Below are positions 1 through 64,000 of a stretch of DNA of 64,000 nucleotides, piece after piece (the stretch's first letter is position 1; the number at the start of each line of letters is the position of its first letter). The translations under genes and the position numbers were made by a program. Under the pieces are notes generated by a model. It saw only the letters and a list, made by a program, of their open reading frames with translations. It was not told the DNA's origin and did no database searches. Source of the stretch: Paludibacter jiangxiensis (GTDB lineage: Bacteria > Bacteroidota > Bacteroidia > Bacteroidales > Paludibacteraceae). The DNA lies in the NCBI RefSeq assembly GCF_001618385.1, contig NZ_BDCR01000004.1, forward strand, positions 434,001-498,000, read 5' to 3'.

Positions 1-358
1 CGTCGTAAACGGTTCGGAATGCATTTACCAATTCTTTTTCTACCGCCGATTGCCAAACATAACGAGAAACAAAACTCGAAGTAAACCCCGTAACTCCCAA
101 TTCTTCAAATGCTTCACGATTTAAAGCAGTTTCCACGTTTTCTCCGTAATCCACATGACCACCGACCGCCGTATCCCATTTACCGGGTTGTGTATCCTTG
201 GTCATTGCTCGTTTTTGAAGAAAGAGTTCACCCTTACTGTTGAAAATATGGAGATGTACCACCGGATGCAACCAAAACGTTCCCCCGTGACATTCTTTTC
301 GGGTAGCTTTTCCGATTACGTTTCCCTGCTCATCTACCAAAGGAAATATTTCGTCCAT
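1..358 (-). CDS. NUDIX hydrolase, partial (C-terminus outside window)
   Basis: The first 119 codons of a NUDIX-superfamily pyrophosphohydrolase are visible; the 3' end runs off the window. It starts at an ATG (358-356) with MDEIFPLVDEQGNVIGKATR. The Nudix box is intact around residues 66-88: GGHVDYGENVETALNREAFE followed by ELG, matching GX5EX7REUXEEXGU, whose glutamates bind Mg2+. The arrangement of an N-terminal strand, then FWLHPVVHLHIFN and LFLQKR, resembles the YfcD / isopentenyl-diphosphate isomerase-like subgroup, which acts on nucleotide or isoprenoid diphosphates. The substrate cannot be told from the sequence. The family is certain; the exact role is unknown. Confidence 0.9.
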   Translation of the reverse strand, partial: MDEIFPLVDEQGNVIGKATRKECHGGTFWLHPVVHLHIFNSKGELFLQKRAMTKDTQPGKWDTAVGGHVDYGENVETALNREAFEELGVTGFTSSFVSRYVWQSAVEKELVNAFRTVYD

Positions 359-412
359 AATTGTTTGATCTGAATTAAATTGCTTCCAGTAAGACCTTCA
401 CTAAAAACAATG

Positions 413-420
413 CAAAGGTA
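413..420 (-). promoter_or_regulatory. Candidate Bacteroidetes -7 box for the NUDIX gene
   Basis: Minus-strand TACCTTTG fits the Bacteroidetes -7 consensus TAnnTTTG and lies about 55 bases upstream of the NUDIX ATG. I see no clear TTG -33 element at the usual spacing, so this rests on the -7 box alone. Confidence 0.4.
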
Positions 421-442
421 CTATATTTTCAGGTATGAGAAG

Positions 443-494
443 GTAAAAAAAACGAAACGGCTTATAGCGTTTCATTATCAAACTATAAGCCGTT
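443..494 (-). terminator. Rho-independent terminator after the HD-domain gene
   Basis: A perfect 12-bp inverted repeat (456-467 with 483-494; arm AACGGCTTATAG) has a 15-base loop. Read on the minus strand it is followed by a T-rich tract (TTTCGTTTTTTTT). It sits 30 bases beyond the stop codon of the HD-domain gene. Confidence 0.75.
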
Positions 495-523
495 GTCTGT
501 TGTTTTGCATCTGGTCGGGATTC

Positions 524-1135
524 TTATCTGGATTTGTCAGCCAGTTCCTTTTCCTGCATTGCTTTAATGGTCTCATCTATCAGGTAATCAAATTCCCATC
601 CAAGCATCTCAGCTCCTTGTTGAATGACATCCCGCGAACATCCGGCCGCAAACTTCTTGTCTTTGAACTTCTTTTTAAGCGAAGAAACTGTCAGATCCAG
701 TGTGCTTTTGCTTGGCCGCATAAGTATTGCCGCACCAATCAGACCTGTCAGTTCGTCTATCGCATACAGCACTTTTTCCATTTCATGTTCCGGCTTGACA
801 TTTACTCTGTGACCATAACCATGAGAAACCACCGCCCGTTCAATCTCAGGATCAATATTCTCTGCCTCCATAATTTCCTGAATTTTAATACAATGTTCAT
901 CCGGGAATTGCTCAAAATCCAGATCGTGTAACAAGCCAACCAATCCCCAAAATTCCTGTTCTTGTGTATAGCCTAAGATTCGAGCAAAATAACGCATGGT
1001 AGCTTCTACAGTTTCAGCGTGTTGAATATGAAACTCCTCCCTGTTGAATTGTTTCAAGAGCTTAATTGCACTGTTTCTGGAGACGATCGGGCTTATTCGT
1101 GCGGCATTATCCTTTGGTAAATGTTCTATTCTCAT
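524..1135 (-). CDS. HD-domain (HDIG-type) phosphohydrolase-like protein
   Basis: A 203-residue cytosolic protein with an HD domain over about residues 35-130. The metal-binding pattern is a leading His (HAETVEATMRYFAR), the HD doublet in GLLHDLDFEQFPDEH, a further His in VSHGYGH and a closing Asp in YAIDELTGL. HD proteins of this size are metal-dependent phosphohydrolases acting on nucleotides or phosphate esters. It has no synthetase or sensor domain, so it is not a full RelA/SpoT or HD-GYP protein. The start is an ATG, 13 bases after the DUF4249 gene, so it is probably co-transcribed with the TonB receptor/DUF4249 pair. The substrate is unknown. Confidence 0.8.
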   Translation of the reverse strand: MRIEHLPKDNAARISPIVSRNSAIKLLKQFNREEFHIQHAETVEATMRYFARILGYTQEQEFWGLVGLLHDLDFEQFPDEHCIKIQEIMEAENIDPEIERAVVSHGYGHRVNVKPEHEMEKVLYAIDELTGLIGAAILMRPSKSTLDLTVSSLKKKFKDKKFAAGCSRDVIQQGAEMLGWEFDYLIDETIKAMQEKELADKSR

Positions 1136-1148
1136 AATTGTAATTCAA

Positions 1149-2024
1149 CTATTTGAAAATTGTTTCAGCTCTGGAAATAGCATATGCGGCAAAATAACCT
1201 CTGGGATTATTTATCGCGTTTTTCGGGAAAGTCTGTATGATATTTGTCCTGATATTGGCCGGCTGACCTCCTAACAGAGGATTATGGCCACGGGATTCAT
1301 TTTTTACTTCTCCTATAAAATTATAATAATCCTGTGAGATACTGCATGTTTCCAACATTACCCGATCGCCGGAATGAATTTTTTCCGCTTTATTTTCAGA
1401 ACGAATATATAACATGGTTTTGCCGCTCACTTCCATCCCGTCAAACAAAGCATCGCTAATTAATCCCCATTCTGTAATTGTATCCGAGATACATGTTTTA
1501 TTTTTATAAGCTTTGGTCAGATAATAGTTAGATACTCCTGATGGATCTTTCATCCAAGCATTTACAGCCCACACATTTTCATAAAGAAGGACTTGCTTTT
1601 CCACCTGTATCTTTTTGAGCGGAGGAACTGCATTAAGCGTACTTGTAGCTGTATATGTTTCTTTGATGTCATCTTCATTTACATCTATATCACTTATAGT
1701 TAAAGTATAAGTACGTCCAGCCACACCAAAATAATTCGATGGTGTTTTATATGCCCCCTTTTCCTGTGCATCTTCGTGTAACGTTATGGATGTAATGCCA
1801 TCACTGAGAGTGACCGATGCACCTGAAACTACACTGACTGGCTGGTCACAAAAATAATTGCCTGTCTTTTTAAGACGCACCACATGCTCCGTGGTGTCGG
1901 TACTAATAGCGCCGTCTACGACAAGTTCTACCGGGATAGAATCAAGGTTGACATTGAAATCTGTTGTACAGGACACAAACGCTATTGCCATAAAAATTGC
2001 ATAGAGGTATAATTGTGGTTTCAT
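1149..2024 (-). CDS. DUF4249 domain-containing lipoprotein
   Basis: A 291-residue protein with a lipoprotein signal peptide (LYAIFMAIAFVSC, lipobox Cys19). Residues ~20-285 fit DUF4249: an N-terminal strand ELVVDGAIS, then a Thr/Ser-rich Ig-like part (GASVTLSDG, YTLTISD) and a C-terminal region ending GYFAAYAIS. DUF4249 proteins are Bacteroidetes surface lipoproteins almost always encoded beside a TonB-dependent receptor, as here (receptor 84 bases upstream). By analogy with SusD they are thought to help capture a ligand, but the substrate is not known. The family call is firm; the function is inferred from gene pairing. Confidence 0.85.
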   Translation of the reverse strand: MKPQLYLYAIFMAIAFVSCTTDFNVNLDSIPVELVVDGAISTDTTEHVVRLKKTGNYFCDQPVSVVSGASVTLSDGITSITLHEDAQEKGAYKTPSNYFGVAGRTYTLTISDIDVNEDDIKETYTATSTLNAVPPLKKIQVEKQVLLYENVWAVNAWMKDPSGVSNYYLTKAYKNKTCISDTITEWGLISDALFDGMEVSGKTMLYIRSENKAEKIHSGDRVMLETCSISQDYYNFIGEVKNESRGHNPLLGGQPANIRTNIIQTFPKNAINNPRGYFAAYAISRAETIFK

Positions 2025-2108
2025 GTTTAGAACAACTGATTATTAGTGATTTAATTATAACATACAACTCCATTTTGGTGTTGCAGAGCAACAAATTTTT
2101 TCTTCTGT

Positions 2109-4448
2109 TTAAAATTTAAAATTATAAGTTATTGAGGGAATAGCTGTAAAGAGGTAGGTCATTTTAGCTTTAGTTATGTACGGATCGTTTTGGTCCTGAA
2201 CAAAGTTGATTGCCCATGCATTTTTATGTCCATAAACATTGTACAAAGAAAAATTCCACTCACTCTTCCATTTCCGTTTTTTAATGCTCCGGGGTACCCA
2301 TGTAAGAGAGACATCCATCCTGTGATAGTCAGGCATACGATATGCATTGCGTTTAGAATAAACAGGCAGAATTACCCCTCCTAATTCCATCCGGCCAACC
2401 GGATACGTAATTGGTAACCCTGTTGCATAAACAAACGTAGATCCAAAATACAAACCTTTTTGCAATTCGTAATTTCCTACTATATAAATCGTATTAGGAC
2501 GATCAAATGGCGATCTGTATGGTTGATTGTCATTTACTCCATTAATAGTGCATTGGGCATGAGAATAAGTATAACTAATCCAACCTGTAAGTTTCCCTTT
2601 CGTCTTTTGCAGCTGAAATTCTGCACCATAAGCATACGAATTACCAAAACGCAATTCCCCGTCGAGTTCTTGATTCATAATTAATCGTGCGTGATCCTTG
2701 AAATCAATGGTATGATGCATGCGTTTATAAAACAATTCAACCGACGTTTCAATAGTATTGGTGAATAAACTCCGAAAATAACCGATAGCAAACTGATGAC
2801 ATCCTTGTGGTTGAACGTTTTTTCCGGAGGTAAACCACAAATCAAGTGGTGTTCCGGCCGTAGAATTGGATGCCATTTGTAAATATTGATTGGTACGGGC
2901 ATAACTGGCTTTGAAAGACGAATTGTCGTCAATAAAATAATTAATGCCCAAGCGTGGAGAAACGCGAAGAAAAGCCTTTATAATTTGTCCCGACTTATAA
3001 ACAGTCGAGTCTATCGCATTGTAATTTGAGTCATAATTGTAGACTGTTCCCTTTCCAATATCCGCAAAACAGGTGGAACGCAAACCTGCTTTTATCAATA
3101 CGCGTTCCGAAAGTTTATACTCATCGGTAATGTACAGCGAATTTTCGATAGCATACACATTGGGTAAGAGAAGGGCAGTCGATCCCACAGCTTTATTTTC
3201 TGAGGTAATTTTACCCGGGTGAAGTATATGATATATACCGGTATAGCCAAATTTCAGGGTATGGCGAGGATTGCTAACATACGTAAAATCACTTCTGAGA
3301 TTGAAATCCCGCATGGCATATTGCCAGTCAAAATTATTATCTGTACTATATTTCGATTGAAGGTTGTATCTAAAGCGACTATAATTCAAAGAGATATTAC
3401 TGAATAGCTTTTGTGAAAACAGGTGATTCCATCGTGCCGTAACAGCGGCATTTCCAAAGCTGAACCCCAAATTACTATTATTGAAAAAGTCATTACCCAA
3501 ATAGGCAGAAATAAAAACGCGGTTGTTTTTATCAAATTTATGATTGATCTTGGCATTTAAATCATAGAAATACAATTCATTATCTTTTATATCGGCATTA
3601 TGCGACATTTTCAGGAACATATCGGCATAAGTACGCCTTCCTGATACGATGAATGTGGTTTTATCTGAATCAAGAGGTCCATCCAATGTCAACCTGCTGG
3701 ATATTAAACCAATACCTCCACTACCAGATAATTTCTTCGAATTGCCATCTTTTGTTTGTACCTTCAGCAGTGAAGACAAGCGCCCGCCATACGAAGCAGG
3801 TATATCTCCTTTGTACAGAGTCATATTCCGGATAGCATCATTATTGAAAACCGAAAAGAAACCCATCATGTGAGATGCATTAAAAATGGGCGCATCATCT
3901 AATAGGATTAAATTCTGATCAACACCACCTCCACGAACACTGAAACTGGATGACCCCTCTCCTGCCGATACTACTCCGGGCAATAACTGAACCACCTTTA
4001 GTAAGTCTACTTCACCCATGAGTGCCGGCATTTTACGCATTGTATTAATGGATACCTGCTGTTTGCTCATGGTAGTCGATTCTATCAGATCTGAATTTTT
4101 AGAAGAAATGACCACCTCTTTCATCTCTTTAGTGGCTATTTGCATTTCCAGATCCAGTTTTTTCGACGTCGTCAGGTCTATATGTAAAATCTGCGTTTGA
4201 TAGCCCAGATATGAGACTTCAATGGTATATTTACCTTTGGGTATGTTGATGGAATAGAAGCCCGACTGATTTGTAGCAGCCCCGGTTCTCAGTTCGCAAA
4301 TATTCACAGTGACACCTATCAAAGCTTCTCCATTTGCATGGTCTTTGATGGTTCCACTCAGGCTGATTTTATCTGTTGTCGGTACAATGGCAGATAAAGC
4401 GGAAACATGAAATAAGAAAGAAATTATAATTAAAAGTCGGAATATCAT
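2109..4448 (-). CDS. TonB-dependent outer-membrane receptor with carboxypeptidase-like N-terminal domain
   Basis: 779 residues from ATG 4448; an in-frame TTG three codons earlier would clip the signal peptide pattern. Order: signal peptide (MIFRLLIIISFLFHVSALSA), a CarboxypepD_reg-like beta-sandwich (LSGTIKDHANGEALIGVTV through IEVSYLGYQTQ), a plug domain (PALMGEVDLLKVVQLLPGVV, FSVRGGGVDQNLILLDDAPI), then a 22-strand-type barrel ending in the aromatic Tyr-Asn-Phe-Lys-Phe expected at an outer-membrane barrel terminus. It imports an unidentified ligand with TonB/ExbBD energy. It is shorter than SusC proteins (~1000 residues) and belongs to the class paired with DUF4249 rather than SusD. It probably starts a three-gene operon (receptor, DUF4249, HD protein). 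Confidence 0.92.
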   Translation of the reverse strand: MIFRLLIIISFLFHVSALSAIVPTTDKISLSGTIKDHANGEALIGVTVNICELRTGAATNQSGFYSINIPKGKYTIEVSYLGYQTQILHIDLTTSKKLDLEMQIATKEMKEVVISSKNSDLIESTTMSKQQVSINTMRKMPALMGEVDLLKVVQLLPGVVSAGEGSSSFSVRGGGVDQNLILLDDAPIFNASHMMGFFSVFNNDAIRNMTLYKGDIPASYGGRLSSLLKVQTKDGNSKKLSGSGGIGLISSRLTLDGPLDSDKTTFIVSGRRTYADMFLKMSHNADIKDNELYFYDLNAKINHKFDKNNRVFISAYLGNDFFNNSNLGFSFGNAAVTARWNHLFSQKLFSNISLNYSRFRYNLQSKYSTDNNFDWQYAMRDFNLRSDFTYVSNPRHTLKFGYTGIYHILHPGKITSENKAVGSTALLLPNVYAIENSLYITDEYKLSERVLIKAGLRSTCFADIGKGTVYNYDSNYNAIDSTVYKSGQIIKAFLRVSPRLGINYFIDDNSSFKASYARTNQYLQMASNSTAGTPLDLWFTSGKNVQPQGCHQFAIGYFRSLFTNTIETSVELFYKRMHHTIDFKDHARLIMNQELDGELRFGNSYAYGAEFQLQKTKGKLTGWISYTYSHAQCTINGVNDNQPYRSPFDRPNTIYIVGNYELQKGLYFGSTFVYATGLPITYPVGRMELGGVILPVYSKRNAYRMPDYHRMDVSLTWVPRSIKKRKWKSEWNFSLYNVYGHKNAWAINFVQDQNDPYITKAKMTYLFTAIPSITYNFKF

Positions 4449-4596
4449 ACAAAACAAATCTACTTAAGAGTTACAACTAATCACATGCACTTAAACACGT
4501 TAGAAAATCAAGCATTTAACCCTTTAGATTTTGTTAGTACGGTATTAACAATGTAGAAAGACAAATATTTGCTGGCGTTCCAGTGAAAAGAAAGAT

Positions 4597-4604
4597 CAAA
4601 GATA
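4597..4604 (-). promoter_or_regulatory. Candidate -7 box for TonB receptor operon
   Basis: Minus-strand TATCTTTG matches TAnnTTTG, about 150 bases upstream of the receptor ATG. There is no convincing TTG at the -33 position, so the call is weak. Confidence 0.4.
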
Positions 4605-4687
4605 ATTCAAATTCTAATATTTATTCGCTTTTAAGGATATTTTTAACACTATTATCTATTTCGGTAAAATTCCGTATTAAATAAACA

Positions 4688-4725
4688 AACCAGAGAAGCG
4701 CAATAGTGTTGTCACCTCTCTGGTT
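4688..4725 (-). terminator. Likely terminator after the YbaK-type deacylase gene
   Basis: A 9-bp inverted repeat (4688-4696 with 4717-4725; arm AACCAGAGA) is followed on the minus strand by TTTGTTTATTT. It lies 40 bases past the stop codon of the deacylase gene. Confidence 0.55.
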
Positions 4726-4766
4726 ATTGTAAAAAGAATACGCATTATCATTCGCAATGCAGCCCT

Positions 4767-5222
4767 TCAAAAACGTACAATTTTAGGTTTAACTAAATCC
4801 TCAAAATCTTTGTATGACAGTCTGATGAGTTCGGTAAGAGTTCCCGCATTAAAGGCAATCTCTTTATCTTCCGTCAGAGCAGTCGAGACATAAACATCCA
4901 TTCCGTAGAGGTTTCCGAAAGGCGGCATGGCGCCCAGCTCGCAGCCAGGGAACTTGTCTAAGAATTCGCGTTCGTTACAAACAGATACCGTTTCTGCTCC
5001 GATGGCTTCTTTCAGCATGTCGGGATGAACTCGTCCGGAAGCCGGAAGCACAGCCAATGCCATTTTTCCGTTTACCCGTATCACAACCGTTTTTGCCAGT
5101 TCCTGTCCATGGATATGTGCAGAATGGGCAATTTCGTTGGCCGTGTAAGCTTTCGAATGGCGAATGGAGACAAATTTGATGTTATTGGCGTTGAGAAACT
5201 CAACTAATTTGGCAACTGGCAT
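4767..5222 (-). CDS. YbaK/EbsC-type aminoacyl-tRNA deacylase
   Basis: 151 residues from ATG 5222 (MPVAKLVEFLNANNIKFVSI). A longer frame to 5327 would overlap the upstream gene and adds an unlikely Pro/Ser-rich leader. The YbaK/aaRS-associated fold spans residues ~20-145, with the motifs KTVVIRVNGKMALAVLPAS (containing the conserved Lys used for catalysis), GAMPPFGNLYGMDVYV (the GxxxPfG signature) and IAFNAGTLTELIRLS. Stand-alone members of this family clear mischarged Cys- or Ala-tRNA-Pro in trans. Nothing here separates YbaK-like from ProX-like specificity. It follows the Mth938-domain gene by 64 bases and ends at a terminator hairpin. Confidence 0.88.
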   Translation of the reverse strand: MPVAKLVEFLNANNIKFVSIRHSKAYTANEIAHSAHIHGQELAKTVVIRVNGKMALAVLPASGRVHPDMLKEAIGAETVSVCNEREFLDKFPGCELGAMPPFGNLYGMDVYVSTALTEDKEIAFNAGTLTELIRLSYKDFEDLVKPKIVRF

Positions 5223-5286
5223 AATAATCTGATTTAGAATGTAGACAATATACCAATGTAAGGCCGGAGAGGCCCGGTGAGAGGTG

Positions 5287-5649
5287 TCAGCAGGTGACAT
5301 GGAACAAGCCGATGGCGGCTTCTTCAACTGAATTCCAGGTCTCTATAGCCTGGGGTGTGGGTAACAGCAGCACGTGACATCCGTGTTGCTTGAAATATTC
5401 GTTTGCTGTGTCTGATAGTTCAACGTATCCGGTCTGTCCGGTACCGACAATCAACAATGCTGCTCCGGCAGCGTATACATCATGCGCTTCGTCCAGCGAC
5501 AGAATGTGAGAAGTGCCGTATTGTGCACTCGACAAGCGTTTGTTGCGGTTTCTTACCGTTCCATCCAAACCGATCACCACGTCGTGCGTATAGGTTTTTC
5601 CTTCAATGGTAATCTCTCCGAAACGGGTGCTGTCGATTGTAGGTTGCAT
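5287..5649 (-). CDS. Mth938-like (DUF498) domain protein
   Basis: A 120-residue protein that is essentially one Mth938 domain (also in human AAMDC and the complex I factor NDUFAF3). It starts FGEITIEGKTYTHDVVIGLD, with the central glycine-rich strand AAGAALLIVGTGQTGYVELS and later HGCHVLLLPTPQAIETWN, the family's hallmark LPTPxA. The biochemical function of bacterial stand-alone members is not established. ATG start, no signal peptide, cytoplasmic. It is the first gene of a likely two-gene unit with the YbaK-type deacylase, and marks the edge of the repeat-rich accessory island that starts just upstream. Confidence 0.85.
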   Translation of the reverse strand: MQPTIDSTRFGEITIEGKTYTHDVVIGLDGTVRNRNKRLSSAQYGTSHILSLDEAHDVYAAGAALLIVGTGQTGYVELSDTANEYFKQHGCHVLLLPTPQAIETWNSVEEAAIGLFHVTC

Positions 5650-6113
5650 AGGCTGAATATCTGATCAAATACTTTGTAAAGGTAAGATTTTCGGAAGGAA
5701 GTTGTACTGCGGGGCTATAGAAAATGAAGATGTGATTCTTGCTAACCCAAACCCACTGACGATCTACGATGTCAGTACTGTAAGCCTGAAGGGGCTTTAA
5801 TCTGGCTGCAGTTAGTTGTATCTTTTCTTTCAGGGCTAAAGCCCGGTACGTCTTGTCTTGCTGCAGCCTCCGCCCTAAAGGACGGAGTTATTATCTTCGG
5901 CTTATACTATCTTTTGGATGACTTTGCAACTAAGGTGAGTGTTGCTTAATAAACTTCAAGGATAACAGATTAACTTATGCTGTCCGTGATTTCCATCACT
6001 ATATCCTTTAAGAAAATGCTGTAATCAATTATAAATCTAGAATTTTACTCTCTGTTGTTATCATAACCCCGTCCTTCAGGGCGGGGATCCAGACGATGCT
6101 ACGCCGATTGGCT
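5650..6113. other. Non-coding repeat-bearing region upstream of the Y1 transposase
   Basis: There is no convincing gene. The stretch contains one forward and one reverse copy of the two-hairpin REP-like repeat, plus a degenerate fragment near 5785-5800 (CTGAAGGGGCTTTAAT). The short open frames crossing it are translations of the repeats (they share the peptide PALKDGVM with the second repeat pair) and should not be annotated as proteins. Confidence 0.7.
5829..5893 (+). repeat. REP-like element, forward copy 1
   Basis: This unit has two small hairpins: the palindrome GGGCTAAAGCCC (from 5833) and, about 25 bases on, CCGCCCTAAAGGACGG (from 5870), followed by AGTTAT. The same order occurs in forward copy 2, and the reverse complement in two more copies. 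Similarity to copy 2 goes on for about 45 bases past the second hairpin (GCTTAT ... GCAAC ... GTG), so the full unit may be near 110 bases. Confidence 0.8.
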
Positions 6114-6120
6114 TTAGCCT
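6057..6120 (-). repeat. REP-like element, reverse copy 1
   Basis: Reverse orientation of the repeat: CCCCGTCCTTCAGGGCGGGG (6067-6086) forms an 8-bp stem, then GATTGGCTTTAGCC (6106-6119) carries the small palindrome. The transposase stop codon TAA (6116-6114) lies inside this palindrome, so the gene ends in the repeat. Confidence 0.85.
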
Positions 6121-6545
6121 TGAGGAGTATACCCATAACTCTCCAAGAACTTATTATACTCTTCCGTAAATGAGAGTTTTCGGTGATGTTCATCCTGATT
6201 GAGAATGTATGCCCGCACTTTATCTTTCTGGGATTCACTGACTGAAGCGGCAAAGTATTCGTCAGCCCATTCAAACTTTGGTTTTAGCAACTTCTGTTTG
6301 TTAATCCAAAAGGATGATTCTCCTTTTATCAAATTAATGGCTTTGGCAACCGACATGTCTGCATTGAGATAAAACAGGCAGTGAATATGATCTGGTTGCG
6401 AATTGAGCGTATCAATGAAAATCTCTTTGATTCCAGCATTCTCCTTGATATGCGACAAAATTTCAGTCCGGAGGTGTTGAGCAATAGCGCTTTCTCTATT
6501 TTTGGTACCCCAAACGGCATGAATCAATACTTTTGCGTAGGCCAT
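6114..6545 (-). CDS. IS200-like / REP-associated Y1 (HUH) transposase
   Basis: A 143-residue single-domain Y1 transposase. The HUH metal-binding motif is in SQPDHIHCLFYL (HIH, residues ~53-55), and the catalytic Tyr is in the family motif YILNQDEHH (residues ~112-120). It starts MAYAKVLIHAVWGTKNRE, the usual beta-strand plus W-T entry of the fold. These enzymes cut single-stranded DNA at hairpin-flanked sites through a 5'-phosphotyrosine. The gene appears intact. Its stop lies inside one repeat hairpin, and its upstream region is another repeat, so expression and recognition sequences are superposed. It sits in an accessory island with a SIR2-TPR gene. Confidence 0.9.
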   Translation of the reverse strand: MAYAKVLIHAVWGTKNRESAIAQHLRTEILSHIKENAGIKEIFIDTLNSQPDHIHCLFYLNADMSVAKAINLIKGESSFWINKQKLLKPKFEWADEYFAASVSESQKDKVRAYILNQDEHHRKLSFTEEYNKFLESYGYTPQG

Positions 6546-6558
6546 ATTTCTTTTTTTC

Positions 6559-6621
6559 AGGGCTAAAGCCCCATTTGTTTACTCATGGTATTATCTCCGC
6601 CCTAAAGGACGGAGTTATAAT
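6559..6621 (+). repeat. REP-like element, forward copy 2
   Basis: Palindrome GGGCTAAAGCCCC (6560-6572), then CCGCCCTAAAGGACGG (6598-6613) and AGTTATAAT. It begins immediately upstream of the transposase start codon, separated from it by a pyrimidine-rich stretch as seen on the plus strand. Confidence 0.85.
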
Positions 6622-6699
6622 TCTCTGCTTATTCCAGCCGTTTCTGGTTTCGGTGCAACGGTAAGTGCCTTCATACAGACCCGCTCTATCTCTGGCGGT

Positions 6700-6766
6700 C
6701 ATCATAACCCCGTCCTTCAGGGCGGGGCTGAAAACGTAGCTTTGCAGATTGGCTTTAGCCATGATT
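6700..6766 (-). repeat. REP-like element, reverse copy 2
   Basis: CATAACCCCGTCCTTCAGGG followed by CGGGG matches reverse copy 1 base for base across the stem; the distal hairpin GATTGGCTTTAGCC is also conserved (6748-6761). Only the 20-base connector differs. A spurious minus-strand open frame of 65 codons runs through copies 2. Confidence 0.85.
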
Positions 6767-6797
6767 GAAAGAAAGAACAAGTGCCAGTCATCTTTAA

Positions 6798-8324
6798 TTA
6801 AGTAGTTATTTTTCGAGCAAATTCTTTCAGCTTATCAAGCTTTGGATGACCTTGTTGCTCGGCAATAGTTACATGATCCTGCAAATTCCAACCAATTGAT
6901 TTTGCCCCTTTCCCAATTAACTCTTCCAATTGCTTTTCAGCCTTCTCGTACCATTGAGGATAATGAGCAAAACGATAAAACCATAATTCGGACAATAAAC
7001 CAATATTTTGATTATCATCCATTTCAAAGACTTGATTGATATACTTTTCAGCAGTTTCAAAATCTTTTTTTTCTAAAATCAAAAAATGAGCATAGTTTCC
7101 TAGGTTATTTGCATGTTTTGGGTTGGCCTCTATTGCCTTTTTATAATACACTTCGGCGCTGTCATAGTCCTTTCGGAGATTATGCAAGAAAAGGGCATAA
7201 TTTCCTAATAAATTGGTGTTATCAGGATATTTAGTAATCCCTTCCTGATATATTTTTATTTGCCGGTCAATATCTTTTTCTATATACGCATCATATAAAT
7301 ATTTATTTGAGCCCGTAAAAAGTTCTTTTGTTGCATCGGATATCGGCTTATTAGTTTGTTGGATAGATGCTAACAGACCCTTTAGTTTGTTGTCTAATTC
7401 TGCCAGCCTACCTTTGGCGGCTTCCACAAAAGGATGAGTCTCCGGTTTATCAAGCTTTGAGAATATATCATACCCTAAAGCTGTATTGAAAGCATACATC
7501 AATTGATCGAACCCTTCTATGTGAACAATAAAATCCTTATTCGTAAGTAACTCTTTTGTTTTAGTGTTTAGTTCTGCATGATCTTTTAAAACACACCAAT
7601 ATATACTTTTCCTGTTTTCAACAGGAATTTTTTTTAAGTATTGCATCAAACTGCCATCATTTCCGCCGTATCCGATAACAAGAAGATGAAACCGGTTTAC
7701 AATAGGCGCCAAAGCTTTTTCCCATTCTTGTTTAAGGCAATTTGTACCTTCTTCATCATTAATTGGATGCAAGAACAAATCTCTATGTACTTTGATAATA
7801 GTTGGTCTTTCGGTGTTGGATGAAATAAACTCAGCTAATGTTTCATGCCCTGCAATAAAAGGTTTTTGAGCAGTAAACATGCGGACAGCATCTTCCACTA
7901 AATAGTCGAAATTGGTGGTAATAACAAAATTATGTTTTTCATTCACCAAAATCTGAGATAGGATAACATAGCCCAAACCGGGATCAATGTTTTCCATCAA
8001 TTTTTTAAATTCATCGTATCCTAATTGATCCTGCGCTTCATAGCGTTTCTGGTATAAATGAGGATAAAACTCACCAATATTTTCTTCGTCAAATCCAATT
8101 GAATTTTTCCAATCCGATAACTCGTCCTCTGTTAAATCTTCTTGTAAAGCTTTATACCACTCAACAGCAAGTTCCCATCCTGTTTTAATTCCGGAAGATT
8201 TTGAAGCTCCGGCTCCGATTAAAAAACAAAACCGAGTGTCTTCGCTATTTAATCGCTTAATATCTTTGAACATCCGAACAAGACGTTCTTGACTAATGAT
8301 TTTCGGTTCAACTTGTGTTTCCAT
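6798..8324 (-). CDS. SIR2-family protein with C-terminal TPR repeats (candidate anti-phage effector)
   Basis: 508 residues, no signal peptide. The N-terminal half (about 20-290) is a SIR2_2-type Rossmann domain: nucleotide-binding FLIGAGASKSSGI, the conserved TTNFD, KVHRDLFLHP at the position of the sirtuin catalytic His, and LLVIGYGGNDGSL. About residues 335-500 are TPR-like helices (AEVYYKKAIEANPKHANNLG, AEKYINQVFEMDDNQ). Bacterial SIR2_2 domains in defence proteins (Thoeris ThsA, DSR, AVAST-type STANDs) usually destroy NAD+ on infection, and TPR parts act as sensors. That role here is inferred from domain type and from the neighbouring transposase/repeat island. No partner gene is present, so it would be a single-gene system. 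A non-defence role is possible. Confidence 0.85.
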   Translation of the reverse strand: METQVEPKIISQERLVRMFKDIKRLNSEDTRFCFLIGAGASKSSGIKTGWELAVEWYKALQEDLTEDELSDWKNSIGFDEENIGEFYPHLYQKRYEAQDQLGYDEFKKLMENIDPGLGYVILSQILVNEKHNFVITTNFDYLVEDAVRMFTAQKPFIAGHETLAEFISSNTERPTIIKVHRDLFLHPINDEEGTNCLKQEWEKALAPIVNRFHLLVIGYGGNDGSLMQYLKKIPVENRKSIYWCVLKDHAELNTKTKELLTNKDFIVHIEGFDQLMYAFNTALGYDIFSKLDKPETHPFVEAAKGRLAELDNKLKGLLASIQQTNKPISDATKELFTGSNKYLYDAYIEKDIDRQIKIYQEGITKYPDNTNLLGNYALFLHNLRKDYDSAEVYYKKAIEANPKHANNLGNYAHFLILEKKDFETAEKYINQVFEMDDNQNIGLLSELWFYRFAHYPQWYEKAEKQLEELIGKGAKSIGWNLQDHVTIAEQQGHPKLDKLKEFARKITT

Positions 8325-8591
8325 TTTTCGTAATAAGCTTCAATATCTATTTATCGTTGTTTTTCTATTTTCCAACCCCAAATCTACAAATTTCTTCTCG
8401 CAAAACATGTTTTTGGTTAATTTATTCTCTGAATGCTAAATCAAGCACTGTTCTTCATCATTTTATGGACATAGTTTATTGAACAGATCCAATAAATATA
8501 CAGAGAATGGCATTTGACTGCCTGATAAATCATTTTTATTGCTCAACAAATGGCTTTGATTGTCCAATAATTGGTTTTGTTTTAAAAAGAA
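8325..8591. other. Intergenic region upstream of the SIR2-TPR gene
   Basis: No gene is visible. A candidate -7 box for the SIR2 gene is at 8379-8386. Around 8530-8580 a CAAATGGCTTTGATTGTCCA-like segment is repeated loosely (CAATAATTGGTTTTG), of no clear meaning. Confidence 0.5.
8379..8386 (-). promoter_or_regulatory. Candidate -7 box for the SIR2-TPR gene
   Basis: Minus-strand TAGATTTG fits TAnnTTTG, 55 bases upstream of the ATG. A TTTTG lies upstream but only about 14 bases away, shorter than the usual ~19-base spacer. Confidence 0.35.
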
Positions 8592-8630
8592 ACGGAGTAA
8601 TACTGCCTTTTTCGGGCTGCATTACTCCGT
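8592..8630 (-). terminator. Terminator after tgt
   Basis: A perfect 10-bp inverted repeat (8592-8601 with 8621-8630; arm ACGGAGTAAT) is followed on the minus strand by TTCTTTTTAAAAC. It lies just past the tgt stop codon. Confidence 0.8.
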
Positions 8631-8651
8631 CGATGTGTTTGAATGAACTGT

Positions 8652-9782
8652 TTACAGGCGTTGCGACACCTGACGCACCATTTGGGGCTTCCAGCTGCTG
8701 AAATCGCCCGCAATAATGTGTTTGCGCGCTTCGCCTGCCAGCCACAGATAGAAGGCCAGATTATGTATCGAAGCTATCTGCATGGCCAAAAACTCCTGGC
8801 TATGGAACAGATGGCGCAGGTATGCTTTGGAATAGAACGAGTCGACGTACGACGTACCCGCGGGATCGATGGGCGAAAAGTCGTCTTTCCACTTCTTGTT
8901 CTTCATGTTCATGATGCCCTGACTGGTAAACAACATTCCGTTGCGGCCATTGCGGGTGGGCATCACGCAATCGAACATATCGACTCCGCGCTCGATCCCC
9001 TCCAGAATATTGGCGGGCGTACCCACTCCCATCAGGTAGCGTGGACGGTCTTTGGGCAGAATCTCGTTCACCACCTCTATCATCTCGTACATTTTATCGG
9101 TCGGTTCGCCCACGGCAAGGCCTCCGATAGCATTTCCTTCACGGTTTTGCGCCGCGATAAACTCTGCCGACTGCTTCCGCAGTTCGGGATAAACACATCC
9201 CTGAACAATAGGGAAATAGGCTTGCGAATATCCGTACTTTGGTTCCGTTTCGTCAAAATGCGCAAGGCCGCGCACCAGCCAGCGATGGGTAAGTTCCATC
9301 GATTGTTTGGCATAATCGTAATCGGCCGTTCCGGGCGTACATTCGTCGAAAGCCATAATGATGTCGGCTCCGATGATACGTTGAATGTCCACCACATTTT
9401 CGGGCGTAAAAAGATGTTTAGAGCCGTCGATATGCGAACGGAAGTGTGCACCATCTTCTTTTAGCTTGCGGTTGTCGCTTAGCGAAAAGACCTGATAGCC
9501 GCCACTGTCGGTGAGTATGGGTCGATCCCATCCGTTGAACTTATGCAGTCCGCCGGCCTTCTCAATAATGTTCAAGCCCGGACGCAGATAGAGATGGTAG
9601 GTGTTTCCCAGAATAATCTGAGCCTTGATATCCTCCTTCAGTTCGCGCTGATGTACCGCTTTCACAGATCCCGCCGTGCCCACCGGCATAAAAATAGGCG
9701 TTTCAATTGTTCCGTGGTCAGTGGTTATCACTCCCGCACGTGCATTCGACTTGGGGTCGGTATGTTGTAATTCAAATTGCAT
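8652..9782 (-). CDS. tgt: tRNA-guanine (queuine) transglycosylase
   Basis: 376 residues, the normal bacterial length. It exchanges guanine-34 for preQ1 in the anticodon of Asp, Asn, His and Tyr tRNAs. Visible motifs: entry FELQHTDPKSNARAGVITTDHGTIETPIFMP split over residues 3-33, the catalytic region LTDSGGYQVFSL, FDECTPG, VGTPANILEGIERGVDMFDC and PTRNGRNG with the nucleophile Asp region. Oddly, the three zinc-ligand cysteines (CxCxxC before YSRAYL in E. coli) are absent: the segment reads GTSYVDSFYSKAYLRHL, while the later His of SIHNLAFYLWL remains. The catalytic aspartates are all there, so it should be active. ATG start; monocistronic with its own terminator. Confidence 0.95.
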   Translation of the reverse strand: MQFELQHTDPKSNARAGVITTDHGTIETPIFMPVGTAGSVKAVHQRELKEDIKAQIILGNTYHLYLRPGLNIIEKAGGLHKFNGWDRPILTDSGGYQVFSLSDNRKLKEDGAHFRSHIDGSKHLFTPENVVDIQRIIGADIIMAFDECTPGTADYDYAKQSMELTHRWLVRGLAHFDETEPKYGYSQAYFPIVQGCVYPELRKQSAEFIAAQNREGNAIGGLAVGEPTDKMYEMIEVVNEILPKDRPRYLMGVGTPANILEGIERGVDMFDCVMPTRNGRNGMLFTSQGIMNMKNKKWKDDFSPIDPAGTSYVDSFYSKAYLRHLFHSQEFLAMQIASIHNLAFYLWLAGEARKHIIAGDFSSWKPQMVRQVSQRL

Positions 9783-9890
9783 ACGAAATATGTTATTCCA
9801 AAATTTATTAGTTTCGGGATTCCATCACTGAACAATTCCCGGCTTTTCCTTTCTATTGATTTTTTCCTCTTTGTTATCTACCCCTCCCAA

Positions 9891-9968
9891 CCTCCCCTGA
9901 AGGGGAGGAATAAGGCAGTAAAATGAGGTAACTGTATTCACTTTGCATGGTTACACCCCCTTAAGGGG
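9891..9968. repeat. Short G/C palindromes in the tgt-mtaB intergenic region
   Basis: CCTCCCCTGAAGGGGAGG (9891-9908) and CCCCTTAAGGGG (9957-9968) are two compact palindromes about 50 bases apart, followed by GGGAGTTAATGGGGGT. This looks like a small dispersed intergenic repeat, or the decayed remains of one. The loop is too short and there is no T-tract, so I do not call a terminator. Confidence 0.5.
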
Positions 9969-10053
9969 AACCAACGGTCAACGACAGAAGGGAGTTAATG
10001 GGGGTAAACAATCAAAGCTGCTTACGATTTTTACCCGCTATATTACTTACTAT

Positions 10054-11394
10054 CTACAGCATACTATGCACTAACTCGCAGTCCAGACTCATCATTCCGT
10101 GATCTTCTTCGGGATGGAAGCCTTTCAAAACCACCTCTTCGATGGTGTTGATCTTCGATTTGTCGTAGGGAGCGGAGACACGCACGTAATTATCCGTGAA
10201 ACCGTGCATCCATTCGCCTTTTCGGGCCGATTCCCAAAGTACCTTCGCACTCTTCCCTATCTGACTTTCGTAGAACGCTCTGGTTTTGCGTTCCGACAGC
10301 TCGTGCAATCGTTCACTACGTTGTTTACGCACGTTTATAGGCACGGTATACTCGATTTCCAGCGCTTTTGTGCCGGGCCGTTCCGAATAGGTAAAGACAT
10401 GCAGCTGCGAGATGGGCAGACTTTCGATAAAACGATAGGCATCCTCGAAATGGTCGTCGGTTTCGCCCCGTACGCCTACAATAACATCTACGCCAATAAA
10501 GGCATCGGGCATCACGCGCTTTATTTCTTCTATGCGCTCGGCAAAGAGTTCGCGTTTGTAGCGTCGACGCATCAAACCGAGTATCTCGTTGTTGCCCGAT
10601 TGCAACGGAATATGATAGTGAGGCACGAAATGGGCTGATTTGACTGCGAAGTTGATTATTTCATTTGTAATCAGGTTTGGTTCGATACTGCTAATGCGAT
10701 ATCGTTCAACGCCTTTAACCTTATCAAGCTCTTTTACCAGTTCGAAGAAGGTTTCGCCGGTCGATTTACCGAAATCGCCGATGTTGATACCCGACAAAAC
10801 GATCTCTTTTGCCCCTTCGGCGACTGCCTGTTCGGCTATCTTCACCGTGTCAGCAATGGTACCGTTGCGGCTCTTACCCCGTGCAAATGGAATGGTACAA
10901 TAACTGCATCGGTAGTCGCATCCGTCCTGTACTTTCAGGAAAAAGCGGGTGCGGTCGTCGTGCGAAACCGAAGGATGAAACGCTTTCACGTCGTCGATGG
11001 CAGTAGAGTGTACCTCTCCCCGACCCTTTTTGTGCAAATCCTCAATAAAGTTGAGCACGTCGAACTTTTCGTTGGCTCCGAGCACCAGATCCACGCCCTC
11101 AATCCCGGCAATCTCTTCGGGTTTCAACTGGGCATAACAGCCCGTCACCACCACAAAGGCATCGGGATGGTTGCGCACCATCTTGTGGATGGCCTGACGG
11201 CATTTTTTGTCGGCTATATCGGTCACCGAGCAGGTATTAATCACGCAGATGTCGGCCTGTTCTCCGACTCGCACCTTGCGAAACCCCGCGTCGGACAATG
11301 TTTTGCCAATGGCGGAGGTCTCCGAGAAATTGAGGCGGCAACCCAGCGTGAGGTAAGCCGCTTTTTTATCTGTAAATTGTGAAGTATCGATCAT
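10054..11394 (-). CDS. mtaB: tRNA t6A37 methylthiotransferase MtaB
   Basis: A 446-residue radical-SAM methylthiotransferase that adds a 2-methylthio group to N6-threonylcarbamoyladenosine-37 (t6A) in ANN-decoding tRNAs. The N-terminal UPF0004 domain carries three cluster cysteines (TLGCRLNFSETSAIG, INTCSVTDIAD, VTGCYAQLKPEE). The radical-SAM CxxxCxxC is in DGCDYRCSYCTIPFARG (residues ~150-166). A TRAM-like C-terminal segment follows (KSAKVLWESARKGEWMHGFT). The GCRLNFSET start and the CTIPFARGKSRN motif favour MtaB over MiaB or RimO. It acts downstream of t6A formation, and tsaB is encoded 5.5 kb away on the same strand. Confidence 0.92.
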   Translation of the reverse strand: MIDTSQFTDKKAAYLTLGCRLNFSETSAIGKTLSDAGFRKVRVGEQADICVINTCSVTDIADKKCRQAIHKMVRNHPDAFVVVTGCYAQLKPEEIAGIEGVDLVLGANEKFDVLNFIEDLHKKGRGEVHSTAIDDVKAFHPSVSHDDRTRFFLKVQDGCDYRCSYCTIPFARGKSRNGTIADTVKIAEQAVAEGAKEIVLSGINIGDFGKSTGETFFELVKELDKVKGVERYRISSIEPNLITNEIINFAVKSAHFVPHYHIPLQSGNNEILGLMRRRYKRELFAERIEEIKRVMPDAFIGVDVIVGVRGETDDHFEDAYRFIESLPISQLHVFTYSERPGTKALEIEYTVPINVRKQRSERLHELSERKTRAFYESQIGKSAKVLWESARKGEWMHGFTDNYVRVSAPYDKSKINTIEEVVLKGFHPEEDHGMMSLDCELVHSML

Positions 11395-11460
11395 AAATTA
11401 ATTTGAAAATTTGAGAATGTGCCGATGTGCCAATGAATCGGCATGTTGCTTTCTTGGGTG

Positions 11461-11512
11461 ATGCGATTTTCAATCGCATTTGTTACGCATTATGCGCGAT
11501 TACAAATCGCGC
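11461..11512. repeat. Tandem hairpin repeat (ATGCGATT / GCGCGAT)
   Basis: Two adjacent perfect palindromic hairpins: ATGCGATT-TTC-AATCGCAT (11461-11479) and GCGCGAT-TACAA-ATCGCGC (11494-11512), the second closely resembling the first. A related hairpin (TGCGACTT-GG-AAGTCGCA) lies at 59649-59666. These look like members of a dispersed palindromic repeat family placed in intergenic spaces. Confidence 0.65.
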
Positions 11513-11610
11513 CACCCATTAATCTGTTTGTATAAGTTCAATATATCTTGGGCGTAATATTCCTTCCGCAGATTATCGTCTTTGTTCTTTACTCTTTGTT
11601 CTTTGTTCTC

Positions 11611-13503
11611 TTAAAATATATTCTGCAAATTCCTTTCGTTCAGCATATTTTTGCCCTCGGCAGTATAGAGGAAATCGATAGTCTCAGCATAGATTTCTTC
11701 CACTTTTCCGCGCACTACTTTCATGGTGCTGTTCACCATGTGGTTTTGTTCGGTAAACGGTTCGGGCAATATGGCAAAGGTAGTGGGCAGCCATCGCTCT
11801 GGAAACATGCCTGCATGTACGCCTCCGGCTCTGAACTTGTTTATTTCGTTCACCAGCAATTGAACCGCCTCTTTGCGTCCTTCGGGTGAATCAGGTGCAT
11901 GTTTGATATGACGTTTCAGCGCCTCTTTGTTAGGCACGAGTAACGCCGTTGTGTAAGCATCCTGATTATTGTGCAGCACTACCTGATCGATATGATGTGT
12001 CATCGACACCAAAGCCTCTTCAATGCCCTCGGGACTGTATTTTTCGCCGTCACTACCAATCAGCAGACTCTTGAAACGACCCAAAACATAGAGATAGCCG
12101 TCGCTGCTCATATATCCCATATCGCCGGTATAGAGCCAACCCTCTTTTACAGTATCGGCTGTCGATACGGGATTCTTCCAGTAACCTGCCATCACATTTT
12201 CTCCACGGATGACGATCTCACCCTTCTCTCCGGCAGGTAACTCTTTGCCGTCGCTGTCCAGAATTTTGATGTCGAGCGGTTGTACCAACACTCCCGATGA
12301 TCCGAATTTATGGCTAACCGGAATGTTGGAAGAGATTATCGGCGTAGCTTCCGATAGTCCATAGCCCTGAAACATCGGGATGCCGATAGCATAGTAAAAT
12401 TGTTGCAAATCTTTATCGAGCAAAGCTCCGCCACCGACAAAAAACTGAAGATTACCACCGAAACTCTCGCGCAGTTTGGAAAAAAGAATGCTGTCGAACC
12501 ATGTAACCAGCGGTTTCAGCACGCATCTCCACCCAGCCCCTTTGTTCCAGCCGTCCTGATTGTAAATATAGGCCACTTTCAGGGCCAGATGAAACAGTCG
12601 GTTGAGCGATTTACCCTGCGCACGCACACCGTTCTCTATATTTTTCCGAAAGTTTTTGGCCAGTGCCGGAACGCTCAGAATCATGTGCGGCTTTATCTCC
12701 TTGATATTTACCGGAATATTGCGCAATGTTTCCAACGGGGATTTACCCACCTGCACCGTTGCCACTCCTGCGCCACATTTCATGAAAATATAGAATCCAG
12801 CCACATGCGCAAAACAGTGATCGAGCGGCAGAATGACCAGTGTGCGCCATGTTTCCGGAATAATTAACAACGTCAATGCCTGTTCGATATTGGCTGTGTA
12901 ATTGCGGTGAGTGAGCATCACCCCTTTGGGTTCGGCAGTTGTACCGGAGGTATAGGTAATGGTAGCCAAGTCATCGTTTTTCAACGATTTGGCTATTTCC
13001 AGAAATTCTTCTTCCGAATGTTCTTTCAGGTATCGATCGCCAGCCTGAAGCACTTCTTCGATAAATACCTCTTTGTCGGCATAAACTTCTTGCTCATCGA
13101 ATACAATCACCTTTTGCACGGCAGGCAACTGATCGATAATAGTTCTGATTTTGGGCAACTGATTGCCAGAAACCATGATATACTTTACATCAGCATGTTG
13201 CAGACGAAACAACAAATCGTTGCTCTCTTCCAGCTTGATGGAGAGCGGCACATTGACCGCTCCGGCGTAAAACATCGCCAGTTCGCCCATAATCCACCAG
13301 TTACGGCCTTCAGAAAGCAGAGCCATCGCATCATTTTTGTTTACTCCGATGGCTCGTAACCCTGCGCCGAAGCAATAAACCTGTGCGCGGGTCTGTTTGT
13401 ATGTGGTTTCCTGAAATCTATCGGTGATTTTTTCGAATAAAAAGGGACGTTCGGCATATTTTTTGACCGACTCCTCGAAAAGATTGACAAGAGTTTGCTC
13501 CAT
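11611..13503 (-). CDS. AMP-forming long-chain acyl-CoA synthetase
   Basis: 630 residues from ATG 13503 (MEQTLVNLFEESVKKYAERP); a TTG three codons upstream is a less likely start. This is an ANL-superfamily enzyme that adenylates a fatty acid and transfers it to CoA. Motifs: the P-loop-like TITYTSGTTAEPKGVMLTHR (residues ~190-210), FQGYGLSEATPIIS (A5), GWLYTGDMGYMSSDGYLYV (A7/A8) and GRFKSLLIGSDGEKYSPEGI with the hinge and a Lys-rich end. The length and the absence of a signal peptide fit FadD15/AAS-like cytosolic or membrane-associated ligases. Chain-length preference is not evident. It follows the patatin gene by 21 bases, suggesting joint turnover of lipids. Confidence 0.9.
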   Translation of the reverse strand: MEQTLVNLFEESVKKYAERPFLFEKITDRFQETTYKQTRAQVYCFGAGLRAIGVNKNDAMALLSEGRNWWIMGELAMFYAGAVNVPLSIKLEESNDLLFRLQHADVKYIMVSGNQLPKIRTIIDQLPAVQKVIVFDEQEVYADKEVFIEEVLQAGDRYLKEHSEEEFLEIAKSLKNDDLATITYTSGTTAEPKGVMLTHRNYTANIEQALTLLIIPETWRTLVILPLDHCFAHVAGFYIFMKCGAGVATVQVGKSPLETLRNIPVNIKEIKPHMILSVPALAKNFRKNIENGVRAQGKSLNRLFHLALKVAYIYNQDGWNKGAGWRCVLKPLVTWFDSILFSKLRESFGGNLQFFVGGGALLDKDLQQFYYAIGIPMFQGYGLSEATPIISSNIPVSHKFGSSGVLVQPLDIKILDSDGKELPAGEKGEIVIRGENVMAGYWKNPVSTADTVKEGWLYTGDMGYMSSDGYLYVLGRFKSLLIGSDGEKYSPEGIEEALVSMTHHIDQVVLHNNQDAYTTALLVPNKEALKRHIKHAPDSPEGRKEAVQLLVNEINKFRAGGVHAGMFPERWLPTTFAILPEPFTEQNHMVNSTMKVVRGKVEEIYAETIDFLYTAEGKNMLNERNLQNIF

Positions 13504-13524
13504 ATAGATCAAAATTGCGTCTGT

Positions 13525-14433
13525 TTACTGTTCCTGAATGGTTTGGGTTGGTTGCTCCCGATTTACTTCGGGTTGCGGTTCCGTCCGGGCAGCATGCTTG
13601 AGAATTTCAGGATGTTCCTCGATATATTTTTTGACGGTGATATAGCCGTTCATGTAAATATCTTTGTACCTCCCGTAGCTGAAAGAGCTGATTTTCTTAC
13701 TGTGCGGAATGTTTATCAAAAAATCGCACATATCAGCACCCTGTTTTGAATTATGGGCAAGCACCACTTTCACCGTTTTGTTTAACACGCTTATGGGGCC
13801 CGTGAGTTTCATCCCATGATCATACGTATCAACATTTATACCGATTACCACATCGCAAAGTGGACGAATGGGTTGCGTAGGGATATTGTTTAACGCTCCT
13901 CCATCAACGTAGCTGACAGAATCAATCATAATTGCATCGAACACTCCCGGAATAGAAGCCGATGCCACCACATATTCGCTCAGTCGTTTACCGTGCCCGA
14001 AATAGGCGGCCTGACCATTGTTAAGGTCGGTTGCACAACAAAAAAATCGTTTGGGTAGACTATCAAAATCGTCGCTCGGAATATATTTTTTCAATACGGT
14101 TCGCAGGGCATTGTGAGTCGACAGACCGGTAGCATCACTATGTGGCAATACTTTAATCAATTTGCTCTTTTTGTACATTTTTTCGTTCTGCGTCATAACC
14201 AGAATCTGTTGTGGCGAGTATCCTGCGGCATAAAACGAGCCCACGACAGCTCCCATGCTGGTTCCGGAAACAAACTGCGGATGAAATCCGGCTTCCTCGA
14301 GTGCCTGCAGCGCACCGATATGAGCAAAACCAAGCGCACCACCACCACTGAGCGTTACTCCCAGACGCAATTGTTGTGCAAACGAAGCAGCAACAAAGCT
14401 TGACAATAAAATAAAAAGATAAAATTTCTTCAT
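13525..14433 (-). CDS. Patatin-like phospholipase with signal peptide
   Basis: 302 residues: signal peptide MKKFYLFILLSSFVAASFAQ, then a patatin domain (~23-215). The oxyanion hole is in LSGGGALGFAHIGALQALEE, the nucleophile Ser in GTSMGAVVGSFYAAGY (GxSxG) and the catalytic Asp in YVDGGALNNIP (DGG/A). Patatins hydrolyse acyl esters of membrane lipids. The C-terminal ~40 residues are Pro/Gln-rich (ARTEPQPEVNREQPTQTIQE) and probably disordered. It lacks the POTRA plus barrel part seen in PlpD-type proteins, so it is a soluble exported enzyme, probably periplasmic. It precedes the acyl-CoA ligase gene by 21 bases, which could re-activate released fatty acids. Confidence 0.88.
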   Translation of the reverse strand: MKKFYLFILLSSFVAASFAQQLRLGVTLSGGGALGFAHIGALQALEEAGFHPQFVSGTSMGAVVGSFYAAGYSPQQILVMTQNEKMYKKSKLIKVLPHSDATGLSTHNALRTVLKKYIPSDDFDSLPKRFFCCATDLNNGQAAYFGHGKRLSEYVVASASIPGVFDAIMIDSVSYVDGGALNNIPTQPIRPLCDVVIGINVDTYDHGMKLTGPISVLNKTVKVVLAHNSKQGADMCDFLINIPHSKKISSFSYGRYKDIYMNGYITVKKYIEEHPEILKHAARTEPQPEVNREQPTQTIQEQ

Positions 14434-14488
14434 CTTCAGACGTTTAATTTGTGATATGCATTACAAAACAACGTGAATTTCGTGGTTT

Positions 14489-16921
14489 TTAGGGTCGGTT
14501 CAAATAGCTGAGTACATATTTCAACTCACCGTACGACAACGCCCCCTGAAGCGCTTCAAAAGCCGGTGTGAGTCCTGCGGTATCTGCCGACCTGAAGTAA
14601 TCTAGCGCTTTTTGAAGTTTATCATCCGGCAACAGTACCGAAATATCGATCTTTTCTTGTTGCACAAAGCGTGCCAAATGGCCTTCGATGGTAGTAAGTG
14701 TCAGGCCTCTCTCTTTAGCAATAGCTCGTGCGTCTAATCCATTGACAAACAAGTTGTATGTTACATCGAAGGTACTTGTTTTTACATCCAGCTCTTTCTC
14801 TTCGGACTCCACCGCAATAGCAAGCCCTTTTTCCTGCATATATTCGGTAATAATCTCAATCAGGTCATCGCCATAGTCCCTGATACGTTTTGCCCCAAGT
14901 CCTTTGATCGACTTAAGCAGCTTTTTATTTGTCGGAAGTTTGCTTATAAGTTCATCCAAAGATTTCTGCCGCAATACATCATATGGTTGCACGTTGTGTT
15001 CGTCAGCAGTAGCATTACGCCAGGCTCGCAATTTCAATAACAGATCGGGATGAGCCGAAGATTTCAATGAAACCGGTTTATACCTTTCGGTTTCAGGTTT
15101 ATCGCCTTTCAATATTGCTTTTGCTCTTGCTGAAAGATAGTTGCTCAGGCGGAATCCATCAGCACAACTCCGTAATGCATGTTTTTTTGTGACGATTTGC
15201 TCTTTCAGCTTATCCAATAAATCTGAAATGCTCTTGCGAATCGCTTTGTTGTCGGTCTCAAATTCCAATGCATCCACGTCGGTCATGCACCGCTCAATTT
15301 TTTCACCAAAGAAAGAAGTTGCCTTCCTGATTCGCTCCTGCAACAGGGTATTATTTTCCACATCACCGTTCTGAGCAATCAGTTCGTTGATCTGAGAATG
15401 AAATTTGATACCAATCTCAACAATATCCTGATTTATAAACGCTTTTACATCACGAACAGACTTGTGTATATTTCCGCTCACCACCTGGTCGTTCTCCCGT
15501 AAACGGTATATCAGGTTAATGATCTCTTTTTGCAAAGGAGTAAAGTCGAACAGATCGATCAACAGCTCCTGCATGTAATATTGCTGCGCCGTCCGCAATG
15601 ACTCCTGCGATGGTGCATTCTCTTTTTGCTTACGGGTAAATTGTTCTATTTCCGAATTGCTTACCAAACTATTCTGATGCACAGGCGTGCTGAGCACCAA
15701 ACCATCCAGCGAGCGACAACGGCTCAGGGCAACATATACCTGTCCGTGAGCAAACGCAGCCCGTGCGTCAATCACTACTTTGTCGAAGGTTAAGCCCTGA
15801 CTTTTATGAATGGTAATGGCCCATGCCAGCTTGAGCGGGTATTGTTCAAAAGTGCCGATCACCGTTTCGACAATCTCCTGCGTAGTATCGTCGATGGTGT
15901 ACTGCATGTTATTCCACTCCATCGGATGCACCGCAATAATGCGCTCTTCACCCTCACTTTGTACATAAATCGTTTCGTCGTCGATGGAGGTTATCACTCC
16001 GATTTTCCCATTGAAATAGGCTTTCTCCGGCGACGAGTCGTTTTTGAGGAACATTACACGGGCTCCAGGCTTCAGTTCCAGTTCGAAATCGGTAGGATAC
16101 GAACTTTCGGGAAAGTCGCCGGTGACCTTAGCCTTGAAGAACCAGGAGGCATTTTTCAGCTCTTTCAGCCGTTGATCGTTGATGCGTTGTGCCTGATGGT
16201 TATGCGTGGTCAGCATTATATAGTCGTCGGCCTGAAAGCCCGGAATGGTACGCTGACGCAACAAATCGATCACTTCGGACGACAGTTGATTGTCGCGTAC
16301 TGCATTGAGCAATCCGATAAATTTTGCCTCACTTTGGCGGTAGATATGTTGCAGTTCTACAGTCACAAAGCGAGTCTTTCCTAAAGCCCTGCTTCCGTAA
16401 AAGAAATTGGTATCGTAGTAGCGCTTCAACACTTCCGAATCAGCATCGGTCACAACGGGAGGCAACTGCTGGAGATCACCGATCATTAACAACTGAACAC
16501 CGCCGAAAGGTTTGTTACGGTTTTTATAACGACGCAACACTTCGTCGATGGCATCGAGAATATCGGCCCGTACCATACTAATCTCGTCAATCACCAGCAA
16601 GTCGAGACTGCGCAAAATATCTATTTTGATGCGTGAAAAACGGTATTGCCGCTCATTTTCACTCTCTACCCTCGCCTCTTTCGGAATAAACGGCGTAAAA
16701 GGCAACGAGAAAAAGGAATGAATGGTAACACCTTCTGCATTGATGGCGGCGACGCCCGTTGGGGCAACCACAATCATTCGTTTGGGCGAAATTTCCCGCA
16801 AACGCTTCAAAAAAGTGGTTTTGCCCGTTCCTGCCTTTCCGGTCAGAAACAGGTGCTGATCGGTGCATTGAATGTACTGCAATGCCAAATCCGCCTGTTC
16901 ATTGTTTTGAAACGTAGTCAA
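14489..16921 (-). CDS. PIF1-like helicase with HRDC and C-terminal HTH domains
   Basis: An 810-residue SF1 helicase. Walker A is in FLTGKAGTGKTTFLKRL (residues ~25-41), followed by VVAPTGVAAINAEGVTIHSF, Walker B LLVIDEISMVRADIL, GDLQQLPPV, and the C-terminal motifs WAITIHKSQGLTFDKVVID and VYVALSRCRSLDGLVLS. About 620-700 is an HRDC-like domain (RAWRNATADEHNVQPYDVLR), and the last ~90 residues a helix-turn-helix domain (FVNGLDARAIAKERGLTLTT) as in RecQ/HTH_40 proteins. The frame opens right after an in-frame TAG and the only possible start before Walker A is TTG 16921. Family members unwind DNA at replication or recombination intermediates; the exact role is unknown. Confidence 0.88.
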   Translation of the reverse strand: MTTFQNNEQADLALQYIQCTDQHLFLTGKAGTGKTTFLKRLREISPKRMIVVAPTGVAAINAEGVTIHSFFSLPFTPFIPKEARVESENERQYRFSRIKIDILRSLDLLVIDEISMVRADILDAIDEVLRRYKNRNKPFGGVQLLMIGDLQQLPPVVTDADSEVLKRYYDTNFFYGSRALGKTRFVTVELQHIYRQSEAKFIGLLNAVRDNQLSSEVIDLLRQRTIPGFQADDYIMLTTHNHQAQRINDQRLKELKNASWFFKAKVTGDFPESSYPTDFELELKPGARVMFLKNDSSPEKAYFNGKIGVITSIDDETIYVQSEGEERIIAVHPMEWNNMQYTIDDTTQEIVETVIGTFEQYPLKLAWAITIHKSQGLTFDKVVIDARAAFAHGQVYVALSRCRSLDGLVLSTPVHQNSLVSNSEIEQFTRKQKENAPSQESLRTAQQYYMQELLIDLFDFTPLQKEIINLIYRLRENDQVVSGNIHKSVRDVKAFINQDIVEIGIKFHSQINELIAQNGDVENNTLLQERIRKATSFFGEKIERCMTDVDALEFETDNKAIRKSISDLLDKLKEQIVTKKHALRSCADGFRLSNYLSARAKAILKGDKPETERYKPVSLKSSAHPDLLLKLRAWRNATADEHNVQPYDVLRQKSLDELISKLPTNKKLLKSIKGLGAKRIRDYGDDLIEIITEYMQEKGLAIAVESEEKELDVKTSTFDVTYNLFVNGLDARAIAKERGLTLTTIEGHLARFVQQEKIDISVLLPDDKLQKALDYFRSADTAGLTPAFEALQGALSYGELKYVLSYLNRP

Positions 16922-16969
16922 ATTTTTGTAGTTCTATTTCCCTTTGAGATTTTACAATCGCAGCTGTCT

Positions 16970-17683
16970 TTATGCGTTGCTCTTCGCGCCTTGTTCTACA
17001 TTCAGCACTTTATTTTTGGGTACTGTTGCCACAAATTCTTTAAGATAGAACGGTTCAAAGTAAGCCACATCTACAAATTCTCCGGCAGCAAAAGCTTTTT
17101 CGGCCAACGGAATCATATTGGCAGCCTTGGGTTGGATATCGTCAATAAATTCGGCATTAGGATGCGTAATGCTGCTACGGCATTTATCAGCTCCATTTCC
17201 AAAGAAGAGCACTTTATGATCGGCTAAAATATCGAGGTAGGAGTTTTCATCCACAATGTCGGCTGCAATTTCACGGAACAGCTTGAGATCTTTATCGTAA
17301 AAGGCTGAGAAAACCTCCATGCGACGTGCATCGATCATAGGACAGAAAAGCGTATTTTCTTCTGCTTGTTTCCCGGCGGCAACCGTTGATGCAAGCAATT
17401 GAAGCGTATTAACTGCAATGAGAGGCACGTTCCAGCCGTAGCAAAGCCCTTTGGCTGTAGAAACCCCGATACGCAGGCCTGTGTACGATCCCGGACCACA
17501 ACTCACAGCAACCGCATCAGGATGTGCATTGGTTTCCTGAAGTATTTCCTGGACAAAAACGCCGAGTAAGGAGGCATGTGACGGGCCGGTAAGAGAAATT
17601 CGTTCCGAAACAACCTTACCATTCTCCGATAAAACCACGGAGCAAACGGTGGTGGATGTTTCGATATGAAGTATTGATGGCAT
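16970..17683 (-). CDS. tsaB: tRNA t6A biosynthesis protein TsaB
   Basis: A 237-residue ASKHA-fold pseudo-ATPase, partner of TsaD and TsaE in making threonylcarbamoyl-A37 in tRNA. It starts MPSILHIETSTTVCSVVLSE. Then come GPSHASLLGVFVQEIL, AVSCGPGSYTGLRIGVSTAK (the most conserved TsaB block, residues ~60-80) and PMIDARRMEVFSAFYD. The C-terminal part (about 160-237) is lineage-variable, as usual. It supplies the modified base later thiomethylated by MtaB. It is divergent from yicC. Confidence 0.95.
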   Translation of the reverse strand: MPSILHIETSTTVCSVVLSENGKVVSERISLTGPSHASLLGVFVQEILQETNAHPDAVAVSCGPGSYTGLRIGVSTAKGLCYGWNVPLIAVNTLQLLASTVAAGKQAEENTLFCPMIDARRMEVFSAFYDKDLKLFREIAADIVDENSYLDILADHKVLFFGNGADKCRSSITHPNAEFIDDIQPKAANMIPLAEKAFAAGEFVDVAYFEPFYLKEFVATVPKNKVLNVEQGAKSNA

Positions 17684-17767
17684 AATTAAGTATTTAGATA
17701 CAAAAGCGCCATAATACTACAGCGCTAATTTGTGGCACAAAAGTACGATTTTTAACTCAAAAAAGCG

Positions 17768-17775
17768 TACATTTG
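17768..17775 (+). promoter_or_regulatory. Candidate -7 box for yicC-gmk
   Basis: TACATTTG fits TAnnTTTG and lies 25 bases before the yicC ATG, in the tsaB/yicC divergent region. A T-rich block lies at the -33 distance, without a clean TTG. Confidence 0.45.
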
Positions 17776-17799
17776 CGCTCTAATTTTAGAATCAACATT

Positions 17800-18669
17800 A
17801 TGCTCCAATCCATGACCGGATATGGCAAAGCCACCGGTACCTACAACGACAAACAAATCAGAATCGAAATTAAATCTCTGAATAGTAAACAAATGGATAT
17901 TTCGACACGGATGCCCGGGCAATACCGTGAAAAAGACCTCGATTTACGTCGTATGGTGACACAACAACTCGAAAGGGGAAAAGTTGATCTGAGCATCAAT
18001 GTTTCCACAACCAACGTGGTTGCTTCTACTCAAATTAACGGAGCTATTCTGAAAGATTACTATAACCAGATAAAACAGCTTTCCGACTCGGAAAATATTC
18101 CTTTACCTGCCGATTGGTTTTCCACGCTGCTTCGTTTACCCGAAGTACTGAAAAACGAAGACCAACAACTCGAAGAGAACGAATGGTTTGAAGTCGCAAA
18201 AATTACACAGGAAGCGATCGACCAACTGGTGAAATTCCGTGTACAGGAAGGAGATTCACTTGCAAAGGTATTCACCACAAAAGTGGATAATATAGAGAGA
18301 TTGCTTGGTACCGTCGGCCAATATGAAGCTGAACGAATCGAACGCGTTAAAACCCGCCTGCGCGATGGCCTGCAAAACGTGAGCGAAAACTACAATGCCG
18401 ATCGTTTTGAACAGGAACTGATTTTCTATATTGAGAAACTGGATGTGAACGAAGAAAAATCACGTTTGCAAAACCACCTGAATTACTTCCGCGAAACAAT
18501 GAAAAAAGAGCATAATCCCGGCAAAAAGCTCGGCTTTATCGCTCAGGAAATGGGTCGCGAAATCAATACCCTCGGCTCCAAAGCCAACCATGCCGAACTC
18601 CAAAAAATCGTCGTCCTAATGAAAGACGAACTGGAACAAATCAAGGAACAGGTACTGAACGTCCTTTAA
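17800..18669 (+). CDS. YicC/YloC family endoribonuclease
   Basis: 289 residues from ATG 17800 (MLQSMTGYGKATGTYNDKQI); the in-frame TTG at 17773 overlaps the likely promoter and is rejected. The N-terminal YicC_N domain has the invariant SMTGYG start and SLNSKQMDISTRMPGQYRE. The C-terminal DUF1732 part has the signature DVNEEKSRLQNHLNYFRE, GKKLGFIAQEMGREINTLGS and KANHAELQKIVVLMKDELEQ. The E. coli and Bacillus homologues are hexameric endoribonucleases involved in RNA turnover. It is followed after 39 bases by gmk, the common YicC-Gmk pair. Confidence 0.93.
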   Translation: MLQSMTGYGKATGTYNDKQIRIEIKSLNSKQMDISTRMPGQYREKDLDLRRMVTQQLERGKVDLSINVSTTNVVASTQINGAILKDYYNQIKQLSDSENIPLPADWFSTLLRLPEVLKNEDQQLEENEWFEVAKITQEAIDQLVKFRVQEGDSLAKVFTTKVDNIERLLGTVGQYEAERIERVKTRLRDGLQNVSENYNADRFEQELIFYIEKLDVNEEKSRLQNHLNYFRETMKKEHNPGKKLGFIAQEMGREINTLGSKANHAELQKIVVLMKDELEQIKEQVLNVL

Positions 18670-18708
18670 TTGACTCTCATTTTGAAACTTTGAACTTGAA
18701 ATCAATTT

Positions 18709-19275
18709 ATGTCCGGTAAAGTAATCATATTTTCTGCTCCTTCCGGTTCGGGCAAGAGCACACTGATACAACATCTTCTTCAACAGAATTTCAATCTTGG
18801 TTTTTCCGTTTCGGCAACCAGCCGTGCTCCCCGAGGAGAGGAAAAAGACGGCGTGGAGTATTTCTTTCTGACTCCCGAAGTCTTCCGGCAGAAGATTGCC
18901 AACGATGAATTCATCGAATTCGAGGAGGTTTATCCCGATAAATTCTATGGGACTTTGAAAAGCGAAGTGGAACGCTGTCTGTCCGAAGGTAAAAACCTGA
19001 TTTTCGATGTGGACGTAGTAGGCGGAGTGAATATCAAAAAATATTTCGGCAACAGAGCGTTGGCTGTGTTTGTTCAGCCACCATCGGTGGAAGAGCTTCG
19101 TAAACGACTACACGGACGAGGAACCGATGCTCCCGAAGTGATCGAACAGCGCATCAATAAAGCAGAATGGGAACTTGAGTTTGCTCCGAAATTTGACGTT
19201 GTTATCATCAACGATCAACTGGAAGAAGCGATTGCTAAAACAGAAGAAACTATCGGAAAATTTCTGTCGGCATAG
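18709..19275 (+). CDS. gmk: Guanylate kinase
   Basis: A 188-residue P-loop kinase that converts GMP plus ATP to GDP plus ADP. P-loop SAPSGSGKSTLIQHLLQ (residues 9-25), the GMP-binding SATSRAPRGEEKDGVEYFFL, and FIEFEEVYPDKFYGT; the lid region is RLHGRGTDAPEVIEQRIN. Length and motifs are canonical. It is co-directional with yicC and tail-to-tail with the PorT-like gene, with only two bases between the stop codons. Confidence 0.97.
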   Translation: MSGKVIIFSAPSGSGKSTLIQHLLQQNFNLGFSVSATSRAPRGEEKDGVEYFFLTPEVFRQKIANDEFIEFEEVYPDKFYGTLKSEVERCLSEGKNLIFDVDVVGGVNIKKYFGNRALAVFVQPPSVEELRKRLHGRGTDAPEVIEQRINKAEWELEFAPKFDVVIINDQLEEAIAKTEETIGKFLSA

Positions 19276-19277
19276 GG

Positions 19278-19967
19278 TCATTCAAAATTGAATGTCAGCA
19301 CGAACGCTTTTGAAGTAAGACGAGAAATAACATCCGTATACCGTTTCTGGTCAGAAGTGAATGTACCGGTATCTCTCGAAGATAATGGAGTCAGCACATC
19401 ACTCATTCCGAGACAAAATTTAAACTCCGGTGACAAGCGGAAGAAATCAAAATAGATGTCGCAGCCCATTCCAAAGGCGATAAAAGGGCTGTAGGTTTTC
19501 AGGTAGACATTCACATCTTTTCCGCGTTGCAAATCACAGTCAATACCTCCTCCGGCAATTAGATAAGGGCGAGAGCGCTTATACCAGACTGCACGATACT
19601 TGATGTATAGAGGCAAAGTGACAAATGTCGACTGAACAAATTGCCCCTCCCACGCACTTGTAGTCGAAGTAAAATCGTGATACAATAAAGTCCTTTGAGT
19701 AAAATTGAGAGAAGGAGTAAAGCGCAGGTTGAAAAAATTATTCAATCTCAAATCACCGATAATACCTACCGTAAAGCCCGGAGTGAAAGACGATACCTGA
19801 GCACCAACCAGTTTAGGATCTCTGGGTGTTACTGCAAAACCATACGAATTCATTCCCAACGTAAAGCCGTAATGCCAGGTTCGTTGATCTGCTTCATGAA
19901 AATCTTCTTCAGCAAACAAACTACCTACTAAAAGCCAACAGCTTATTATTAACAGAATTCGCTTCAT
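19278..19967 (-). CDS. PorT-like outer-membrane beta-barrel protein
   Basis: 229 residues with signal peptide MKRILLIISCWLLVGSLFA and an eight-strand-type barrel ending in Phe-Asn-Phe-Glu. The pattern TWHYGFTLGMNSYGFAV, FTPGFTVGIIGDLRLNNFFN, LRFTPSLNFTQRTLLYH and SPFIAFGMGCDIYFDFFRLS resembles PorT, an outer-membrane protein needed for type IX secretion in Porphyromonas and Flavobacterium. No other secretion-system genes lie in this window, so the link rests on sequence pattern; a general PorT-superfamily barrel of unknown role is the alternative. It is probably monocistronic. Confidence 0.75.
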   Translation of the reverse strand: MKRILLIISCWLLVGSLFAEEDFHEADQRTWHYGFTLGMNSYGFAVTPRDPKLVGAQVSSFTPGFTVGIIGDLRLNNFFNLRFTPSLNFTQRTLLYHDFTSTTSAWEGQFVQSTFVTLPLYIKYRAVWYKRSRPYLIAGGGIDCDLQRGKDVNVYLKTYSPFIAFGMGCDIYFDFFRLSPEFKFCLGMSDVLTPLSSRDTGTFTSDQKRYTDVISRLTSKAFVLTFNFE

Positions 19968-20016
19968 TGGTAAATCTCTTTGATATTATAACGCAATTAT
20001 ACGCGAAAAATTGCAA

Positions 20017-20054
20017 TAAAAAACTCCCTTCCCTGAAATAATCAAAGAAGGGAG
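20017..20054 (-). terminator. Terminator after gpmI
   Basis: An 8-bp stem (20024-20031 CTCCCTTC with 20047-20054 GAAGGGAG) with a 15-base loop is followed on the minus strand by GTTTTTTATTGC. It begins 18 bases past the gpmI stop. Confidence 0.8.
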
Positions 20055-20071
20055 CAATATATCGGATCAAA

Positions 20072-21595
20072 TTAATGAATCAGGTTCTTTCCTGTCATCT
20101 CTGAAGGTTGAGTAATACCCAACAAACCACAAAGTGAAGGAGCAACGTCTGCAAGAATTCCGTTTTCAACTTTTGCATCTTTCTTTTCTGTTACATACAC
20201 AAAAGGAACCGGATTCAGTGAGTGAGCAGTGTTAGGTGAGCCATCAGCATTTACAGCGTTATCGGCATTTCCGTGGTCAGCAATGATGATAATTTCGTAA
20301 CCATTCTTTTTAGCAGCTTCAACAACCTGGTTCAGACATTTGTCAACAGCTTTTACAGCAGCTTCTATTGCTTCGTAAAAACCAGTATGGCCAACCATAT
20401 CGCCATTGGCAAAGTTTACTGCAATAAAGTTGAATTTCTGAGTATTAATAGCTTCTTCCAACGCGTCGGCTACTTTAAATGCACTCATTTCCGGCTGCAA
20501 ATCGTATGTTGCTACCTTCGGAGAAGGAATCAGGATACGTTCTTCACCATCAAATTCGGCTTCGCGACCACCTGAGAAAAAGAAGGTAACGTGAGCATAT
20601 TTTTCGGTTTCGGCAATACGCAACTGCTTCAAACCTTCTTTTGCCACGATTTCACCCAAGGTATTTTGAACATTGTCTTTGTCGAACAAAATGTGCAAGC
20701 CCTGGAATTTAGCATCGTACGGAGTCATCGTGCAGTAATGCAAAGGAATGGTGTGCATTCCGGCTTCAGGCATATCCTGCTGAGTCAATACAATGGTCAA
20801 CTCTTTGGCACGGTCGTTACGGAAATTGAAGAAAATCACCACGTCGCCGCTTTCGATTTTTGCCAATGGAGCACCGGCAGCATCAGTCAACACGACCGGT
20901 TTGATAAATTCGTCGGTAACACCGTTGTCGTACGAAGTTTGTACAGCAGCAACCGCATCGGTAGCCGGAGTTCCTTTACCTTCTACCATCAGGTCGTACG
21001 ATTCTTTCACACGTTCCCAACGTTTGTCGCGATCCATTGCATAGTAACGTCCAATGATGGATGCGATTTTACCGGTAGAAGTTTTCAGATGGTTGTCGAG
21101 CGCTTCAATAAAACCTTTCCCGCTGCGTGGGTCGGTATCACGACCATCCATAAAGCAGTGAACATAAGTTTTATCAATACCGTAGTGCTTCGAGATGTCA
21201 GTCAGTTTGAACAAGTGATCCAACGAACTGTGTACGCCTCCGTCAGAAACCAAGCCCAACAAGTGGATTTTCTTATCGTTAGCTTTAGCATATTCGTATG
21301 CCTTTACGATTTCTGGATTCTGAAGAATCGAGTTATCACGGCAGGCAATATTGATTTTCACCAAATCCTGATACACCACGCGGCCGGCGCCAATGTTAAG
21401 GTGACCCACTTCGGAGTTACCCATCTGACCGTCAGGCAAACCTACGTTTTCTCCGGATGCCTGCAATTGCGAGTTAGGATAGGTTGATACTAAATAATCC
21501 CAGTATGGAGTCGGCGTTTCAGAGATAACGTCGGCTTTCGATTTGTTGCCGATTCCCCAGCCATCGAGGATCATCAGCATAGCTTTCTTACTCAT
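20072..21595 (-). CDS. gpmI: 2,3-bisphosphoglycerate-independent phosphoglycerate mutase
   Basis: 507 residues. It interconverts 3- and 2-phosphoglycerate in glycolysis with two Mn2+ ions. Alkaline-phosphatase-superfamily motifs: [20 protein letters not shown] (first metal Asp), the phosphoserine nucleophile in [65 protein letters not shown] and [12 protein letters not shown], near the end [14 protein letters not shown]. All expected residues are seen. ATG start. It follows prfB by 56 bases, ends at a strong terminator, and is a standard core gene. Confidence 0.97.
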
Positions 21596-21651
21596 AATAC
21601 CTATTTTATTTACGATTTAATAATTTACGATTTACTTTGGCACATTGGAGA

Positions 21652-22762
21652 CTATTCTCCCCCGAATTCCATCAGGTAAGCTTTAATAAAGGCATCAATA
21701 TCACCATCCATTACAGCGCCTACATTCGAGGTCTGATAGTTTGTCCGGTGATCTTTTACGCGACGGTCATCGAACACATAGCTTCGGATCTGCGATCCCC
21801 ACTCGATCTTCTTCTTTCCGGCTTCCACCTTGGCTGTTTCGGCACGGCGTTTCTCAAGTTCCAGTTCATACAACTGCGATTTCAACAAACGCATTGCATT
21901 GTCTTTGTTGCCAAACTGAGAACGGCTTTCGGTATTTTCAATTACAATTTCGTCCATTTCTCCGGTTACCGGATTCTTGAACTTATAGTGCAAACGCACA
22001 CCGGTTTCCACCTTGTTAACGTTCTGTCCACCGGCACCACTCGAACGGAAGGTATCCCAGCTAAGATTAGCCGGATTGACTTCGATTTCGATGGTATCGT
22101 CTACCAAAGGAACCACAAAGACTGACGTAAATGAGGTCATACGTTTTCCCTGAGCGTTAAACGGAGAAACGCGAACCAAACGGTGAACCCCGTTTTCACT
22201 TTTCAGATAACCATAAGCCATATCACCATCGACCTGCATGGTAACGGTTTTGATCCCGGCTTCGTCACCTTCCTGAAAATTAGTGATTTCGCACTTGTAG
22301 TTCTGGCGTTCGCACCAGCGTTGATACATGCGGAAAAGCATATCAGCCCAGTCCTGCGCTTCGGTACCACCGGCACCGGCAACAACTTTAATAACTGCAC
22401 CAAATTTATCTTCCTCACGACGCAACATATTGCGCATTTCGAGATCTTCAACCAGTTGCAGCGCTTTTGCATAAGCCGCATCTACTTCATTTTCGTCGGC
22501 GACGCCTTCTTTGTAAAAGTCAAATGCAAGCTCCAGTTCTCCGATAGCACTATGCACTTCGTTGTAACCTTCAACCCACACTTTAATTTCGCGGATTTTC
22601 TTCATTTGCGCTTCTGCCGATTTCTGATCTTCCCAGAAATTTTCGGCATGAGTGCGCATTTCTTCTTCTTCGAGCTGTATTATCTTGTTGTCGACGTCAA
22701 AGATACCTCCTCAACGCGTCCTCGCGTTCTGATACTGCTTTCAGTTGTTCAGTCGTAATCAT
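21652..22762 (-). CDS. prfB: Peptide chain release factor 2, expressed by programmed +1 frameshift
   Basis: The gene starts at ATG 22762 with 21 zero-frame codons (MITTEQLKAVSEREDALRRY then Leu), meets an in-frame TGA at 22699-22697, and continues in the +1 frame from 22698 to stop TAG at 21652-21654, giving 369 residues. The shifted part contains the RF2 anticodon-like motif SPF (RLVRVSPFNAQGKRM) for UAA/UGA reading and the GGQ loop SSGAGGQNVNKVETG that triggers peptidyl-tRNA hydrolysis. The frameshift provides autoregulation: low RF2 leaves UGA unread and favours shifting. A gene finder that ignores the shift would call a truncated start at 22659. It lies upstream of gpmI. Confidence 0.96.
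22696..22711 (-). promoter_or_regulatory. prfB programmed +1 frameshift site
   Basis: Minus strand reads AGGAGG TAT CTT TGA C: an internal Shine-Dalgarno-like AGGAGG three bases before the slippery CTT, followed by the weak stop context TGAC. This is the same design as in E. coli prfB. It is notable because ordinary genes around it lack strong Shine-Dalgarno sequences. Confidence 0.95.
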
Positions 22763-22811
22763 TTGTTAGTTAGTGTTTTATATATTGTTTTTATCACTTC
22801 AAATCAAGGTG

Positions 22812-22819
22812 CAAAGTTA
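22812..22819 (-). promoter_or_regulatory. Candidate -7 box for prfB
   Basis: Minus-strand TAACTTTG matches TAnnTTTG, 50 bases upstream of the prfB ATG. A TTG lies about 14 bases upstream, closer than the usual spacing. Confidence 0.4.
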
Positions 22820-22898
22820 AGCAAAAATTAAGGCAATAGCAAGGCGATAAGCCAGATTCAGAAAGTTAGAGCAACTTAATTCTCAGTTTCTTATTGCC

Positions 22899-24536
22899 TT
22901 AGTTTTTCTTCTCCAATTCTCTTAGGTTTTCCATTTTTTTCTTTTCAAGAAAACCTTTAATGTCTTCCAAGTGCTCGGTGACTTTTTTATTACCGAACTC
23001 ATACACCTTACTCACAAGCCCATCCAGAAAATCACGGTCGTGCGATACCAGAATCAAAGTGCCATCATAATCTTGTAAGGCACTTTTCAGAATGTCTTTT
23101 GTTTTCATATCCAGGTGATTCGTCGGCTCATCGAGAATCAGCAGGTTGACCGGTTCAAGAAGGAGTTTAATCATTGCCAGACGGGTACGTTCCCCACCCG
23201 ACAATACTTTCACTTTCTTATTGATGTCATCGCCACCAAACATAAACGCTCCGAGGAAATCCTTAATCTTGGTACGTACATCCCCTTTGGCAATATCGTC
23301 GATAGTCTGGAAAACGGTAATGTTTTCATCCAGCATAGAAGCTTCATTCTGTGCAAAATAACCAATCATGGTATTATGACCGAGTGTCAGTTTCCCATCG
23401 TGTTTTATTTCGTTCATGATACACTTGACCATGGTCGACTTACCTTCACCGTTTTTGCCAACAAAAGCCACTTTTTCGCCCCGTTCGATGGTAAAATTGG
23501 CGTTTGAAAAGACTACATGTTCGTCGTAGCTTTTACCCACTCCATCGCAAATCACAGGATAGCTTCCGGAACGGGGAGAAGGCGGGAACCGTAATCTCAA
23601 GGCTGATGTATCTTCTTCGTCCACTTCAACAAGCTCCAGTTTTTCAAGCATTTTCACTCGCGATTGTACCTGAAGTGTTTTGGAATAAGTACCCTTGAAA
23701 CGTTCGATAAACTCCTGAGTTTCGGCAATCATTTTTTGTTGCTCTTCCCATTGTTTTTGCTGTTGTTCCCGGCGCTCTCTTCTCAAAACAAGATACTTGG
23801 AGTAATTTACATTATAGTCGTAAATACGCCCCATCGTTACTTCAACGGTGCGGGTCGTAATGTTGTCGACAAAAGCACGGTCGTGCGAAATGACAATTAC
23901 CGCTTTGGCATTGTTCACCAGAAAATCTTCCAGCCACTGAATCGACTCAATATCAAGGTGATTGGTAGGTTCATCAAGCAAGATCAAATCTGGTTTTTGC
24001 AGCAAAATCTTAGCCAGCTCAATACGCATACGCCAACCGCCGCTAAACTCATTCGTTGGACGGGTAAAATCCTCGCGCATAAAACCAAGACCCAGTAACG
24101 TCTTTTCTACTTCGGCATCATAGTTTATTTCTTCGATAGAATAAAAGCGTTCACTAAGCGTTGAAACTTCTTCTATCAACTGATAATAACTTTCCGACTC
24201 ATAATCCGTTCTTGTCGCCAATTGCTCATTAATTTCATTGATACGGCTTTCCATGTCAAAAATGGATGCAAATGCCCGGGCGGCTTCCTCGAAAACCGTT
24301 CGGTTGTTATCCGTCATCAAATGTTGAGGTAAATAAGCAATGACAGTATCTTTTGGGGCTGATACTTTACCACGGGTTGGCTTCTGAGCTCCGGCAAGAA
24401 TCTTTAGGAGAGTTGATTTTCCGGCTCCGTTTTTACCCATCAGGGCTATTCGGTCTTTTTCGTTGATAGAGAAAGAAATATCTTTAAACAGCGTTGCACC
24501 GCTGAATTCTACGGTTAATCCGTCAACAGTAATCAT
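22899..24536 (-). CDS. ABC-F family ATPase (ribosome-associated)
   Basis: 545 residues from ATG 24536 (MITVDGLTVEFSGATLFKDI); an upstream extension to 24596 adds 20 unlikely residues. Two ABC domains without membrane segments. First: Walker A GKNGAGKSTLLKIL, signature FSGGWRMRIELAKIL, Walker B LILLDEPTNHLD. Second: Walker A GKNGEGKSTMVKCI, signature LSGGERTRLAMIKLL, Walker B LLILDEPTNHLD. The linker (about 255-325) is rich in Arg/Gln/Glu (RRERREQQQKQWEEQQKMI), as in translation-related ABC-F proteins of the YkpA/Uup type. They act on the ribosomal E site during stalled or difficult translation. Subfamily and any antibiotic-protection role are not determined. Confidence 0.92.
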   Translation of the reverse strand: MITVDGLTVEFSGATLFKDISFSINEKDRIALMGKNGAGKSTLLKILAGAQKPTRGKVSAPKDTVIAYLPQHLMTDNNRTVFEEAARAFASIFDMESRINEINEQLATRTDYESESYYQLIEEVSTLSERFYSIEEINYDAEVEKTLLGLGFMREDFTRPTNEFSGGWRMRIELAKILLQKPDLILLDEPTNHLDIESIQWLEDFLVNNAKAVIVISHDRAFVDNITTRTVEVTMGRIYDYNVNYSKYLVLRRERREQQQKQWEEQQKMIAETQEFIERFKGTYSKTLQVQSRVKMLEKLELVEVDEEDTSALRLRFPPSPRSGSYPVICDGVGKSYDEHVVFSNANFTIERGEKVAFVGKNGEGKSTMVKCIMNEIKHDGKLTLGHNTMIGYFAQNEASMLDENITVFQTIDDIAKGDVRTKIKDFLGAFMFGGDDINKKVKVLSGGERTRLAMIKLLLEPVNLLILDEPTNHLDMKTKDILKSALQDYDGTLILVSHDRDFLDGLVSKVYEFGNKKVTEHLEDIKGFLEKKKMENLRELEKKN

Positions 24537-24563
24537 AAAATTAAAGGTCTTTTTTTGAAGGCG

Positions 24564-24571
24564 CAAAGATA
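24564..24571 (-). promoter_or_regulatory. Candidate -7 box for the ABC-F gene
   Basis: Minus-strand TATCTTTG fits TAnnTTTG, about 28 bases upstream of the ATG. It would be divergent from the repeat-protein promoter; no clear -33 TTG. Confidence 0.4.
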
Positions 24572-24658
24572 TGATTTTAACCCCATATTTTTGCATAAGA
24601 AGCCCTAATCCGTTTTGTAAAATCTTAATTAAACCGGATAGTTTTTCAAAATAATCTT

Positions 24659-24666
24659 TATCTTTG
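24659..24666 (+). promoter_or_regulatory. Candidate -7 box for the repeat-protein gene
   Basis: TATCTTTG fits TAnnTTTG, 31 bases before the ATG. A T-rich GTTTTTC block lies near the -33 position. Confidence 0.45.
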
Positions 24667-24696
24667 TGTTATCACAAATATCTAAAACTAACAATT

Positions 24697-25632
24697 ATGG
24701 GACTCCAAGATTTTCTTAAGAAGTTATTCGGCAGCTCAAAAGAAGCAGCTGAAAAAGTAAGTGAAACTGCAGAAACTACATGGGAGAAAGCCAAAGAAAA
24801 AGCACCTGAAGTAAAAGAAAAAGTGCATGAAGCAAAAGAGTGGGCTGAAGAAAAGATAGAAGAAATTAAAGCGAATCCCAATGTGAATAAAGCAGTTGAC
24901 TCTGCAAAAGAAGTCATTGAAACGGCTAAAGAGAAGATTTCTCACCTGCCCGAAAATCCGACAGTTGTTAAAGCCGTGGATTCTGCCAAAGAAATAATAG
25001 AAACTGCCAAAGAAAAGATTGCCGAAATTCCGGAAAACCCTAAGGTTGTGAAAGCTGTTGAAACAGCAAAAGAGTATATTGGAACGGCTAAAGAAAAGAT
25101 TGCGGAGATACCTGAAAACCCAAAAGTAGTCAAGGCTGTAGATACGGCAAAAGAATACGTTGAAACAGCTAAAGGCAAAGTTGAAGAGTTCAAAGCAAAA
25201 CATCCGGAAGTAGACAAAGCCATAGACACGGCAAAAGAAGTTATCGAAACCACAAAAGAAAAGATATCTCATCTACCAGAGAATCCTACTGTTGTGAAGG
25301 CTGTTGACTCTGCAAAAGAAATAATAGAAACTGCCAAAGAAAAAGTGGCTGAAGTACAGGAAAATCCCAAAGTTGCAAAAGCTGTTGAAACGGCTAAAGA
25401 ATATGTAGAAAGTGCAAAAGGCAAAGTGGAAGAGTTCAAAGCAAAACATCCGGAAGTGGATAAAGCTATGGATTCTGCTAAAGAAGCAGTTGCGACAGCC
25501 AAAGAGAAAGTGGAAGAAGTGGTTGAAACATTAAAGACAAAGACAGCTAAGAAAGAAGAACAAGCCTCAGAAGAAAATCCTCCCAAACCTACAGAACCAA
25601 CAGTAGAAGGAGAACAACCCCGAGAAGCATAA
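24697..25632 (+). CDS. LEA/apolipoprotein-like protein of eight 27-28-residue amphipathic repeats
   Basis: 311 residues from ATG 24697 (MGLQDFLKKLFGSSKEAAEK); the in-frame TTG at 24664 falls in the -7 box and is rejected. No signal peptide. After a Lys/Glu/Ala-rich leader, residues ~60-278 are eight repeats of type NPxVxKAVDSAKEVIETAKE followed by KIxxLPE, each one helix capped by Asn-Pro or His-Pro. The tail (279-311) is Pro/Glu-rich and disordered. The hydrophobic Val/Ile/Ala at regular spacing with alternating Lys/Glu is typical of late-embryogenesis-abundant or apolipoprotein-like helices that fold on membranes or on drying. The function is unknown; stress protection or membrane coating are guesses. 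It ends in a strong terminator, monocistronic. Confidence 0.85.
   Translation: MGLQDFLKKLFGSSKEAAEKVSETAETTWEKAKEKAPEVKEKVHEAKEWAEEKIEEIKANPNVNKAVDSAKEVIETAKEKISHLPENPTVVKAVDSAKEIIETAKEKIAEIPENPKVVKAVETAKEYIGTAKEKIAEIPENPKVVKAVDTAKEYVETAKGKVEEFKAKHPEVDKAIDTAKEVIETTKEKISHLPENPTVVKAVDSAKEIIETAKEKVAEVQENPKVAKAVETAKEYVESAKGKVEEFKAKHPEVDKAMDSAKEAVATAKEKVEEVVETLKTKTAKKEEQASEENPPKPTEPTVEGEQPREA
24874..25530 (+). repeat. Eight tandem coding repeats (81-84 bp each)
   Basis: Units begin at residues 60, 87, 114, 141, 169, 196, 223 and 251 of the protein. Units 5-6 mirror units 1-2 (ISHLPENPTVVKAVDSAKEI shared), and unit 7 mirrors unit 4 (KGKVEEFKAKHPEVDKA), showing block duplication on top of unit duplication. 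Units 2 and 6 share an almost identical stretch of about 30 bases (AAAGAAATAATAGAAACTGC), a sign of recent duplication or conversion. Confidence 0.85.
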
Positions 25633-25645
25633 TACTTAGTCCTAT

Positions 25646-25691
25646 AATTAAAAATGGCTTCCTGATATTATTCAGGAAGCCATTTTTAATT
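25646..25691. terminator. Bidirectional terminator, perfect 20-bp inverted repeat
   Basis: Arms 25646-25665 and 25672-25691 pair perfectly around a 6-base loop (core ATGGCTTCCTGA). Each strand gives A-rich then GC-rich stem then T-rich end, so it can stop both the plus-strand repeat-protein transcript and the minus-strand operon ending at 25696. Confidence 0.88.
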
Positions 25692-25695
25692 GGTT

Positions 25696-25917
25696 TTAAT
25701 CAAAAAGTGTCGGATGATCTTCGTCAAGGCGTTTAAGAATTGTCCGTATTACAGCTTCTCTCATGAACTTAGAAGTGTTGCTGATCTGATATTTGTCAAT
25801 AAATCTATTTACGGCCTTAAATTCCTCTTCATTAAGCATAAATGCAACCCGGTGCGTCCTTTTCATCGTTGGATGATAAGGTTGCGAAGGGGGAACAGAG
25901 GTTTTCTTTTTTGCCAT
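25696..25917 (-). CDS. Small ribbon-helix-helix-like protein
   Basis: A 73-residue basic protein with a short disordered start (MAKKKTSVPPSQPYHPTMKR) and a compact fold: THRVAFMLNEEEFKAVNRFI (strand plus helix) and ISNTSKFMREAVIRTILKRL (helix). This is the strand-helix-helix layout of CopG/Arc-type DNA-binding or antitoxin-like proteins, with the conserved Ser-xx-Phe-hydrophobic-Arg turn. No toxin gene is next to it. It lies 29 bases past the nucleotidyltransferase-kinase gene, probably in the secA transcript. Whether it binds DNA or RNA is not known. Confidence 0.7.
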   Translation of the reverse strand: MAKKKTSVPPSQPYHPTMKRTHRVAFMLNEEEFKAVNRFIDKYQISNTSKFMREAVIRTILKRLDEDHPTLFD

Positions 25918-25946
25918 AAATAACGGACAAATATTATTAAGTTTAA

Positions 25947-27101
25947 TTACATGTTAAAGCTTTGGCGGCGTACTGATATGCGGATCGTATCGTCCAACGG
26001 TTGATCAGTAACTAAGATCATATAGCCACCTCCACCGGCACCGGCCAGTTTACGGGCCAGAGAACAATCCTTGTATTGTTCCATCACCTCTTTTACGTCA
26101 GTTGGCATCATTGCCGGGAACATCCGAATCTGCGCTTCAAATGATTTGTTGACAAAATGAGCAAATTTCTCCAGATCCTTCTGTAGAATTGCTTTCCAAC
26201 AACCTTCAGCAGCTTCTGTCAGAGCTTTTACATTTTCCGTATTGATATACGTTTCTTTCAAAAGATCAAGACCAGCCGGACGAGGCCATAACAGGCGTAA
26301 AGAAATATGTTGTTCCAGCCAGTCAAGGATTGAATCGTCCAGACAAGATTCCAGTTTTTGAGGCCAGTAGCAGTTGTCGTAATAATGACGCACCAAACCC
26401 GGCATACAAATACCGATAGAATCCTGAGCACCTGAAATCTCAGAACGTCCCGGTTCATTTTCATTGCGAAAAGCAAGTTTAGCAAGCTTTTCCGGATGCA
26501 TCGCCGGTAATTCATACGGCCATATTTGCCGCAATGCATTACGGGTTGAAGTGCTCATACCACAACGCTCGTTGAATTCGATCGTTGGTTCAAGCGAAAG
26601 GGTAATTGCCCATCCCGGATTGAATTTCGATACGTAAGGCTGATCTATCCACGTGCCGGCCAGATCAATTCTGTAAGGCAGATGGCTATGAACTCCGGTA
26701 CGAATCGACGTTGTGCTACGTGTAGGCAATCCGGCATCAGGAATTCTTTTCAAAATTTGATATTCAATGCCAAGTTCATTACAAAGAACCTCTTTGGCCG
26801 GAGAGTGCCCGTCTTCATTCACGACAAAGACATCCGGCACATTCTTACGAATATCTTTTTCAAAGTCCATAATTCCGCTACCGGAATTAATCCATGCATC
26901 TTTCACATACCGGATGGATTTGACCATGTAGAGACGTTCCTGATCGCTGTTTACTGTGTCTCTGCCTTTCAATTCCCGAATAGTTCTGTCAGAGCCTAAA
27001 CCGACATACAAATCTCCAAATCCTGCCGCTTCTCTGAAAAAAGCCACATGCCCACTGTGCAGCATGTCATAACATCCGGTAACAAAGACTTTCTTCGCCA
27101 T
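25947..27101 (-). CDS. Nucleotidyltransferase / GHMP-kinase-like fusion protein
   Basis: 384 residues from ATG 27101, nine bases before the secA stop end; a longer start at 27131 would overlap secA. The N-terminal ~135 residues are a cytidylyltransferase-like domain: VFVTGCYDMLHSGHVAFFRE (HxGH as HSGH) and a C-terminal TRSTTSIRTG. The rest is GHMP-kinase-like: substrate strand YRIDLAGTWIDQPYVS, EISGAQDSIGICMPG in place of the usual GLGSS loop, and the final glycine-rich LARKLAGAGGGGYMILV. Such fusions resemble bifunctional sugar-1-phosphate kinase/nucleotidyltransferases (FKP, HldE-like logic), so a nucleotide-activated sugar is the likely product; the sugar is unknown. Confidence 0.82.
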   Translation of the reverse strand: MAKKVFVTGCYDMLHSGHVAFFREAAGFGDLYVGLGSDRTIRELKGRDTVNSDQERLYMVKSIRYVKDAWINSGSGIMDFEKDIRKNVPDVFVVNEDGHSPAKEVLCNELGIEYQILKRIPDAGLPTRSTTSIRTGVHSHLPYRIDLAGTWIDQPYVSKFNPGWAITLSLEPTIEFNERCGMSTSTRNALRQIWPYELPAMHPEKLAKLAFRNENEPGRSEISGAQDSIGICMPGLVRHYYDNCYWPQKLESCLDDSILDWLEQHISLRLLWPRPAGLDLLKETYINTENVKALTEAAEGCWKAILQKDLEKFAHFVNKSFEAQIRMFPAMMPTDVKEVMEQYKDCSLARKLAGAGGGGYMILVTDQPLDDTIRISVRRQSFNM

Positions 27102-27109
27102 TCTGTTTG

Positions 27110-30100
27110 CTATTCTTCTTGTCCGTGACAATTTTTATATTTTTTGCCGCTGCCACAAGGACATGGATCATTACGACCTACCTTTTTTTCAACACGAATC
27201 GGTTGTTGCTTGGGTTGCGGTTCGCGAGTATCATGGTGAGCAGGATCCCCTTCCTGACGGCTTGTTTCCGGTTTTGAAGTCTGATAACGGCTGTAGTCGG
27301 AACGACGTTCTTCGTCAGCTCTGTGCACCTGTTCCGGTTCGCGTACCGGAATCTGACCACGCATCAACACGCTGGTAGCACGGCGGTTCATAACCTCTAC
27401 CATTTTTTTGAACATGCCGAAAGATTCCAATTTGTAAATCAACAACGGATCTTTCTGTTCGTAGCTGGCGTTCTGTACCGAATCGCGAAGGTCGTCCATT
27501 TCACGAAGATGCTCTTTCCATTCGTCATCGATAACTAACAATAGGACAGCTTTTTCAAACGCTTTGATTACTTCCTTACCCTCTGTTTCATTCGCTTTCT
27601 TGAGGTTGACCGGAATATTATACATACGCTTACCATCCGTCAAAGGAATCAGAATGTTTTCGTAGGCATCGCCATGATTTTCCAATACCTGCTTGATAAC
27701 CGGATAAGCAACAGAAGCCAGTTTGTCCATTTTACGTTTGAAAGAAGCCAGAGCGCTTTCAAAAATAGTATCAACTGCTTCATCCAACTTCATTGAACGG
27801 AATTCTGCTTCATCAAATGGCAGGTCAATTGCAAATACACTCATGACTTCCAGTGATAAACCTTCGTAGTCGAGCATTGAGTGATACTGCTCTACAATTG
27901 CCTGAGCCGTATCATACAGTACATTCACAATATCCATTCCGATACGTTCGCCCATAAGCGCATGGTGACGACGGGTATAAATTACTGTACGTTGTGAGTT
28001 CATCACATCGTCGTATTCCAGCAAACGTTTACGGATACCAAAGTTATTTTCTTCTACTTTTTTCTGCGCCCGTTCAATTGATTTTGAAATCATGGAGTGT
28101 TCAATCATTTCTCCATCTTCAAAACCAAGTCGGTCCATGATACCTGAAATACGTTCAGAACCGAACAAGCGCATCAGTTCGTCTTCCAAAGACACATAAA
28201 ATACAGAAGATCCCGGGTCTCCCTGACGCCCGGCACGACCACGCAACTGACGGTCGACGCGGCGGCTTTCGTGACGTTCGGTACCTACGATGGCCAAACC
28301 ACCGGCATCTTTAACAGCTTTCGAAAGCTTGATGTCAGTACCACGACCAGCCATATTGGTTGCTATGGTTACTGTTCCGCTCTGACCGGCCTGAGCTACA
28401 ATGTCAGCTTCGCGCTGGTGTAACTTGGCGTTCAATACGTTGTGAGGGATTTTCCGCAGCGTAAGCATACGGCTCAACAACTCGGAGATTTCCACAGAAG
28501 TTGTACCCACCAAAACAGGACGACCTGCGTTGACCAGGTTAACAATCTCTTCAATAACAGCATTATATTTTTCGCGTTTCGTTTTATAAACGCGATCGTT
28601 CATATCATCACGAACAATTGGTCTGTTGGTAGGAATTACCATTACATCCAGCTTGTAGATGTCCCACAACTCGCCTGCTTCTGTTTCTGCCGTACCGGTC
28701 ATACCTGCAAGTTTGTGGTACATACGGAAGTAATTCTGTAAGGTAATGGTAGCGAAAGTCTGAGTAGCAGCTTCTACAGCTACACGTTCCTTGGCTTCAA
28801 GAGCCTGGTGCAATCCATCGGAATAACGGCGGCCTTCCATAATACGACCGGTTTGTTCATCCACAATCTTCACCTGACCGTTGATAACCACGTATTCGTC
28901 ATCCTTTTCGAACAACGTATAGGCTTTCAACAACTGATGGATAGTGTGAACACGTTCCTGTTTTACCGAGTAGTTCTGTATGATCTCGTCCTTTTCCGCC
29001 TGTTTGTCTTCAGGAGAAAGATTTTTGCGTTCAAGGTCGGAAAGTTGTTCCGCAATATTGGGCAATACGAAGAATTTCGGATCGTCCGAATCGCCGGTTA
29101 TAAGGTCGAGACCTTTATCTGTAAGCTCAACGCTATTATTTTTTTCGTCTATAACAAAATAGAGTGGATCGGTCACCACGTGCATTTCGCGGTTATTATC
29201 CTGCATGTAGAACGCTTCTGTTTTCAGCATTTCAGCCTTAACACCCTGTTCGCTCAGGAATTTGATCAAAGCTTTATTTTTCGGCAAACCCTTTTGAACC
29301 CTGAAAAGCAGCAAAGCCCCCTCTTTACGCTGTTTGTCATCGTTAGACTTCATCATGTTACGAGCCTCTGCCAGAAGCTTTGTTGTCAATGCCTTCTGAA
29401 CATTGTACAAACGCTCTACCTTCGGCAATAACTCTTCAAACATCTGATCATCGCCCTTAGGAACAGGACCTGATATAATAAGAGGTGTACGGGCATCGTC
29501 AATCAAAACCGAGTCAACTTCATCGACAATAGCATAATGATGTACGCGTTGTACAAGATCAAGCGGACTATTCGCCATGTTATCACGCAGATAATCGAAG
29601 CCGAATTCATTATTTGTACCAAAAGTGATATCCGCCAGATATGCGTTGCGACGGTCATCAGAGTTTGGTTCGTGTTTATCGATACAGTCAACACTCAGTC
29701 CGTGATACATGTAAAGCGGCCCCATCCATTCCGAGTCACGTTTGGCGAGGTAGTCGTTCACTGTTACCACGTGCACGCCACGCCCAGCCAACGCATTCAA
29801 AAATACCGGAAGCGTAGCCACGAGGGTTTTACCTTCACCGGTAGCCATTTCGGCAATTTTACCCTTATGAAGCGCAACACCACCGATGAGCTGAACATCG
29901 TAGTGAACCATGTCCCATTTCATCTTGTTGCCGCCTGCCATCCATTCACTGGAATAATAAGCCTTATCGCCTTCAATACGCACAAAATCGGTTTTGGTAG
30001 CCAACTGTCGGTCAAAATCATTCGCGGTAACCTCCACTTCTGAATTTTCGCTTAAACGACGGGCAGTATCTTTCATGATAGCAAATGCTTCAGGAAGTAC

Positions 30101-30415
30101 CTCCAACAAAACTTCTTCCAGCTTTTCAAGAGCTTTCTTTTCGAGTTTATCTACTTCTTCATAGATTTTTTCACGATTTTCAAGCGGCTCGTTTTCGATG
30201 TTATCTTTTAATTCAGCAATGCGGTTGGTCTCATTAGCTATGTAGTCAGCAATTTTTTGCTTGATCGCCTCTGTATGTTGACGTACCTGATCGTTGCTTA
30301 ATTTGGATATTTCTTCGTAAGCTGATTTGATTTTTTCTACGTACGGCATAACTTCACGCAAATCGCGTTGCGACTTATTGCCGAACATTTTACTTAAGAT
30401 TTCATTAAATCCCAT
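27110..30415 (-). CDS. secA: Preprotein translocase ATPase SecA
   Basis: 1101 residues, longer than the 901 of E. coli because of lineage-specific insertions. It drives proteins through SecYEG with ATP. Walker A is in [19 protein letters not shown], then [37 protein letters not shown] (DEAD-type box), [20 protein letters not shown] and [20 protein letters not shown]. After a Pro/Gln/Arg-rich linker the C-terminal zinc finger [20 protein letters not shown] for SecB or lipid binding is complete. ATG start. Extra coiled segments occur near residues 50-130 ([19 protein letters not shown]). The downstream fusion-kinase gene begins within nine bases. Confidence 0.97.
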
Positions 30416-30530
30416 GATTTATTGGAGGTTTATGTGTTTTTATATGTTCATGTTAATAACAAATGGCGTGCCAAGCCTTGTCTATACGAAATAGTTCTCT
30501 TGGAATGAGGCCATTTTGAAATTTTAGCCA

Positions 30531-30538
30531 CAAAGATA
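30531..30538 (-). promoter_or_regulatory. Candidate -7 box for secA
   Basis: Minus-strand TATCTTTG fits TAnnTTTG, about 115 bases upstream of the ATG in an otherwise empty 196-base gap. No TTG at -33. Confidence 0.4.
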
Positions 30539-30611
30539 CTCTTTTTTCAGGAAGCGGGAGACATTTTAGTTAAAAAACAACCCTCTTCAGAGCAATGAAA
30601 AACCATTCAAA

Positions 30612-33500
30612 TCATTTCAGTTCTATCATAAATTCAGTCAGATTTTTCTCGGCACTAATATTCAGTTTTTTACGCAAGCGGTAACGTCCGGCTTCCACGC
30701 CTTTGAGTGAGATATTCATCAGGTTGGCAATATCCTTGGACGATAAATTGAGGCGCAGGTAGGCGCATAAGCGTAAATCGTTGGAGGTAAGCTCCGGATA
30801 ACGTGTATGCAGATTACGAAAGAAGTTCTCATGAATACGGTCGAAATTGGATTGAAAAACGGCCCAATCATCTTCCGACGATAGATTTTCATCAATAATG
30901 TGAACTATTTTATCGTAATACTTTTTCGGATATTGGCTTCCAAGATGTTCTTTCTGAAGCGTCAGTTCTTCTTTAATCCGAACCAGAATATCGTTTTTTT
31001 TGATAATGGACATGGTGGATCCCGCCAGTTCTTTGCTCTTCAGCATCACTTCGGTTTCCAATTTTTCCTTTTCCAGTTTCATGATTTGTTGCTCGCTTTT
31101 CTCTTTTTCCTGACGGCGGAGTTCTATGTGCTTTTGCTCTATTTTATCTCTCTTTTTTTTCTGTTCCGTTTTGATTAACAGGTAAATGGCCCTTATTGCA
31201 ATAACAAGCAGCAGGAAATAAAATATTTTAGCCCACACGCTCAGATAAAACGGAGGTAAAATTTCCAGATCATATGCCAATCTGTCTATCACTTCGCCGG
31301 TAGAAGCAACAACTTCTGCTCTGAAACAATACTTTCCGTATGGTAAACGAACGTATTCCTGCACAACCGAATTTTTAGGATCAGTCCATTTCTTGTCCCA
31401 ACCATCTAATTTGTAACGGAATCGAACATTTTCAATCTTGCTATAATTGGGATAAGCTATCGTAAACTGAATACTATTGAAGGCAAACGGCAAAGCATCC
31501 GGTTCGCTTAAGGCAACTGATTGGACTGCCGAATTGTCAGCACGATAAGCTGTAACGCTTTTCAAACACAATTTGAACGGAATTCCTGATTTGGATCGGT
31601 GTTCGTTCAGGTTGTAGAATGCAAGTCCGTTTTCAAGGCAAATCACGCACTGTGAATCCGAAAACGGGACAATGCTCTGGTTCTTATCGACATTTTCATT
31701 GGGAAAAGAACTGTAATTCACCACGTCCAAAATTCTCACTTTTTCATTTTCCACCTGTACCAAAGCCGCCATATCATCACGGATAAACCAATAGGTATTA
31801 TCGCGGAATGGCTCAATACGGTACGAAGAAGCAAAATTACGCAAGCCCGCGTTCAATGCCCGGAACGGGATGATTTCTTTGGTCAGGTCATTGAATGTAT
31901 AGAATCTTTCTCCATTTGTAAATACCACTCTGTTAGCCACTTTGAACACATTAATTGAAGTATGCGTTTTACCGCTAAGTGAAGTGTAGGTCTTCATCTC
32001 TCTGATATGCCGTAAGTCGCGATCGAGCACAATGCGATACAATCCTTCGTGGAAATGAGCTGCCCAGATGGTTCCCTGATAATCAATTTCCAAATAGCGG
32101 ATCGGATTGATAAAATTGTCTACTACATTGCTAAACACCCATTGTCCTCTGGCATCTTTCCGGTAAATACAAAGTTGCGTGTAAGTGCCCTGCACCAAAA
32201 CTTCCTGTCCGTTGATAACTCCCTGCTTAATACAAACGCCCCCACGAACCGGAGATGCAATGCTGATGCTATTGCCTGTCAAACAATAGGTTTCTTCATT
32301 ATTACAACAAAAGAGCTGATTGCCAAACCGTTTCAAATCCCACACCTGACCTTTGATACGGGAAACAAGCGAAACATTCACATTTTTATCGTCTTCACGC
32401 AAGCTGCCTATTTTTCCGGCATAGAGGCCTTGATTAGTGCCTATATAGATATCCGAGCCATACTTATCAAGTCCGTAAATGGCTCCGATAGAAGGTTGAA
32501 AAGATGTAACATATTTCACCCGGCTACCGGTGCGTACAAAAGCGATTCCCTTATCCAACGCCAGCCACACGTTATTGGCTCTGTCGCAATACATTCCAAG
32601 AATCGTGTTGTTTTGTAAAAAGTTGGTACTGTTTAGTTTCCATAATATTTTACCGGCTTTATTGACAGCCACTACCCCATCCAGAATCGTACCGATAACG
32701 AACACCGAATCGCTGGTAATAATCGCCCTGTTGGCATTGGCTTTTATCAGGAATTCATTAGCCTGACTTTCAAATCTTTTGCATTTACTTCCTTCCAGAA
32801 TAAAAAGTCCGTCGTGAGTCGTTACCAACAACGTTTTTGTGGCATCGTAAGGCAATACGGCCGTTATTGACGATTTCGGACATTCTCCTTCTATCACGGG
32901 ATGAAATTTATTTTTTGCCGGATCGTAGCGGCAAAGACTGCTTCCATCGACATGCGAATATATATTATTGCGATATTGATTAAAAAACAGGAAAGTACCC
33001 GACATCCGATGGCCGGTTATTTGCTTACCATCGAACACAAAAAAGGAAGCAAACGATTGAAAATAGATTTTACCCCGGCACGAGATAATTGTCCATATTT
33101 CATCATTTTGCATTTTGTAATTGCGAAGTTGCTGCGATAAAGAATGGTAACGTAATTCACCTGTAGAAAGCGGCTGAAAATATCCAAACTCTTCAAACGA
33201 ACCCACATAGATACGTCCGTCAGCAGCAGGTAATACGGAGCGAACCACGCGGTTGCCGGGCACCGGAAAAAGTTCCCAGGCGGCTCCGTCGTAACGCAGT
33301 AAACCATTATTGTTGCCGAAATAGAGAAACCCGTGAGCATCCTGTGCCACAGCCCAGTTCTGATTAGCTGCTTTGTATTCCTTTTTGGTAAAATTGGTGA
33401 CTACCGGAGCAAATTCTGCCCCTTCAGCAGAGAGCGGAAGAAAAACAAGAAATAGAAAATAGAGTGCGGTGATTTGTTTGCACAATGGAATATAACGCAT
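30612..33500 (-). CDS. Membrane-spanning one-component regulator (propeller, Y_Y_Y, LuxR-like HTH)
   Basis: 962 residues: signal peptide (ALYFLFLVFLPLSAEGA), a periplasmic region of Reg_prop beta-propeller repeats (~30-690), a Y_Y_Y domain (VRFRYKLDGWDKKWTDPKN), one TM helix near 755-777 (IFYFLLLVIAIRAIYLLI), a long charged coiled coil (~778-840), and a C-terminal HTH at ~902-960 (LTSNDLRLCAYLRLNLSSKD then NISLKGVEAGRYRLRKKL). There is no kinase H-box or receiver, so it should bind DNA directly in response to a periplasmic ligand, unlike hybrid two-component systems. It is divergent from the MFS transporter and flanks the glycan locus, so that locus is its likely target. Confidence 0.85.
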   Translation of the reverse strand: MRYIPLCKQITALYFLFLVFLPLSAEGAEFAPVVTNFTKKEYKAANQNWAVAQDAHGFLYFGNNNGLLRYDGAAWELFPVPGNRVVRSVLPAADGRIYVGSFEEFGYFQPLSTGELRYHSLSQQLRNYKMQNDEIWTIISCRGKIYFQSFASFFVFDGKQITGHRMSGTFLFFNQYRNNIYSHVDGSSLCRYDPAKNKFHPVIEGECPKSSITAVLPYDATKTLLVTTHDGLFILEGSKCKRFESQANEFLIKANANRAIITSDSVFVIGTILDGVVAVNKAGKILWKLNSTNFLQNNTILGMYCDRANNVWLALDKGIAFVRTGSRVKYVTSFQPSIGAIYGLDKYGSDIYIGTNQGLYAGKIGSLREDDKNVNVSLVSRIKGQVWDLKRFGNQLFCCNNEETYCLTGNSISIASPVRGGVCIKQGVINGQEVLVQGTYTQLCIYRKDARGQWVFSNVVDNFINPIRYLEIDYQGTIWAAHFHEGLYRIVLDRDLRHIREMKTYTSLSGKTHTSINVFKVANRVVFTNGERFYTFNDLTKEIIPFRALNAGLRNFASSYRIEPFRDNTYWFIRDDMAALVQVENEKVRILDVVNYSSFPNENVDKNQSIVPFSDSQCVICLENGLAFYNLNEHRSKSGIPFKLCLKSVTAYRADNSAVQSVALSEPDALPFAFNSIQFTIAYPNYSKIENVRFRYKLDGWDKKWTDPKNSVVQEYVRLPYGKYCFRAEVVASTGEVIDRLAYDLEILPPFYLSVWAKIFYFLLLVIAIRAIYLLIKTEQKKKRDKIEQKHIELRRQEKEKSEQQIMKLEKEKLETEVMLKSKELAGSTMSIIKKNDILVRIKEELTLQKEHLGSQYPKKYYDKIVHIIDENLSSEDDWAVFQSNFDRIHENFFRNLHTRYPELTSNDLRLCAYLRLNLSSKDIANLMNISLKGVEAGRYRLRKKLNISAEKNLTEFMIELK

Positions 33501-33571
33501 GGTGATTAAGGTTGAAATATTGCCTGATTTTTTCTTTCGAAACCATTATTGATCAGGACTAAATAACGCTA

Positions 33572-33579
33572 CAAATATA
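33572..33579 (-). promoter_or_regulatory. Candidate -7 box for the membrane regulator
   Basis: Minus-strand TATATTTG fits TAnnTTTG, 72 bases upstream of the regulator ATG; no strong -33 element. Confidence 0.42.
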
Positions 33580-33669
33580 AATCATTTTGGTAATTTGGAA
33601 CTATCCGGTTCTAAATTAAAAAAACGCTAATTATATTCTTATTCAATAACACTCTGTTCATAAGACGAG

Positions 33670-33677
33670 TAACTTTG
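33670..33677 (+). promoter_or_regulatory. Candidate -7 box for the MFS transporter
   Basis: TAACTTTG fits TAnnTTTG, 27 bases before the ATG, the usual distance for a short leader. The -33 region lacks TTG. Confidence 0.45.
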
Positions 33678-33703
33678 CAAACTCAGATTAAGAAGCAAAA
33701 AAG

Positions 33704-34879
33704 ATGTATAAAACATTATGGAACAGGGACTTCATTTTATTGACCATGTCGAATTTCCTGTTGTGTATTACCTATTATTCGCTCATTTCCACCCTTCCGG
33801 TTTATTTAGCCGACAGTCTTCATGCCGACAAAAGTGCAATCGGGCTTGTGCTGGCTGCCTATACCATCGCTTCGGTGACGGTTCGTCCGGTGTCTGGCTT
33901 TGCCCTTGATAAATTCGGAAGAAAGATGATACTCGTCAGTGCATTAACACTCTATTCAGCACTGTTTATCGGCTACATGTTTGCTCTTTCTATTGCATTG
34001 ATCACGGTACTCCGCTTCATGCAAGGACTTGGCTGGGGCATTTCCACCATCTCCGGGTCAACCGTCGCCGTTGACATTATTCCTAATGAAAAAAGAGGCG
34101 AAGGTATCGGCTTTTATACGCTCTCCACCACCCTAGGCATGTCCGTAGGACCTGTAATCGGATTGTTGCTGGTACATCATGGAAGCTACCTGCTTATGTT
34201 TGCCGGAATGCTTGTCATATCCATTATCGCCATTGTTTGTGCCGGCATTGTCAAAGTGCCCCGAAACATTCCTCATGCGACCAATATGGGCTTCAATCTG
34301 CATAATCTCTTCGAACCAAAGGCTGTATTGCCTTCGATTAATCTGTTGATAATAATGACTGCGTACGGAGGTTTATTATCGTTTGTCGCTCTTTACGGAA
34401 AGGAAGTCGGCGTACATGACACCTCCCTGTTTTTTCTGGTTTTTGCTGCAGGAATAGCCATTTCGCGAATCACAGTAGGCAAAACTTTTGACAAAAACGG
34501 ACCTGCTGTTATTCTCACCTTTTGTCTTATACTTGATATTCTGGGATTTACCGTGCTGGCTTTATTGAAAAATCCGTTCGGATATTTCATATCGGCCATT
34601 CTGATCGGCTTTGGCAACGGAGTCGTTTTTCCGGTTTTTCAAACAATGGTGAACAATGTGGCAGAACCGGCTCACCGTGGAGCCGCCAACTCTACGCTCT
34701 ACACGGCACTCGACCTCGGAATGGGTGCCGGTATGATCCTGATCGGGTTCATATCCGAGCACACATCCTTGTCGCTTGCTTTCATTTGTTGCGCCGTAAT
34801 TTGCCTTGCTGGCCTTGCTCTATTCCGCTTCAGGGTATTGAGCGATTATCTGTCGAAAACACTACAAACCAAGCATTAA
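33704..34879 (+). CDS. MFS transporter, 12-TM type
   Basis: A 391-residue inner-membrane major-facilitator protein with alternating hydrophobic helices over its whole length. The cytoplasmic loop 2-3 signature is GFALDKFGRKMILVSA (the DxxGRR-like motif), and FMQGLGWGISTISGSTVAVD and IIPNEKRGEGIGFYTLSTTL follow, a pattern shared with sugar and drug efflux carriers. Its position next to a glycan-sensing regulator and tail-to-tail with a GH144-type gene suggests uptake of the released sugar, which is inference only. The stop codon overlaps that of the convergent enzyme gene by four bases, so no terminator separates them. Confidence 0.88.
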   Translation: MYKTLWNRDFILLTMSNFLLCITYYSLISTLPVYLADSLHADKSAIGLVLAAYTIASVTVRPVSGFALDKFGRKMILVSALTLYSALFIGYMFALSIALITVLRFMQGLGWGISTISGSTVAVDIIPNEKRGEGIGFYTLSTTLGMSVGPVIGLLLVHHGSYLLMFAGMLVISIIAIVCAGIVKVPRNIPHATNMGFNLHNLFEPKAVLPSINLLIIMTAYGGLLSFVALYGKEVGVHDTSLFFLVFAAGIAISRITVGKTFDKNGPAVILTFCLILDILGFTVLALLKNPFGYFISAILIGFGNGVVFPVFQTMVNNVAEPAHRGAANSTLYTALDLGMGAGMILIGFISEHTSLSLAFICCAVICLAGLALFRFRVLSDYLSKTLQTKH

Positions 34880-36522
34880 TAAGTAAAGCCCAGCTTTGTC
34901 AACCCTTGCTGAATATCACTGTTTTGCATAAACAGATGCCAAAGCAATTGCGTACGATAATTTTCTATCATCACCACAATCGGTCCTTCGTCGATTGCCA
35001 GATATGAGTTGGAGAACCAAGGTGTATTGAGAGAGAATGCATCGTAAAAGCCGTAATTGCTCCAGAGTTTGTCTCCTAGCATATAATAGAAAAAACGTGC
35101 AGCACGAAGGCTTTCGTTAGGCGTGTAAGGCATGGACGAAAGGGCCGCCGTTGGTGCAATCACACCTAAGTCATTGATAGGCGAACTTGCCGAATATCCG
35201 TTCGGAATATCGCTTGCTGTCAATCCCCAAGAGTCGGCACTATAGCCGTAATAGCCTCCCGGATTTCGAATGCAGTACATATTATTAATCTTGGCATGAG
35301 CCGTGTTTTGTTGCCAATAAGAGGCATATTGGTCTCTCAGGTTACGCGGATCGAGCCCTAAAAAAGAGTAATGCGTAAAGAATAACGGTCCTCCGTAATC
35401 GCTTCCCAAGGGTAAAATTGTCCCTTCAAACGTCTTACCATTCGTTATTCCGCCATTTTTAGCCCAGCCATTGGTATAAACCTCTTTGGGTATTGAATGA
35501 GTTGGAGAAGCAGCCGCCAGTATATACACAATCAAAGCCTCATTATAGCCTGCTATAGGCATATTCATTGCCCAGCCGTAATCGGGCGACCAATGCCAGT
35601 AAAGGACGTTCTGTCCGTTTTGGCGATACCAATCCCATTCCACATTCTGCCACAATTTTTGAATAGTATCGCACATTGCCTGTTCGCTTGAATTCCCGTT
35701 TTTGAAATACTCACGAACGGACAACAATCCCTGCATCATAAAGGCTGTTTCAACCAAGTCTCCTCCATCATCTTTTGTGCTGAACGGGATAACCTTTCCT
35801 GTTGTTCCGTTCATCCAATGCGGAAACGCGCCATGGAATTTATCGGCCTGTGTATTGAGAAAATTAACCACTTTATTGATGCGCGAAAAACCATCTGAAC
35901 GTGTAAGAAAACCTCTCTCGATACCCACTAGCATTGCCATTAGTCCGAAGCCGGAACCGCCAGTAGTAACAGTCTCGCCCGAACCAAGCCGCTCACGAGC
36001 CATACCCGAAACCGGATGAGCATAGTCGGTAAAATAACTCAAGGTTTTCTGCTGTATTAATGTCAGCAGATCATTATCCGAAAGAGTTGGGAATTTGGCA
36101 GTGCTATCGATGGCGGTCATATATTGCGACGAGAAACCGGTCACAATTTTCCCTCCAAGATTAACTCCGGTATTTATTGAAAATGTAAACGAAGTCAATG
36201 GCGCTACCGAAGCAGTAGAGGTCAAAACAATAGTCTGTTTATTATCGCCTTGCGTAGCCTTGTAGTTTGAACCGATTGTACCTCCGAACGACAAGCCGGA
36301 GGTAACGATAGAGCTGGGATCGACTGTATTATTGAAAACGATCTTTGCGACCTGAACACCACCTGCAACGCCATGAAAATTTCCATTATTAGTTAATGAA
36401 GAGCCGTTGATCTGTACGCTGACAACAGACAATGAAGTAACATCCGGCACAACCGGTTCGTTATTTTTGCCACATGAAGCAACAATAATGATAATAGCTA
36501 ATAAAAAACTCAATTTTCTCAT
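34876..36522 (-). CDS. GH144-type (glycoamylase-like, PF10091) lipoprotein with N-terminal Ig-like domain
   Basis: 548 residues from ATG 36522, a lipoprotein (MRKLSFLLAIIIIVASC); an ATG four codons earlier is possible. After a bacterial Ig-like domain (~30-140) comes the glycoamylase-like (alpha/alpha)6 barrel: DYAHPVSGMARERLGSGETV, TTGGSGFGLMAMLVG, KDDGGDLVETAFMMQGLLSV, WHWSPDYGWAMNMPIAGYNE, GGPLFFTHYSFLGLDPR, ADSWGLTASD and AIDEGPIVVMIENYRTQLLW. Characterised GH144 members are endo-beta-1,2-glucanases. It shares almost every motif with the 44164-45726 protein, so the two are paralogues; only this one carries a lipobox and Ig domain, suggesting the surface copy. It is the last gene of the locus. 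Confidence 0.88.
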   Translation of the reverse strand: MRKLSFLLAIIIIVASCGKNNEPVVPDVTSLSVVSVQINGSSLTNNGNFHGVAGGVQVAKIVFNNTVDPSSIVTSGLSFGGTIGSNYKATQGDNKQTIVLTSTASVAPLTSFTFSINTGVNLGGKIVTGFSSQYMTAIDSTAKFPTLSDNDLLTLIQQKTLSYFTDYAHPVSGMARERLGSGETVTTGGSGFGLMAMLVGIERGFLTRSDGFSRINKVVNFLNTQADKFHGAFPHWMNGTTGKVIPFSTKDDGGDLVETAFMMQGLLSVREYFKNGNSSEQAMCDTIQKLWQNVEWDWYRQNGQNVLYWHWSPDYGWAMNMPIAGYNEALIVYILAAASPTHSIPKEVYTNGWAKNGGITNGKTFEGTILPLGSDYGGPLFFTHYSFLGLDPRNLRDQYASYWQQNTAHAKINNMYCIRNPGGYYGYSADSWGLTASDIPNGYSASSPINDLGVIAPTAALSSMPYTPNESLRAARFFYYMLGDKLWSNYGFYDAFSLNTPWFSNSYLAIDEGPIVVMIENYRTQLLWHLFMQNSDIQQGLTKLGFTY

Positions 36523-36524
36523 AT

Positions 36525-38624
36525 TCACTGGCATTTAACCGGTTTTGACAACAGTGATACCCCACTCTCGCCTAATGCTTCAATAGCAAACCAATAATTG
36601 GTGTCCTTATCCAGACCTCTCATGTCGTATGTAGTTGCATCATACACTGTAATGCAGTTGTAAAGCTGATCCGGAGCTATTCCGAAGCGAATATTGTAAC
36701 CGTAGGCTCCGGCTACAGCTTGCCACTTTATCGTTGCATTGCGGGTATCTTTCTTGTCTCTTACGGTTACAAATTTACTAACTACTGCAGGTGTTTGTCC
36801 TTCCGATTTGCCGAATACCCGGAAATCCATCAACGCAAAATTACCGCTTGCCGAATGGACGTTTTCAATTTTCAGGTAACGTGTTGCCAGGGGTTGCTTC
36901 AGTTCCACATAGTCGTGAGGAACGTCGAGATCGTTATTGCTTTTATCTACCGTCAATTGCCAATTTTTGCCATCGGGCGAGGCGAAAATTTTGTACTGAT
37001 GATACACATCCATTGCTTTACCACATTGGTTTGCTTTGTGTTCATAATAATTGACCTGAATGGCGTTAACCTGTTTTTCAGCGCCTAAATCCATTACAAA
37101 CCACTCTCCGGGATTGCCGGTAGCGGCAGCCCAATACGTCCTCATGTTTTCATCAGCCGCATTTTCGGGCTGGTAGATGCTGTCGGATGATGAAGCCCAC
37201 ACCTTTTTGTGCAACGACAGCAACATCCAGCCGGTAAAGTTGCCTTTAGCATGATCTTCGGAAGCACGCGGAATCGTGGTGGGATAATCGCCGAACGCAG
37301 TATTGGCAAACAAAGTACCCTCCTTATCAAATCCTGCCGGATAGAGTCCGATACGACGTTCAAACGTTTCTCTGAGCGACAACATACAGGTGGCTATGTG
37401 CCAGTAGTTTCCGTAATTATCTTTGAATGTTCCGCCATGTCCGGCCCCCAACACAAAACCTCCGGGTTTGTATGAAAACGGATTGTGTCGTTGATAAACG
37501 AATGGTCCTAACGGCTTGTCCGACACGTAAACGCCATCGGCATACACTTTGAATTCGGTACCGGGAGCTCCATACTGAAGATAATATTTCCCATCGTGCT
37601 TCGTCATGAACGAACCTTCAACAAAGGGTTTAAGTGTTACAGAATCATCATTGTTCATTCCGAAGCGCTCCCATCCGTGAAGCTCGGGATGCAACAGAAT
37701 CAAATCATGGATAACGCTTTTGGGACGAAAGGATGCACGATCGTATTCAACGCCTTTAGTCGGGAATTCGTTGCTGGAACCATAATAAAGATACAGACGT
37801 CCATCATCGTCGAGAAAAAGATCTGGATCCCAGTGAGGCAGCAGAGCCGTTTCTGCCAGATGTTTCCATCGACCGTCGTCAGGGTGAGTTGTGTACCAAA
37901 CCGGCAACTCTTTATACGTAGAGCCGAGCATTACCAATGTATCGCCAAACACTTCTACTGCGGGAGCGCACGGATCGTCATCGTTGGGTTTACGCTGAAA
38001 ACCGGCGAAAACGTATTTCCATTTTGTCAAATCATCCGAAACGTAATAACCGGATTGATTGGTCGAAAAAAGGTAATATTTTCCTTTATACGGCACAATC
38101 ATCGGATCGGCGGTAGATCTGCACGAAATGCCTTTGTTGTTGCTATGGTTGAAATATTCAAAGTTATAGTCAATATTTACCGGGTTGCAATAAGTTTTCG
38201 GACGATCATTGTCCGGATCGAACCAGGGAGTTGCCTGTGATTGTTGACGCGTGATAGAATGATTCTGGTGATCGGGAAACATACGCAAGTTAATCGTAGT
38301 GAGGATTGGTGAGATGGGAGTCTCGGTAAATTTCATGCCGGGAAAATAGCAAACCAATGACTTGTCGTCCGGGCTGACCGTCATTGTAAAACGGCCTTGG
38401 CCATCACTTGAAGCGGAAACCACCCCGTGTTTCACCATAAGTTGAGCTCCGGGCAATGGAGCGCCTGTGCTGTCTGTAACGATACCTTTTATTTGATATG
38501 TCATTACAACGGGTATGTTATACTCGGTTATCTGCCCTTTTATGGTTTTGGTTTGAGAATTTGACATAACAAACCCACAAAAAAAGAGCAGGATAAAATT
38601 CGAAAAACGGACTGTGTTATTCAT
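36525..38624 (-). CDS. GH43-like five-bladed propeller with carboxypeptidase-like, F5/8-C and FN3-like domains
   Basis: 699 residues with signal peptide (FSNFILLFFCGFVMSNSQ). Order: a carboxypeptidase-regulatory-like domain (YQIKGIVTDSTGAPLPGAQL, ~45-110), a GH43-type propeller (~140-470) with ADPMIVPYKGKYYLFSTNQS (catalytic-base-type Asp), HWDPDLFLDDDGRLYLYYG and VEGSFMTKHDGKYYLQYG (acid-type Glu), then an F5/8 type C domain (~475-600; AADENMRTYWAAATGNPGEW) and an FN3-like end (ATIKWQAVAGAYGYNIRFG). GH43 enzymes usually act on arabinose- or xylose-containing glycans; a beta-glucan-related or other specificity is equally open here. It has the three acidic positions, so it may be active. It comes after a terminator hairpin and is translationally close to the next gene. 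Confidence 0.82.
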   Translation of the reverse strand: MNNTVRFSNFILLFFCGFVMSNSQTKTIKGQITEYNIPVVMTYQIKGIVTDSTGAPLPGAQLMVKHGVVSASSDGQGRFTMTVSPDDKSLVCYFPGMKFTETPISPILTTINLRMFPDHQNHSITRQQSQATPWFDPDNDRPKTYCNPVNIDYNFEYFNHSNNKGISCRSTADPMIVPYKGKYYLFSTNQSGYYVSDDLTKWKYVFAGFQRKPNDDDPCAPAVEVFGDTLVMLGSTYKELPVWYTTHPDDGRWKHLAETALLPHWDPDLFLDDDGRLYLYYGSSNEFPTKGVEYDRASFRPKSVIHDLILLHPELHGWERFGMNNDDSVTLKPFVEGSFMTKHDGKYYLQYGAPGTEFKVYADGVYVSDKPLGPFVYQRHNPFSYKPGGFVLGAGHGGTFKDNYGNYWHIATCMLSLRETFERRIGLYPAGFDKEGTLFANTAFGDYPTTIPRASEDHAKGNFTGWMLLSLHKKVWASSSDSIYQPENAADENMRTYWAAATGNPGEWFVMDLGAEKQVNAIQVNYYEHKANQCGKAMDVYHQYKIFASPDGKNWQLTVDKSNNDLDVPHDYVELKQPLATRYLKIENVHSASGNFALMDFRVFGKSEGQTPAVVSKFVTVRDKKDTRNATIKWQAVAGAYGYNIRFGIAPDQLYNCITVYDATTYDMRGLDKDTNYWFAIEALGESGVSLLSKPVKCQ

Positions 38625-38635
38625 AAAAAAGATAA

Positions 38636-38666
38636 GAAAAGGGTTGCGAATACCACAACCCTTTTC
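38636..38666 (-). terminator. Hairpin terminator between the LamG and GH43-like genes
   Basis: An 11-bp perfect stem (38636-38646 GAAAAGGGTTG with 38656-38666) with a 9-base loop, followed on the minus strand by TTATCTTTTTT. It sits 25 bases past the LamG stop and would reduce read-through into the GH43-like and second GH144-type genes. Confidence 0.75.
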
Positions 38667-38690
38667 CGTTTTTAATAATCAGAGATGAAC

Positions 38691-39554
38691 TTATCGTTTA
38701 GCTGTAAACAAACTTTGAACTTCTGCTGCTGTTAAAGCTGTTCCATAAAATCTGAACTGATCGAGAGCTCCTTTCCAGGTAGAAGCCAGCCAGTTGTCAG
38801 ATACATCACTGGCATCGCCCTGCGGACCGCAACCGATACGTACCGATGCAATGACAGAATTTACTAATCCTATTGCTCCGTGACCTGTCCATACTTTTGT
38901 GCCCTGAGAGACCCCATCTTTGTAAAATGTCAAGCCTGAAGTAGCCTGGTCATATACAAATGCGCAGTGGTGCCATGCATTGTCCATTAATCCCGGAATA
39001 CTACCAGATCCTTCCCAGGTCAGCCATGTGTCAGCAACACTTGCACCGCCACTTAAGCCGGATGCTGCCACCAATTTTACCGCACAGGCAGTATTATCAC
39101 CTTCAAACAAGAGGAAAAAGTTACTACTCGACCAATGATAGTTGGAGACAGCGACAAAACTAAACGGATATTCAGGTCCATTGGTCAAGGCATTATTATG
39201 AGTTTGCCCGTTATGTTTTTCCCAAAATGAGATGGTGAAACTTTTTGCTGTGGTTGCAAAATCGTTGGGTTTTGCATACGAAACAAATTTACCCACTCCA
39301 CCCTGAATGGCTTTGCCTTTGATTCCATCAACAGATGAAGTTGTATTGGCACTGGCAAAATTTGCCCGAATGCTGTCTACTGCATTCATCAATACATCAG
39401 AAGTCGTACCGTCAAATGCAACGTAGAATTTCAGAGGACCACCTGCCGGATTGCTGTCTTTAGGATAGTCTCCCAAAGTGGGATGATTCAAATCCTGACA
39501 GCTGCTAAAAGCCAAAACAGTAACAGCCAATATGCTATATATAATATTTTTCAT
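38691..39554 (-). CDS. LamG/concanavalin-like lipoprotein at the SusE/F position
   Basis: 287 residues, lipobox in ILAVTVLAFSSCQDLNHP (Cys19). Residues ~45-280 are a LamG/ConA-like jelly roll: FYVAFDGTTSDVLMNAVDS, IKGKAIQGG, KSFTISFWEKHNG, WHHCAFVYDQATSGLTFYKD and LDQFRFYGTALTAAEVQSLF, the typical LamG end. It follows SusD by 29 bases, the place of surface glycan-binding proteins, so it probably holds polysaccharide at the cell surface. There are no catalytic acidic residues in the usual GH16 pattern (ExDxxE), so it is likely a binding protein rather than an enzyme. Confidence 0.82.
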   Translation of the reverse strand: MKNIIYSILAVTVLAFSSCQDLNHPTLGDYPKDSNPAGGPLKFYVAFDGTTSDVLMNAVDSIRANFASANTTSSVDGIKGKAIQGGVGKFVSYAKPNDFATTAKSFTISFWEKHNGQTHNNALTNGPEYPFSFVAVSNYHWSSSNFFLLFEGDNTACAVKLVAASGLSGGASVADTWLTWEGSGSIPGLMDNAWHHCAFVYDQATSGLTFYKDGVSQGTKVWTGHGAIGLVNSVIASVRIGCGPQGDASDVSDNWLASTWKGALDQFRFYGTALTAAEVQSLFTAKR

Positions 39555-39583
39555 ATTTCTAATATTTAATAGTTAACCATAAA

Positions 39584-41050
39584 TTACCAGTCGGGATTTT
39601 GAGTAAGTTTTCCCTGTGCTTTATCAATAATAGTTTGAGGGATAGGATAATACTTACATTTGTCGGTATATCCTTTGGATCCTAAAACAGTCAAAGCATC
39701 ACCCCAACGAACCAAATCAAAGAAACGTTCACCTTCCATAGCAAATTCAGCACGACGCTCCTTCTTAATGGCCGCACGTAAAGCAGCCTGATCGGTGGTA
39801 GTTATTGCAGGCAAAACATTGGCACCGCCTCTGGCTCTGGCCCTGATCATTTCGAGATATTTAAGTGCTTTGGCACTGTTCCCCGATTCATTTGCAGCTT
39901 CAGCCGCCATCATAATTACATCCGCGTATCTCAACAAGCGAACATTCAGCCAATTGGCATATTTGATACCTGTTGCTGCTCTTCGTGCCGGATTGGAATA
40001 TACTTTACGATTCCAGTAGGGCTGAATTGATCCCAATGAAGCAGGAACTGTCAAACCATAGCCATCTGAACCTCCCGAATAGAGTATGGTAGTAGTTTTT
40101 CTCGGATCGCCGGCTTCATATGAGTCAACCAAATCCTGACTCGGAACATTCCATCCCCAGCCTAAATCCCAGTCGCCACTACCACGAACACCCTGAGAAC
40201 CGTTGTAATTATTGTTATAACTGGTAGTTCCGTTGCTACTTACATAGTTTTGAGCTTCAAGCATCGATTCGGAAGAATTTTCACCGTCTTCGGTAAAGAA
40301 TTTGTCATAAGACCCCAGTAAGCTGTAGTTGCCAGAATTAATTACCGTTTCACACAATGATAATGCCCCAGCCCAGTCTTTCTGATACAATTTAACCTTT
40401 GCAAGCAATCCGTTAGCCGTGCCATTGGTCACACGCCCCGCATAGTTACTGGCCCACGATGATGGCAAATGAGCAGCCGCATAAGCCAAATCTTCTGTAA
40501 TGAATGTATATATCTGAGCAACTGTTGATTTTTCGATATTGGCATCACCGATATTATAAATTTTGAAATTAATAAGAGGAACGGCACCAAAAGTGCGAAC
40601 CAGATCAAAATAGGCATATCCCCTTAAAAAGCGGGTTTCCGCGCGATTGATGATATCGCCTGCCGATTCCAGCTTCAATGAATCCATCAGTTGAAGAATA
40701 TCATTGCAGTCGTTAATCATGGTATAGTGCGCATTCCAGTAGTCAAGAGTAAGCCAACTTTCAGCCTTGTTATATTTGTAGTAATCGGCAATTTGTTCGT
40801 AGGCGGCACCATCAGTTGGCGTACTGCCTTTGATGGCATCGTCGCTTCTCATAGTGTGCATAAAGGCATACGGTAAACCGGATACACCTTCAGCTCGTAA
40901 ATCGCCATATAGTCCAAAGACTTTTCCTTCTACTCCGCCCACAGTAAGATCTCCTTCTGTAGCCGTTGCGAGAGGTTTTCTGTCCAAAAAATCGGAACAA
41001 CTTACCAGCAATAATAAAATCGGTAAGATTAGTAAATATATCTTTTTCAT
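39584..41050 (-). CDS. SusD/RagB family glycan-binding lipoprotein
   Basis: 488 residues, lipobox at ILPILLLLVSCSDFLDRKPL. The fold is visible from an N-terminal SusD-like part (FMHTMRSDDAIKGSTPTDGA) and TPR-type helices (ETRFLRGYAYFDLVRTFGAV, KVKLYQKDWAGALSLCETVI) to the C-terminal RagB region (LRYADVIMMAAEAANESGNS, IKKERRAEFAMEGERFFDLV, YPIPQTIIDKAQGKLTQNPD). It caps the SusC channel and hands oligosaccharides to it. It lies 22 bases downstream of SusC in the same operon. The ligand is inferred from the locus, not from this sequence. Confidence 0.95.
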   Translation of the reverse strand: MKKIYLLILPILLLLVSCSDFLDRKPLATATEGDLTVGGVEGKVFGLYGDLRAEGVSGLPYAFMHTMRSDDAIKGSTPTDGAAYEQIADYYKYNKAESWLTLDYWNAHYTMINDCNDILQLMDSLKLESAGDIINRAETRFLRGYAYFDLVRTFGAVPLINFKIYNIGDANIEKSTVAQIYTFITEDLAYAAAHLPSSWASNYAGRVTNGTANGLLAKVKLYQKDWAGALSLCETVINSGNYSLLGSYDKFFTEDGENSSESMLEAQNYVSSNGTTSYNNNYNGSQGVRGSGDWDLGWGWNVPSQDLVDSYEAGDPRKTTTILYSGGSDGYGLTVPASLGSIQPYWNRKVYSNPARRAATGIKYANWLNVRLLRYADVIMMAAEAANESGNSAKALKYLEMIRARARGGANVLPAITTTDQAALRAAIKKERRAEFAMEGERFFDLVRWGDALTVLGSKGYTDKCKYYPIPQTIIDKAQGKLTQNPDW

Positions 41051-41072
41051 AATTCTATGGTATTAAATGGAA

Positions 41073-44000
41073 TTAAAAAGTGATGTTCACACCCACAGTA
41101 GTTACGGCCGGCACAGGATAACCACCGTTGTCATATCCGAATTTAGTAGCACTACCTCCGGCTTCAGGAGTAAAGCCCGAGTTATGCTTCCATGTTACAA
41201 GGTTCTGTCCGCTTACATAAACTCTCAGTTTCTCTATATTCATTTTTTGCAACAGTTTATGATCAAATGAATAACCCAACTGAACATTACGCAAACGCAG
41301 GTAACTTCCGTCTTCAATCATATAGGTAGAAGGCAAATTGTTATTGGCATCATTTCCAACCTTCGGTTCCCAATTGGAAGTTCCGGCTCCGGTCCAGCGA
41401 CCCAAACGATCCTGTCTGTAATTGAATACGGCATAAGAAGAACCGTTACCCCAATCACGCCAGATTTCATTTCCATATACACCCTGGAATTCGATTGATA
41501 AATCAAAGTTTTTGTAGTTGGCTGATGCGCTCAGTCCGTAGGTAAAATCAGGCGTAGGATTGCCTATAATAGTACGATCTGCATCTGTAATTTTTCCGTC
41601 ACCGTTCAGATCCTTAAATTTCAAATCGCCGGGACCGTAATCGGCTAAAGTATTCACCGGACTGGCTAACTTATCAGCATACGACTGATAAACGCCTTCA
41701 ACAACATATCCATAGAATGATCCGATAGGCGATCCGGCCTGTGTAATTGAATTACCATCATAGTAAGCATAACCCGGTTTCCAGACACTTAACACTTTAT
41801 TACGAATTGTAGTAATATTTCCAGATACATTAAATGTCAAACCATTAGCTAACTTCTGATTCCATGATGCAGTGAATTCAAAACCATTGTTTTTAACAGA
41901 ACCCGAATTCGTGTAAAAATTATTGCTGCCATCATTTACGTAAGTCAACAGGTCTTTTGTGCGTTTTTCGTAATAGTTGGCTTCAAAATGAAGTCGGCTA
42001 CCAAGGAAGTCGGCTTCAAATCCACCTTCGTACGAATCCACGGTTTCCCACTTTAGGTTTGGATTATTTTTGTAGGCCAATTCATAAGCCGGAACAATAT
42101 TGGAACCGAATACAGCTGAAGAGCCTGCTACATAGTTAGGATAGTACGGATAGTGTACCGCATTGTACTGATTTCCCAATTGACCCAGAGACGCTTTAAT
42201 CTTCAGGTTATTGAACACTTTCTGATTCTGCATGAACTTTTCTTCGCTCATAAACCAGGCTCCACCCAATGCCCAGAAATTCTGATAACGATGACTGGGA
42301 GAGATTTCAGAAGATCCATCGCGACGGAACGAACCATTCAGATTGTATTTTCCTTTATAACTGTAGAGAGCACGGAACAGCATCGATACTGTAGATCTGT
42401 CCCATTCTGAAGGATTGTCTTTGTCTGCAACAACCACTCTGGTTTCAGGGTCTCCATAAGGATAAACATCAAGATACCACCAACGTTTGTCATAAGGAAT
42501 CACAGGAGCTCCGGCATAAGAATACTGGTTCACTTTACCGCTAACCTGGCTATAGTCTTCATAGAATGTGGTAAAACCGCCCAGCAAAGTCAGATTATGC
42601 TCGCCAAATTTCTTCTTATAGGTTAACAGATAATCCTGTTGAATCTTGGTATACGTGTTTTTATACTGGCTAACAGATGACAAAGTATTCCAATCGACCA
42701 CCTGACCTGATTCAGCAGCATACACCTGATATTTAGGAGTATATGTACGACCATTGTTAAAACCTAAATCGGCAAAGTAATTGGCCTTCAATGTGAGATC
42801 TTTAAACAGCGTCCATTCTATAAAACCATTACCAATAAACCGGTATTCGTTGTTGAGCTGCGTGTATTTGTTCCCTTTTACAAACATCAACGGATTACCA
42901 ATTTGAGGACCTCCAATATCATCAGGTAACTTATTATACACATTGTAAGTCGTATTGTACGGTTCAACAATTGGAGTTGCATTCAATGCCGAAATAAAAT
43001 CGTGCAATTGAGGTAAATTTGCTTTGTAGGCATTAACGTTCACTCCAACTTTGAAGTGCTTATTAATTGTCAGTTCATCATTGAGGCTGACGGTTAACTT
43101 GTTGTATGTTTCATATTTAATCAAGCCTTCCTGATACAAATACCCTGCCCCAAAATAAAACTTATTTTTCTCATTCCCACTCGAAATACTCAGGTTGTGA
43201 GATGTAACAATGGCATTGCTTTGTTTAATCTGGTTAATCCAGTTTGTATTACCTTGGAACAAGTCATAGCGACCATATGCAGAAGCTCCCTGATTGATTC
43301 TTTGTTCATCGTAAAGAGTTATAAAACCATTACGATCAGTCATATCAGGTGTTCCAACAATATTCTGTACACCAACAGACGAATTGAAATTGACAGTCAC
43401 CTTTCCCAGAGCTCCTTTCTTGGTCGTAATAATGATGGCACCGTTAGCACCCCGTACGCCGAAAATTGCTAGTGACGAAGGGTCTTTAAGGACTTCCATC
43501 GAAGCAATATCCTCCGGATTGATAAAGTTGATATTGTCGTTGAAAATCCCATCGACAATGTACAACGGCTTTGTCTGGTTGCGGCTGATAGTTCCCCGAA
43601 TTCTGATATCGGGTTCAGAACCAGGTTTTCCACTATTAACAACCGACAAACCGGCTACTTTTCCTTGCAACGAAGAGATAGGGTTGGAATTCGGTTTGTT
43701 TTCAAGATCTTTTGACGACACTTTCACAATCGATCCGGTCAGGTCTCTTTTATTAGCCGTACCGTAACCAATTACAACCACCTCGTCTATTTTAGTAGTC
43801 GACTGTTTCAATTTTACATTGACTGTCTGAGAGTTTTCAACCTGTAATTCTTCTGTTTCATATCCAATGAAAGAAAACTGAAGAACGTTTCCTTTTGTAA
43901 CATTCAGAGTAAAAGCACCGTCAAGATCGGTGGCCGTTCCCTGTTTTTGCCCTTTCACAACAACGCTAACTCCCGGAAGAGTTTCGTTAGTTTCTGCATC

Positions 44001-44093
44001 CCGAACAATGCCCGAGATTTTTAGATTTTGTGCCAGCATCTGTAACGAGAAGGCACTCAGCAGAATCAGAATAAAACTGATTTTCTTTTTCAT
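41073..44093 (-). CDS. SusC/RagA family TonB-linked outer-membrane transporter
   Basis: 1006 residues: signal peptide (ISFILILLSAFSLQMLAQ), CarboxypepD_reg-like domain (~24-105; ISGIVRDAETNETLPGVSVV), then the SusC signature DEVVVIGYGTANKRDLTGSI, plug (VDGIFNDNINFINPEDIASM, GVRGANGAIIITTKK) and a large barrel ending VTTVGVNITF. In the late barrel, DADRTIIGNPTPDFTYGLSA and YLRLRNVQLGYSF are hallmarks of the family. It imports oligosaccharides together with SusD through TonB. First of the SusC-SusD-LamG run, 70 bases after the GH144-type gene, so one transcript from the GH3 promoter is plausible. Confidence 0.96.
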   Translation of the reverse strand: MKKKISFILILLSAFSLQMLAQNLKISGIVRDAETNETLPGVSVVVKGQKQGTATDLDGAFTLNVTKGNVLQFSFIGYETEELQVENSQTVNVKLKQSTTKIDEVVVIGYGTANKRDLTGSIVKVSSKDLENKPNSNPISSLQGKVAGLSVVNSGKPGSEPDIRIRGTISRNQTKPLYIVDGIFNDNINFINPEDIASMEVLKDPSSLAIFGVRGANGAIIITTKKGALGKVTVNFNSSVGVQNIVGTPDMTDRNGFITLYDEQRINQGASAYGRYDLFQGNTNWINQIKQSNAIVTSHNLSISSGNEKNKFYFGAGYLYQEGLIKYETYNKLTVSLNDELTINKHFKVGVNVNAYKANLPQLHDFISALNATPIVEPYNTTYNVYNKLPDDIGGPQIGNPLMFVKGNKYTQLNNEYRFIGNGFIEWTLFKDLTLKANYFADLGFNNGRTYTPKYQVYAAESGQVVDWNTLSSVSQYKNTYTKIQQDYLLTYKKKFGEHNLTLLGGFTTFYEDYSQVSGKVNQYSYAGAPVIPYDKRWWYLDVYPYGDPETRVVVADKDNPSEWDRSTVSMLFRALYSYKGKYNLNGSFRRDGSSEISPSHRYQNFWALGGAWFMSEEKFMQNQKVFNNLKIKASLGQLGNQYNAVHYPYYPNYVAGSSAVFGSNIVPAYELAYKNNPNLKWETVDSYEGGFEADFLGSRLHFEANYYEKRTKDLLTYVNDGSNNFYTNSGSVKNNGFEFTASWNQKLANGLTFNVSGNITTIRNKVLSVWKPGYAYYDGNSITQAGSPIGSFYGYVVEGVYQSYADKLASPVNTLADYGPGDLKFKDLNGDGKITDADRTIIGNPTPDFTYGLSASANYKNFDLSIEFQGVYGNEIWRDWGNGSSYAVFNYRQDRLGRWTGAGTSNWEPKVGNDANNNLPSTYMIEDGSYLRLRNVQLGYSFDHKLLQKMNIEKLRVYVSGQNLVTWKHNSGFTPEAGGSATKFGYDNGGYPVPAVTTVGVNITF

Positions 44094-44163
44094 AGTTCTG
44101 ATTTTGTGTTAATTAATTCATGACAATCTATTTTCTTAATTTATGGAATGCCCGTATCAAATA

Positions 44164-45726
44164 TTATTTGTACTGAAATCCCAATTTTTTTATTCCGTTA
44201 CCAATCTCTTCATTTTGCATAAAGAGAGTCCAGAGTAAGCCGCTCCGGTAGTTCTCAATCATCGTAGCAATCGGTCCCTGATCGATTGCCAGATACGATC
44301 GAACTACCTGTTGGCCTGATACCATGTTCAGGTTAAAAGCATCATAAAATCCATATTTGCCTAATAATTCTTTACCTAAATCGTAATAGAAATGGCGGAA
44401 TACAGGTAACACTTCCTGCGGGGCATAAGGCAAAGACGAAAGCGCTGCTGTTGGAGAAACAGTACCATTTTCATCAGGTGTACCCGGATGATGCGAGGTA
44501 TATCCAACCAATGGATCGTCAGAAGAAGTAAATCCCCAACTATCGGCTCCGTAGCCTTTGTATTTCTTCGGGTTTGCCATTGCATAAGCACGGTGAATCA
44601 AGACATGATTTCTATTCCGGTCCCAAAAATCGGCATCTTTGTTGCTTAGGCCTTTAGGATTCAGCCCCAGAAAAGAGTAATGGGTAAAAAACAACGGGCC
44701 GCCGTATTCCATGCCCAACGACAGCGGTATTCCAAAATAACTTTTGCCGTTTTGATAGTATGGTGAAGTTCTCCAGCAATTGAACACTTCCGGTCGAATC
44801 GGGTGCGTGGGCGAAGATGCCGCCAATACGTATGTAATAAGGGTTTCATCAAAGCCTTTTATCCGATGACGCATTTTGAATCCATAGTTCTTTGACCAGT
44901 GCCAGTAAAGTGAGTCTGTACCGTCCGTATACCAGTTCCAGTCAATTTCTTCCCACAGTTTTGTGATACGCGACGAAAGTGTTTTTTCCTTATCGTTTCC
45001 ATTCTTAAAATACTGACGGGCAGTAAGCAAGCCCTGTGTAAGGAAGGCTGTTTCTACAAGGTCTCCCCCATCGTCATATTGACTAAAATTGAAAACCTTA
45101 CCTGTGTTTCCATTGTACCAGTGCGCCCAAGCTCCATGAAAACGATCAACCCTTTCAAGGAAAGAAACAATCTGATCGATTTTATTCATGGCTTGTTCCC
45201 GCGGAAAATAATTACGCTGAGCCCCAGCCACTAACGCCATAATCCCGAAGCCCGTACCTCCGGTTGTCACTATATCTCCATGATTATCGTTGCTTCGCTC
45301 GCGAGCCATACCACAGTCGGGATGAGCCAGATCAAAGAAATAACGGGTCGTATAGCGCTGAACCATGTCAATCAGCTGGTCATCCGTGAATTTATGGGTC
45401 GTTGCTTTGCATTCGAATTTTGCGGCAGCTTTGTCTGTAACATTCATTCCTTTGGGTACGACTCTATACACCAAATTCCTTTCTCCCACAGATTTACCCG
45501 GAAAATCAAGATAAAATCCGGAGTTGTTTTCCGCTCTCTTTTGAAAATGAATGCCATGATCTGTCGAGAGATAAATCTCGTAGGTAAAACCGGGCAGATT
45601 GGCATACGTTATTTCAACATGCGCATCATAACCTGTAGCCCGAAGCGACTCCGGCACAATATATTTCTGTGCAGTCAACAACGGCATACAGGCTGTTGCC
45701 ATTAAAAGAATTAATAATCGAAACAT
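44164..45726 (-). CDS. GH144-type (glycoamylase-like, PF10091) enzyme, secreted
   Basis: 520 residues with signal peptide MFRLLILLMATACMPLLTAQ; Cys13 is in the hydrophobic core and not a good lipobox, so a soluble periplasmic enzyme is likely. An FN3-like part (~25-105) precedes the (alpha/alpha)6 domain: DLAHPDCGMARERSNDNHGD, TTGGTGFGIMALVAG, YDDGGDLVETAFLTQGLLTA, HWSKNYGFKMRHRIKGFDET, GGPLFFTHYSFLGLNPKG, YGADSWGFTSSD and AIDQGPIATMIENYRSGLLW. These parallel the 34876 paralogue. Characterised GH144 proteins cleave beta-1,2-glucan to short sophoro-oligosaccharides. It lies 12 bases after the GH3 gene, which would finish the hydrolysis. Confidence 0.88.
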   Translation of the reverse strand: MFRLLILLMATACMPLLTAQKYIVPESLRATGYDAHVEITYANLPGFTYEIYLSTDHGIHFQKRAENNSGFYLDFPGKSVGERNLVYRVVPKGMNVTDKAAAKFECKATTHKFTDDQLIDMVQRYTTRYFFDLAHPDCGMARERSNDNHGDIVTTGGTGFGIMALVAGAQRNYFPREQAMNKIDQIVSFLERVDRFHGAWAHWYNGNTGKVFNFSQYDDGGDLVETAFLTQGLLTARQYFKNGNDKEKTLSSRITKLWEEIDWNWYTDGTDSLYWHWSKNYGFKMRHRIKGFDETLITYVLAASSPTHPIRPEVFNCWRTSPYYQNGKSYFGIPLSLGMEYGGPLFFTHYSFLGLNPKGLSNKDADFWDRNRNHVLIHRAYAMANPKKYKGYGADSWGFTSSDDPLVGYTSHHPGTPDENGTVSPTAALSSLPYAPQEVLPVFRHFYYDLGKELLGKYGFYDAFNLNMVSGQQVVRSYLAIDQGPIATMIENYRSGLLWTLFMQNEEIGNGIKKLGFQYK

Positions 45727-45738
45727 AGAAATGAGATT

Positions 45739-48027
45739 TTACTGTTCAAGGGAGAACATTGTTTTCTTTACATCTCGCGAGTTGCCGCCTACGTACACCT
45801 CAAATTCTCCGGGTTCAGTACCAAAAGTCATATCTGCACGATAGAAGGCCAGCATTTGCGGTTTTATGATAAAACTGACGGTTTTGGTTTCTCCTGCTTT
45901 CAGGAAGATCTTTTCAAAACCTTTCAGCTCTTTTACCGGCCGTGTAACGCTGCCTGCTAAATCGTGCAAATACATTTGAACTACCTCTGCACCGTCTTTT
46001 TTGCCTGTGTTTGTAACCTGACAGCTAACGGTGATGCTGCCATTTGCGTGTAATTTTGATGATGAAAGTACCGGAGTAGAATAGTCGAACGAAGTGTAGC
46101 TAAGTCCGTATCCAAACGGATAAAGCGGGGAATTGGGAACGTCCAGGTAAACAGAACGGAATTTCTCAAATTGATCTTCTTCATGTTCCGGTCTGCCAGT
46201 AGGTTTATGCGCGTAATAAATAGGTATTTGACCCACATTGCGTGGGAATGTGGCTGTCAGCTTACCACTCGGATTAACATCTCCGAACAAGACATCCGAA
46301 ATGGCATCGGCGGCCATAGTGCCTCCAAACCATACATTCAGTATGGCCGGAATATTTTCATTCTCCCAACCCAATGTGAGCGGGCGTCCGGTAAACAGCA
46401 CCAATACAACCGGCTTTCCTGTTTGAGCCAAAGCTCTGAGAAGCTCTTTCTGCGTATCCGGAATAGAAATATCAGACCGGCTTGCACACTCTCCGCTCAT
46501 TTCGGATGATTCGCCTACAGCTGCCACGATAACATCGGCCTGTGCAGCTACTTTCAGTGCTTCATCCAAAATTTCTTTTGCAGGACGGTTATCGCGATTC
46601 GTGGTTTTTCCAAACACGCTGACCCTTTTTTCCATTTCCTCGTCGGCAAAAATATTCGAGCCTTGTGCATACACTATTTTTGCCTTATCGCCTACTGCCG
46701 CCTTCATCGTTTCATAAAGTGTTGCCGGCTTGGAAAAATCAGCTGCTACCGACCATGTACCGCACATATTTTCTCTGTTATTGGCCAACGGACCGATTAA
46801 TGCAATAGTTCCGTTTTTCTTCAAGGGCAATAAATTGTTCTGATTCTTTAGCAAGACAAAGCTTTCTGCTGCTGTTTTGCGGGCAAAATTCAAATTTTCC
46901 GGTGTAAAAATCTCCGTTTTAGCACGGTTCTCATTACAATATTTATAGGGATCTTCAAATAGTCCCAGCTTCAGTTTTGCAATCAATACTGATTTACAGG
47001 CATCGTCAATCTCTTTTTGTGTAATTTTTCCTTCCCGAAGTGATTGTTTCAATGTTTTCAGAAATCCTTCGCTTACCATATCCATGTTTACTCCGGCTTT
47101 CAAAGCCAAAGCCGATACTGTCTGTAAATCGCCCATGCCATGAGCTGTCATTTCGGAAATACCTGTATAATCGGTAACTACAAAACCTTTAAAGCCCCAT
47201 TGTTTGCGCAACACGTCTGTGAGTAGCCATTTATTGCCTGTCGCAGGAATACCGTCAATTTCGTTGAATGAAACCATTACCGATCCACAACCGGCATCAA
47301 TAGCTGCTTTATATGGTGGCAAATAATCTTCATACATTCTGCGTTTGCTCATATCCACCGTGTTGTAATCGCGTCCGGCTTCGGCTGCACCATACAACGC
47401 GTAATGTTTTACGCAGGCCATAATATTATTGTTATGAGAGAGGTCTCCCTGATACCCCTTCACCATTGCTTTTGCAATCAAAGAGCCGAGATACGGATCT
47501 TCTCCGGAACCTTCGGCAATCCGTCCCCAGCGAGGGTCGCGTGCAATATCCACCATTGGAGAAAAAGTCCAGCATATACCATCGGCACTGGCTTCAATGG
47601 CAGCAATGCGTGCCGTTTTTTCTATCATCGGCAGGTTCCATGTGGAGGATAATGCGAGAGGAATAGGAAAAGTGGTTTCGTAACCATGTATAACATCCAT
47701 GCCGAAAATAAGAGGAATATGTAAACGGCTTTGTTCAACGGCTACCTTTTGCATGGCTTTAATCTTCGCAACCGATTTTATATTGAACAATCCGCCAACC
47801 AATCCTTGTTTAACTTTACCTCCGATATCGGAATTTTGTGCCTGACCTGTTACAAAATCGCCGGCTCCCGGCAGATTGAGTTGTCCTATCTTTTCCTCCA
47901 GCGTCATCAGTTTCATAATTGAATCCGCACGATATTCAATTCGTGATACAGGACGCGCAGGTGTATTTTTAAAAGAGGAAAATAAGACAAACAAGAAAAG
48001 TAAAAGAAGAGAAGTAGCTTTTTTCAT
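45739..48027 (-). CDS. Glycoside hydrolase family 3 beta-glucosidase-like enzyme
   Basis: 762 residues from ATG 48027 (MKKATSLLLLFLFVLFSSFK signal); a longer in-frame start adds 13 implausible residues across the promoter. Three GH3 parts are visible: the TIM barrel (~30-370; LMTLEEKIGQLNLPGAG, FSPMVDIARDPRWGRIAEGS, KHYALYGAAEAGRDYN), the nucleophile Asp in FKGFVVTDYTGISEMTAHGM, the alpha/beta sandwich (~400-620; AVGESSEMSGECASRSDI with the acid/base Glu region) and a C-terminal FN3-like domain (VTNTGKKDGAEVVQMYL). Typical of exo-beta-glucosidases; together with two GH144-type enzymes a sophorose/sophoro-oligosaccharide specificity is suggested. First gene of the operon. Confidence 0.93.
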   Translation of the reverse strand: MKKATSLLLLFLFVLFSSFKNTPARPVSRIEYRADSIMKLMTLEEKIGQLNLPGAGDFVTGQAQNSDIGGKVKQGLVGGLFNIKSVAKIKAMQKVAVEQSRLHIPLIFGMDVIHGYETTFPIPLALSSTWNLPMIEKTARIAAIEASADGICWTFSPMVDIARDPRWGRIAEGSGEDPYLGSLIAKAMVKGYQGDLSHNNNIMACVKHYALYGAAEAGRDYNTVDMSKRRMYEDYLPPYKAAIDAGCGSVMVSFNEIDGIPATGNKWLLTDVLRKQWGFKGFVVTDYTGISEMTAHGMGDLQTVSALALKAGVNMDMVSEGFLKTLKQSLREGKITQKEIDDACKSVLIAKLKLGLFEDPYKYCNENRAKTEIFTPENLNFARKTAAESFVLLKNQNNLLPLKKNGTIALIGPLANNRENMCGTWSVAADFSKPATLYETMKAAVGDKAKIVYAQGSNIFADEEMEKRVSVFGKTTNRDNRPAKEILDEALKVAAQADVIVAAVGESSEMSGECASRSDISIPDTQKELLRALAQTGKPVVLVLFTGRPLTLGWENENIPAILNVWFGGTMAADAISDVLFGDVNPSGKLTATFPRNVGQIPIYYAHKPTGRPEHEEDQFEKFRSVYLDVPNSPLYPFGYGLSYTSFDYSTPVLSSSKLHANGSITVSCQVTNTGKKDGAEVVQMYLHDLAGSVTRPVKELKGFEKIFLKAGETKTVSFIIKPQMLAFYRADMTFGTEPGEFEVYVGGNSRDVKKTMFSLEQ

Positions 48028-48063
48028 ATAGATGATTTTAGGGTAATTTTTACAAATACAATG

Positions 48064-48094
48064 CAAAGTTATTGCGTCAAAATTGAGTTGTCAA
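48064..48094 (-). promoter_or_regulatory. Promoter of the glycan-utilisation operon
   Basis: Minus strand: TTG at 48094-48092, about 20 bases, then TAACTTTG at 48071-48064. This fits the Bacteroidetes -33/-7 consensus (TTG N19-20 TAnnTTTG) better than any other site in the window. It leaves a leader of about 30 bases before the GH3 ATG. Confidence 0.6.
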
Positions 48095-48284
48095 GTATTT
48101 GAACCCGAGATTAATACTACAAGAAATAATACAAAATAAAGGTACCCCTACTTTACCCCCACAAGCAATACAAAATATTACATATACAATTGTATATCAA
48201 TACTTTAAACAATGCAAATATTTAATATTTCATTGCTTTGTAATCCCCTATATCATGTGTAATAAATGATAAATAAATACAAAA
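48095..48284. other. AT-rich intergenic stretch between the glycan operon and rubrerythrin
   Basis: No gene or RNA is visible. The sequence is AT-rich with several ATACAATTGTAT-like palindromic bits around 48185-48200, which could be an operator for the glycan locus, but I have no support beyond position. Confidence 0.4.
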
Positions 48285-48314
48285 AGCCCCTGATAATATC
48301 AATTATCAGGGGCT
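48285..48314 (-). terminator. Terminator after rubrerythrin
   Basis: A perfect 13-bp inverted repeat (48285-48297 AGCCCCTGATAAT with 48302-48314) with a 4-base loop, followed on the minus strand by TTTTGTATTTATTT. Confidence 0.85.
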
Positions 48315-48351
48315 AAGAAGTAAAATTCTAAATTTTAAACAATGGTAAGCT

Positions 48352-48927
48352 TTAGTAGTTTTCTTTGATTACTTCAAAATAAGCTTGCGGATGGAGACAT
48401 GCAGGGCAAATTTCAGGAGGTGTTTTGCCTGTATGAATGTAACCGCAGTTACGGCATTGCCATGTTACTTCATCTGTTTTTTCAAAAACTTCATTAGCTT
48501 CAATGTTATGCAAAAAGGCGAGATAGCGTTCCTCATGGCCTTTTTCAGCAATACTAATCATTCGATACATGGCCGCAATCTGAGGAAACCCGTCTTCATC
48601 TGCAATTTGGGCAAAGAAAGGATAAAGCTCACTCCATTCTTCATGTTCTCCTCCGGCTGCTTCCTTCAGATTCTCTGCAGTAGTACTGATTACACCGGCA
48701 GGATAAGTAGCTGTTATCTCAACCATTCCGCCTTCCAGAAACTTAAACATCCGTTTTGCATGTTCTTTTTCCTGATTAGCCGTTTCTTCAAAAATGGCGG
48801 CAATTTGTTCGTATCCCTCTTTCTTTGCCACGCTTGCAAAGTAGGTGTAACGATTACGGGCTTGGGATTCACCTGCGAATGATTTCAGCAGGTTTTGTTC
48901 TGTACGTGTTCCTTTAATACTTTTCAT
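48352..48927 (-). CDS. rbr: Rubrerythrin
   Basis: 191 residues from ATG 48927 (MKSIKGTRTEQNLLKSFAGE). The N-terminal ferritin-like four-helix bundle supplies the diiron ligands in SFAGESQARNRYTYFASVAK (Glu), EETANQEKEHAKRMFKFLE (ExxH) and ISIAEKGHEERYLAFLHNIE (ExxH). The C-terminal rubredoxin domain has two CxxC pairs: WQCRNCGYIHTGKTPPEICP and ACLHPQAYF. It reduces hydrogen peroxide in anaerobes with electrons from rubredoxin-type partners. This fits an anaerobic or microaerophilic host. Monocistronic, ending in a strong terminator. Confidence 0.96.
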   Translation of the reverse strand: MKSIKGTRTEQNLLKSFAGESQARNRYTYFASVAKKEGYEQIAAIFEETANQEKEHAKRMFKFLEGGMVEITATYPAGVISTTAENLKEAAGGEHEEWSELYPFFAQIADEDGFPQIAAMYRMISIAEKGHEERYLAFLHNIEANEVFEKTDEVTWQCRNCGYIHTGKTPPEICPACLHPQAYFEVIKENY

Positions 48928-48998
48928 AGCCAATCATTATTAATTGAAAATTAAACAATTGAATATAATTTCACCGACATATTTTCATGTCCGTTTTA

Positions 48999-49541
48999 TC
49001 AATATACATTATACGAAACAACATCAGTTATAGGCTTCCTCACTTTGTCCCGGTGCGACGATGAAGTATATCCTAACAATATCAACAAGGCAACTCTCCT
49101 GGAGGCTGGAATCTTCAGTAATTTCCTTATTTTCTTTTCGTTAAGCCAGCCTACAACACACGATCCCAAACCTTCATCAGTCGCTGCTAAGGTAATGTGA
49201 CTTGCCAGAATCCCCAAATCCGTATCGGGATAATGTTTGCCCTTAATCAGTCCTCCTATCTTAGATGAAAAGTTGGTGCTTTCTTCTACTATTACCAAAT
49301 GAATTGGCGCCTGTTTTGTAAAATGATTAAATCCCAACGCTTTGCTGGATGTAGCATCCGCAATTTGATTTTTTAGTTCCGGATCATCAACAACGATTAT
49401 TTTCCAGGGTTGTCCGTTACATGCAGACGGAGATAACCTTGCCGCCTCTAAGATGCGTTCAAGCTTTTCCTTTTCAACAGGGCGTTCATCATACAATCTG
49501 TCGCTCTGTCGCTTTTCTGCCAACTCCAGAAAACTTTGCAC
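48999..49541 (-). CDS. Nitroreductase family protein
   Basis: 180 residues starting at GTG 49541, two bases after the YhcH-like stop codon, suggesting coupled translation. The FMN-binding pattern is visible: RQSDRLYDERPVEKEKLERI (the R-S-xR turn), ARLSPSACNGQPWKIIVVDD (phosphate and dimer region) and the late ATDEGLGSCVVGWLNEKKIR. Compact members (about 180 residues) reduce quinones, nitro compounds or flavins with NAD(P)H; the substrate is not evident. The family call is firm. Confidence 0.9.
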   Translation of the reverse strand: MQSFLELAEKRQSDRLYDERPVEKEKLERILEAARLSPSACNGQPWKIIVVDDPELKNQIADATSSKALGFNHFTKQAPIHLVIVEESTNFSSKIGGLIKGKHYPDTDLGILASHITLAATDEGLGSCVVGWLNEKKIRKLLKIPASRRVALLILLGYTSSSHRDKVRKPITDVVSYNVY

Positions 49542-49543
49542 GT

Positions 49544-50143
49544 TTAATCCACTTTAATTTTAAATACAATTTTCCGTACGGACGCTTTATCACCCACTTG
49601 CAGGTTCGTAAGATGCACCTGTTGCGGAAAGAAAATAAAGAAATAGCCCGAATTTGCCACATAATACGGTAAAATCGGCAGATTGTAACCGCCCCAGTCT
49701 TTCTTTTCGTTGAAAGGAGATACCTCTTTGGCCTCTGATAATTTGCCACATCCCATAAATTCGCATCCGGTTATGACATACTGAAAATCAATATATTTCC
49801 GATGCACTTCTAAAACCTGATCGCCAAACTCGTGCGTGGTATATTCCTGAACTTTCACTATAATATTGTCATCCAGATTGATATTACCTAATGGCAACTT
49901 CATCAGATCGTTATTTTTAAGGTAATCGAATACCTTTTGCCAACGTTCGGGATGCTTTTTGTAATGATCGTAAAGCAACGCTTTATCTACCGATGGTGCA
50001 GGCTGTGCCTTGAATCCGGCTTTCCAGTCCCCTTTATTGAACCATTCCGCAATAACTTTATCTGATACAGTTGTTTTTAATTTTTGAGCATAAACGACTG
50101 AGCTTAAAGCCACAATACTTATCAACAATAATATTTTTTTCAT
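49544..50143 (-). CDS. YhcH/YjgK/YiaL family protein, exported form
   Basis: 199 residues with a clear signal peptide (MKKILLLISIVALSSVVYAQ). The DUF386 cupin-like domain begins near residue 70: VQEYTTHEFGDQVLEVHRKY followed by IDFQYVITGCEFMG, and later FFIFFPQQVHLTNLQVG with the His that binds a metal in this family; the usual EaHrkyiDiq motif reads EVHRKYIDFQ. Cytosolic homologues (YhcH, EbgC, YiaL) are linked to sugar-acid or sialic-acid use. The exported version is unusual, and its substrate is unknown. It lies 16 bases after the GNAT gene and is coupled to the nitroreductase gene. Confidence 0.85.
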   Translation of the reverse strand: MKKILLLISIVALSSVVYAQKLKTTVSDKVIAEWFNKGDWKAGFKAQPAPSVDKALLYDHYKKHPERWQKVFDYLKNNDLMKLPLGNINLDDNIIVKVQEYTTHEFGDQVLEVHRKYIDFQYVITGCEFMGCGKLSEAKEVSPFNEKKDWGGYNLPILPYYVANSGYFFIFFPQQVHLTNLQVGDKASVRKIVFKIKVD

Positions 50144-50159
50144 TCTTTTTTTGTGCCTC

Positions 50160-50984
50160 TTAATAATTCAACCTGTAAAATGGTAACGTAAATGTTGGTT
50201 CAAATCCAAGCCTGCAAGCCAAGCGATACGAACCTATATTATCTTTCTTACAAGACCAAGCTGGTTCATAATTATTTTCAATACAATAGTTTATCAATGC
50301 AGAACAAGCTGCAAAGGCATACCCTTTTCCTTTATGCGGTTGGGCAGTTTCAATTCCGATTTCAAGTGTATCGTCGAAAATAAAAGAAGAAAATGCCGTA
50401 GATGCAACCTCATTGTCGGATAACGATGTAAACCCTACCCCATTTTCAAAGAAGTCGTCCCTGTTATTCCAGAAGTTTTCCGGTATTACAGCTCCACGAA
50501 TGGCATCATAATGCGCAGTATCAGTTCTAACAACTTGTTTATCAACCGTAATCATTGCGCTAATGGCCTCAAATTTTTCTTTATTGAATTTGAAATTCAC
50601 ACGGGTGGTTATTTCAATTTTATCATTAACAGCTCCACGGTTCTCTTCTACCGCAACAAAGCGGTCGCCAAACGTATCCGAAAGGAATGCCTGCCATTTT
50701 TTTTCAGGAGCCTGAAGCCATTCAAACGTTTGCCGGTGTTTATCCGTGTTCAACAGGTATGCCACAAGAGCGCTATTGAATTCTATATTATCCACATTTC
50801 CAAACAATAACGACATTGAATAAGGATGCAAAATGTAGAACGTTGTAGGATTTTCCGGATTATCCACAAAAACCTTTCCATCTACTTTTTGTTCTATAAT
50901 AAAACGTGCAAAGAGGTGATTAACCGTTATCTGACGAAGATGCTCTGTAACTTTGTGATAATCTTGTTTCTGTAATAATATCAT
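50160..50984 (-). CDS. GNAT family acetyltransferase (GNAT_acetyltran type)
   Basis: A 274-residue two-part protein of the PF12746 kind: an N-terminal variable part (~1-140; DNPENPTTFYILHPYSMSLL) and a C-terminal GNAT core (~165-265) with VASTAFSSFIFDDTLEIGIE, the acetyl-CoA-binding loop AQPHKGKGYAFAACSALINY (Q/RxxGxG/A), and CKKDNIGSYRLACRLGFEPT. The acceptor is unknown. ATG start, cytoplasmic. It precedes the YhcH-like and nitroreductase genes with short gaps, so the three may form a small operon. Confidence 0.85.
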   Translation of the reverse strand: MILLQKQDYHKVTEHLRQITVNHLFARFIIEQKVDGKVFVDNPENPTTFYILHPYSMSLLFGNVDNIEFNSALVAYLLNTDKHRQTFEWLQAPEKKWQAFLSDTFGDRFVAVEENRGAVNDKIEITTRVNFKFNKEKFEAISAMITVDKQVVRTDTAHYDAIRGAVIPENFWNNRDDFFENGVGFTSLSDNEVASTAFSSFIFDDTLEIGIETAQPHKGKGYAFAACSALINYCIENNYEPAWSCKKDNIGSYRLACRLGFEPTFTLPFYRLNY

Positions 50985-51000
50985 GCTGACGAGTTTGAAA

Positions 51001-52344
51001 TTAAACGCCTACTCCCATATACGTAAATCCAAGTTCTGACATCTCTTTTTTGTCGTATATGTTACGACCGTCAAGCACTATATGGTTCTTCATCAGTTTT
51101 TTTACGATATCCCAATTGGGCATTCTGAATTCTTTCCATTCAGTCACCAGCATAAGAGCATCCGCATCATTGACCGTATCGTAAATATCAGCAGCAAAAT
51201 AGATTCTTTCTTTCAAAGCAGGATCAATATTACTCCTTTCAATGGCCTTTTGCGCTTCTTCCACGGCGACCGGGTCAAATGCACGAATACTGCATCCGGC
51301 ATTCAATAGCTTACGGATCAACACCAGCGATGGAGCTTCACGCATATCATCGGTATTAGGCTTGAACGACAAACCCCATAAAGCAACGGTTTTGCCACTT
51401 AGAGATCCATTTGGAATAAGGGTATGAAGTTTGGTGTATAATACTTCCTTCTGCAATTCATTCACTTCGTCAACAGATTGCAATACCCGCATCGTATAAC
51501 CCTCTTTTTCAGCTATTTTTATCAAAGCTCTCACATCTTTCGGAAAACACGAACCCCCATATCCGATTCCGGAATAAAGAAACTTCGTACCAATACGATT
51601 GTCTGAACTAATTCCTTTTCGAACCATATTCACGTCCGCTCCCACTCTTTCGCATAGATTGGCTATGTCGTTCATAAAGCTGATACGTGTTGCCAACATG
51701 GCATTTGCAGCATACTTAGTCATCTCTGCAGAAGGAATATCCATGAAAATAACCCGGAAATTATTCAGCAAAAACGGGCGATATAACTGGGTCATGAGCT
51801 TCTGCGTGCGGTCGGATTCAATACCCACCACTACCCTGTCGGGACTCATAAAGTCGTTTATAGCGTCGCCTTCCTTCAAAAATTCAGGATTAGATGCAAC
51901 ATCAAACGGAATATTAACTCCACGTTTGTCTAACTCTTCCTGTATAATGGTTTTTACCTGATAAGCAGTGCCCACAGGAACCGTACTTTTAGTAACGACA
52001 CAAACGTATTTGTTCATGTTGCGGCCAATTGTACGCGCCACCTCATAAACATATTGTAAATCAGCACTTCCATCTTTATCCGGTGGTGTTCCAACGGCAC
52101 TAAAAACAACTTCCACATCATTCAGCACCTCCGGCAGCGATGTAGAAAACTGTAATCGTCCCGCCTTGATATTCCGGATAACCATTTCATCCAGCCCCGG
52201 CTCATATATCGGAATAATCCCTTGTTTGAGATTCTCAATCTTCTGTATATCAATATCCACACAGGTCACTTCGACACCCATTTCGGCAAAACAGGCGCCC
52301 GAAACCAACCCAACATACCCGGTTCCTACAATTGCTATTTGCAT
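51001..52344 (-). CDS. ugd: UDP-glucose 6-dehydrogenase
   Basis: 447 residues. It oxidises UDP-glucose twice to UDP-glucuronate with NAD+. The N-terminal Rossmann fold is MQIAIVGTGYVGLVSGACFA, followed by GTPPDKDGSADLQYVYEVAR, the mid-domain VASNPEFLKEGDAINDFMSP and ISFMNDIANLCERVGADV, the catalytic Cys in GSCFPKDVRALIKIAEKEG (GGSCFPKD), and the C-terminal UDP-binding region LWGLSFKPNTDDMREAPSLV. The VASNPEFLREG and GTGYVGL patterns mark the Ugd/TuaD type. It provides uronate precursors for the polysaccharide exported by the neighbouring Wzc/Wza genes. Confidence 0.95.
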   Translation of the reverse strand: MQIAIVGTGYVGLVSGACFAEMGVEVTCVDIDIQKIENLKQGIIPIYEPGLDEMVIRNIKAGRLQFSTSLPEVLNDVEVVFSAVGTPPDKDGSADLQYVYEVARTIGRNMNKYVCVVTKSTVPVGTAYQVKTIIQEELDKRGVNIPFDVASNPEFLKEGDAINDFMSPDRVVVGIESDRTQKLMTQLYRPFLLNNFRVIFMDIPSAEMTKYAANAMLATRISFMNDIANLCERVGADVNMVRKGISSDNRIGTKFLYSGIGYGGSCFPKDVRALIKIAEKEGYTMRVLQSVDEVNELQKEVLYTKLHTLIPNGSLSGKTVALWGLSFKPNTDDMREAPSLVLIRKLLNAGCSIRAFDPVAVEEAQKAIERSNIDPALKERIYFAADIYDTVNDADALMLVTEWKEFRMPNWDIVKKLMKNHIVLDGRNIYDKKEMSELGFTYMGVGV

Positions 52345-52377
52345 GTTATATCCTTATATTGTTACAAATTGCGTTTA

Positions 52378-53679
52378 TTACAAACGAGCATCCACTAAGC
52401 TCCTGTCCACAAAACCTTTGACGTCGTAAATAACAGCTCCTGAGTCTTTGTATTTTTTATAATCAATATCCTTGAATTCGCGATGTTCCACGGCAACTAC
52501 AATTGCTTCGTAAGGAATTGACGGATCTAACTCTGACAACAAATCCAGGTCGTATTCACGTTTTACTTCCTGCGCGTTTGCCCATGGATCGTAAACATCA
52601 ACGATTAATCCGAACTCTTTTAGTTCTTTATAAATATCAATAACTTTGGTATTTCTAACATCAGGGCAATTTTCCTTAAAAGTAAAACCAAGAATCAATG
52701 CTCGTGAATGCTTAATCTTATGATCTTTCTGAATCATCAGTTTGAGCACTTTGTTGGCAATAAACGTAGCTATGCTATTGTTCACCCGGCGGCCTGACAA
52801 TATGACCTGAGGATCGTAGCCGAGTGCTTTTGATTTATGCGCAAGGTAATACGGATCAACTCCAATGCAATGGCCACCTACCAGTCCCGGTTTGTATTTC
52901 AGAAAGTTCCATTTTGTGCCTGCCGCTTCAATCACGTCGGCAGTATCAATGCCAACACGGTCAAAAATCAAAGCCAATTCATTCACAAACGAGATATTTA
53001 CGTCACGTTGTGCATTTTCTATTGCCTTTGCAGCTTCTGCCACTTTCAGATTAGGAGCTTTATGAGTTCCGGCTTCAATAATGGAACCGTAAAGTGCGTC
53101 AACAAAGTCAGCCACTTCGGGAGTAGAGCCTGAGGTTATCTTTCTTATCTTTGTCAGCGTATTCACTTTATCTCCCGGATTAATTCTTTCAGGAGAATAA
53201 CCGCAAAAGAAATCAATATTGAATTTTAGCCCCGATTGTTTTTCTAATACCGGCACACAGTCTTCTTCTGTGCATCCGGGATATACCGTTGATTCATAAA
53301 TAACCACATCGCCTTTTTTCAGGACATTTCCCACCGTGCCGCTGGCTTTGATCAATGGCGTTAAGTCCGGATTATTAAATGCATCGATCGGAGTCGGAAC
53401 TGTCACTATGAATACGTTAGCACCGCTGAGATCTTTAATATTAGAACTGAAAGATAATCCGATGGCGCTTCCTGTTCTTTTCAATTCGGATGCTTGTTTC
53501 AAATCGTCAATATTGGCTTCCCGGGTATGATCTTCGCATCTGCTAAGTTCGTCAACCCGGCTGGTATTGATGTCAAATCCAATAACATCGTATTTTTTGC
53601 CAAATTCAATTGCCAATGGCAACCCCACATATCCCAGGCCAATAACAGCAATATGCGTTTTCTCCAAGTTTAATTCCAT
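52378..53679 (-). CDS. Nucleotide-sugar dehydrogenase, TviB/WbpO-like
   Basis: 433 residues. Rossmann start HIAVIGLGYVGLPLAIEFGK, then FIVTVPTPIDAFNNPDLTPL, the middle part FFCGYSPERINPGDKVNTLT, the catalytic region KPGLVGGHCIGVDPYYLAHK and the C-terminal GFTFKENCPDVRNTKVIDIY. The YSPERINPGD and GGHCIGVDPYYL signatures place it in the WbpO/TviB/VipA group that oxidises UDP-GalNAc or UDP-GlcNAc to the uronic acid; the exact sugar is not resolved. It is paired with the ugd gene and the Wzc-like kinase in one co-directional run. Confidence 0.92.
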   Translation of the reverse strand: MELNLEKTHIAVIGLGYVGLPLAIEFGKKYDVIGFDINTSRVDELSRCEDHTREANIDDLKQASELKRTGSAIGLSFSSNIKDLSGANVFIVTVPTPIDAFNNPDLTPLIKASGTVGNVLKKGDVVIYESTVYPGCTEEDCVPVLEKQSGLKFNIDFFCGYSPERINPGDKVNTLTKIRKITSGSTPEVADFVDALYGSIIEAGTHKAPNLKVAEAAKAIENAQRDVNISFVNELALIFDRVGIDTADVIEAAGTKWNFLKYKPGLVGGHCIGVDPYYLAHKSKALGYDPQVILSGRRVNNSIATFIANKVLKLMIQKDHKIKHSRALILGFTFKENCPDVRNTKVIDIYKELKEFGLIVDVYDPWANAQEVKREYDLDLLSELDPSIPYEAIVVAVEHREFKDIDYKKYKDSGAVIYDVKGFVDRSLVDARL

Positions 53680-53691
53680 TTTAATTCCTTA

Positions 53692-56082
53692 TTATTCTTC
53701 TTCGTAATAGTCTTTTATATAATCTTTTGTCACCGGATTATTACCATAAGTACCATATCCGTAACGCTGGTAACTATAGTTGTATCCGTAACCTCCGGTG
53801 TTGGCGTCAATGTCATTTAGCACCACTCCGACATGTTGCATTCTATCCGTTTTTAACTGATTAATAACCGACTTGAAGAATTTCTTGTTTGTTTTTCTGC
53901 TTCTGGTAATATAAATCACACAATCTGAAATGGGTGCCAACGGATATGCATCCGAAACAATCCCGACAGGACTGGTATCGATAATCACGTAATGGTAGCG
54001 CATTTTCAATTCGTTAATCAATTCAAGCAGTTTAGGTGAACGTATCATTTCTCCCGGATTCGGAGGAATCGTACCGGCCAGCAACAAATCGAAATTGATT
54101 TCCGGTGATTTCTTTATAATAGCGTCGTCTAATGATACCTGCCCCAGCATACAATTCGTAATACCAGTCTCATTCTCAAGAGACAAGCGCTTCGATACGG
54201 ACGGTTTACGTAAGTCCATATCAACCAAAATGGTAGGCTCTCCCGTCATGGCACACATGCTGGCGTAATTAAGACAAAAATGAGTTTTACCATCACCTGA
54301 TTCGGTTGAAGTAACAATTACACATGAAGCATCCATTTGTCTTGAAACGAACTTAATTCTGGTTCGAACCATTCGATAAGCTTCTGCAATGGCCGATTTG
54401 GGTCTTTTAAGCACCGTGATAGTAGCATCATCATGAGTAGCATGTGGCAAACTGCCAATATAAGGGAATGGAGAAAGCTTTTCAATGTCCCGCTTATCCA
54501 TTACCTTCGTCTTCAGATATTCCTTCAGAATGATAATCAATAACGGAATGATCAGCCCCAAAGCTAAAGCCATCATCATGCTTTTCTTTTTGTCCCCGCC
54601 ATTGGTGATAGATATCATTCTGGCACGTTCCAGTATGGTATTATCGGGAACATTCGAAGCACGTTGAATCTGAGCTTCGGCACGTTTTTGAAGTAAATAC
54701 GTGTAATATGTATCGTTCATCTTGAACTGACGCTCAAAGCTATTCATCTGCGTTTCGATGTCAGGCAAAGTCGCAAGTTGCCCTGATGCTTTACGCGACT
54801 GTGTATCAATATCTTTCTTCTCTATAGAAAAAGCCGCACGTACATTGCGCAATGCATCCGTGAGAGAACCTTTCAGCTTATTTAGTTCCTCCTGATATTT
54901 GGCGTAAAAAGGATTTTGAGGTGTGGTTTGCAGCAATTTCCGAATCGTTTCATTATATTGAGTCAGTAAACCTGTAAGCACCGGATCCACTATACCAAGA
55001 CTTGAAGGCGTTAACAGCTCCTGATTATTGACATTCTTCTTTATGTAGTCTGCCAGATAGTTTAAGTACGACTCTTTCAGGTTATATTGTAACCGTTTTT
55101 CATCATACGATGTCAGATGGCCTAAAATAGTAGAACCGTATGCATTCAGATCCAGAATCTGATTGGCTTTTCTGAAATGCTGCAAATGGCTCTCCGAAGT
55201 TCTCAACGAATCTGATATATCGCTTAATTGTTTATCAATAAATGAGATAGTTCGGTTTGCTTCTTCATTTTTACGATTCAGGTTATCCAGCAAAAATTCG
55301 TCACACAAAGCATTCAGAAAATCGATATCGCGCTGATACACCGTACCCACAAGAGATACAGCCAAAACCGTAGAATTCTGGGTAACAAAACTTAAGGAAA
55401 TGCGTGGGGTGAAATAATCAATCAGATAGGCATTGGAAAGAAACGCAAAATTGATTTTCTTCCGAGGTTCAAAATTATCCGTTTTGTTGACAACAACAGA
55501 AAAATAAGGAGTATTCAAAAGCGAGCCGTATCGTCCGGTATAGCGCAGTTCATCAAGTTGTTTGTCTTTTTGATGAGCTATCTCGTAAGTCACGCCGTCA
55601 ATATCCCTGAAGTCAAATTCCAGCCCGGATACAGCGTCCGATATATTATCTCCTTTTATTTCAATCGGAGCATATCCGTACAGGTTGCTTACCTTGAAAT
55701 GCCCGGTTGTATAGTAATCAACATTCGCGTTTATTTTATTAATCGCCCGTTCAACCAAATCATTAGACGTAAACATAATCATTTGGTTATCATTGTTTTT
55801 ATACGCCATATTTAGATTAACACCCTGCATCACCATTTGTTGTGACGCTGATGCCTGACCTCCCCCTAAAATCACACGAGCACTCACCTGATAAGATGGT
55901 TTCCATGTTCGGTTTGCAATAAAAGAAATACTCAAACTTATGGCTAACGCAATGACAAACAAATACCAATGACGCAGAATCTTAAACAACCACTCAATGA
56001 TGTCGAACCCGGATTCGTCTTCTTCCATATCACTGTTAGAAAGTGGATAGTTTTGATATTGATTATTGTTATTCGTTTCCAT
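53692..56082 (-). CDS. Polysaccharide co-polymerase / tyrosine autokinase, Wzc-like
   Basis: A 796-residue inner-membrane protein: cytoplasmic N-terminus, TM1 near 37-55 (LFVIALAISLSISFIA), a Wzz/GNVR periplasmic coiled part (~60-500; RNVRAAFSIEKKDIDTQSRK), TM2 (MMMALALGLIIPLLIIIL), then a BY-kinase with Walker A TSTESGDGKTHFCLNYAS, Walker A' ILVDMDLRKPSVSKRL and Walker B YHYVIIDTSPVGIVSD. The C-terminal tail is a tyrosine cluster (GGYGYNYSYQRYGYGTYGNN) for trans-autophosphorylation. It sets chain length and gates export of a capsule or exopolysaccharide. Fused as in proteobacteria rather than split CapA/B. It is 25 bases after the Wza-like genes. Confidence 0.95.
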   Translation of the reverse strand: METNNNNQYQNYPLSNSDMEEDESGFDIIEWLFKILRHWYLFVIALAISLSISFIANRTWKPSYQVSARVILGGGQASASQQMVMQGVNLNMAYKNNDNQMIMFTSNDLVERAINKINANVDYYTTGHFKVSNLYGYAPIEIKGDNISDAVSGLEFDFRDIDGVTYEIAHQKDKQLDELRYTGRYGSLLNTPYFSVVVNKTDNFEPRKKINFAFLSNAYLIDYFTPRISLSFVTQNSTVLAVSLVGTVYQRDIDFLNALCDEFLLDNLNRKNEEANRTISFIDKQLSDISDSLRTSESHLQHFRKANQILDLNAYGSTILGHLTSYDEKRLQYNLKESYLNYLADYIKKNVNNQELLTPSSLGIVDPVLTGLLTQYNETIRKLLQTTPQNPFYAKYQEELNKLKGSLTDALRNVRAAFSIEKKDIDTQSRKASGQLATLPDIETQMNSFERQFKMNDTYYTYLLQKRAEAQIQRASNVPDNTILERARMISITNGGDKKKSMMMALALGLIIPLLIIILKEYLKTKVMDKRDIEKLSPFPYIGSLPHATHDDATITVLKRPKSAIAEAYRMVRTRIKFVSRQMDASCVIVTSTESGDGKTHFCLNYASMCAMTGEPTILVDMDLRKPSVSKRLSLENETGITNCMLGQVSLDDAIIKKSPEINFDLLLAGTIPPNPGEMIRSPKLLELINELKMRYHYVIIDTSPVGIVSDAYPLAPISDCVIYITRSRKTNKKFFKSVINQLKTDRMQHVGVVLNDIDANTGGYGYNYSYQRYGYGTYGNNPVTKDYIKDYYEEE

Positions 56083-56107
56083 AAATGAAAAAATTAAACG
56101 TACGCAC

Positions 56108-56866
56108 TTATTTAATGGTATTCAGTACCAAAACCAGAAAAGTAACAGATGTTGTTACTAACGACATTAAAGAACTAAACGACTCTATGCGGAAGAAACT
56201 TCCCGGGGCTGTACTCACATAGATTATATCATTCGGATACACATAGTAATACTCTGAATCCAGTAACGATTTTGAACGTATATCAAATTGCTTTACCACA
56301 GGACCTTTCGCTGTTTCACGAATAACCTTAATCTTGCCCCTGTCTCCGTTTGTACGTATATCTCCAGCCAAGGCAAGCGCCTGAAATATAGTTAGCTTAT
56401 CTTTATAAATCGGAAATTGTCCCTTGCCGGCTTCTCCAATAATATAAAACACATCGTTATTCAGAGCAATAACAACAGACGCATTCTTGTCAAACTCCTT
56501 TATTTTCTTTTCTATCACCTGATTTGCTGCTTCCAACGTTAATCCTCCGATTTTCAAATGAGAAATAAAAGGCAAATCCACTGTGCTGTCGGCATAAATT
56601 TTGTACGACATTCCGTTTCCCGATTGTCCTGACGATGCGGACGACGAAGGAAATAAGCGGTTTATATCTTCATTTATTGAAAGTACCCGGACTGCAATCT
56701 GGTCGTTCGGTTTCAAGACATACCATTGGTACTCTTTTTTACTGTATTGAGGAAGGTTTTTGCGTGTTTGAAGATATTGTGTGGTGTAGTTTGTTACACA
56801 CGAAGCAAGGCTAAACAAAAGCAAAGCTGCAATCGACCAAATAGCAATTTGTTTTATTCTTTCCAT
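56108..56866 (-). CDS. Polysaccharide export lipoprotein, Wza-like (copy 1)
   Basis: 252 residues with lipobox in WSIAALLLFSLASCVTNY. Poly_export domain (LKPNDQIAVRVLSINEDINR, ~55-145), then an SLBB-type segment (VFYIIGEAGKGQFPIYKDKL, ~150-215), and a C-terminal hydrophobic helix (VTTSVTFLVLVLNTI) that should form the outer-membrane pore of an octameric exporter. It shares gene order, motifs (IxGEAGKGxxPIYKDKL; FDIRSK; YYYVYPNDIIYV) and end with copy 2, so the two arose by tandem duplication. They are two bases apart. Confidence 0.93.
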   Translation of the reverse strand: MERIKQIAIWSIAALLLFSLASCVTNYTTQYLQTRKNLPQYSKKEYQWYVLKPNDQIAVRVLSINEDINRLFPSSSASSGQSGNGMSYKIYADSTVDLPFISHLKIGGLTLEAANQVIEKKIKEFDKNASVVIALNNDVFYIIGEAGKGQFPIYKDKLTIFQALALAGDIRTNGDRGKIKVIRETAKGPVVKQFDIRSKSLLDSEYYYVYPNDIIYVSTAPGSFFRIESFSSLMSLVTTSVTFLVLVLNTIK

Positions 56867-56868
56867 GC

Positions 56869-57669
56869 TTAAAAATATTTAGAAATACTTATACCCAACA
56901 ACAGCAGAGAGATTGTCGTAGAGACGGTTCCTAGCAATGATGACCAGGATGTTACACCGAAAAAGTGAGATGGAAGTTTTTGCACGTAAATCACATCATT
57001 TGGCTGGATATAGTAAAAATCCGTGTGCATAATATCCTTGCTCCTTACGTCAAAAGTTTTTACTACAGTTCCAAATTGTGTCTGGCGCAATATTTTTATT
57101 TGCTTCCTGTTGGCCAATGAATTTAAATCGCCGGATATCGCCAGAGCTTCAAAGATATTCAGTTTTTCTTTTATGAGAGGATAACGCCCGTTGCCGCCTT
57201 CGCCAATAACGCTAAAGAAAGCATTGGCAAGGTTAACCCTTACGTAACAGTTGCCGAATTGGTTCTTTGTCCGGCTTTCTAATTCGTCTTTAACGTCCCG
57301 CAAGGTTTTGTCCATGGCTTTCACCTTCCCCACATAAGGAAATAGAAGTTCGCCATTTTCATCGACTCGATAAGTAAATAAATCACTGGCTGATCCACCG
57401 CCTGAGGCACCATCCATGTTTTCGCTGCCCTGAAAAAGTTTGTTGGTTTCTTCGTTGAGAGAATGAACTACAATACTCAGACGGTCGCCCGGCTGCAACT
57501 TATAATCTTCAAAACACACAGAATCTTTATACCTGATAACATCCGGATTCGGCTGCTGTAAATAATTAACGTCTTTGTAAGTAATACAAGACACCAAAAG
57601 CCAACTGCCGGTAACAACAGCAATCAATGCCAACAAAATCCGTTTGAATATAGGTTTTGACAAGTACAT
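56869..57669 (-). CDS. Polysaccharide export lipoprotein, Wza-like (copy 2)
   Basis: 266 residues from ATG 57669 (MYLSKPIFKRILLALIAVVT); the frame's TTG two codons earlier is weaker. Lipobox LLVSCITYKDV. Poly_export domain (LQPGDRLSIVVHSLNEETNK) and SLBB-like part (FSVIGEGGNGRYPLIKEKLN), then FDVRSKDIMHTDFYYIQPND and a C-terminal hydrophobic helix. It resembles copy 1 along its whole length at moderate identity, so the duplication is not recent. First gene of the export unit; 160 bases separate it from ung, where I see no terminator. Confidence 0.93.
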   Translation of the reverse strand: MYLSKPIFKRILLALIAVVTGSWLLVSCITYKDVNYLQQPNPDVIRYKDSVCFEDYKLQPGDRLSIVVHSLNEETNKLFQGSENMDGASGGGSASDLFTYRVDENGELLFPYVGKVKAMDKTLRDVKDELESRTKNQFGNCYVRVNLANAFFSVIGEGGNGRYPLIKEKLNIFEALAISGDLNSLANRKQIKILRQTQFGTVVKTFDVRSKDIMHTDFYYIQPNDVIYVQKLPSHFFGVTSWSSLLGTVSTTISLLLLGISISKYF

Positions 57670-57830
57670 CAGCAATTTGGAAATGATAAATATTTGCGGT
57701 ATTAATGGGCAAATTTAAGAAATAAAACGTAAAAATAATACGATTCATGCCCAAAGCAAGAACTTTGCAACAGAAAAAACAGAGATTAGCCGAAGGTCAG
57801 GCTTTTCAATGTGGAAAATGGCTTCGGAGA

Positions 57831-58493
57831 TTACCAATTAATGGGTTCTAACCCATTCTCTGCCAGATATGAATTCGCCTTACTGAAATGACCGTTCCCG
57901 AAAAAGCCCCGATAAGCTGACAAGGGAGATGGATGCGGAGACTGAAGTACAAGGTGACGTTTACGGTCTATAAATTCACCTTTGCGTTGCGCGTAAGAAC
58001 CCCATAGCAAGAACACCAAATGTTCTTTTTCTTCATTCAAAACGCGTATGGCTGCATCTGTAAATTGTTCCCAGCCTTTATTCTGATGAGATCCTGCCTG
58101 ATGCGCTTTCACCGTCAACGTTGCATTCAGCAATAAAACACCTTGTTTAGCCCAACGTTCCAGATTGCCGCTTTGAGGTATTTCTACGTGCAAATCGTCG
58201 TTGATTTCTTTGAATATGTTCACCAGAGATGGAGGAAAGTCAATGCCTTCGGGAACTGAGAAACAAAGGCCATGCGCCTGTCCGGGACCATGGTATGGAT
58301 CCTGCCCTATTATAACCACTTTTACGTTATCGAATGGACATAAATCAAACGCGTTGAAGATAAGTTTTGCCGGAGGATAAACACGTCCGCTGGTGTATTC
58401 ATTCTTTACAAAATGAGTCAACTCTCCGAAATAAGGTTTATCAAATTCTGGTGCAAGTTTTTGCTTCCAACTATCTTCAATGCGCACTTCCAT
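57831..58493 (-). CDS. ung: Uracil-DNA glycosylase
   Basis: 220 residues from ATG 58493 ([20 protein letters not shown]); a 32-residue extension upstream is poor in family features and is rejected. Family 1 UDG: catalytic water-activating Asp in [20 protein letters not shown], the Pro-rich [18 protein letters not shown], the uracil-pocket Asn in [19 protein letters not shown], and the DNA-intercalation loop [19 protein letters not shown] (HPSPLS with catalytic His). It removes uracil from DNA to start base-excision repair. Confidence 0.97.
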
Positions 58494-58620
58494 TATTCTA
58501 CTGCTTTTTAGGTTTAACCGGTTGTTTCTGCCGATTCTATTGCAAAGTTCGCAAAGTTTTCCAAAACCCCAAACCAAACAAAAGAACAAACAAAGTCAAA
58601 GGAAGGCCACCTACCGGCTT

Positions 58621-58651
58621 TTGTACCACACAAGAAATTTTATTACATTTG
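58621..58651 (+). promoter_or_regulatory. Promoter candidate for the orphan lipoprotein gene
   Basis: TTG at 58621-58623, 20 bases, then TACATTTG at 58644-58651: a good fit to TTG N19-20 TAnnTTTG on the plus strand. The leader to the ATG at 58787 would be about 130 bases. Confidence 0.5.
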
Positions 58652-58786
58652 ACAGTCTTGAAAAACAGGCACTTCCCTTATTGCAACAAACAAACGGAAG
58701 GAGCCTATTCAGCCGGAACAAGAGGGAATTTTTTAAAATGGTATTATAACTCAGGGGAAAAGAAATAATCTATAACGAAATAACGT

Positions 58787-59275
58787 ATGAAAAAATTAAA
58801 TATTCATATTGCCTGTATGTTTTTTATATTGATATTAATAACAAGTTGCAACTTCAAAGGAAATACCTACACGAAAGAAAAAATAATAAAGGATACATTA
58901 ATTTCTGAAGATTTCGATTTGTTTTCAAAACACTTTTACTCTGACAGCGTTTTTCAAATGAGTCGTATAGAATTCCCGCTAAAAGGGCTTTATAATGAAC
59001 CTGTCGAAACTACGATATTAAGTCAGATAGGAGATACCATTTTATACGTTTGGGAAAGAAAAAAATGGAAGATCCTCAAAACAAGCTTTACTAACAATAA
59101 AGACACTTCAATAAAAGATTGCTATGGAACAAAATATATTAGAAGAATTAAGAAAAACAGCACTGAAGTAATTGATTCTGTTTATATTGAAGATTCAGGG
59201 TTCATAACAGTGCAAAAGTTTAAAATAAAGAATAAAAAGTGGTACTTAACTTATTATGAAATATACAACAACTAA
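58787..59275 (+). CDS. Hypothetical lipoprotein (DUF4348-like)
   Basis: 162 residues with a lipobox in CMFFILILITSCNFKGNTY. The mature part is charged and AT-rich in coding: DLFSKHFYSDSVFQMSRIEF, then PLKGLY, then WERKKWKILKTSF and the end KIKNKKWYLTYYEIYN. The FSKHFYSDSVFQMSRIEFPL pattern recalls DUF4348, a Bacteroidetes family of unknown role, but I am not sure. It is the only plus-strand gene between the MFS transporter and the window end, is more AT-rich than its neighbours, and stands alone. Confidence 0.65.
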   Translation: MKKLNIHIACMFFILILITSCNFKGNTYTKEKIIKDTLISEDFDLFSKHFYSDSVFQMSRIEFPLKGLYNEPVETTILSQIGDTILYVWERKKWKILKTSFTNNKDTSIKDCYGTKYIRRIKKNSTEVIDSVYIEDSGFITVQKFKIKNKKWYLTYYEIYNN

Positions 59276-59435
59276 GAAATTAACGATGACACCTTTTTGG
59301 CGCAAGAATGCAGAGACAGCAGATTCTCGTTCAAGCTTAACAACGTGTAGCTTGGACGCAAAACAGAAGCAGTTTGTAACTGGTTAGAAGAAAAGTAAAA
59401 GAGCAGACTCACGGGTCAGCTATTTTGCTTGAATG

Positions 59436-59474
59436 AAAAGTTCATTTATACGATCGTTTAAGTGAACTTTTTTT
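59436..59474 (+). terminator. Hairpin with T-tract, possible terminator for the lipoprotein gene
   Basis: AAAAGTTCA (59436-59444) pairs with TGAACTTTT (59463-59471), extended by several inner pairs, and ends in TTTTTTT on the plus strand. It lies 160 bases past the gene end. Confidence 0.5.
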
Positions 59475-59521
59475 GATGTGCCATTTTACAGGGTTTGAGC
59501 TGGCAGAAACACGGTTTTTTA

Positions 59522-59559
59522 CAAAGTTCATCTTTTAGATGGTTTTTGTGAACTTTTTG
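59522..59559. repeat. Second AAAGTTCA hairpin
   Basis: AAAGTTCA (59523-59530) pairs with TGAACTTT (59549-59556), followed by a short T run. The arm sequence is the same as in the 59436 hairpin 50 bases upstream, so the two are duplicates. Confidence 0.5.
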
Positions 59560-59648
59560 CGGGCAAAATAAAAGCCCCGGATTCTTCGTAGCGTGTAAAG
59601 CATATCGAGGCTCCTACTTACAGAGAGCAGCAGGCTTGAATTATGTCG

Positions 59649-59666
59649 TGCGACTTGGAAGTCGCA
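59649..59666. repeat. Palindromic repeat related to the 11461-11512 hairpins
   Basis: TGCGACTT-GG-AAGTCGCA, an 8-bp perfect stem. It shares the TGCGA-T core with the hairpin pair between mtaB and the acyl-CoA ligase gene. Confidence 0.5.
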
Positions 59667-59690
59667 TCCCCCAATAGTAAAAACAAACAA

Positions 59691-59726
59691 AAACGGTGCA
59701 AAATTCAGATGAACTTTGCACCGTTT
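59691..59726 (-). terminator. Terminator after carB
   Basis: A perfect 12-bp inverted repeat (59691-59702 AAACGGTGCAAA with 59715-59726) with a 12-base loop, followed on the minus strand by GTTTGTTTTTACT. It is 24 bases past the carB stop. Confidence 0.85.
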
Positions 59727-59749
59727 AGTATTTATTTCAATCGTGACAA

Positions 59750-62700
59750 TTATTTATACCCGGCCCAATCACGAATATCGATATCGTCTGCCGTGATTTT
59801 ACAGAATGCCTTGATAAAGGCGCTTGCCAAACGGGCATTGGTAATCAATGGAATGTTGAAGTCGATTGCTCCACGGCGAATTTTATAGCCATTTGATAGT
59901 TCACGCTTTGTCAAATTCTTCGGAATGTTAATGACCAGATCGAATTTTTTATCGGCAATCATTTGCATTACGTTGTGTTCGCCGTCTTCATCCGGCCAGT
60001 TCACATCAATTGCATCTACTCCATTTTGTTGCAGGAATTGCTGCGTTCCATGGGTTGCATAAATGGTGTAACCATTCTTCGATAACAAAAGGCATGCATC
60101 CAGCATGGCTACTTTCGATTTCGATTCACCGGAAGATACCATAACAGTTTTCTCCGGAATACGATAGCCTACAGAAAGCATTGCTGTAAGTAAAGCATCG
60201 TCAAACTGGTGACCGATACACCCTACTTCACCGGTCGAAGCCATGTCAACACCAAGTACCGGGTCGGCCTTTTGCAGACGGGTGAACGAGAACTGAGAAG
60301 CTTTAATACCCACGTAGTCGAGATCAAATGCCGATTTTTCGGGTTTTGCTGGGTTCAAACCTAACATTACCTGAGTAGCCAAATCAATAAAATTGATTTT
60401 CAATACTTTAGATACAAACGGGAAGCTTCTTGATGCGCGAAGATTGCATTCAATGACCTTAATGTCGTTATCCTTCGCAAGGAATTGAATATTGAATGGA
60501 CCTGAAATATTAAGTGATTTTGCAATCTGACGGGCAATCTGTTTGATGCGGCGAACCGTTTCCACATAGATCTTTTGCGGAGGGAACTGAATGGTAGCAT
60601 CACCGGAGTGAACACCGGCAAATTCGACGTGCTCCGAAATTGCATAGATCACAATATCACCGTTATTGGCTACTGCGTCAATTTCGATTTCCTTGGCATT
60701 TTCGATAAATTCTGAAACAACCACAGGATGTTCCTGTGACACTTCGGTTGCCAATTCGAGGAACTCTTCAAGCTCTTCCTGATTGGAGCAGACGTTCATT
60801 GCGGCACCCGAAAGAACGTAAGAAGGACGAACCAATACTGGGAAGCCGACGTTCTTTACAAACTCTGTAATGTCATTCAAAGAACGAAGTTCCTGCCAAC
60901 GCGGCTGATCAATTTTCAGATCATCCAGCATGCTGGAGAACTTATGACGGTCTTCTGCATTATCAATTGATGGCGCTTTGGTACCAAGGATATTCACACC
61001 TGAATCCGACATACGAACAGCCAGGTTATTTGGAATCTGACCACCCACAGAAACGATGGTTCCCATTGGGTTTTCGAGTTCCAGAATGTCCATCACACGT
61101 TCGTAGGTCAACTCATCGAAGTAGAGACGGTCGCACATATCGTAGTCGGTCGAAACAGTTTCCGGATTGTAGTTAATCATAACCGAACGGAGACCCTGTT
61201 TGCGAATAGTATTCAATGCGTTTACGCTACACCAGTCGAACTCAACAGAACTACCGATGCGATAAGCACCAGAGCCTAACACCACTACCGAACGGTGGTC
61301 GCCAAGATATTTCACATCGTTAGCCGATCCGTTGTAGGTGATATACAGGTAATTGGTTTGTGCCGGATATTCTGCGGCAAGGGTATCGATCTGTTTTACA
61401 ACCGGCAAAATACCGCGACGTTTACGTTCAGCACGAACTTCATCGCCGATACGAGCCTTATTTTCGTGAATATCGAACATCAGGCGGGCAATCTGAAAAT
61501 CAGAGAAACCCATCTGTTTAGCACGCAACAAGAGGTCATCCGACAAATCGTTGAACGATTCCGTCAGTTTCAGATCTTTGGCAACATCAACGATATTTTG
61601 AAGTTTCTGGAGGAACCAGTTGTCAATCTTTGTGAGATTATGAATCTGTTCGATGGTGTATCCGCTCTGAAGCGCCTGCGACAGGTAAAAAATACGACGG
61701 TCGGTAGGTTCTGAGAGCGCTTTGTTCATATCAGAGATCGACAACGTTTTGTTCGCAACAAAACCGTGCATTCCCTGCTGAATCATACGTAAACCTTTCT
61801 GAAGGGCTTCTTCGAAGGTACGACCAATAGCCATCACCTCCCCCACACTCTTCATGCTACTACCGATTTCACGAGAAACACCGTGAAACTTTGCTAAGTC
61901 CCAACGGGGAATCTTACAAACCACGTAGTCCAAAGCGGGTTCAAAAAACGCAGTAGTAGTTTTTGTAACCGAGTTTTTCAGTTCAAACAAGCCATAGCCC
62001 AAAGCCAGTTTAGCAGCAACAAATGCAAGAGGATAACCGGTTGCTTTTGATGCAAGTGCAGAAGAACGGCTCAAACGGGCGTTTACTTCGATTACGCGAT
62101 AGTCTTCCGAATCAGGGTCGAATGCATACTGAACGTTACATTCACCTACGATTCCGATATGGCGAACAATGCGAATGGCAATTTCACGAAGTTTGTGATA
62201 TTCGCTGTTGGTAAGTGTTTGTGATGGAGCAACTACAATACTCTCTCCGGTGTGAATTCCCAGTGGGTCGAAGTTTTCCATGTTACAAACCGTGATACAG
62301 TTATCGTAACGGTCGCGAACCACTTCGTATTCGATTTCTTTCCAGCCTTTCAGTGATTTCTCAACCAAAAGCTGCGAAGAATAGTTGAATGCCTTTTCGG
62401 CGAGCGCTTCGAGTTCCTGTTCGTTGTTACAGAAACCACTACCCAAACCGCCCAAAGCGTAAGCTGCACGGACGATAATAGGATAACCCAGATCCTTTGC
62501 AGCAGTTTTGGCATCTGCCATATTTTCTACTGCAAAACTTTTGATGGTTTTTACATCAATCTGATCAAGCTTCTTTACGAACAGTTCGCGGTCTTCTGTA
62601 TCAATAATTGCCTGAACCGGAGTTCCCAGCACGCGCAGATTATATTTTTCAAGAATGCCCGATTCGAAAAGCTTTACTCCGCAGTTCAAAGCAGTCTGGC

Positions 62701-63004
62701 CGCCGAAAGCGAGTAAAAGACCATCCGGTTGTTCTTTTTTGATTACCTTTTCAACAAAGAACGGGGTGATTGGAAGGAAATAGATTTTATCGGCCACACC
62801 TTCAGAAGTCTGAACGGTAGCAATATTCGGATTGATGAGCACCGTTTCAATTCCCTCTTCTTTCAACGCTTTCAACGCCTGAGAGCCGGAATAATCGAAT
62901 TCGCCCGCCTCTCCGATCTTCAAAGCTCCGGATCCGAGAATTAAAACCTTTTTAATGGACAATCGGGTATTGTCTGTGGACAAGAAGTCGTCTTTTATAT
63001 TCAT
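59750..63004 (-). CDS. carB: Carbamoyl-phosphate synthase large subunit
   Basis: 1084 residues, full length. It makes carbamoyl phosphate from glutamine-derived ammonia, bicarbonate and two ATP for pyrimidine and arginine synthesis. Two homologous ATP-grasp halves: first KVLILGSGALKIGEAGEFDY, IVRAAYALGGLGSGFCN and EVNARLSRSSALASKATGYP; second VVVLGSGAYRIGSSVEFDWC, LVRPSYVLSGAAMNVCSN and ECNLRASRSFPFVSKVLKIN. The C-terminal MGS-like allosteric domain is at ~940-1075. The Rossmann-like starts differ slightly from E. coli (ALKIGEAGEFDYSG for GPIVIGQACEFDYSG). Downstream of carA in the same transcript, with 68 bases between them. Confidence 0.97.
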   Translation of the reverse strand: MNIKDDFLSTDNTRLSIKKVLILGSGALKIGEAGEFDYSGSQALKALKEEGIETVLINPNIATVQTSEGVADKIYFLPITPFFVEKVIKKEQPDGLLLAFGGQTALNCGVKLFESGILEKYNLRVLGTPVQAIIDTEDRELFVKKLDQIDVKTIKSFAVENMADAKTAAKDLGYPIIVRAAYALGGLGSGFCNNEQELEALAEKAFNYSSQLLVEKSLKGWKEIEYEVVRDRYDNCITVCNMENFDPLGIHTGESIVVAPSQTLTNSEYHKLREIAIRIVRHIGIVGECNVQYAFDPDSEDYRVIEVNARLSRSSALASKATGYPLAFVAAKLALGYGLFELKNSVTKTTTAFFEPALDYVVCKIPRWDLAKFHGVSREIGSSMKSVGEVMAIGRTFEEALQKGLRMIQQGMHGFVANKTLSISDMNKALSEPTDRRIFYLSQALQSGYTIEQIHNLTKIDNWFLQKLQNIVDVAKDLKLTESFNDLSDDLLLRAKQMGFSDFQIARLMFDIHENKARIGDEVRAERKRRGILPVVKQIDTLAAEYPAQTNYLYITYNGSANDVKYLGDHRSVVVLGSGAYRIGSSVEFDWCSVNALNTIRKQGLRSVMINYNPETVSTDYDMCDRLYFDELTYERVMDILELENPMGTIVSVGGQIPNNLAVRMSDSGVNILGTKAPSIDNAEDRHKFSSMLDDLKIDQPRWQELRSLNDITEFVKNVGFPVLVRPSYVLSGAAMNVCSNQEELEEFLELATEVSQEHPVVVSEFIENAKEIEIDAVANNGDIVIYAISEHVEFAGVHSGDATIQFPPQKIYVETVRRIKQIARQIAKSLNISGPFNIQFLAKDNDIKVIECNLRASRSFPFVSKVLKINFIDLATQVMLGLNPAKPEKSAFDLDYVGIKASQFSFTRLQKADPVLGVDMASTGEVGCIGHQFDDALLTAMLSVGYRIPEKTVMVSSGESKSKVAMLDACLLLSKNGYTIYATHGTQQFLQQNGVDAIDVNWPDEDGEHNVMQMIADKKFDLVINIPKNLTKRELSNGYKIRRGAIDFNIPLITNARLASAFIKAFCKITADDIDIRDWAGYK

Positions 63005-63072
63005 TGTTTCTTAATTCGTTTTGACTTTTTGCTATAAAACACACATTTTCAATAGTCTGCAATTAATTGCAC

Positions 63073-64000
63073 TTAGTCAATTAATTTGAGGAACTCATCA
63101 AATAAAAATTCGGTATCGGTTGGACCGCTGGATGCTTCAGGATGAAACTGTGCTGAGAAATACGGCTTCGTTTTATGGCGAATACCTTCGTTTGTTCCAT
63201 CATTCAAATTGATGAATAAAGGTTCCCAGTCGCTACCCAGCGTATTATTATCAACAGCGTAACCATGGTTTTGCGAAGTTACAAAGCAACGGTTAGTGCC
63301 TGCCATACGCACCGGTTGGTTATGACTGCGGTGACCGTATTTCAACTTGTATGTTTTTGCACCACCTGCAATTGAAAGCAATTGGTTACCCATACAAATA
63401 CCGAAGATAGGTTTGCCGGTTGTCATCGCCTTGCGGATATTCTCCACAGTTACGTTGCAATAGGCAGGATTACCGGGGCCATTTGAGATAAACAATCCGT
63501 CATATTCCAGAGTATTGAAATCATAATCCCATGGAACACGAATCAGAGTAACGTCACGTTTCAGGAAACAGCGCAGAATGTTGTGTTTTACACCACAGTC
63601 GACCAACACAACTTTTTTCTTGCCGTTGCCGTATGTAATTACCTCTTTACAGCTTACTTTTGCAACATGGTTTTCGCTGTCAGTGTCAACAAATTCCACA
63701 TCTTCCTTGTCGGGAAAAATAAGTTTTCCTTTCATGGCACCATACTCGCGAATGATTTTAGTCAATTCGCGGGTATCAACGCCATAGATTGCCGGAATTT
63801 TGTTCTCTTTCAGCCAGTCGCTAAGGCTTTTTTGTGCGTTCCAGTGGCTGTATTGAAACGAATAATCGGAAATAATCAAGCCACTGACATGAATTATTTC
63901 CGATTCGTAAAATGTTGATAAGCCGTTTTCTGTAATGCCCTGCGGGACTCCGTAATTACCAACTAGCGGATAAGTGACAGTAAGAATCTGTCCCGAATAC
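63073..64000 (-). CDS. carA: Carbamoyl-phosphate synthase small subunit, partial (N-terminus outside window)
   Basis: The last 308 residues are present; the frame is open to the window edge, where SGQILTVTYPLVGNYGVPQG matches the conserved N-terminal domain. The apparent start at 63879 (TTG) is not a real start. The class-I glutamine amidotransferase domain has the nucleophile Cys in IFGICMGNQLLSIAGGAKTY, the oxyanion-type SNGPGNPAYCN, and the catalytic His-Glu pair in QFHPEASSGPTDTEFLFDEF. It supplies ammonia from glutamine to CarB through a tunnel. Co-transcribed with carB. Confidence 0.97.
   Translation of the reverse strand, partial: YSGQILTVTYPLVGNYGVPQGITENGLSTFYESEIIHVSGLIISDYSFQYSHWNAQKSLSDWLKENKIPAIYGVDTRELTKIIREYGAMKGKLIFPDKEDVEFVDTDSENHVAKVSCKEVITYGNGKKKVVLVDCGVKHNILRCFLKRDVTLIRVPWDYDFNTLEYDGLFISNGPGNPAYCNVTVENIRKAMTTGKPIFGICMGNQLLSIAGGAKTYKLKYGHRSHNQPVRMAGTNRCFVTSQNHGYAVDNNTLGSDWEPLFINLNDGTNEGIRHKTKPYFSAQFHPEASSGPTDTEFLFDEFLKLID

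Follow-up and report, generated by a model that had tools for sequence, protein, structure and literature searches.

The question raised by this locus is which glycan it serves and which of its genes travel together. We examined the window, by which we mean the whole stretch of 64,000 nucleotides of Paludibacter jiangxiensis DNA analyzed here, and found seven minus-strand genes (48027-34876) in the order GH3-GH144a-SusC-SusD-LamG-GH43L-GH144b. An earlier note had described a gene block here; each gene that it named is an open frame in its place, Pfam and NCBIfam agree with the assignments, and the end coordinate that it gave, 48027, is the ATG of GH3. The gaps between the seven genes are short (12, 70, 22, 29, 66 and -10 bases, in order), and a single operon is therefore likely. 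It contains an adjacent SusC/SusD pair and CAZyme genes in the same direction, as expected of a Bacteroidetes PUL. From its sequence, this PUL very probably captures, imports and depolymerizes beta-1,2-glucan from other bacteria, with an import module that is an exchangeable cassette. The features are as follows.

45739-48027, minus strand: GH3 beta-glucosidase, first gene of the operon (PF00933, PF01915 and PF14310; BglX equivalog at 924 bits, cut-off 666)
44164-45726, minus strand: GH144a, beta-1,2-glucanase homolog (PF10091, 3.4e-71; 460 bits to CpSGL, 5gzh)
41073-44093, minus strand: SusC-type transporter, lineage A (TIGR04056, 2.2e-254; lineage assigned by tree)
39584-41050, minus strand: SusD-type lipoprotein lid, lineage A (PF07980, 3.3e-31, and PF14322; lipobox by eye)
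38691-39554, minus strand: LamG-domain lipoprotein, putative surface glycan-binding protein (PF13385, 7.9e-14; lipobox by eye)
36525-38624, minus strand: GH43L (GH43, PF04616, 1.6e-20; F5/8C; N-terminal CarboxypepD_reg)
34876-36534, minus strand: GH144b, beta-1,2-glucanase homolog, predicted lipoprotein (PF10091, 8e-74; VASC, by eye)
33704-34879, plus strand: MFS transporter, probably not a core part (MFS_1, PF07690, 5.2e-55)
30612-33500, minus strand: membrane one-component regulator (Reg_prop propeller, Y_Y_Y, LuxR-type HTH)
38558-44079, no strand: apparent exchangeable cassette, made up of SusC, SusD, LamG and ~67 bases at the start of GH43L (blastn against L040)
48064-48071, minus strand: TAACTTTG, 5' of GH3 (fits the Bacteroidetes -7 element TAnnTTTG)

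TAACTTTG is a candidate Bacteroidetes -7 promoter element. It was the sole match 5' of GH3, where the full two-part Bacteroidetes promoter pattern was not matched. The list of open reading frames starts GH3 at a TTG (48066) instead of the ATG.

Enzymes and predicted glucan target

Both GH144 proteins are similar to CpSGL (5gzh), at 518.4 bits for GH144b and 460 bits for GH144a, as expected of GH144 members. The catalytic glutamates are present in each: Glu262 and Glu332 of GH144b (spacing 70) and Glu225 and Glu294 of GH144a (spacing 69) align with Glu142 and Glu211 of CpSGL. In CpSGL, E211 is described as the general acid and E142 as the candidate base (PMC12102758). The pairwise score of GH144a against 8wy1, named as a glycosyltransferase 36, was 21.3 bits. 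The window genome has only two PF10091 genes, both in the operon and neither within a larger synthase frame, so the glucan is probably foreign.

GH3 matched BT3567 of B. thetaiotaomicron (5xxl) over nearly its full length at 1059.8 bits, and scored higher, at 1157.3 bits, against JMB19063 (3u48); similarity alone therefore leaves its specificity unsettled. BT3567-type GH3 enzymes cleave Sop2 and also Lam2 (laminaribiose) (PMC12369401). A Sec signal, read by eye, suggests that GH3 is probably periplasmic.

A related locus in G034, found on two adjoining stretches of one contig (L044/L045), combines related enzymes and a lineage-B SusCD pair with SOGP (PF21958, 1.7e-50), a GH35 with a GLMA-like domain and MFS_2. 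By Pfam, the SOGP domains are present in L044 and absent from the window locus. An Ignavibacterium GH144 cluster likewise includes a SOGP homolog and a GH35 beta-1,2-glucosyltransferase (PMC8861115). The two GH144 proteins with their catalytic pair, the BT3567-like GH3 and the SOGP-bearing related locus give good support to beta-1,2-glucan as the predicted target of the operon, as the earlier note had proposed.

GH144-containing PULs are reported to be abundant (PMC6499787) and GH144-GH3-SusCD PULs have also been found in fosmids (PMC6550366), so the basic locus is of a kind already known. Like these PULs and the GH144 enzymes CpSGL and BDI_3064, the window has the GH144 catalytic pair, GH3 and SusC/SusD; it differs from the GH144-GH3-SusCD PULs in having two GH144 genes, GH43L and LamG. 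The presence of PF10091 in a PUL is no proof of its target, since in B. xylanisolvens the GH144 homolog Bxy_22790 shares its PUL with a GH35 that cleaves beta-1,2-galactooligosaccharides, not beta-1,2-glucooligosaccharides (PMC11739564). Strain XB1A has three PF10091 genes. The one at 2.79 Mb, with a lower score (168.7 bits), would be Bxy_22790 judging from its position and the locus-tag spacing. We rejected an equation of the window locus with that GH35 (Bxy_22780) locus; its XB1A relative is L129, at 2.61 Mb.

GH43L as a recurrent partner of GH144

GH43L consists of an N-terminal CarboxypepD_reg domain, the GH43 catalytic domain, F5/8C and a C-terminal region with a weak Fn3 match only (E 0.11), and its matches in the PDB are weak (best 6.7e-08). 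Asp173, Asp266 and Glu336, the presumed GH43 catalytic triad, are intact in GH43L, in all 12 paralogs and in 85 of the 86 clade rows, the remaining row being a gap; 'clade' here means every row outside the 12 paralogs, GH144-linked or not. Eleven near-fixed positions separate this clade from the paralogs, among them S170 for E, Q190 for S, C219 for Y and M323 for D, and one position is three residues before the presumed catalytic base. Because the triad is kept while these positions differ, we infer that GH43L may be an active enzyme with changed specificity.

The long form of GH43L was found in 7 of 150 genomes of the family (65-100% identical; at most seven first-look candidates scored per genome), and all seven carry PF10091 genes in the same region, with a second copy in G114 on another contig. 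A GTDB search with GH43L matched 188 stretches and gave 118 relatives, of which the best 80 were kept; three of these come from the same genomes as G114, G078 and G147, and longest-first ORF calling lost GH43L itself in two. Flanks of up to 10 kb around these best 80 of 118 contained GH144 in 69 loci, GH3 in 66, SusC in 61, SusD in 57, the regulator in 34, and MFS and LamG in two each, and the GH144-linked relatives span several Bacteroidota families. The earlier view that a GH43-like protein is not usual in such loci thus does not hold. GH144 was absent from the flanks of the other 11 of the 80; some of these lie on short contigs or at contig ends, and L076, L086 and L115 are at least 20 kb long. 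The order SusC-SusD-GH43L-GH144-GH3 is common, and L129 of Bacteroides xylanisolvens XB1A is an example.

Across the order, 16 of 18 GH43L matches with at least 49% identity lay within 15 kb of PF10091, compared with 2 of 15 weaker ones; the cut was chosen after the values had been seen, at most three first-look candidates were scored per genome, and the count covers 33 of 34 rows, the second piece of the G272 gene being omitted. The converse linkage, from GH144 to GH43L, is weaker: PF10091 occurs in 71 of the 295 order genomes and a GH43L-like gene in 28. GH43L is not essential, since two genomes of the same genus, G033 and G093, carry GH144 but gave no GH43L match at the thresholds applied. 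A tree of 96 GH43L rows (93 different) placed 84 of them, 73 linked to GH144 and 11 not, in one set apart from the paralogs (SH-aLRT 99). One linked row, L078_16034, fell outside this set, and long branches are flagged in the tree.

The company of the paralogs raises an alternative. Several adjoin xylan genes (GH67, GH115, GH8, a feruloyl-esterase-like protein and Xyl3A) and others adjoin GH31 or GH2. The target could then be a mixed glycan, such as a plant sophoroside or bacterial exopolysaccharide, with a beta-1,2-glucan or sophorose part and pentose or other sugars, from which GH43L would remove the non-glucose sugar by ordinary GH43 chemistry, as a xylosidase or arabinofuranosidase. We consider this rather unlikely, even with the catalytic triad kept, since Pfam detects no other pentose-related family in the operon, since the GH144-linked clade departs from the 12 paralogs at the eleven positions, and since compact loci such as L129 have only GH43L, GH144 and GH3 after SusCD, on the same strand. 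GH43L has the GH43 and F5/8C domains and the triad in common with the GH43 proteins of xylan loci, but forms a separate clade with its near-fixed substitutions and, in the long form, the extra N-terminal CarboxypepD_reg.

The passages searched in the freely available literature contain no description of GH43L as a partner in GH144 loci, and the combination of GH43 with beta-1,2-glucan gave no match there. GH144-GH43 loci have likely been listed earlier in PULDB, subscription papers or supplementary tables. GH43L is a GH43-family protein that is widespread and keeps company with beta-1,2-glucanases; the literature searched yielded no activity assigned to it.

The earlier note had also suggested that the glycan could be decorated. 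Related loci lend indirect support through genes that lie within them or at their ends: L171 has a GDPD, a protein of ~290 aa is present in five relatives (L105, L110, L124, L132 and L134) and was identified as Exo_endo_phos in the three scanned, and L070 and L078 have esterase-like proteins. These phosphodiesterase- and esterase-type genes fit the glycerophosphoryl or succinyl groups carried at C6 by the cyclic beta-1,2-glucan of Sinorhizobium (PMC7569799). The window locus itself, on the other hand, has no GDPD, Exo_endo_phos or esterase-like gene.

LamG protein, MFS transporter and regulator

The LamG protein had no PDB match at E up to 0.1. LamG, too, had been called unusual for such a locus. 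LamG-domain proteins also come after SusD in L040, L174 and L072, but relatives of the window LamG itself (E up to 1e-20) were found in just two of the best 80 of 118 loci.

The MFS gene lies on the opposite strand, converging on GH144b with a four-base overlap at its end. Its relatives (E up to 1e-20) are confined to two of the best 80 of 118 loci, both in the two sister species, and its best matches among solved structures in the PDB are NorA efflux pumps. The idea that the locus has its own MFS transporter is weakened by these results, and the gene is probably not a core part. The membrane one-component regulator proposed earlier was borne out: it has Reg_prop and Y_Y_Y, no kinase domain was found with Pfam or NCBIfam, and NCBIfam response-regulator models match approximately its last 60 residues, which suggests that it ends in a LuxR-type helix-turn-helix. 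A homolog accompanies GH43L in 34 of the best 80 of 118 loci.

Proposed route

Gene content, linkage, the cassette edges and the trees are observed directly; we infer protein locations and the following route from the families and from signals read by eye. GH144b would cut the glucan chain on the cell surface, the LamG and SusD lipoproteins would bind the fragments, and SusC would import them. In the periplasm, GH144a would shorten the fragments and GH3 would release glucose, while GH43L may act on some bond or side group of the glucan. The membrane regulator would sense a glucan fragment and turn the operon on. For the bacteria that produce them, beta-1,2-glucans act as factors in symbiosis or pathogenesis (PMC12102758), which makes the Bacteroidota that feed on them ecologically interesting. 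The enzymes of the locus are of an ordinary kind; what deserves to be followed is the GH43 partner and the apparently repeated exchange of the importer.

Probable exchange of the import cassette

By GH43L, the nearest records to the window are L066, a 'Bacteroidota bacterium' MAG that is the same genome as G114, and L067, a Paludibacter MAG that is the same as G078. We compared the window with the locus of the sister species G078 (L040) by blastn. The two are 90% identical in DNA over 28123-38557 and 44080-47666, and no collinear match was found between 38557 and 44080. The collinear flanks have sharp edges; one extends from the SecA gene across the regulator and GH144b, the other from GH144a into GH3. 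When alignment of the region between them was forced, identity was 12-59% in the inner 200-column blocks and 68% in the block at the SusC edge. Protein identities follow the same division: 95% for the regulator, 96% for MFS, 95% for GH144b, 91% for GH43L and 93% for GH144a, compared with 37% for SusC, 33% for SusD and 31% for LamG (28-40% across methods). Divergent SusCD pairs in one slot between conserved flanks resemble rag-like allele exchange, and SusC-SusD-LamG appears to be an exchangeable cassette that changes while the enzymes do not. The earlier note made no mention of the swap.

G114 has the same cassette as the window at 98-100% protein identity, so SusC is not simply fast-evolving. 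In base composition, a possible sign of foreign origin, GC3 is 0.36-0.39 in SusC, SusD and LamG and 0.40-0.47 in the other operon genes. We rejected recent transfer as the source of the G114 cassette, as its fourfold-site identity (76.9-91.5%) overlaps that of the neighboring genes (79.4-84.7%).

Other pairs of loci repeat the pattern. The four enzymes of G147 and G001 are 77-90% identical and their SusC proteins 38%; for G147 and G034 the values are 83% for GH43L, 76% for GH144b, 68% for GH3 and 40% for SusC. L105 and L110 share GH43L, GH3 and GH144b at 83-87% and SusC at 39%; their regulator (61%) and 290-aa protein (68%) are also below the enzymes, so the edges of the cassette may differ between loci.

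Importer lineages across the order

In a SusC tree, a 100/100 branch sets off each of three lineages, A with 7 rows, B with 16 and C with 2. The A count includes G156, which pairs with G077, a row without a label, next to the remaining six. Of 59 SusC rows scored in GH43L loci, 51 fitted lineage B best, 3 each A and D, and 2 C; all of the D rows and one of the C rows are additional SusCs located past the GH43L gene. Among the 295 order genomes, with at most two first-look candidates scored in each, lineage A (E up to 1e-190) was found in four, one being the window genome and another, G156, only 40% identical, and all four have it within 10 kb of PF10091. Lineage B was found in 29, within 10 kb of PF10091 in 24; in the remaining five, its SusC is on a contig without PF10091, which lies elsewhere in the genome. 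The window species carries A; at the same place in the locus, its sister species and the majority of the relatives examined have B.

We then mapped label A onto a GH43L tree with 44 rows (36 B, 6 A and 2 C; 17 of the 51 lineage-B SusC loci omitted). Four changes were needed and four were forced by starred branches; one hangs on the long-branch row L171, and by inspection three are left without it. On these trees, three or four replacements have probably taken place in the slot, and both kinds of importer serve GH144 loci. Divergence between genera within a lineage is nearly the same for SusC and GH43L (72% and 70% identity in A, 68% and 69% in B), so both lineages are old.

Such age would also suit a history in which A and B began as separate ancestral loci, either of which could then be lost, with no exchange in place. 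We regard this as improbable, because both flanks of the cassette align collinearly between the window and G078 at 90% DNA identity, with sharp edges, and because a search of the window genome with the lineage-B SusC gave as best match the resident lineage-A SusC, at 36%. Most compared records are MAGs, but an assembly or binning artefact is highly improbable, since G114, a separate assembly, has the lineage-A cassette and both junctions (over two contigs), lineage B stands in the same context in G104, G033 and G034, and L105/L110 form a second pair with the same pattern. Exchange in place is our preferred reading. As to its cause, and the form of the substrate, we tentatively suggest that the cassettes might be interchangeable and repeatedly replaced to match different glucan forms (cyclic, linear or decorated) or to evade phages, alongside a GH43L with new specificity for beta-1,2-glucan or its decorations; the lineages are about a third identical, and on this reading both would be dedicated to GH144 loci. 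Natural pairs with the same enzymes and a different importer allow direct study of the role of SusCD in substrate choice.

Relation to known systems

Levan and dextran utilisomes unite SusC and SusD with a glycan-binding lipoprotein and a GH, both at the surface, in one complex (PMC7618045). The window has SusC, SusD, a putative glycan-binding lipoprotein and a predicted surface GH. A surface complex of this type would explain why SusC, SusD and LamG move together; unlike the other members, however, the GH144 stays when these three change.

The nearest precedent for SusCD exchange in the literature searched is Porphyromonas ragAB, where divergent SusCD-type alleles occupy one locus and horizontal transfer has been proposed; variation there is up to 30% in ragA and 47-48% in ragB (PMC11817032). 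By comparison, identity of SusC and of SusD between the sister species here is only about one third, and both lineages turn up again and again in the order beside enzymes of the same kinds.

Related loci carry further genes

Several loci of relatives that resemble the candidate beta-1,2-glucan locus carry genes in addition to the shared set, as follows (coordinates within each locus stretch).

L043 (genome G104), 9365-12757: NAGLU-type glycoside hydrolase, and a weak DUF5009 match, between SusD and the GH43-like gene
L171, 10360-11394: phosphodiesterase-type gene (GDPD)
L105, 14588-15460: phosphodiesterase-type gene (Exo_endo_phos)
L110, 14605-15477: phosphodiesterase-type gene (Exo_endo_phos)
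L044 (genome G034), 6449-14243: SOGP, a GLMA-like GH35 and MFS_2

The three phosphodiesterase-type genes would fit cyclic glucans that bear phosphoglycerol groups. The set found in L044 could represent a phosphorolytic route in a relative.

The GH43-like protein and its relatives

Residues 44-121 of the operon's GH43-like protein (window 36525-38624, minus strand) resemble the N-terminal part of SusC proteins, the outer-membrane importers (TIGR04056, 4.2e-09), and relatives of about 590 aa that adjoin GH144 align to it only from around residue 140 onward. Two of its paralogs share one locus in G147 (L158), adjoining a GH2 and a GH3-like gene.

Other observations

Separate genes of ordinary size for PF10091, the family of both GH144 proteins in the operon, are absent from G184 and present in five other genomes of the same list. 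The MFS gene of G114 (L041 7280-8455) appears as two shorter frames of 227 and 148 aa, reflecting either a frameshift or an assembly error. Elsewhere in the window, an open frame at 24664-25632 matches only coiled-coil-like models (ApoLp-III, Rad50/SMC), and 51001-56082, with genes for a pair of UDP-sugar dehydrogenases and for a Wzz/AAA protein, is likely a capsule or exopolysaccharide region.
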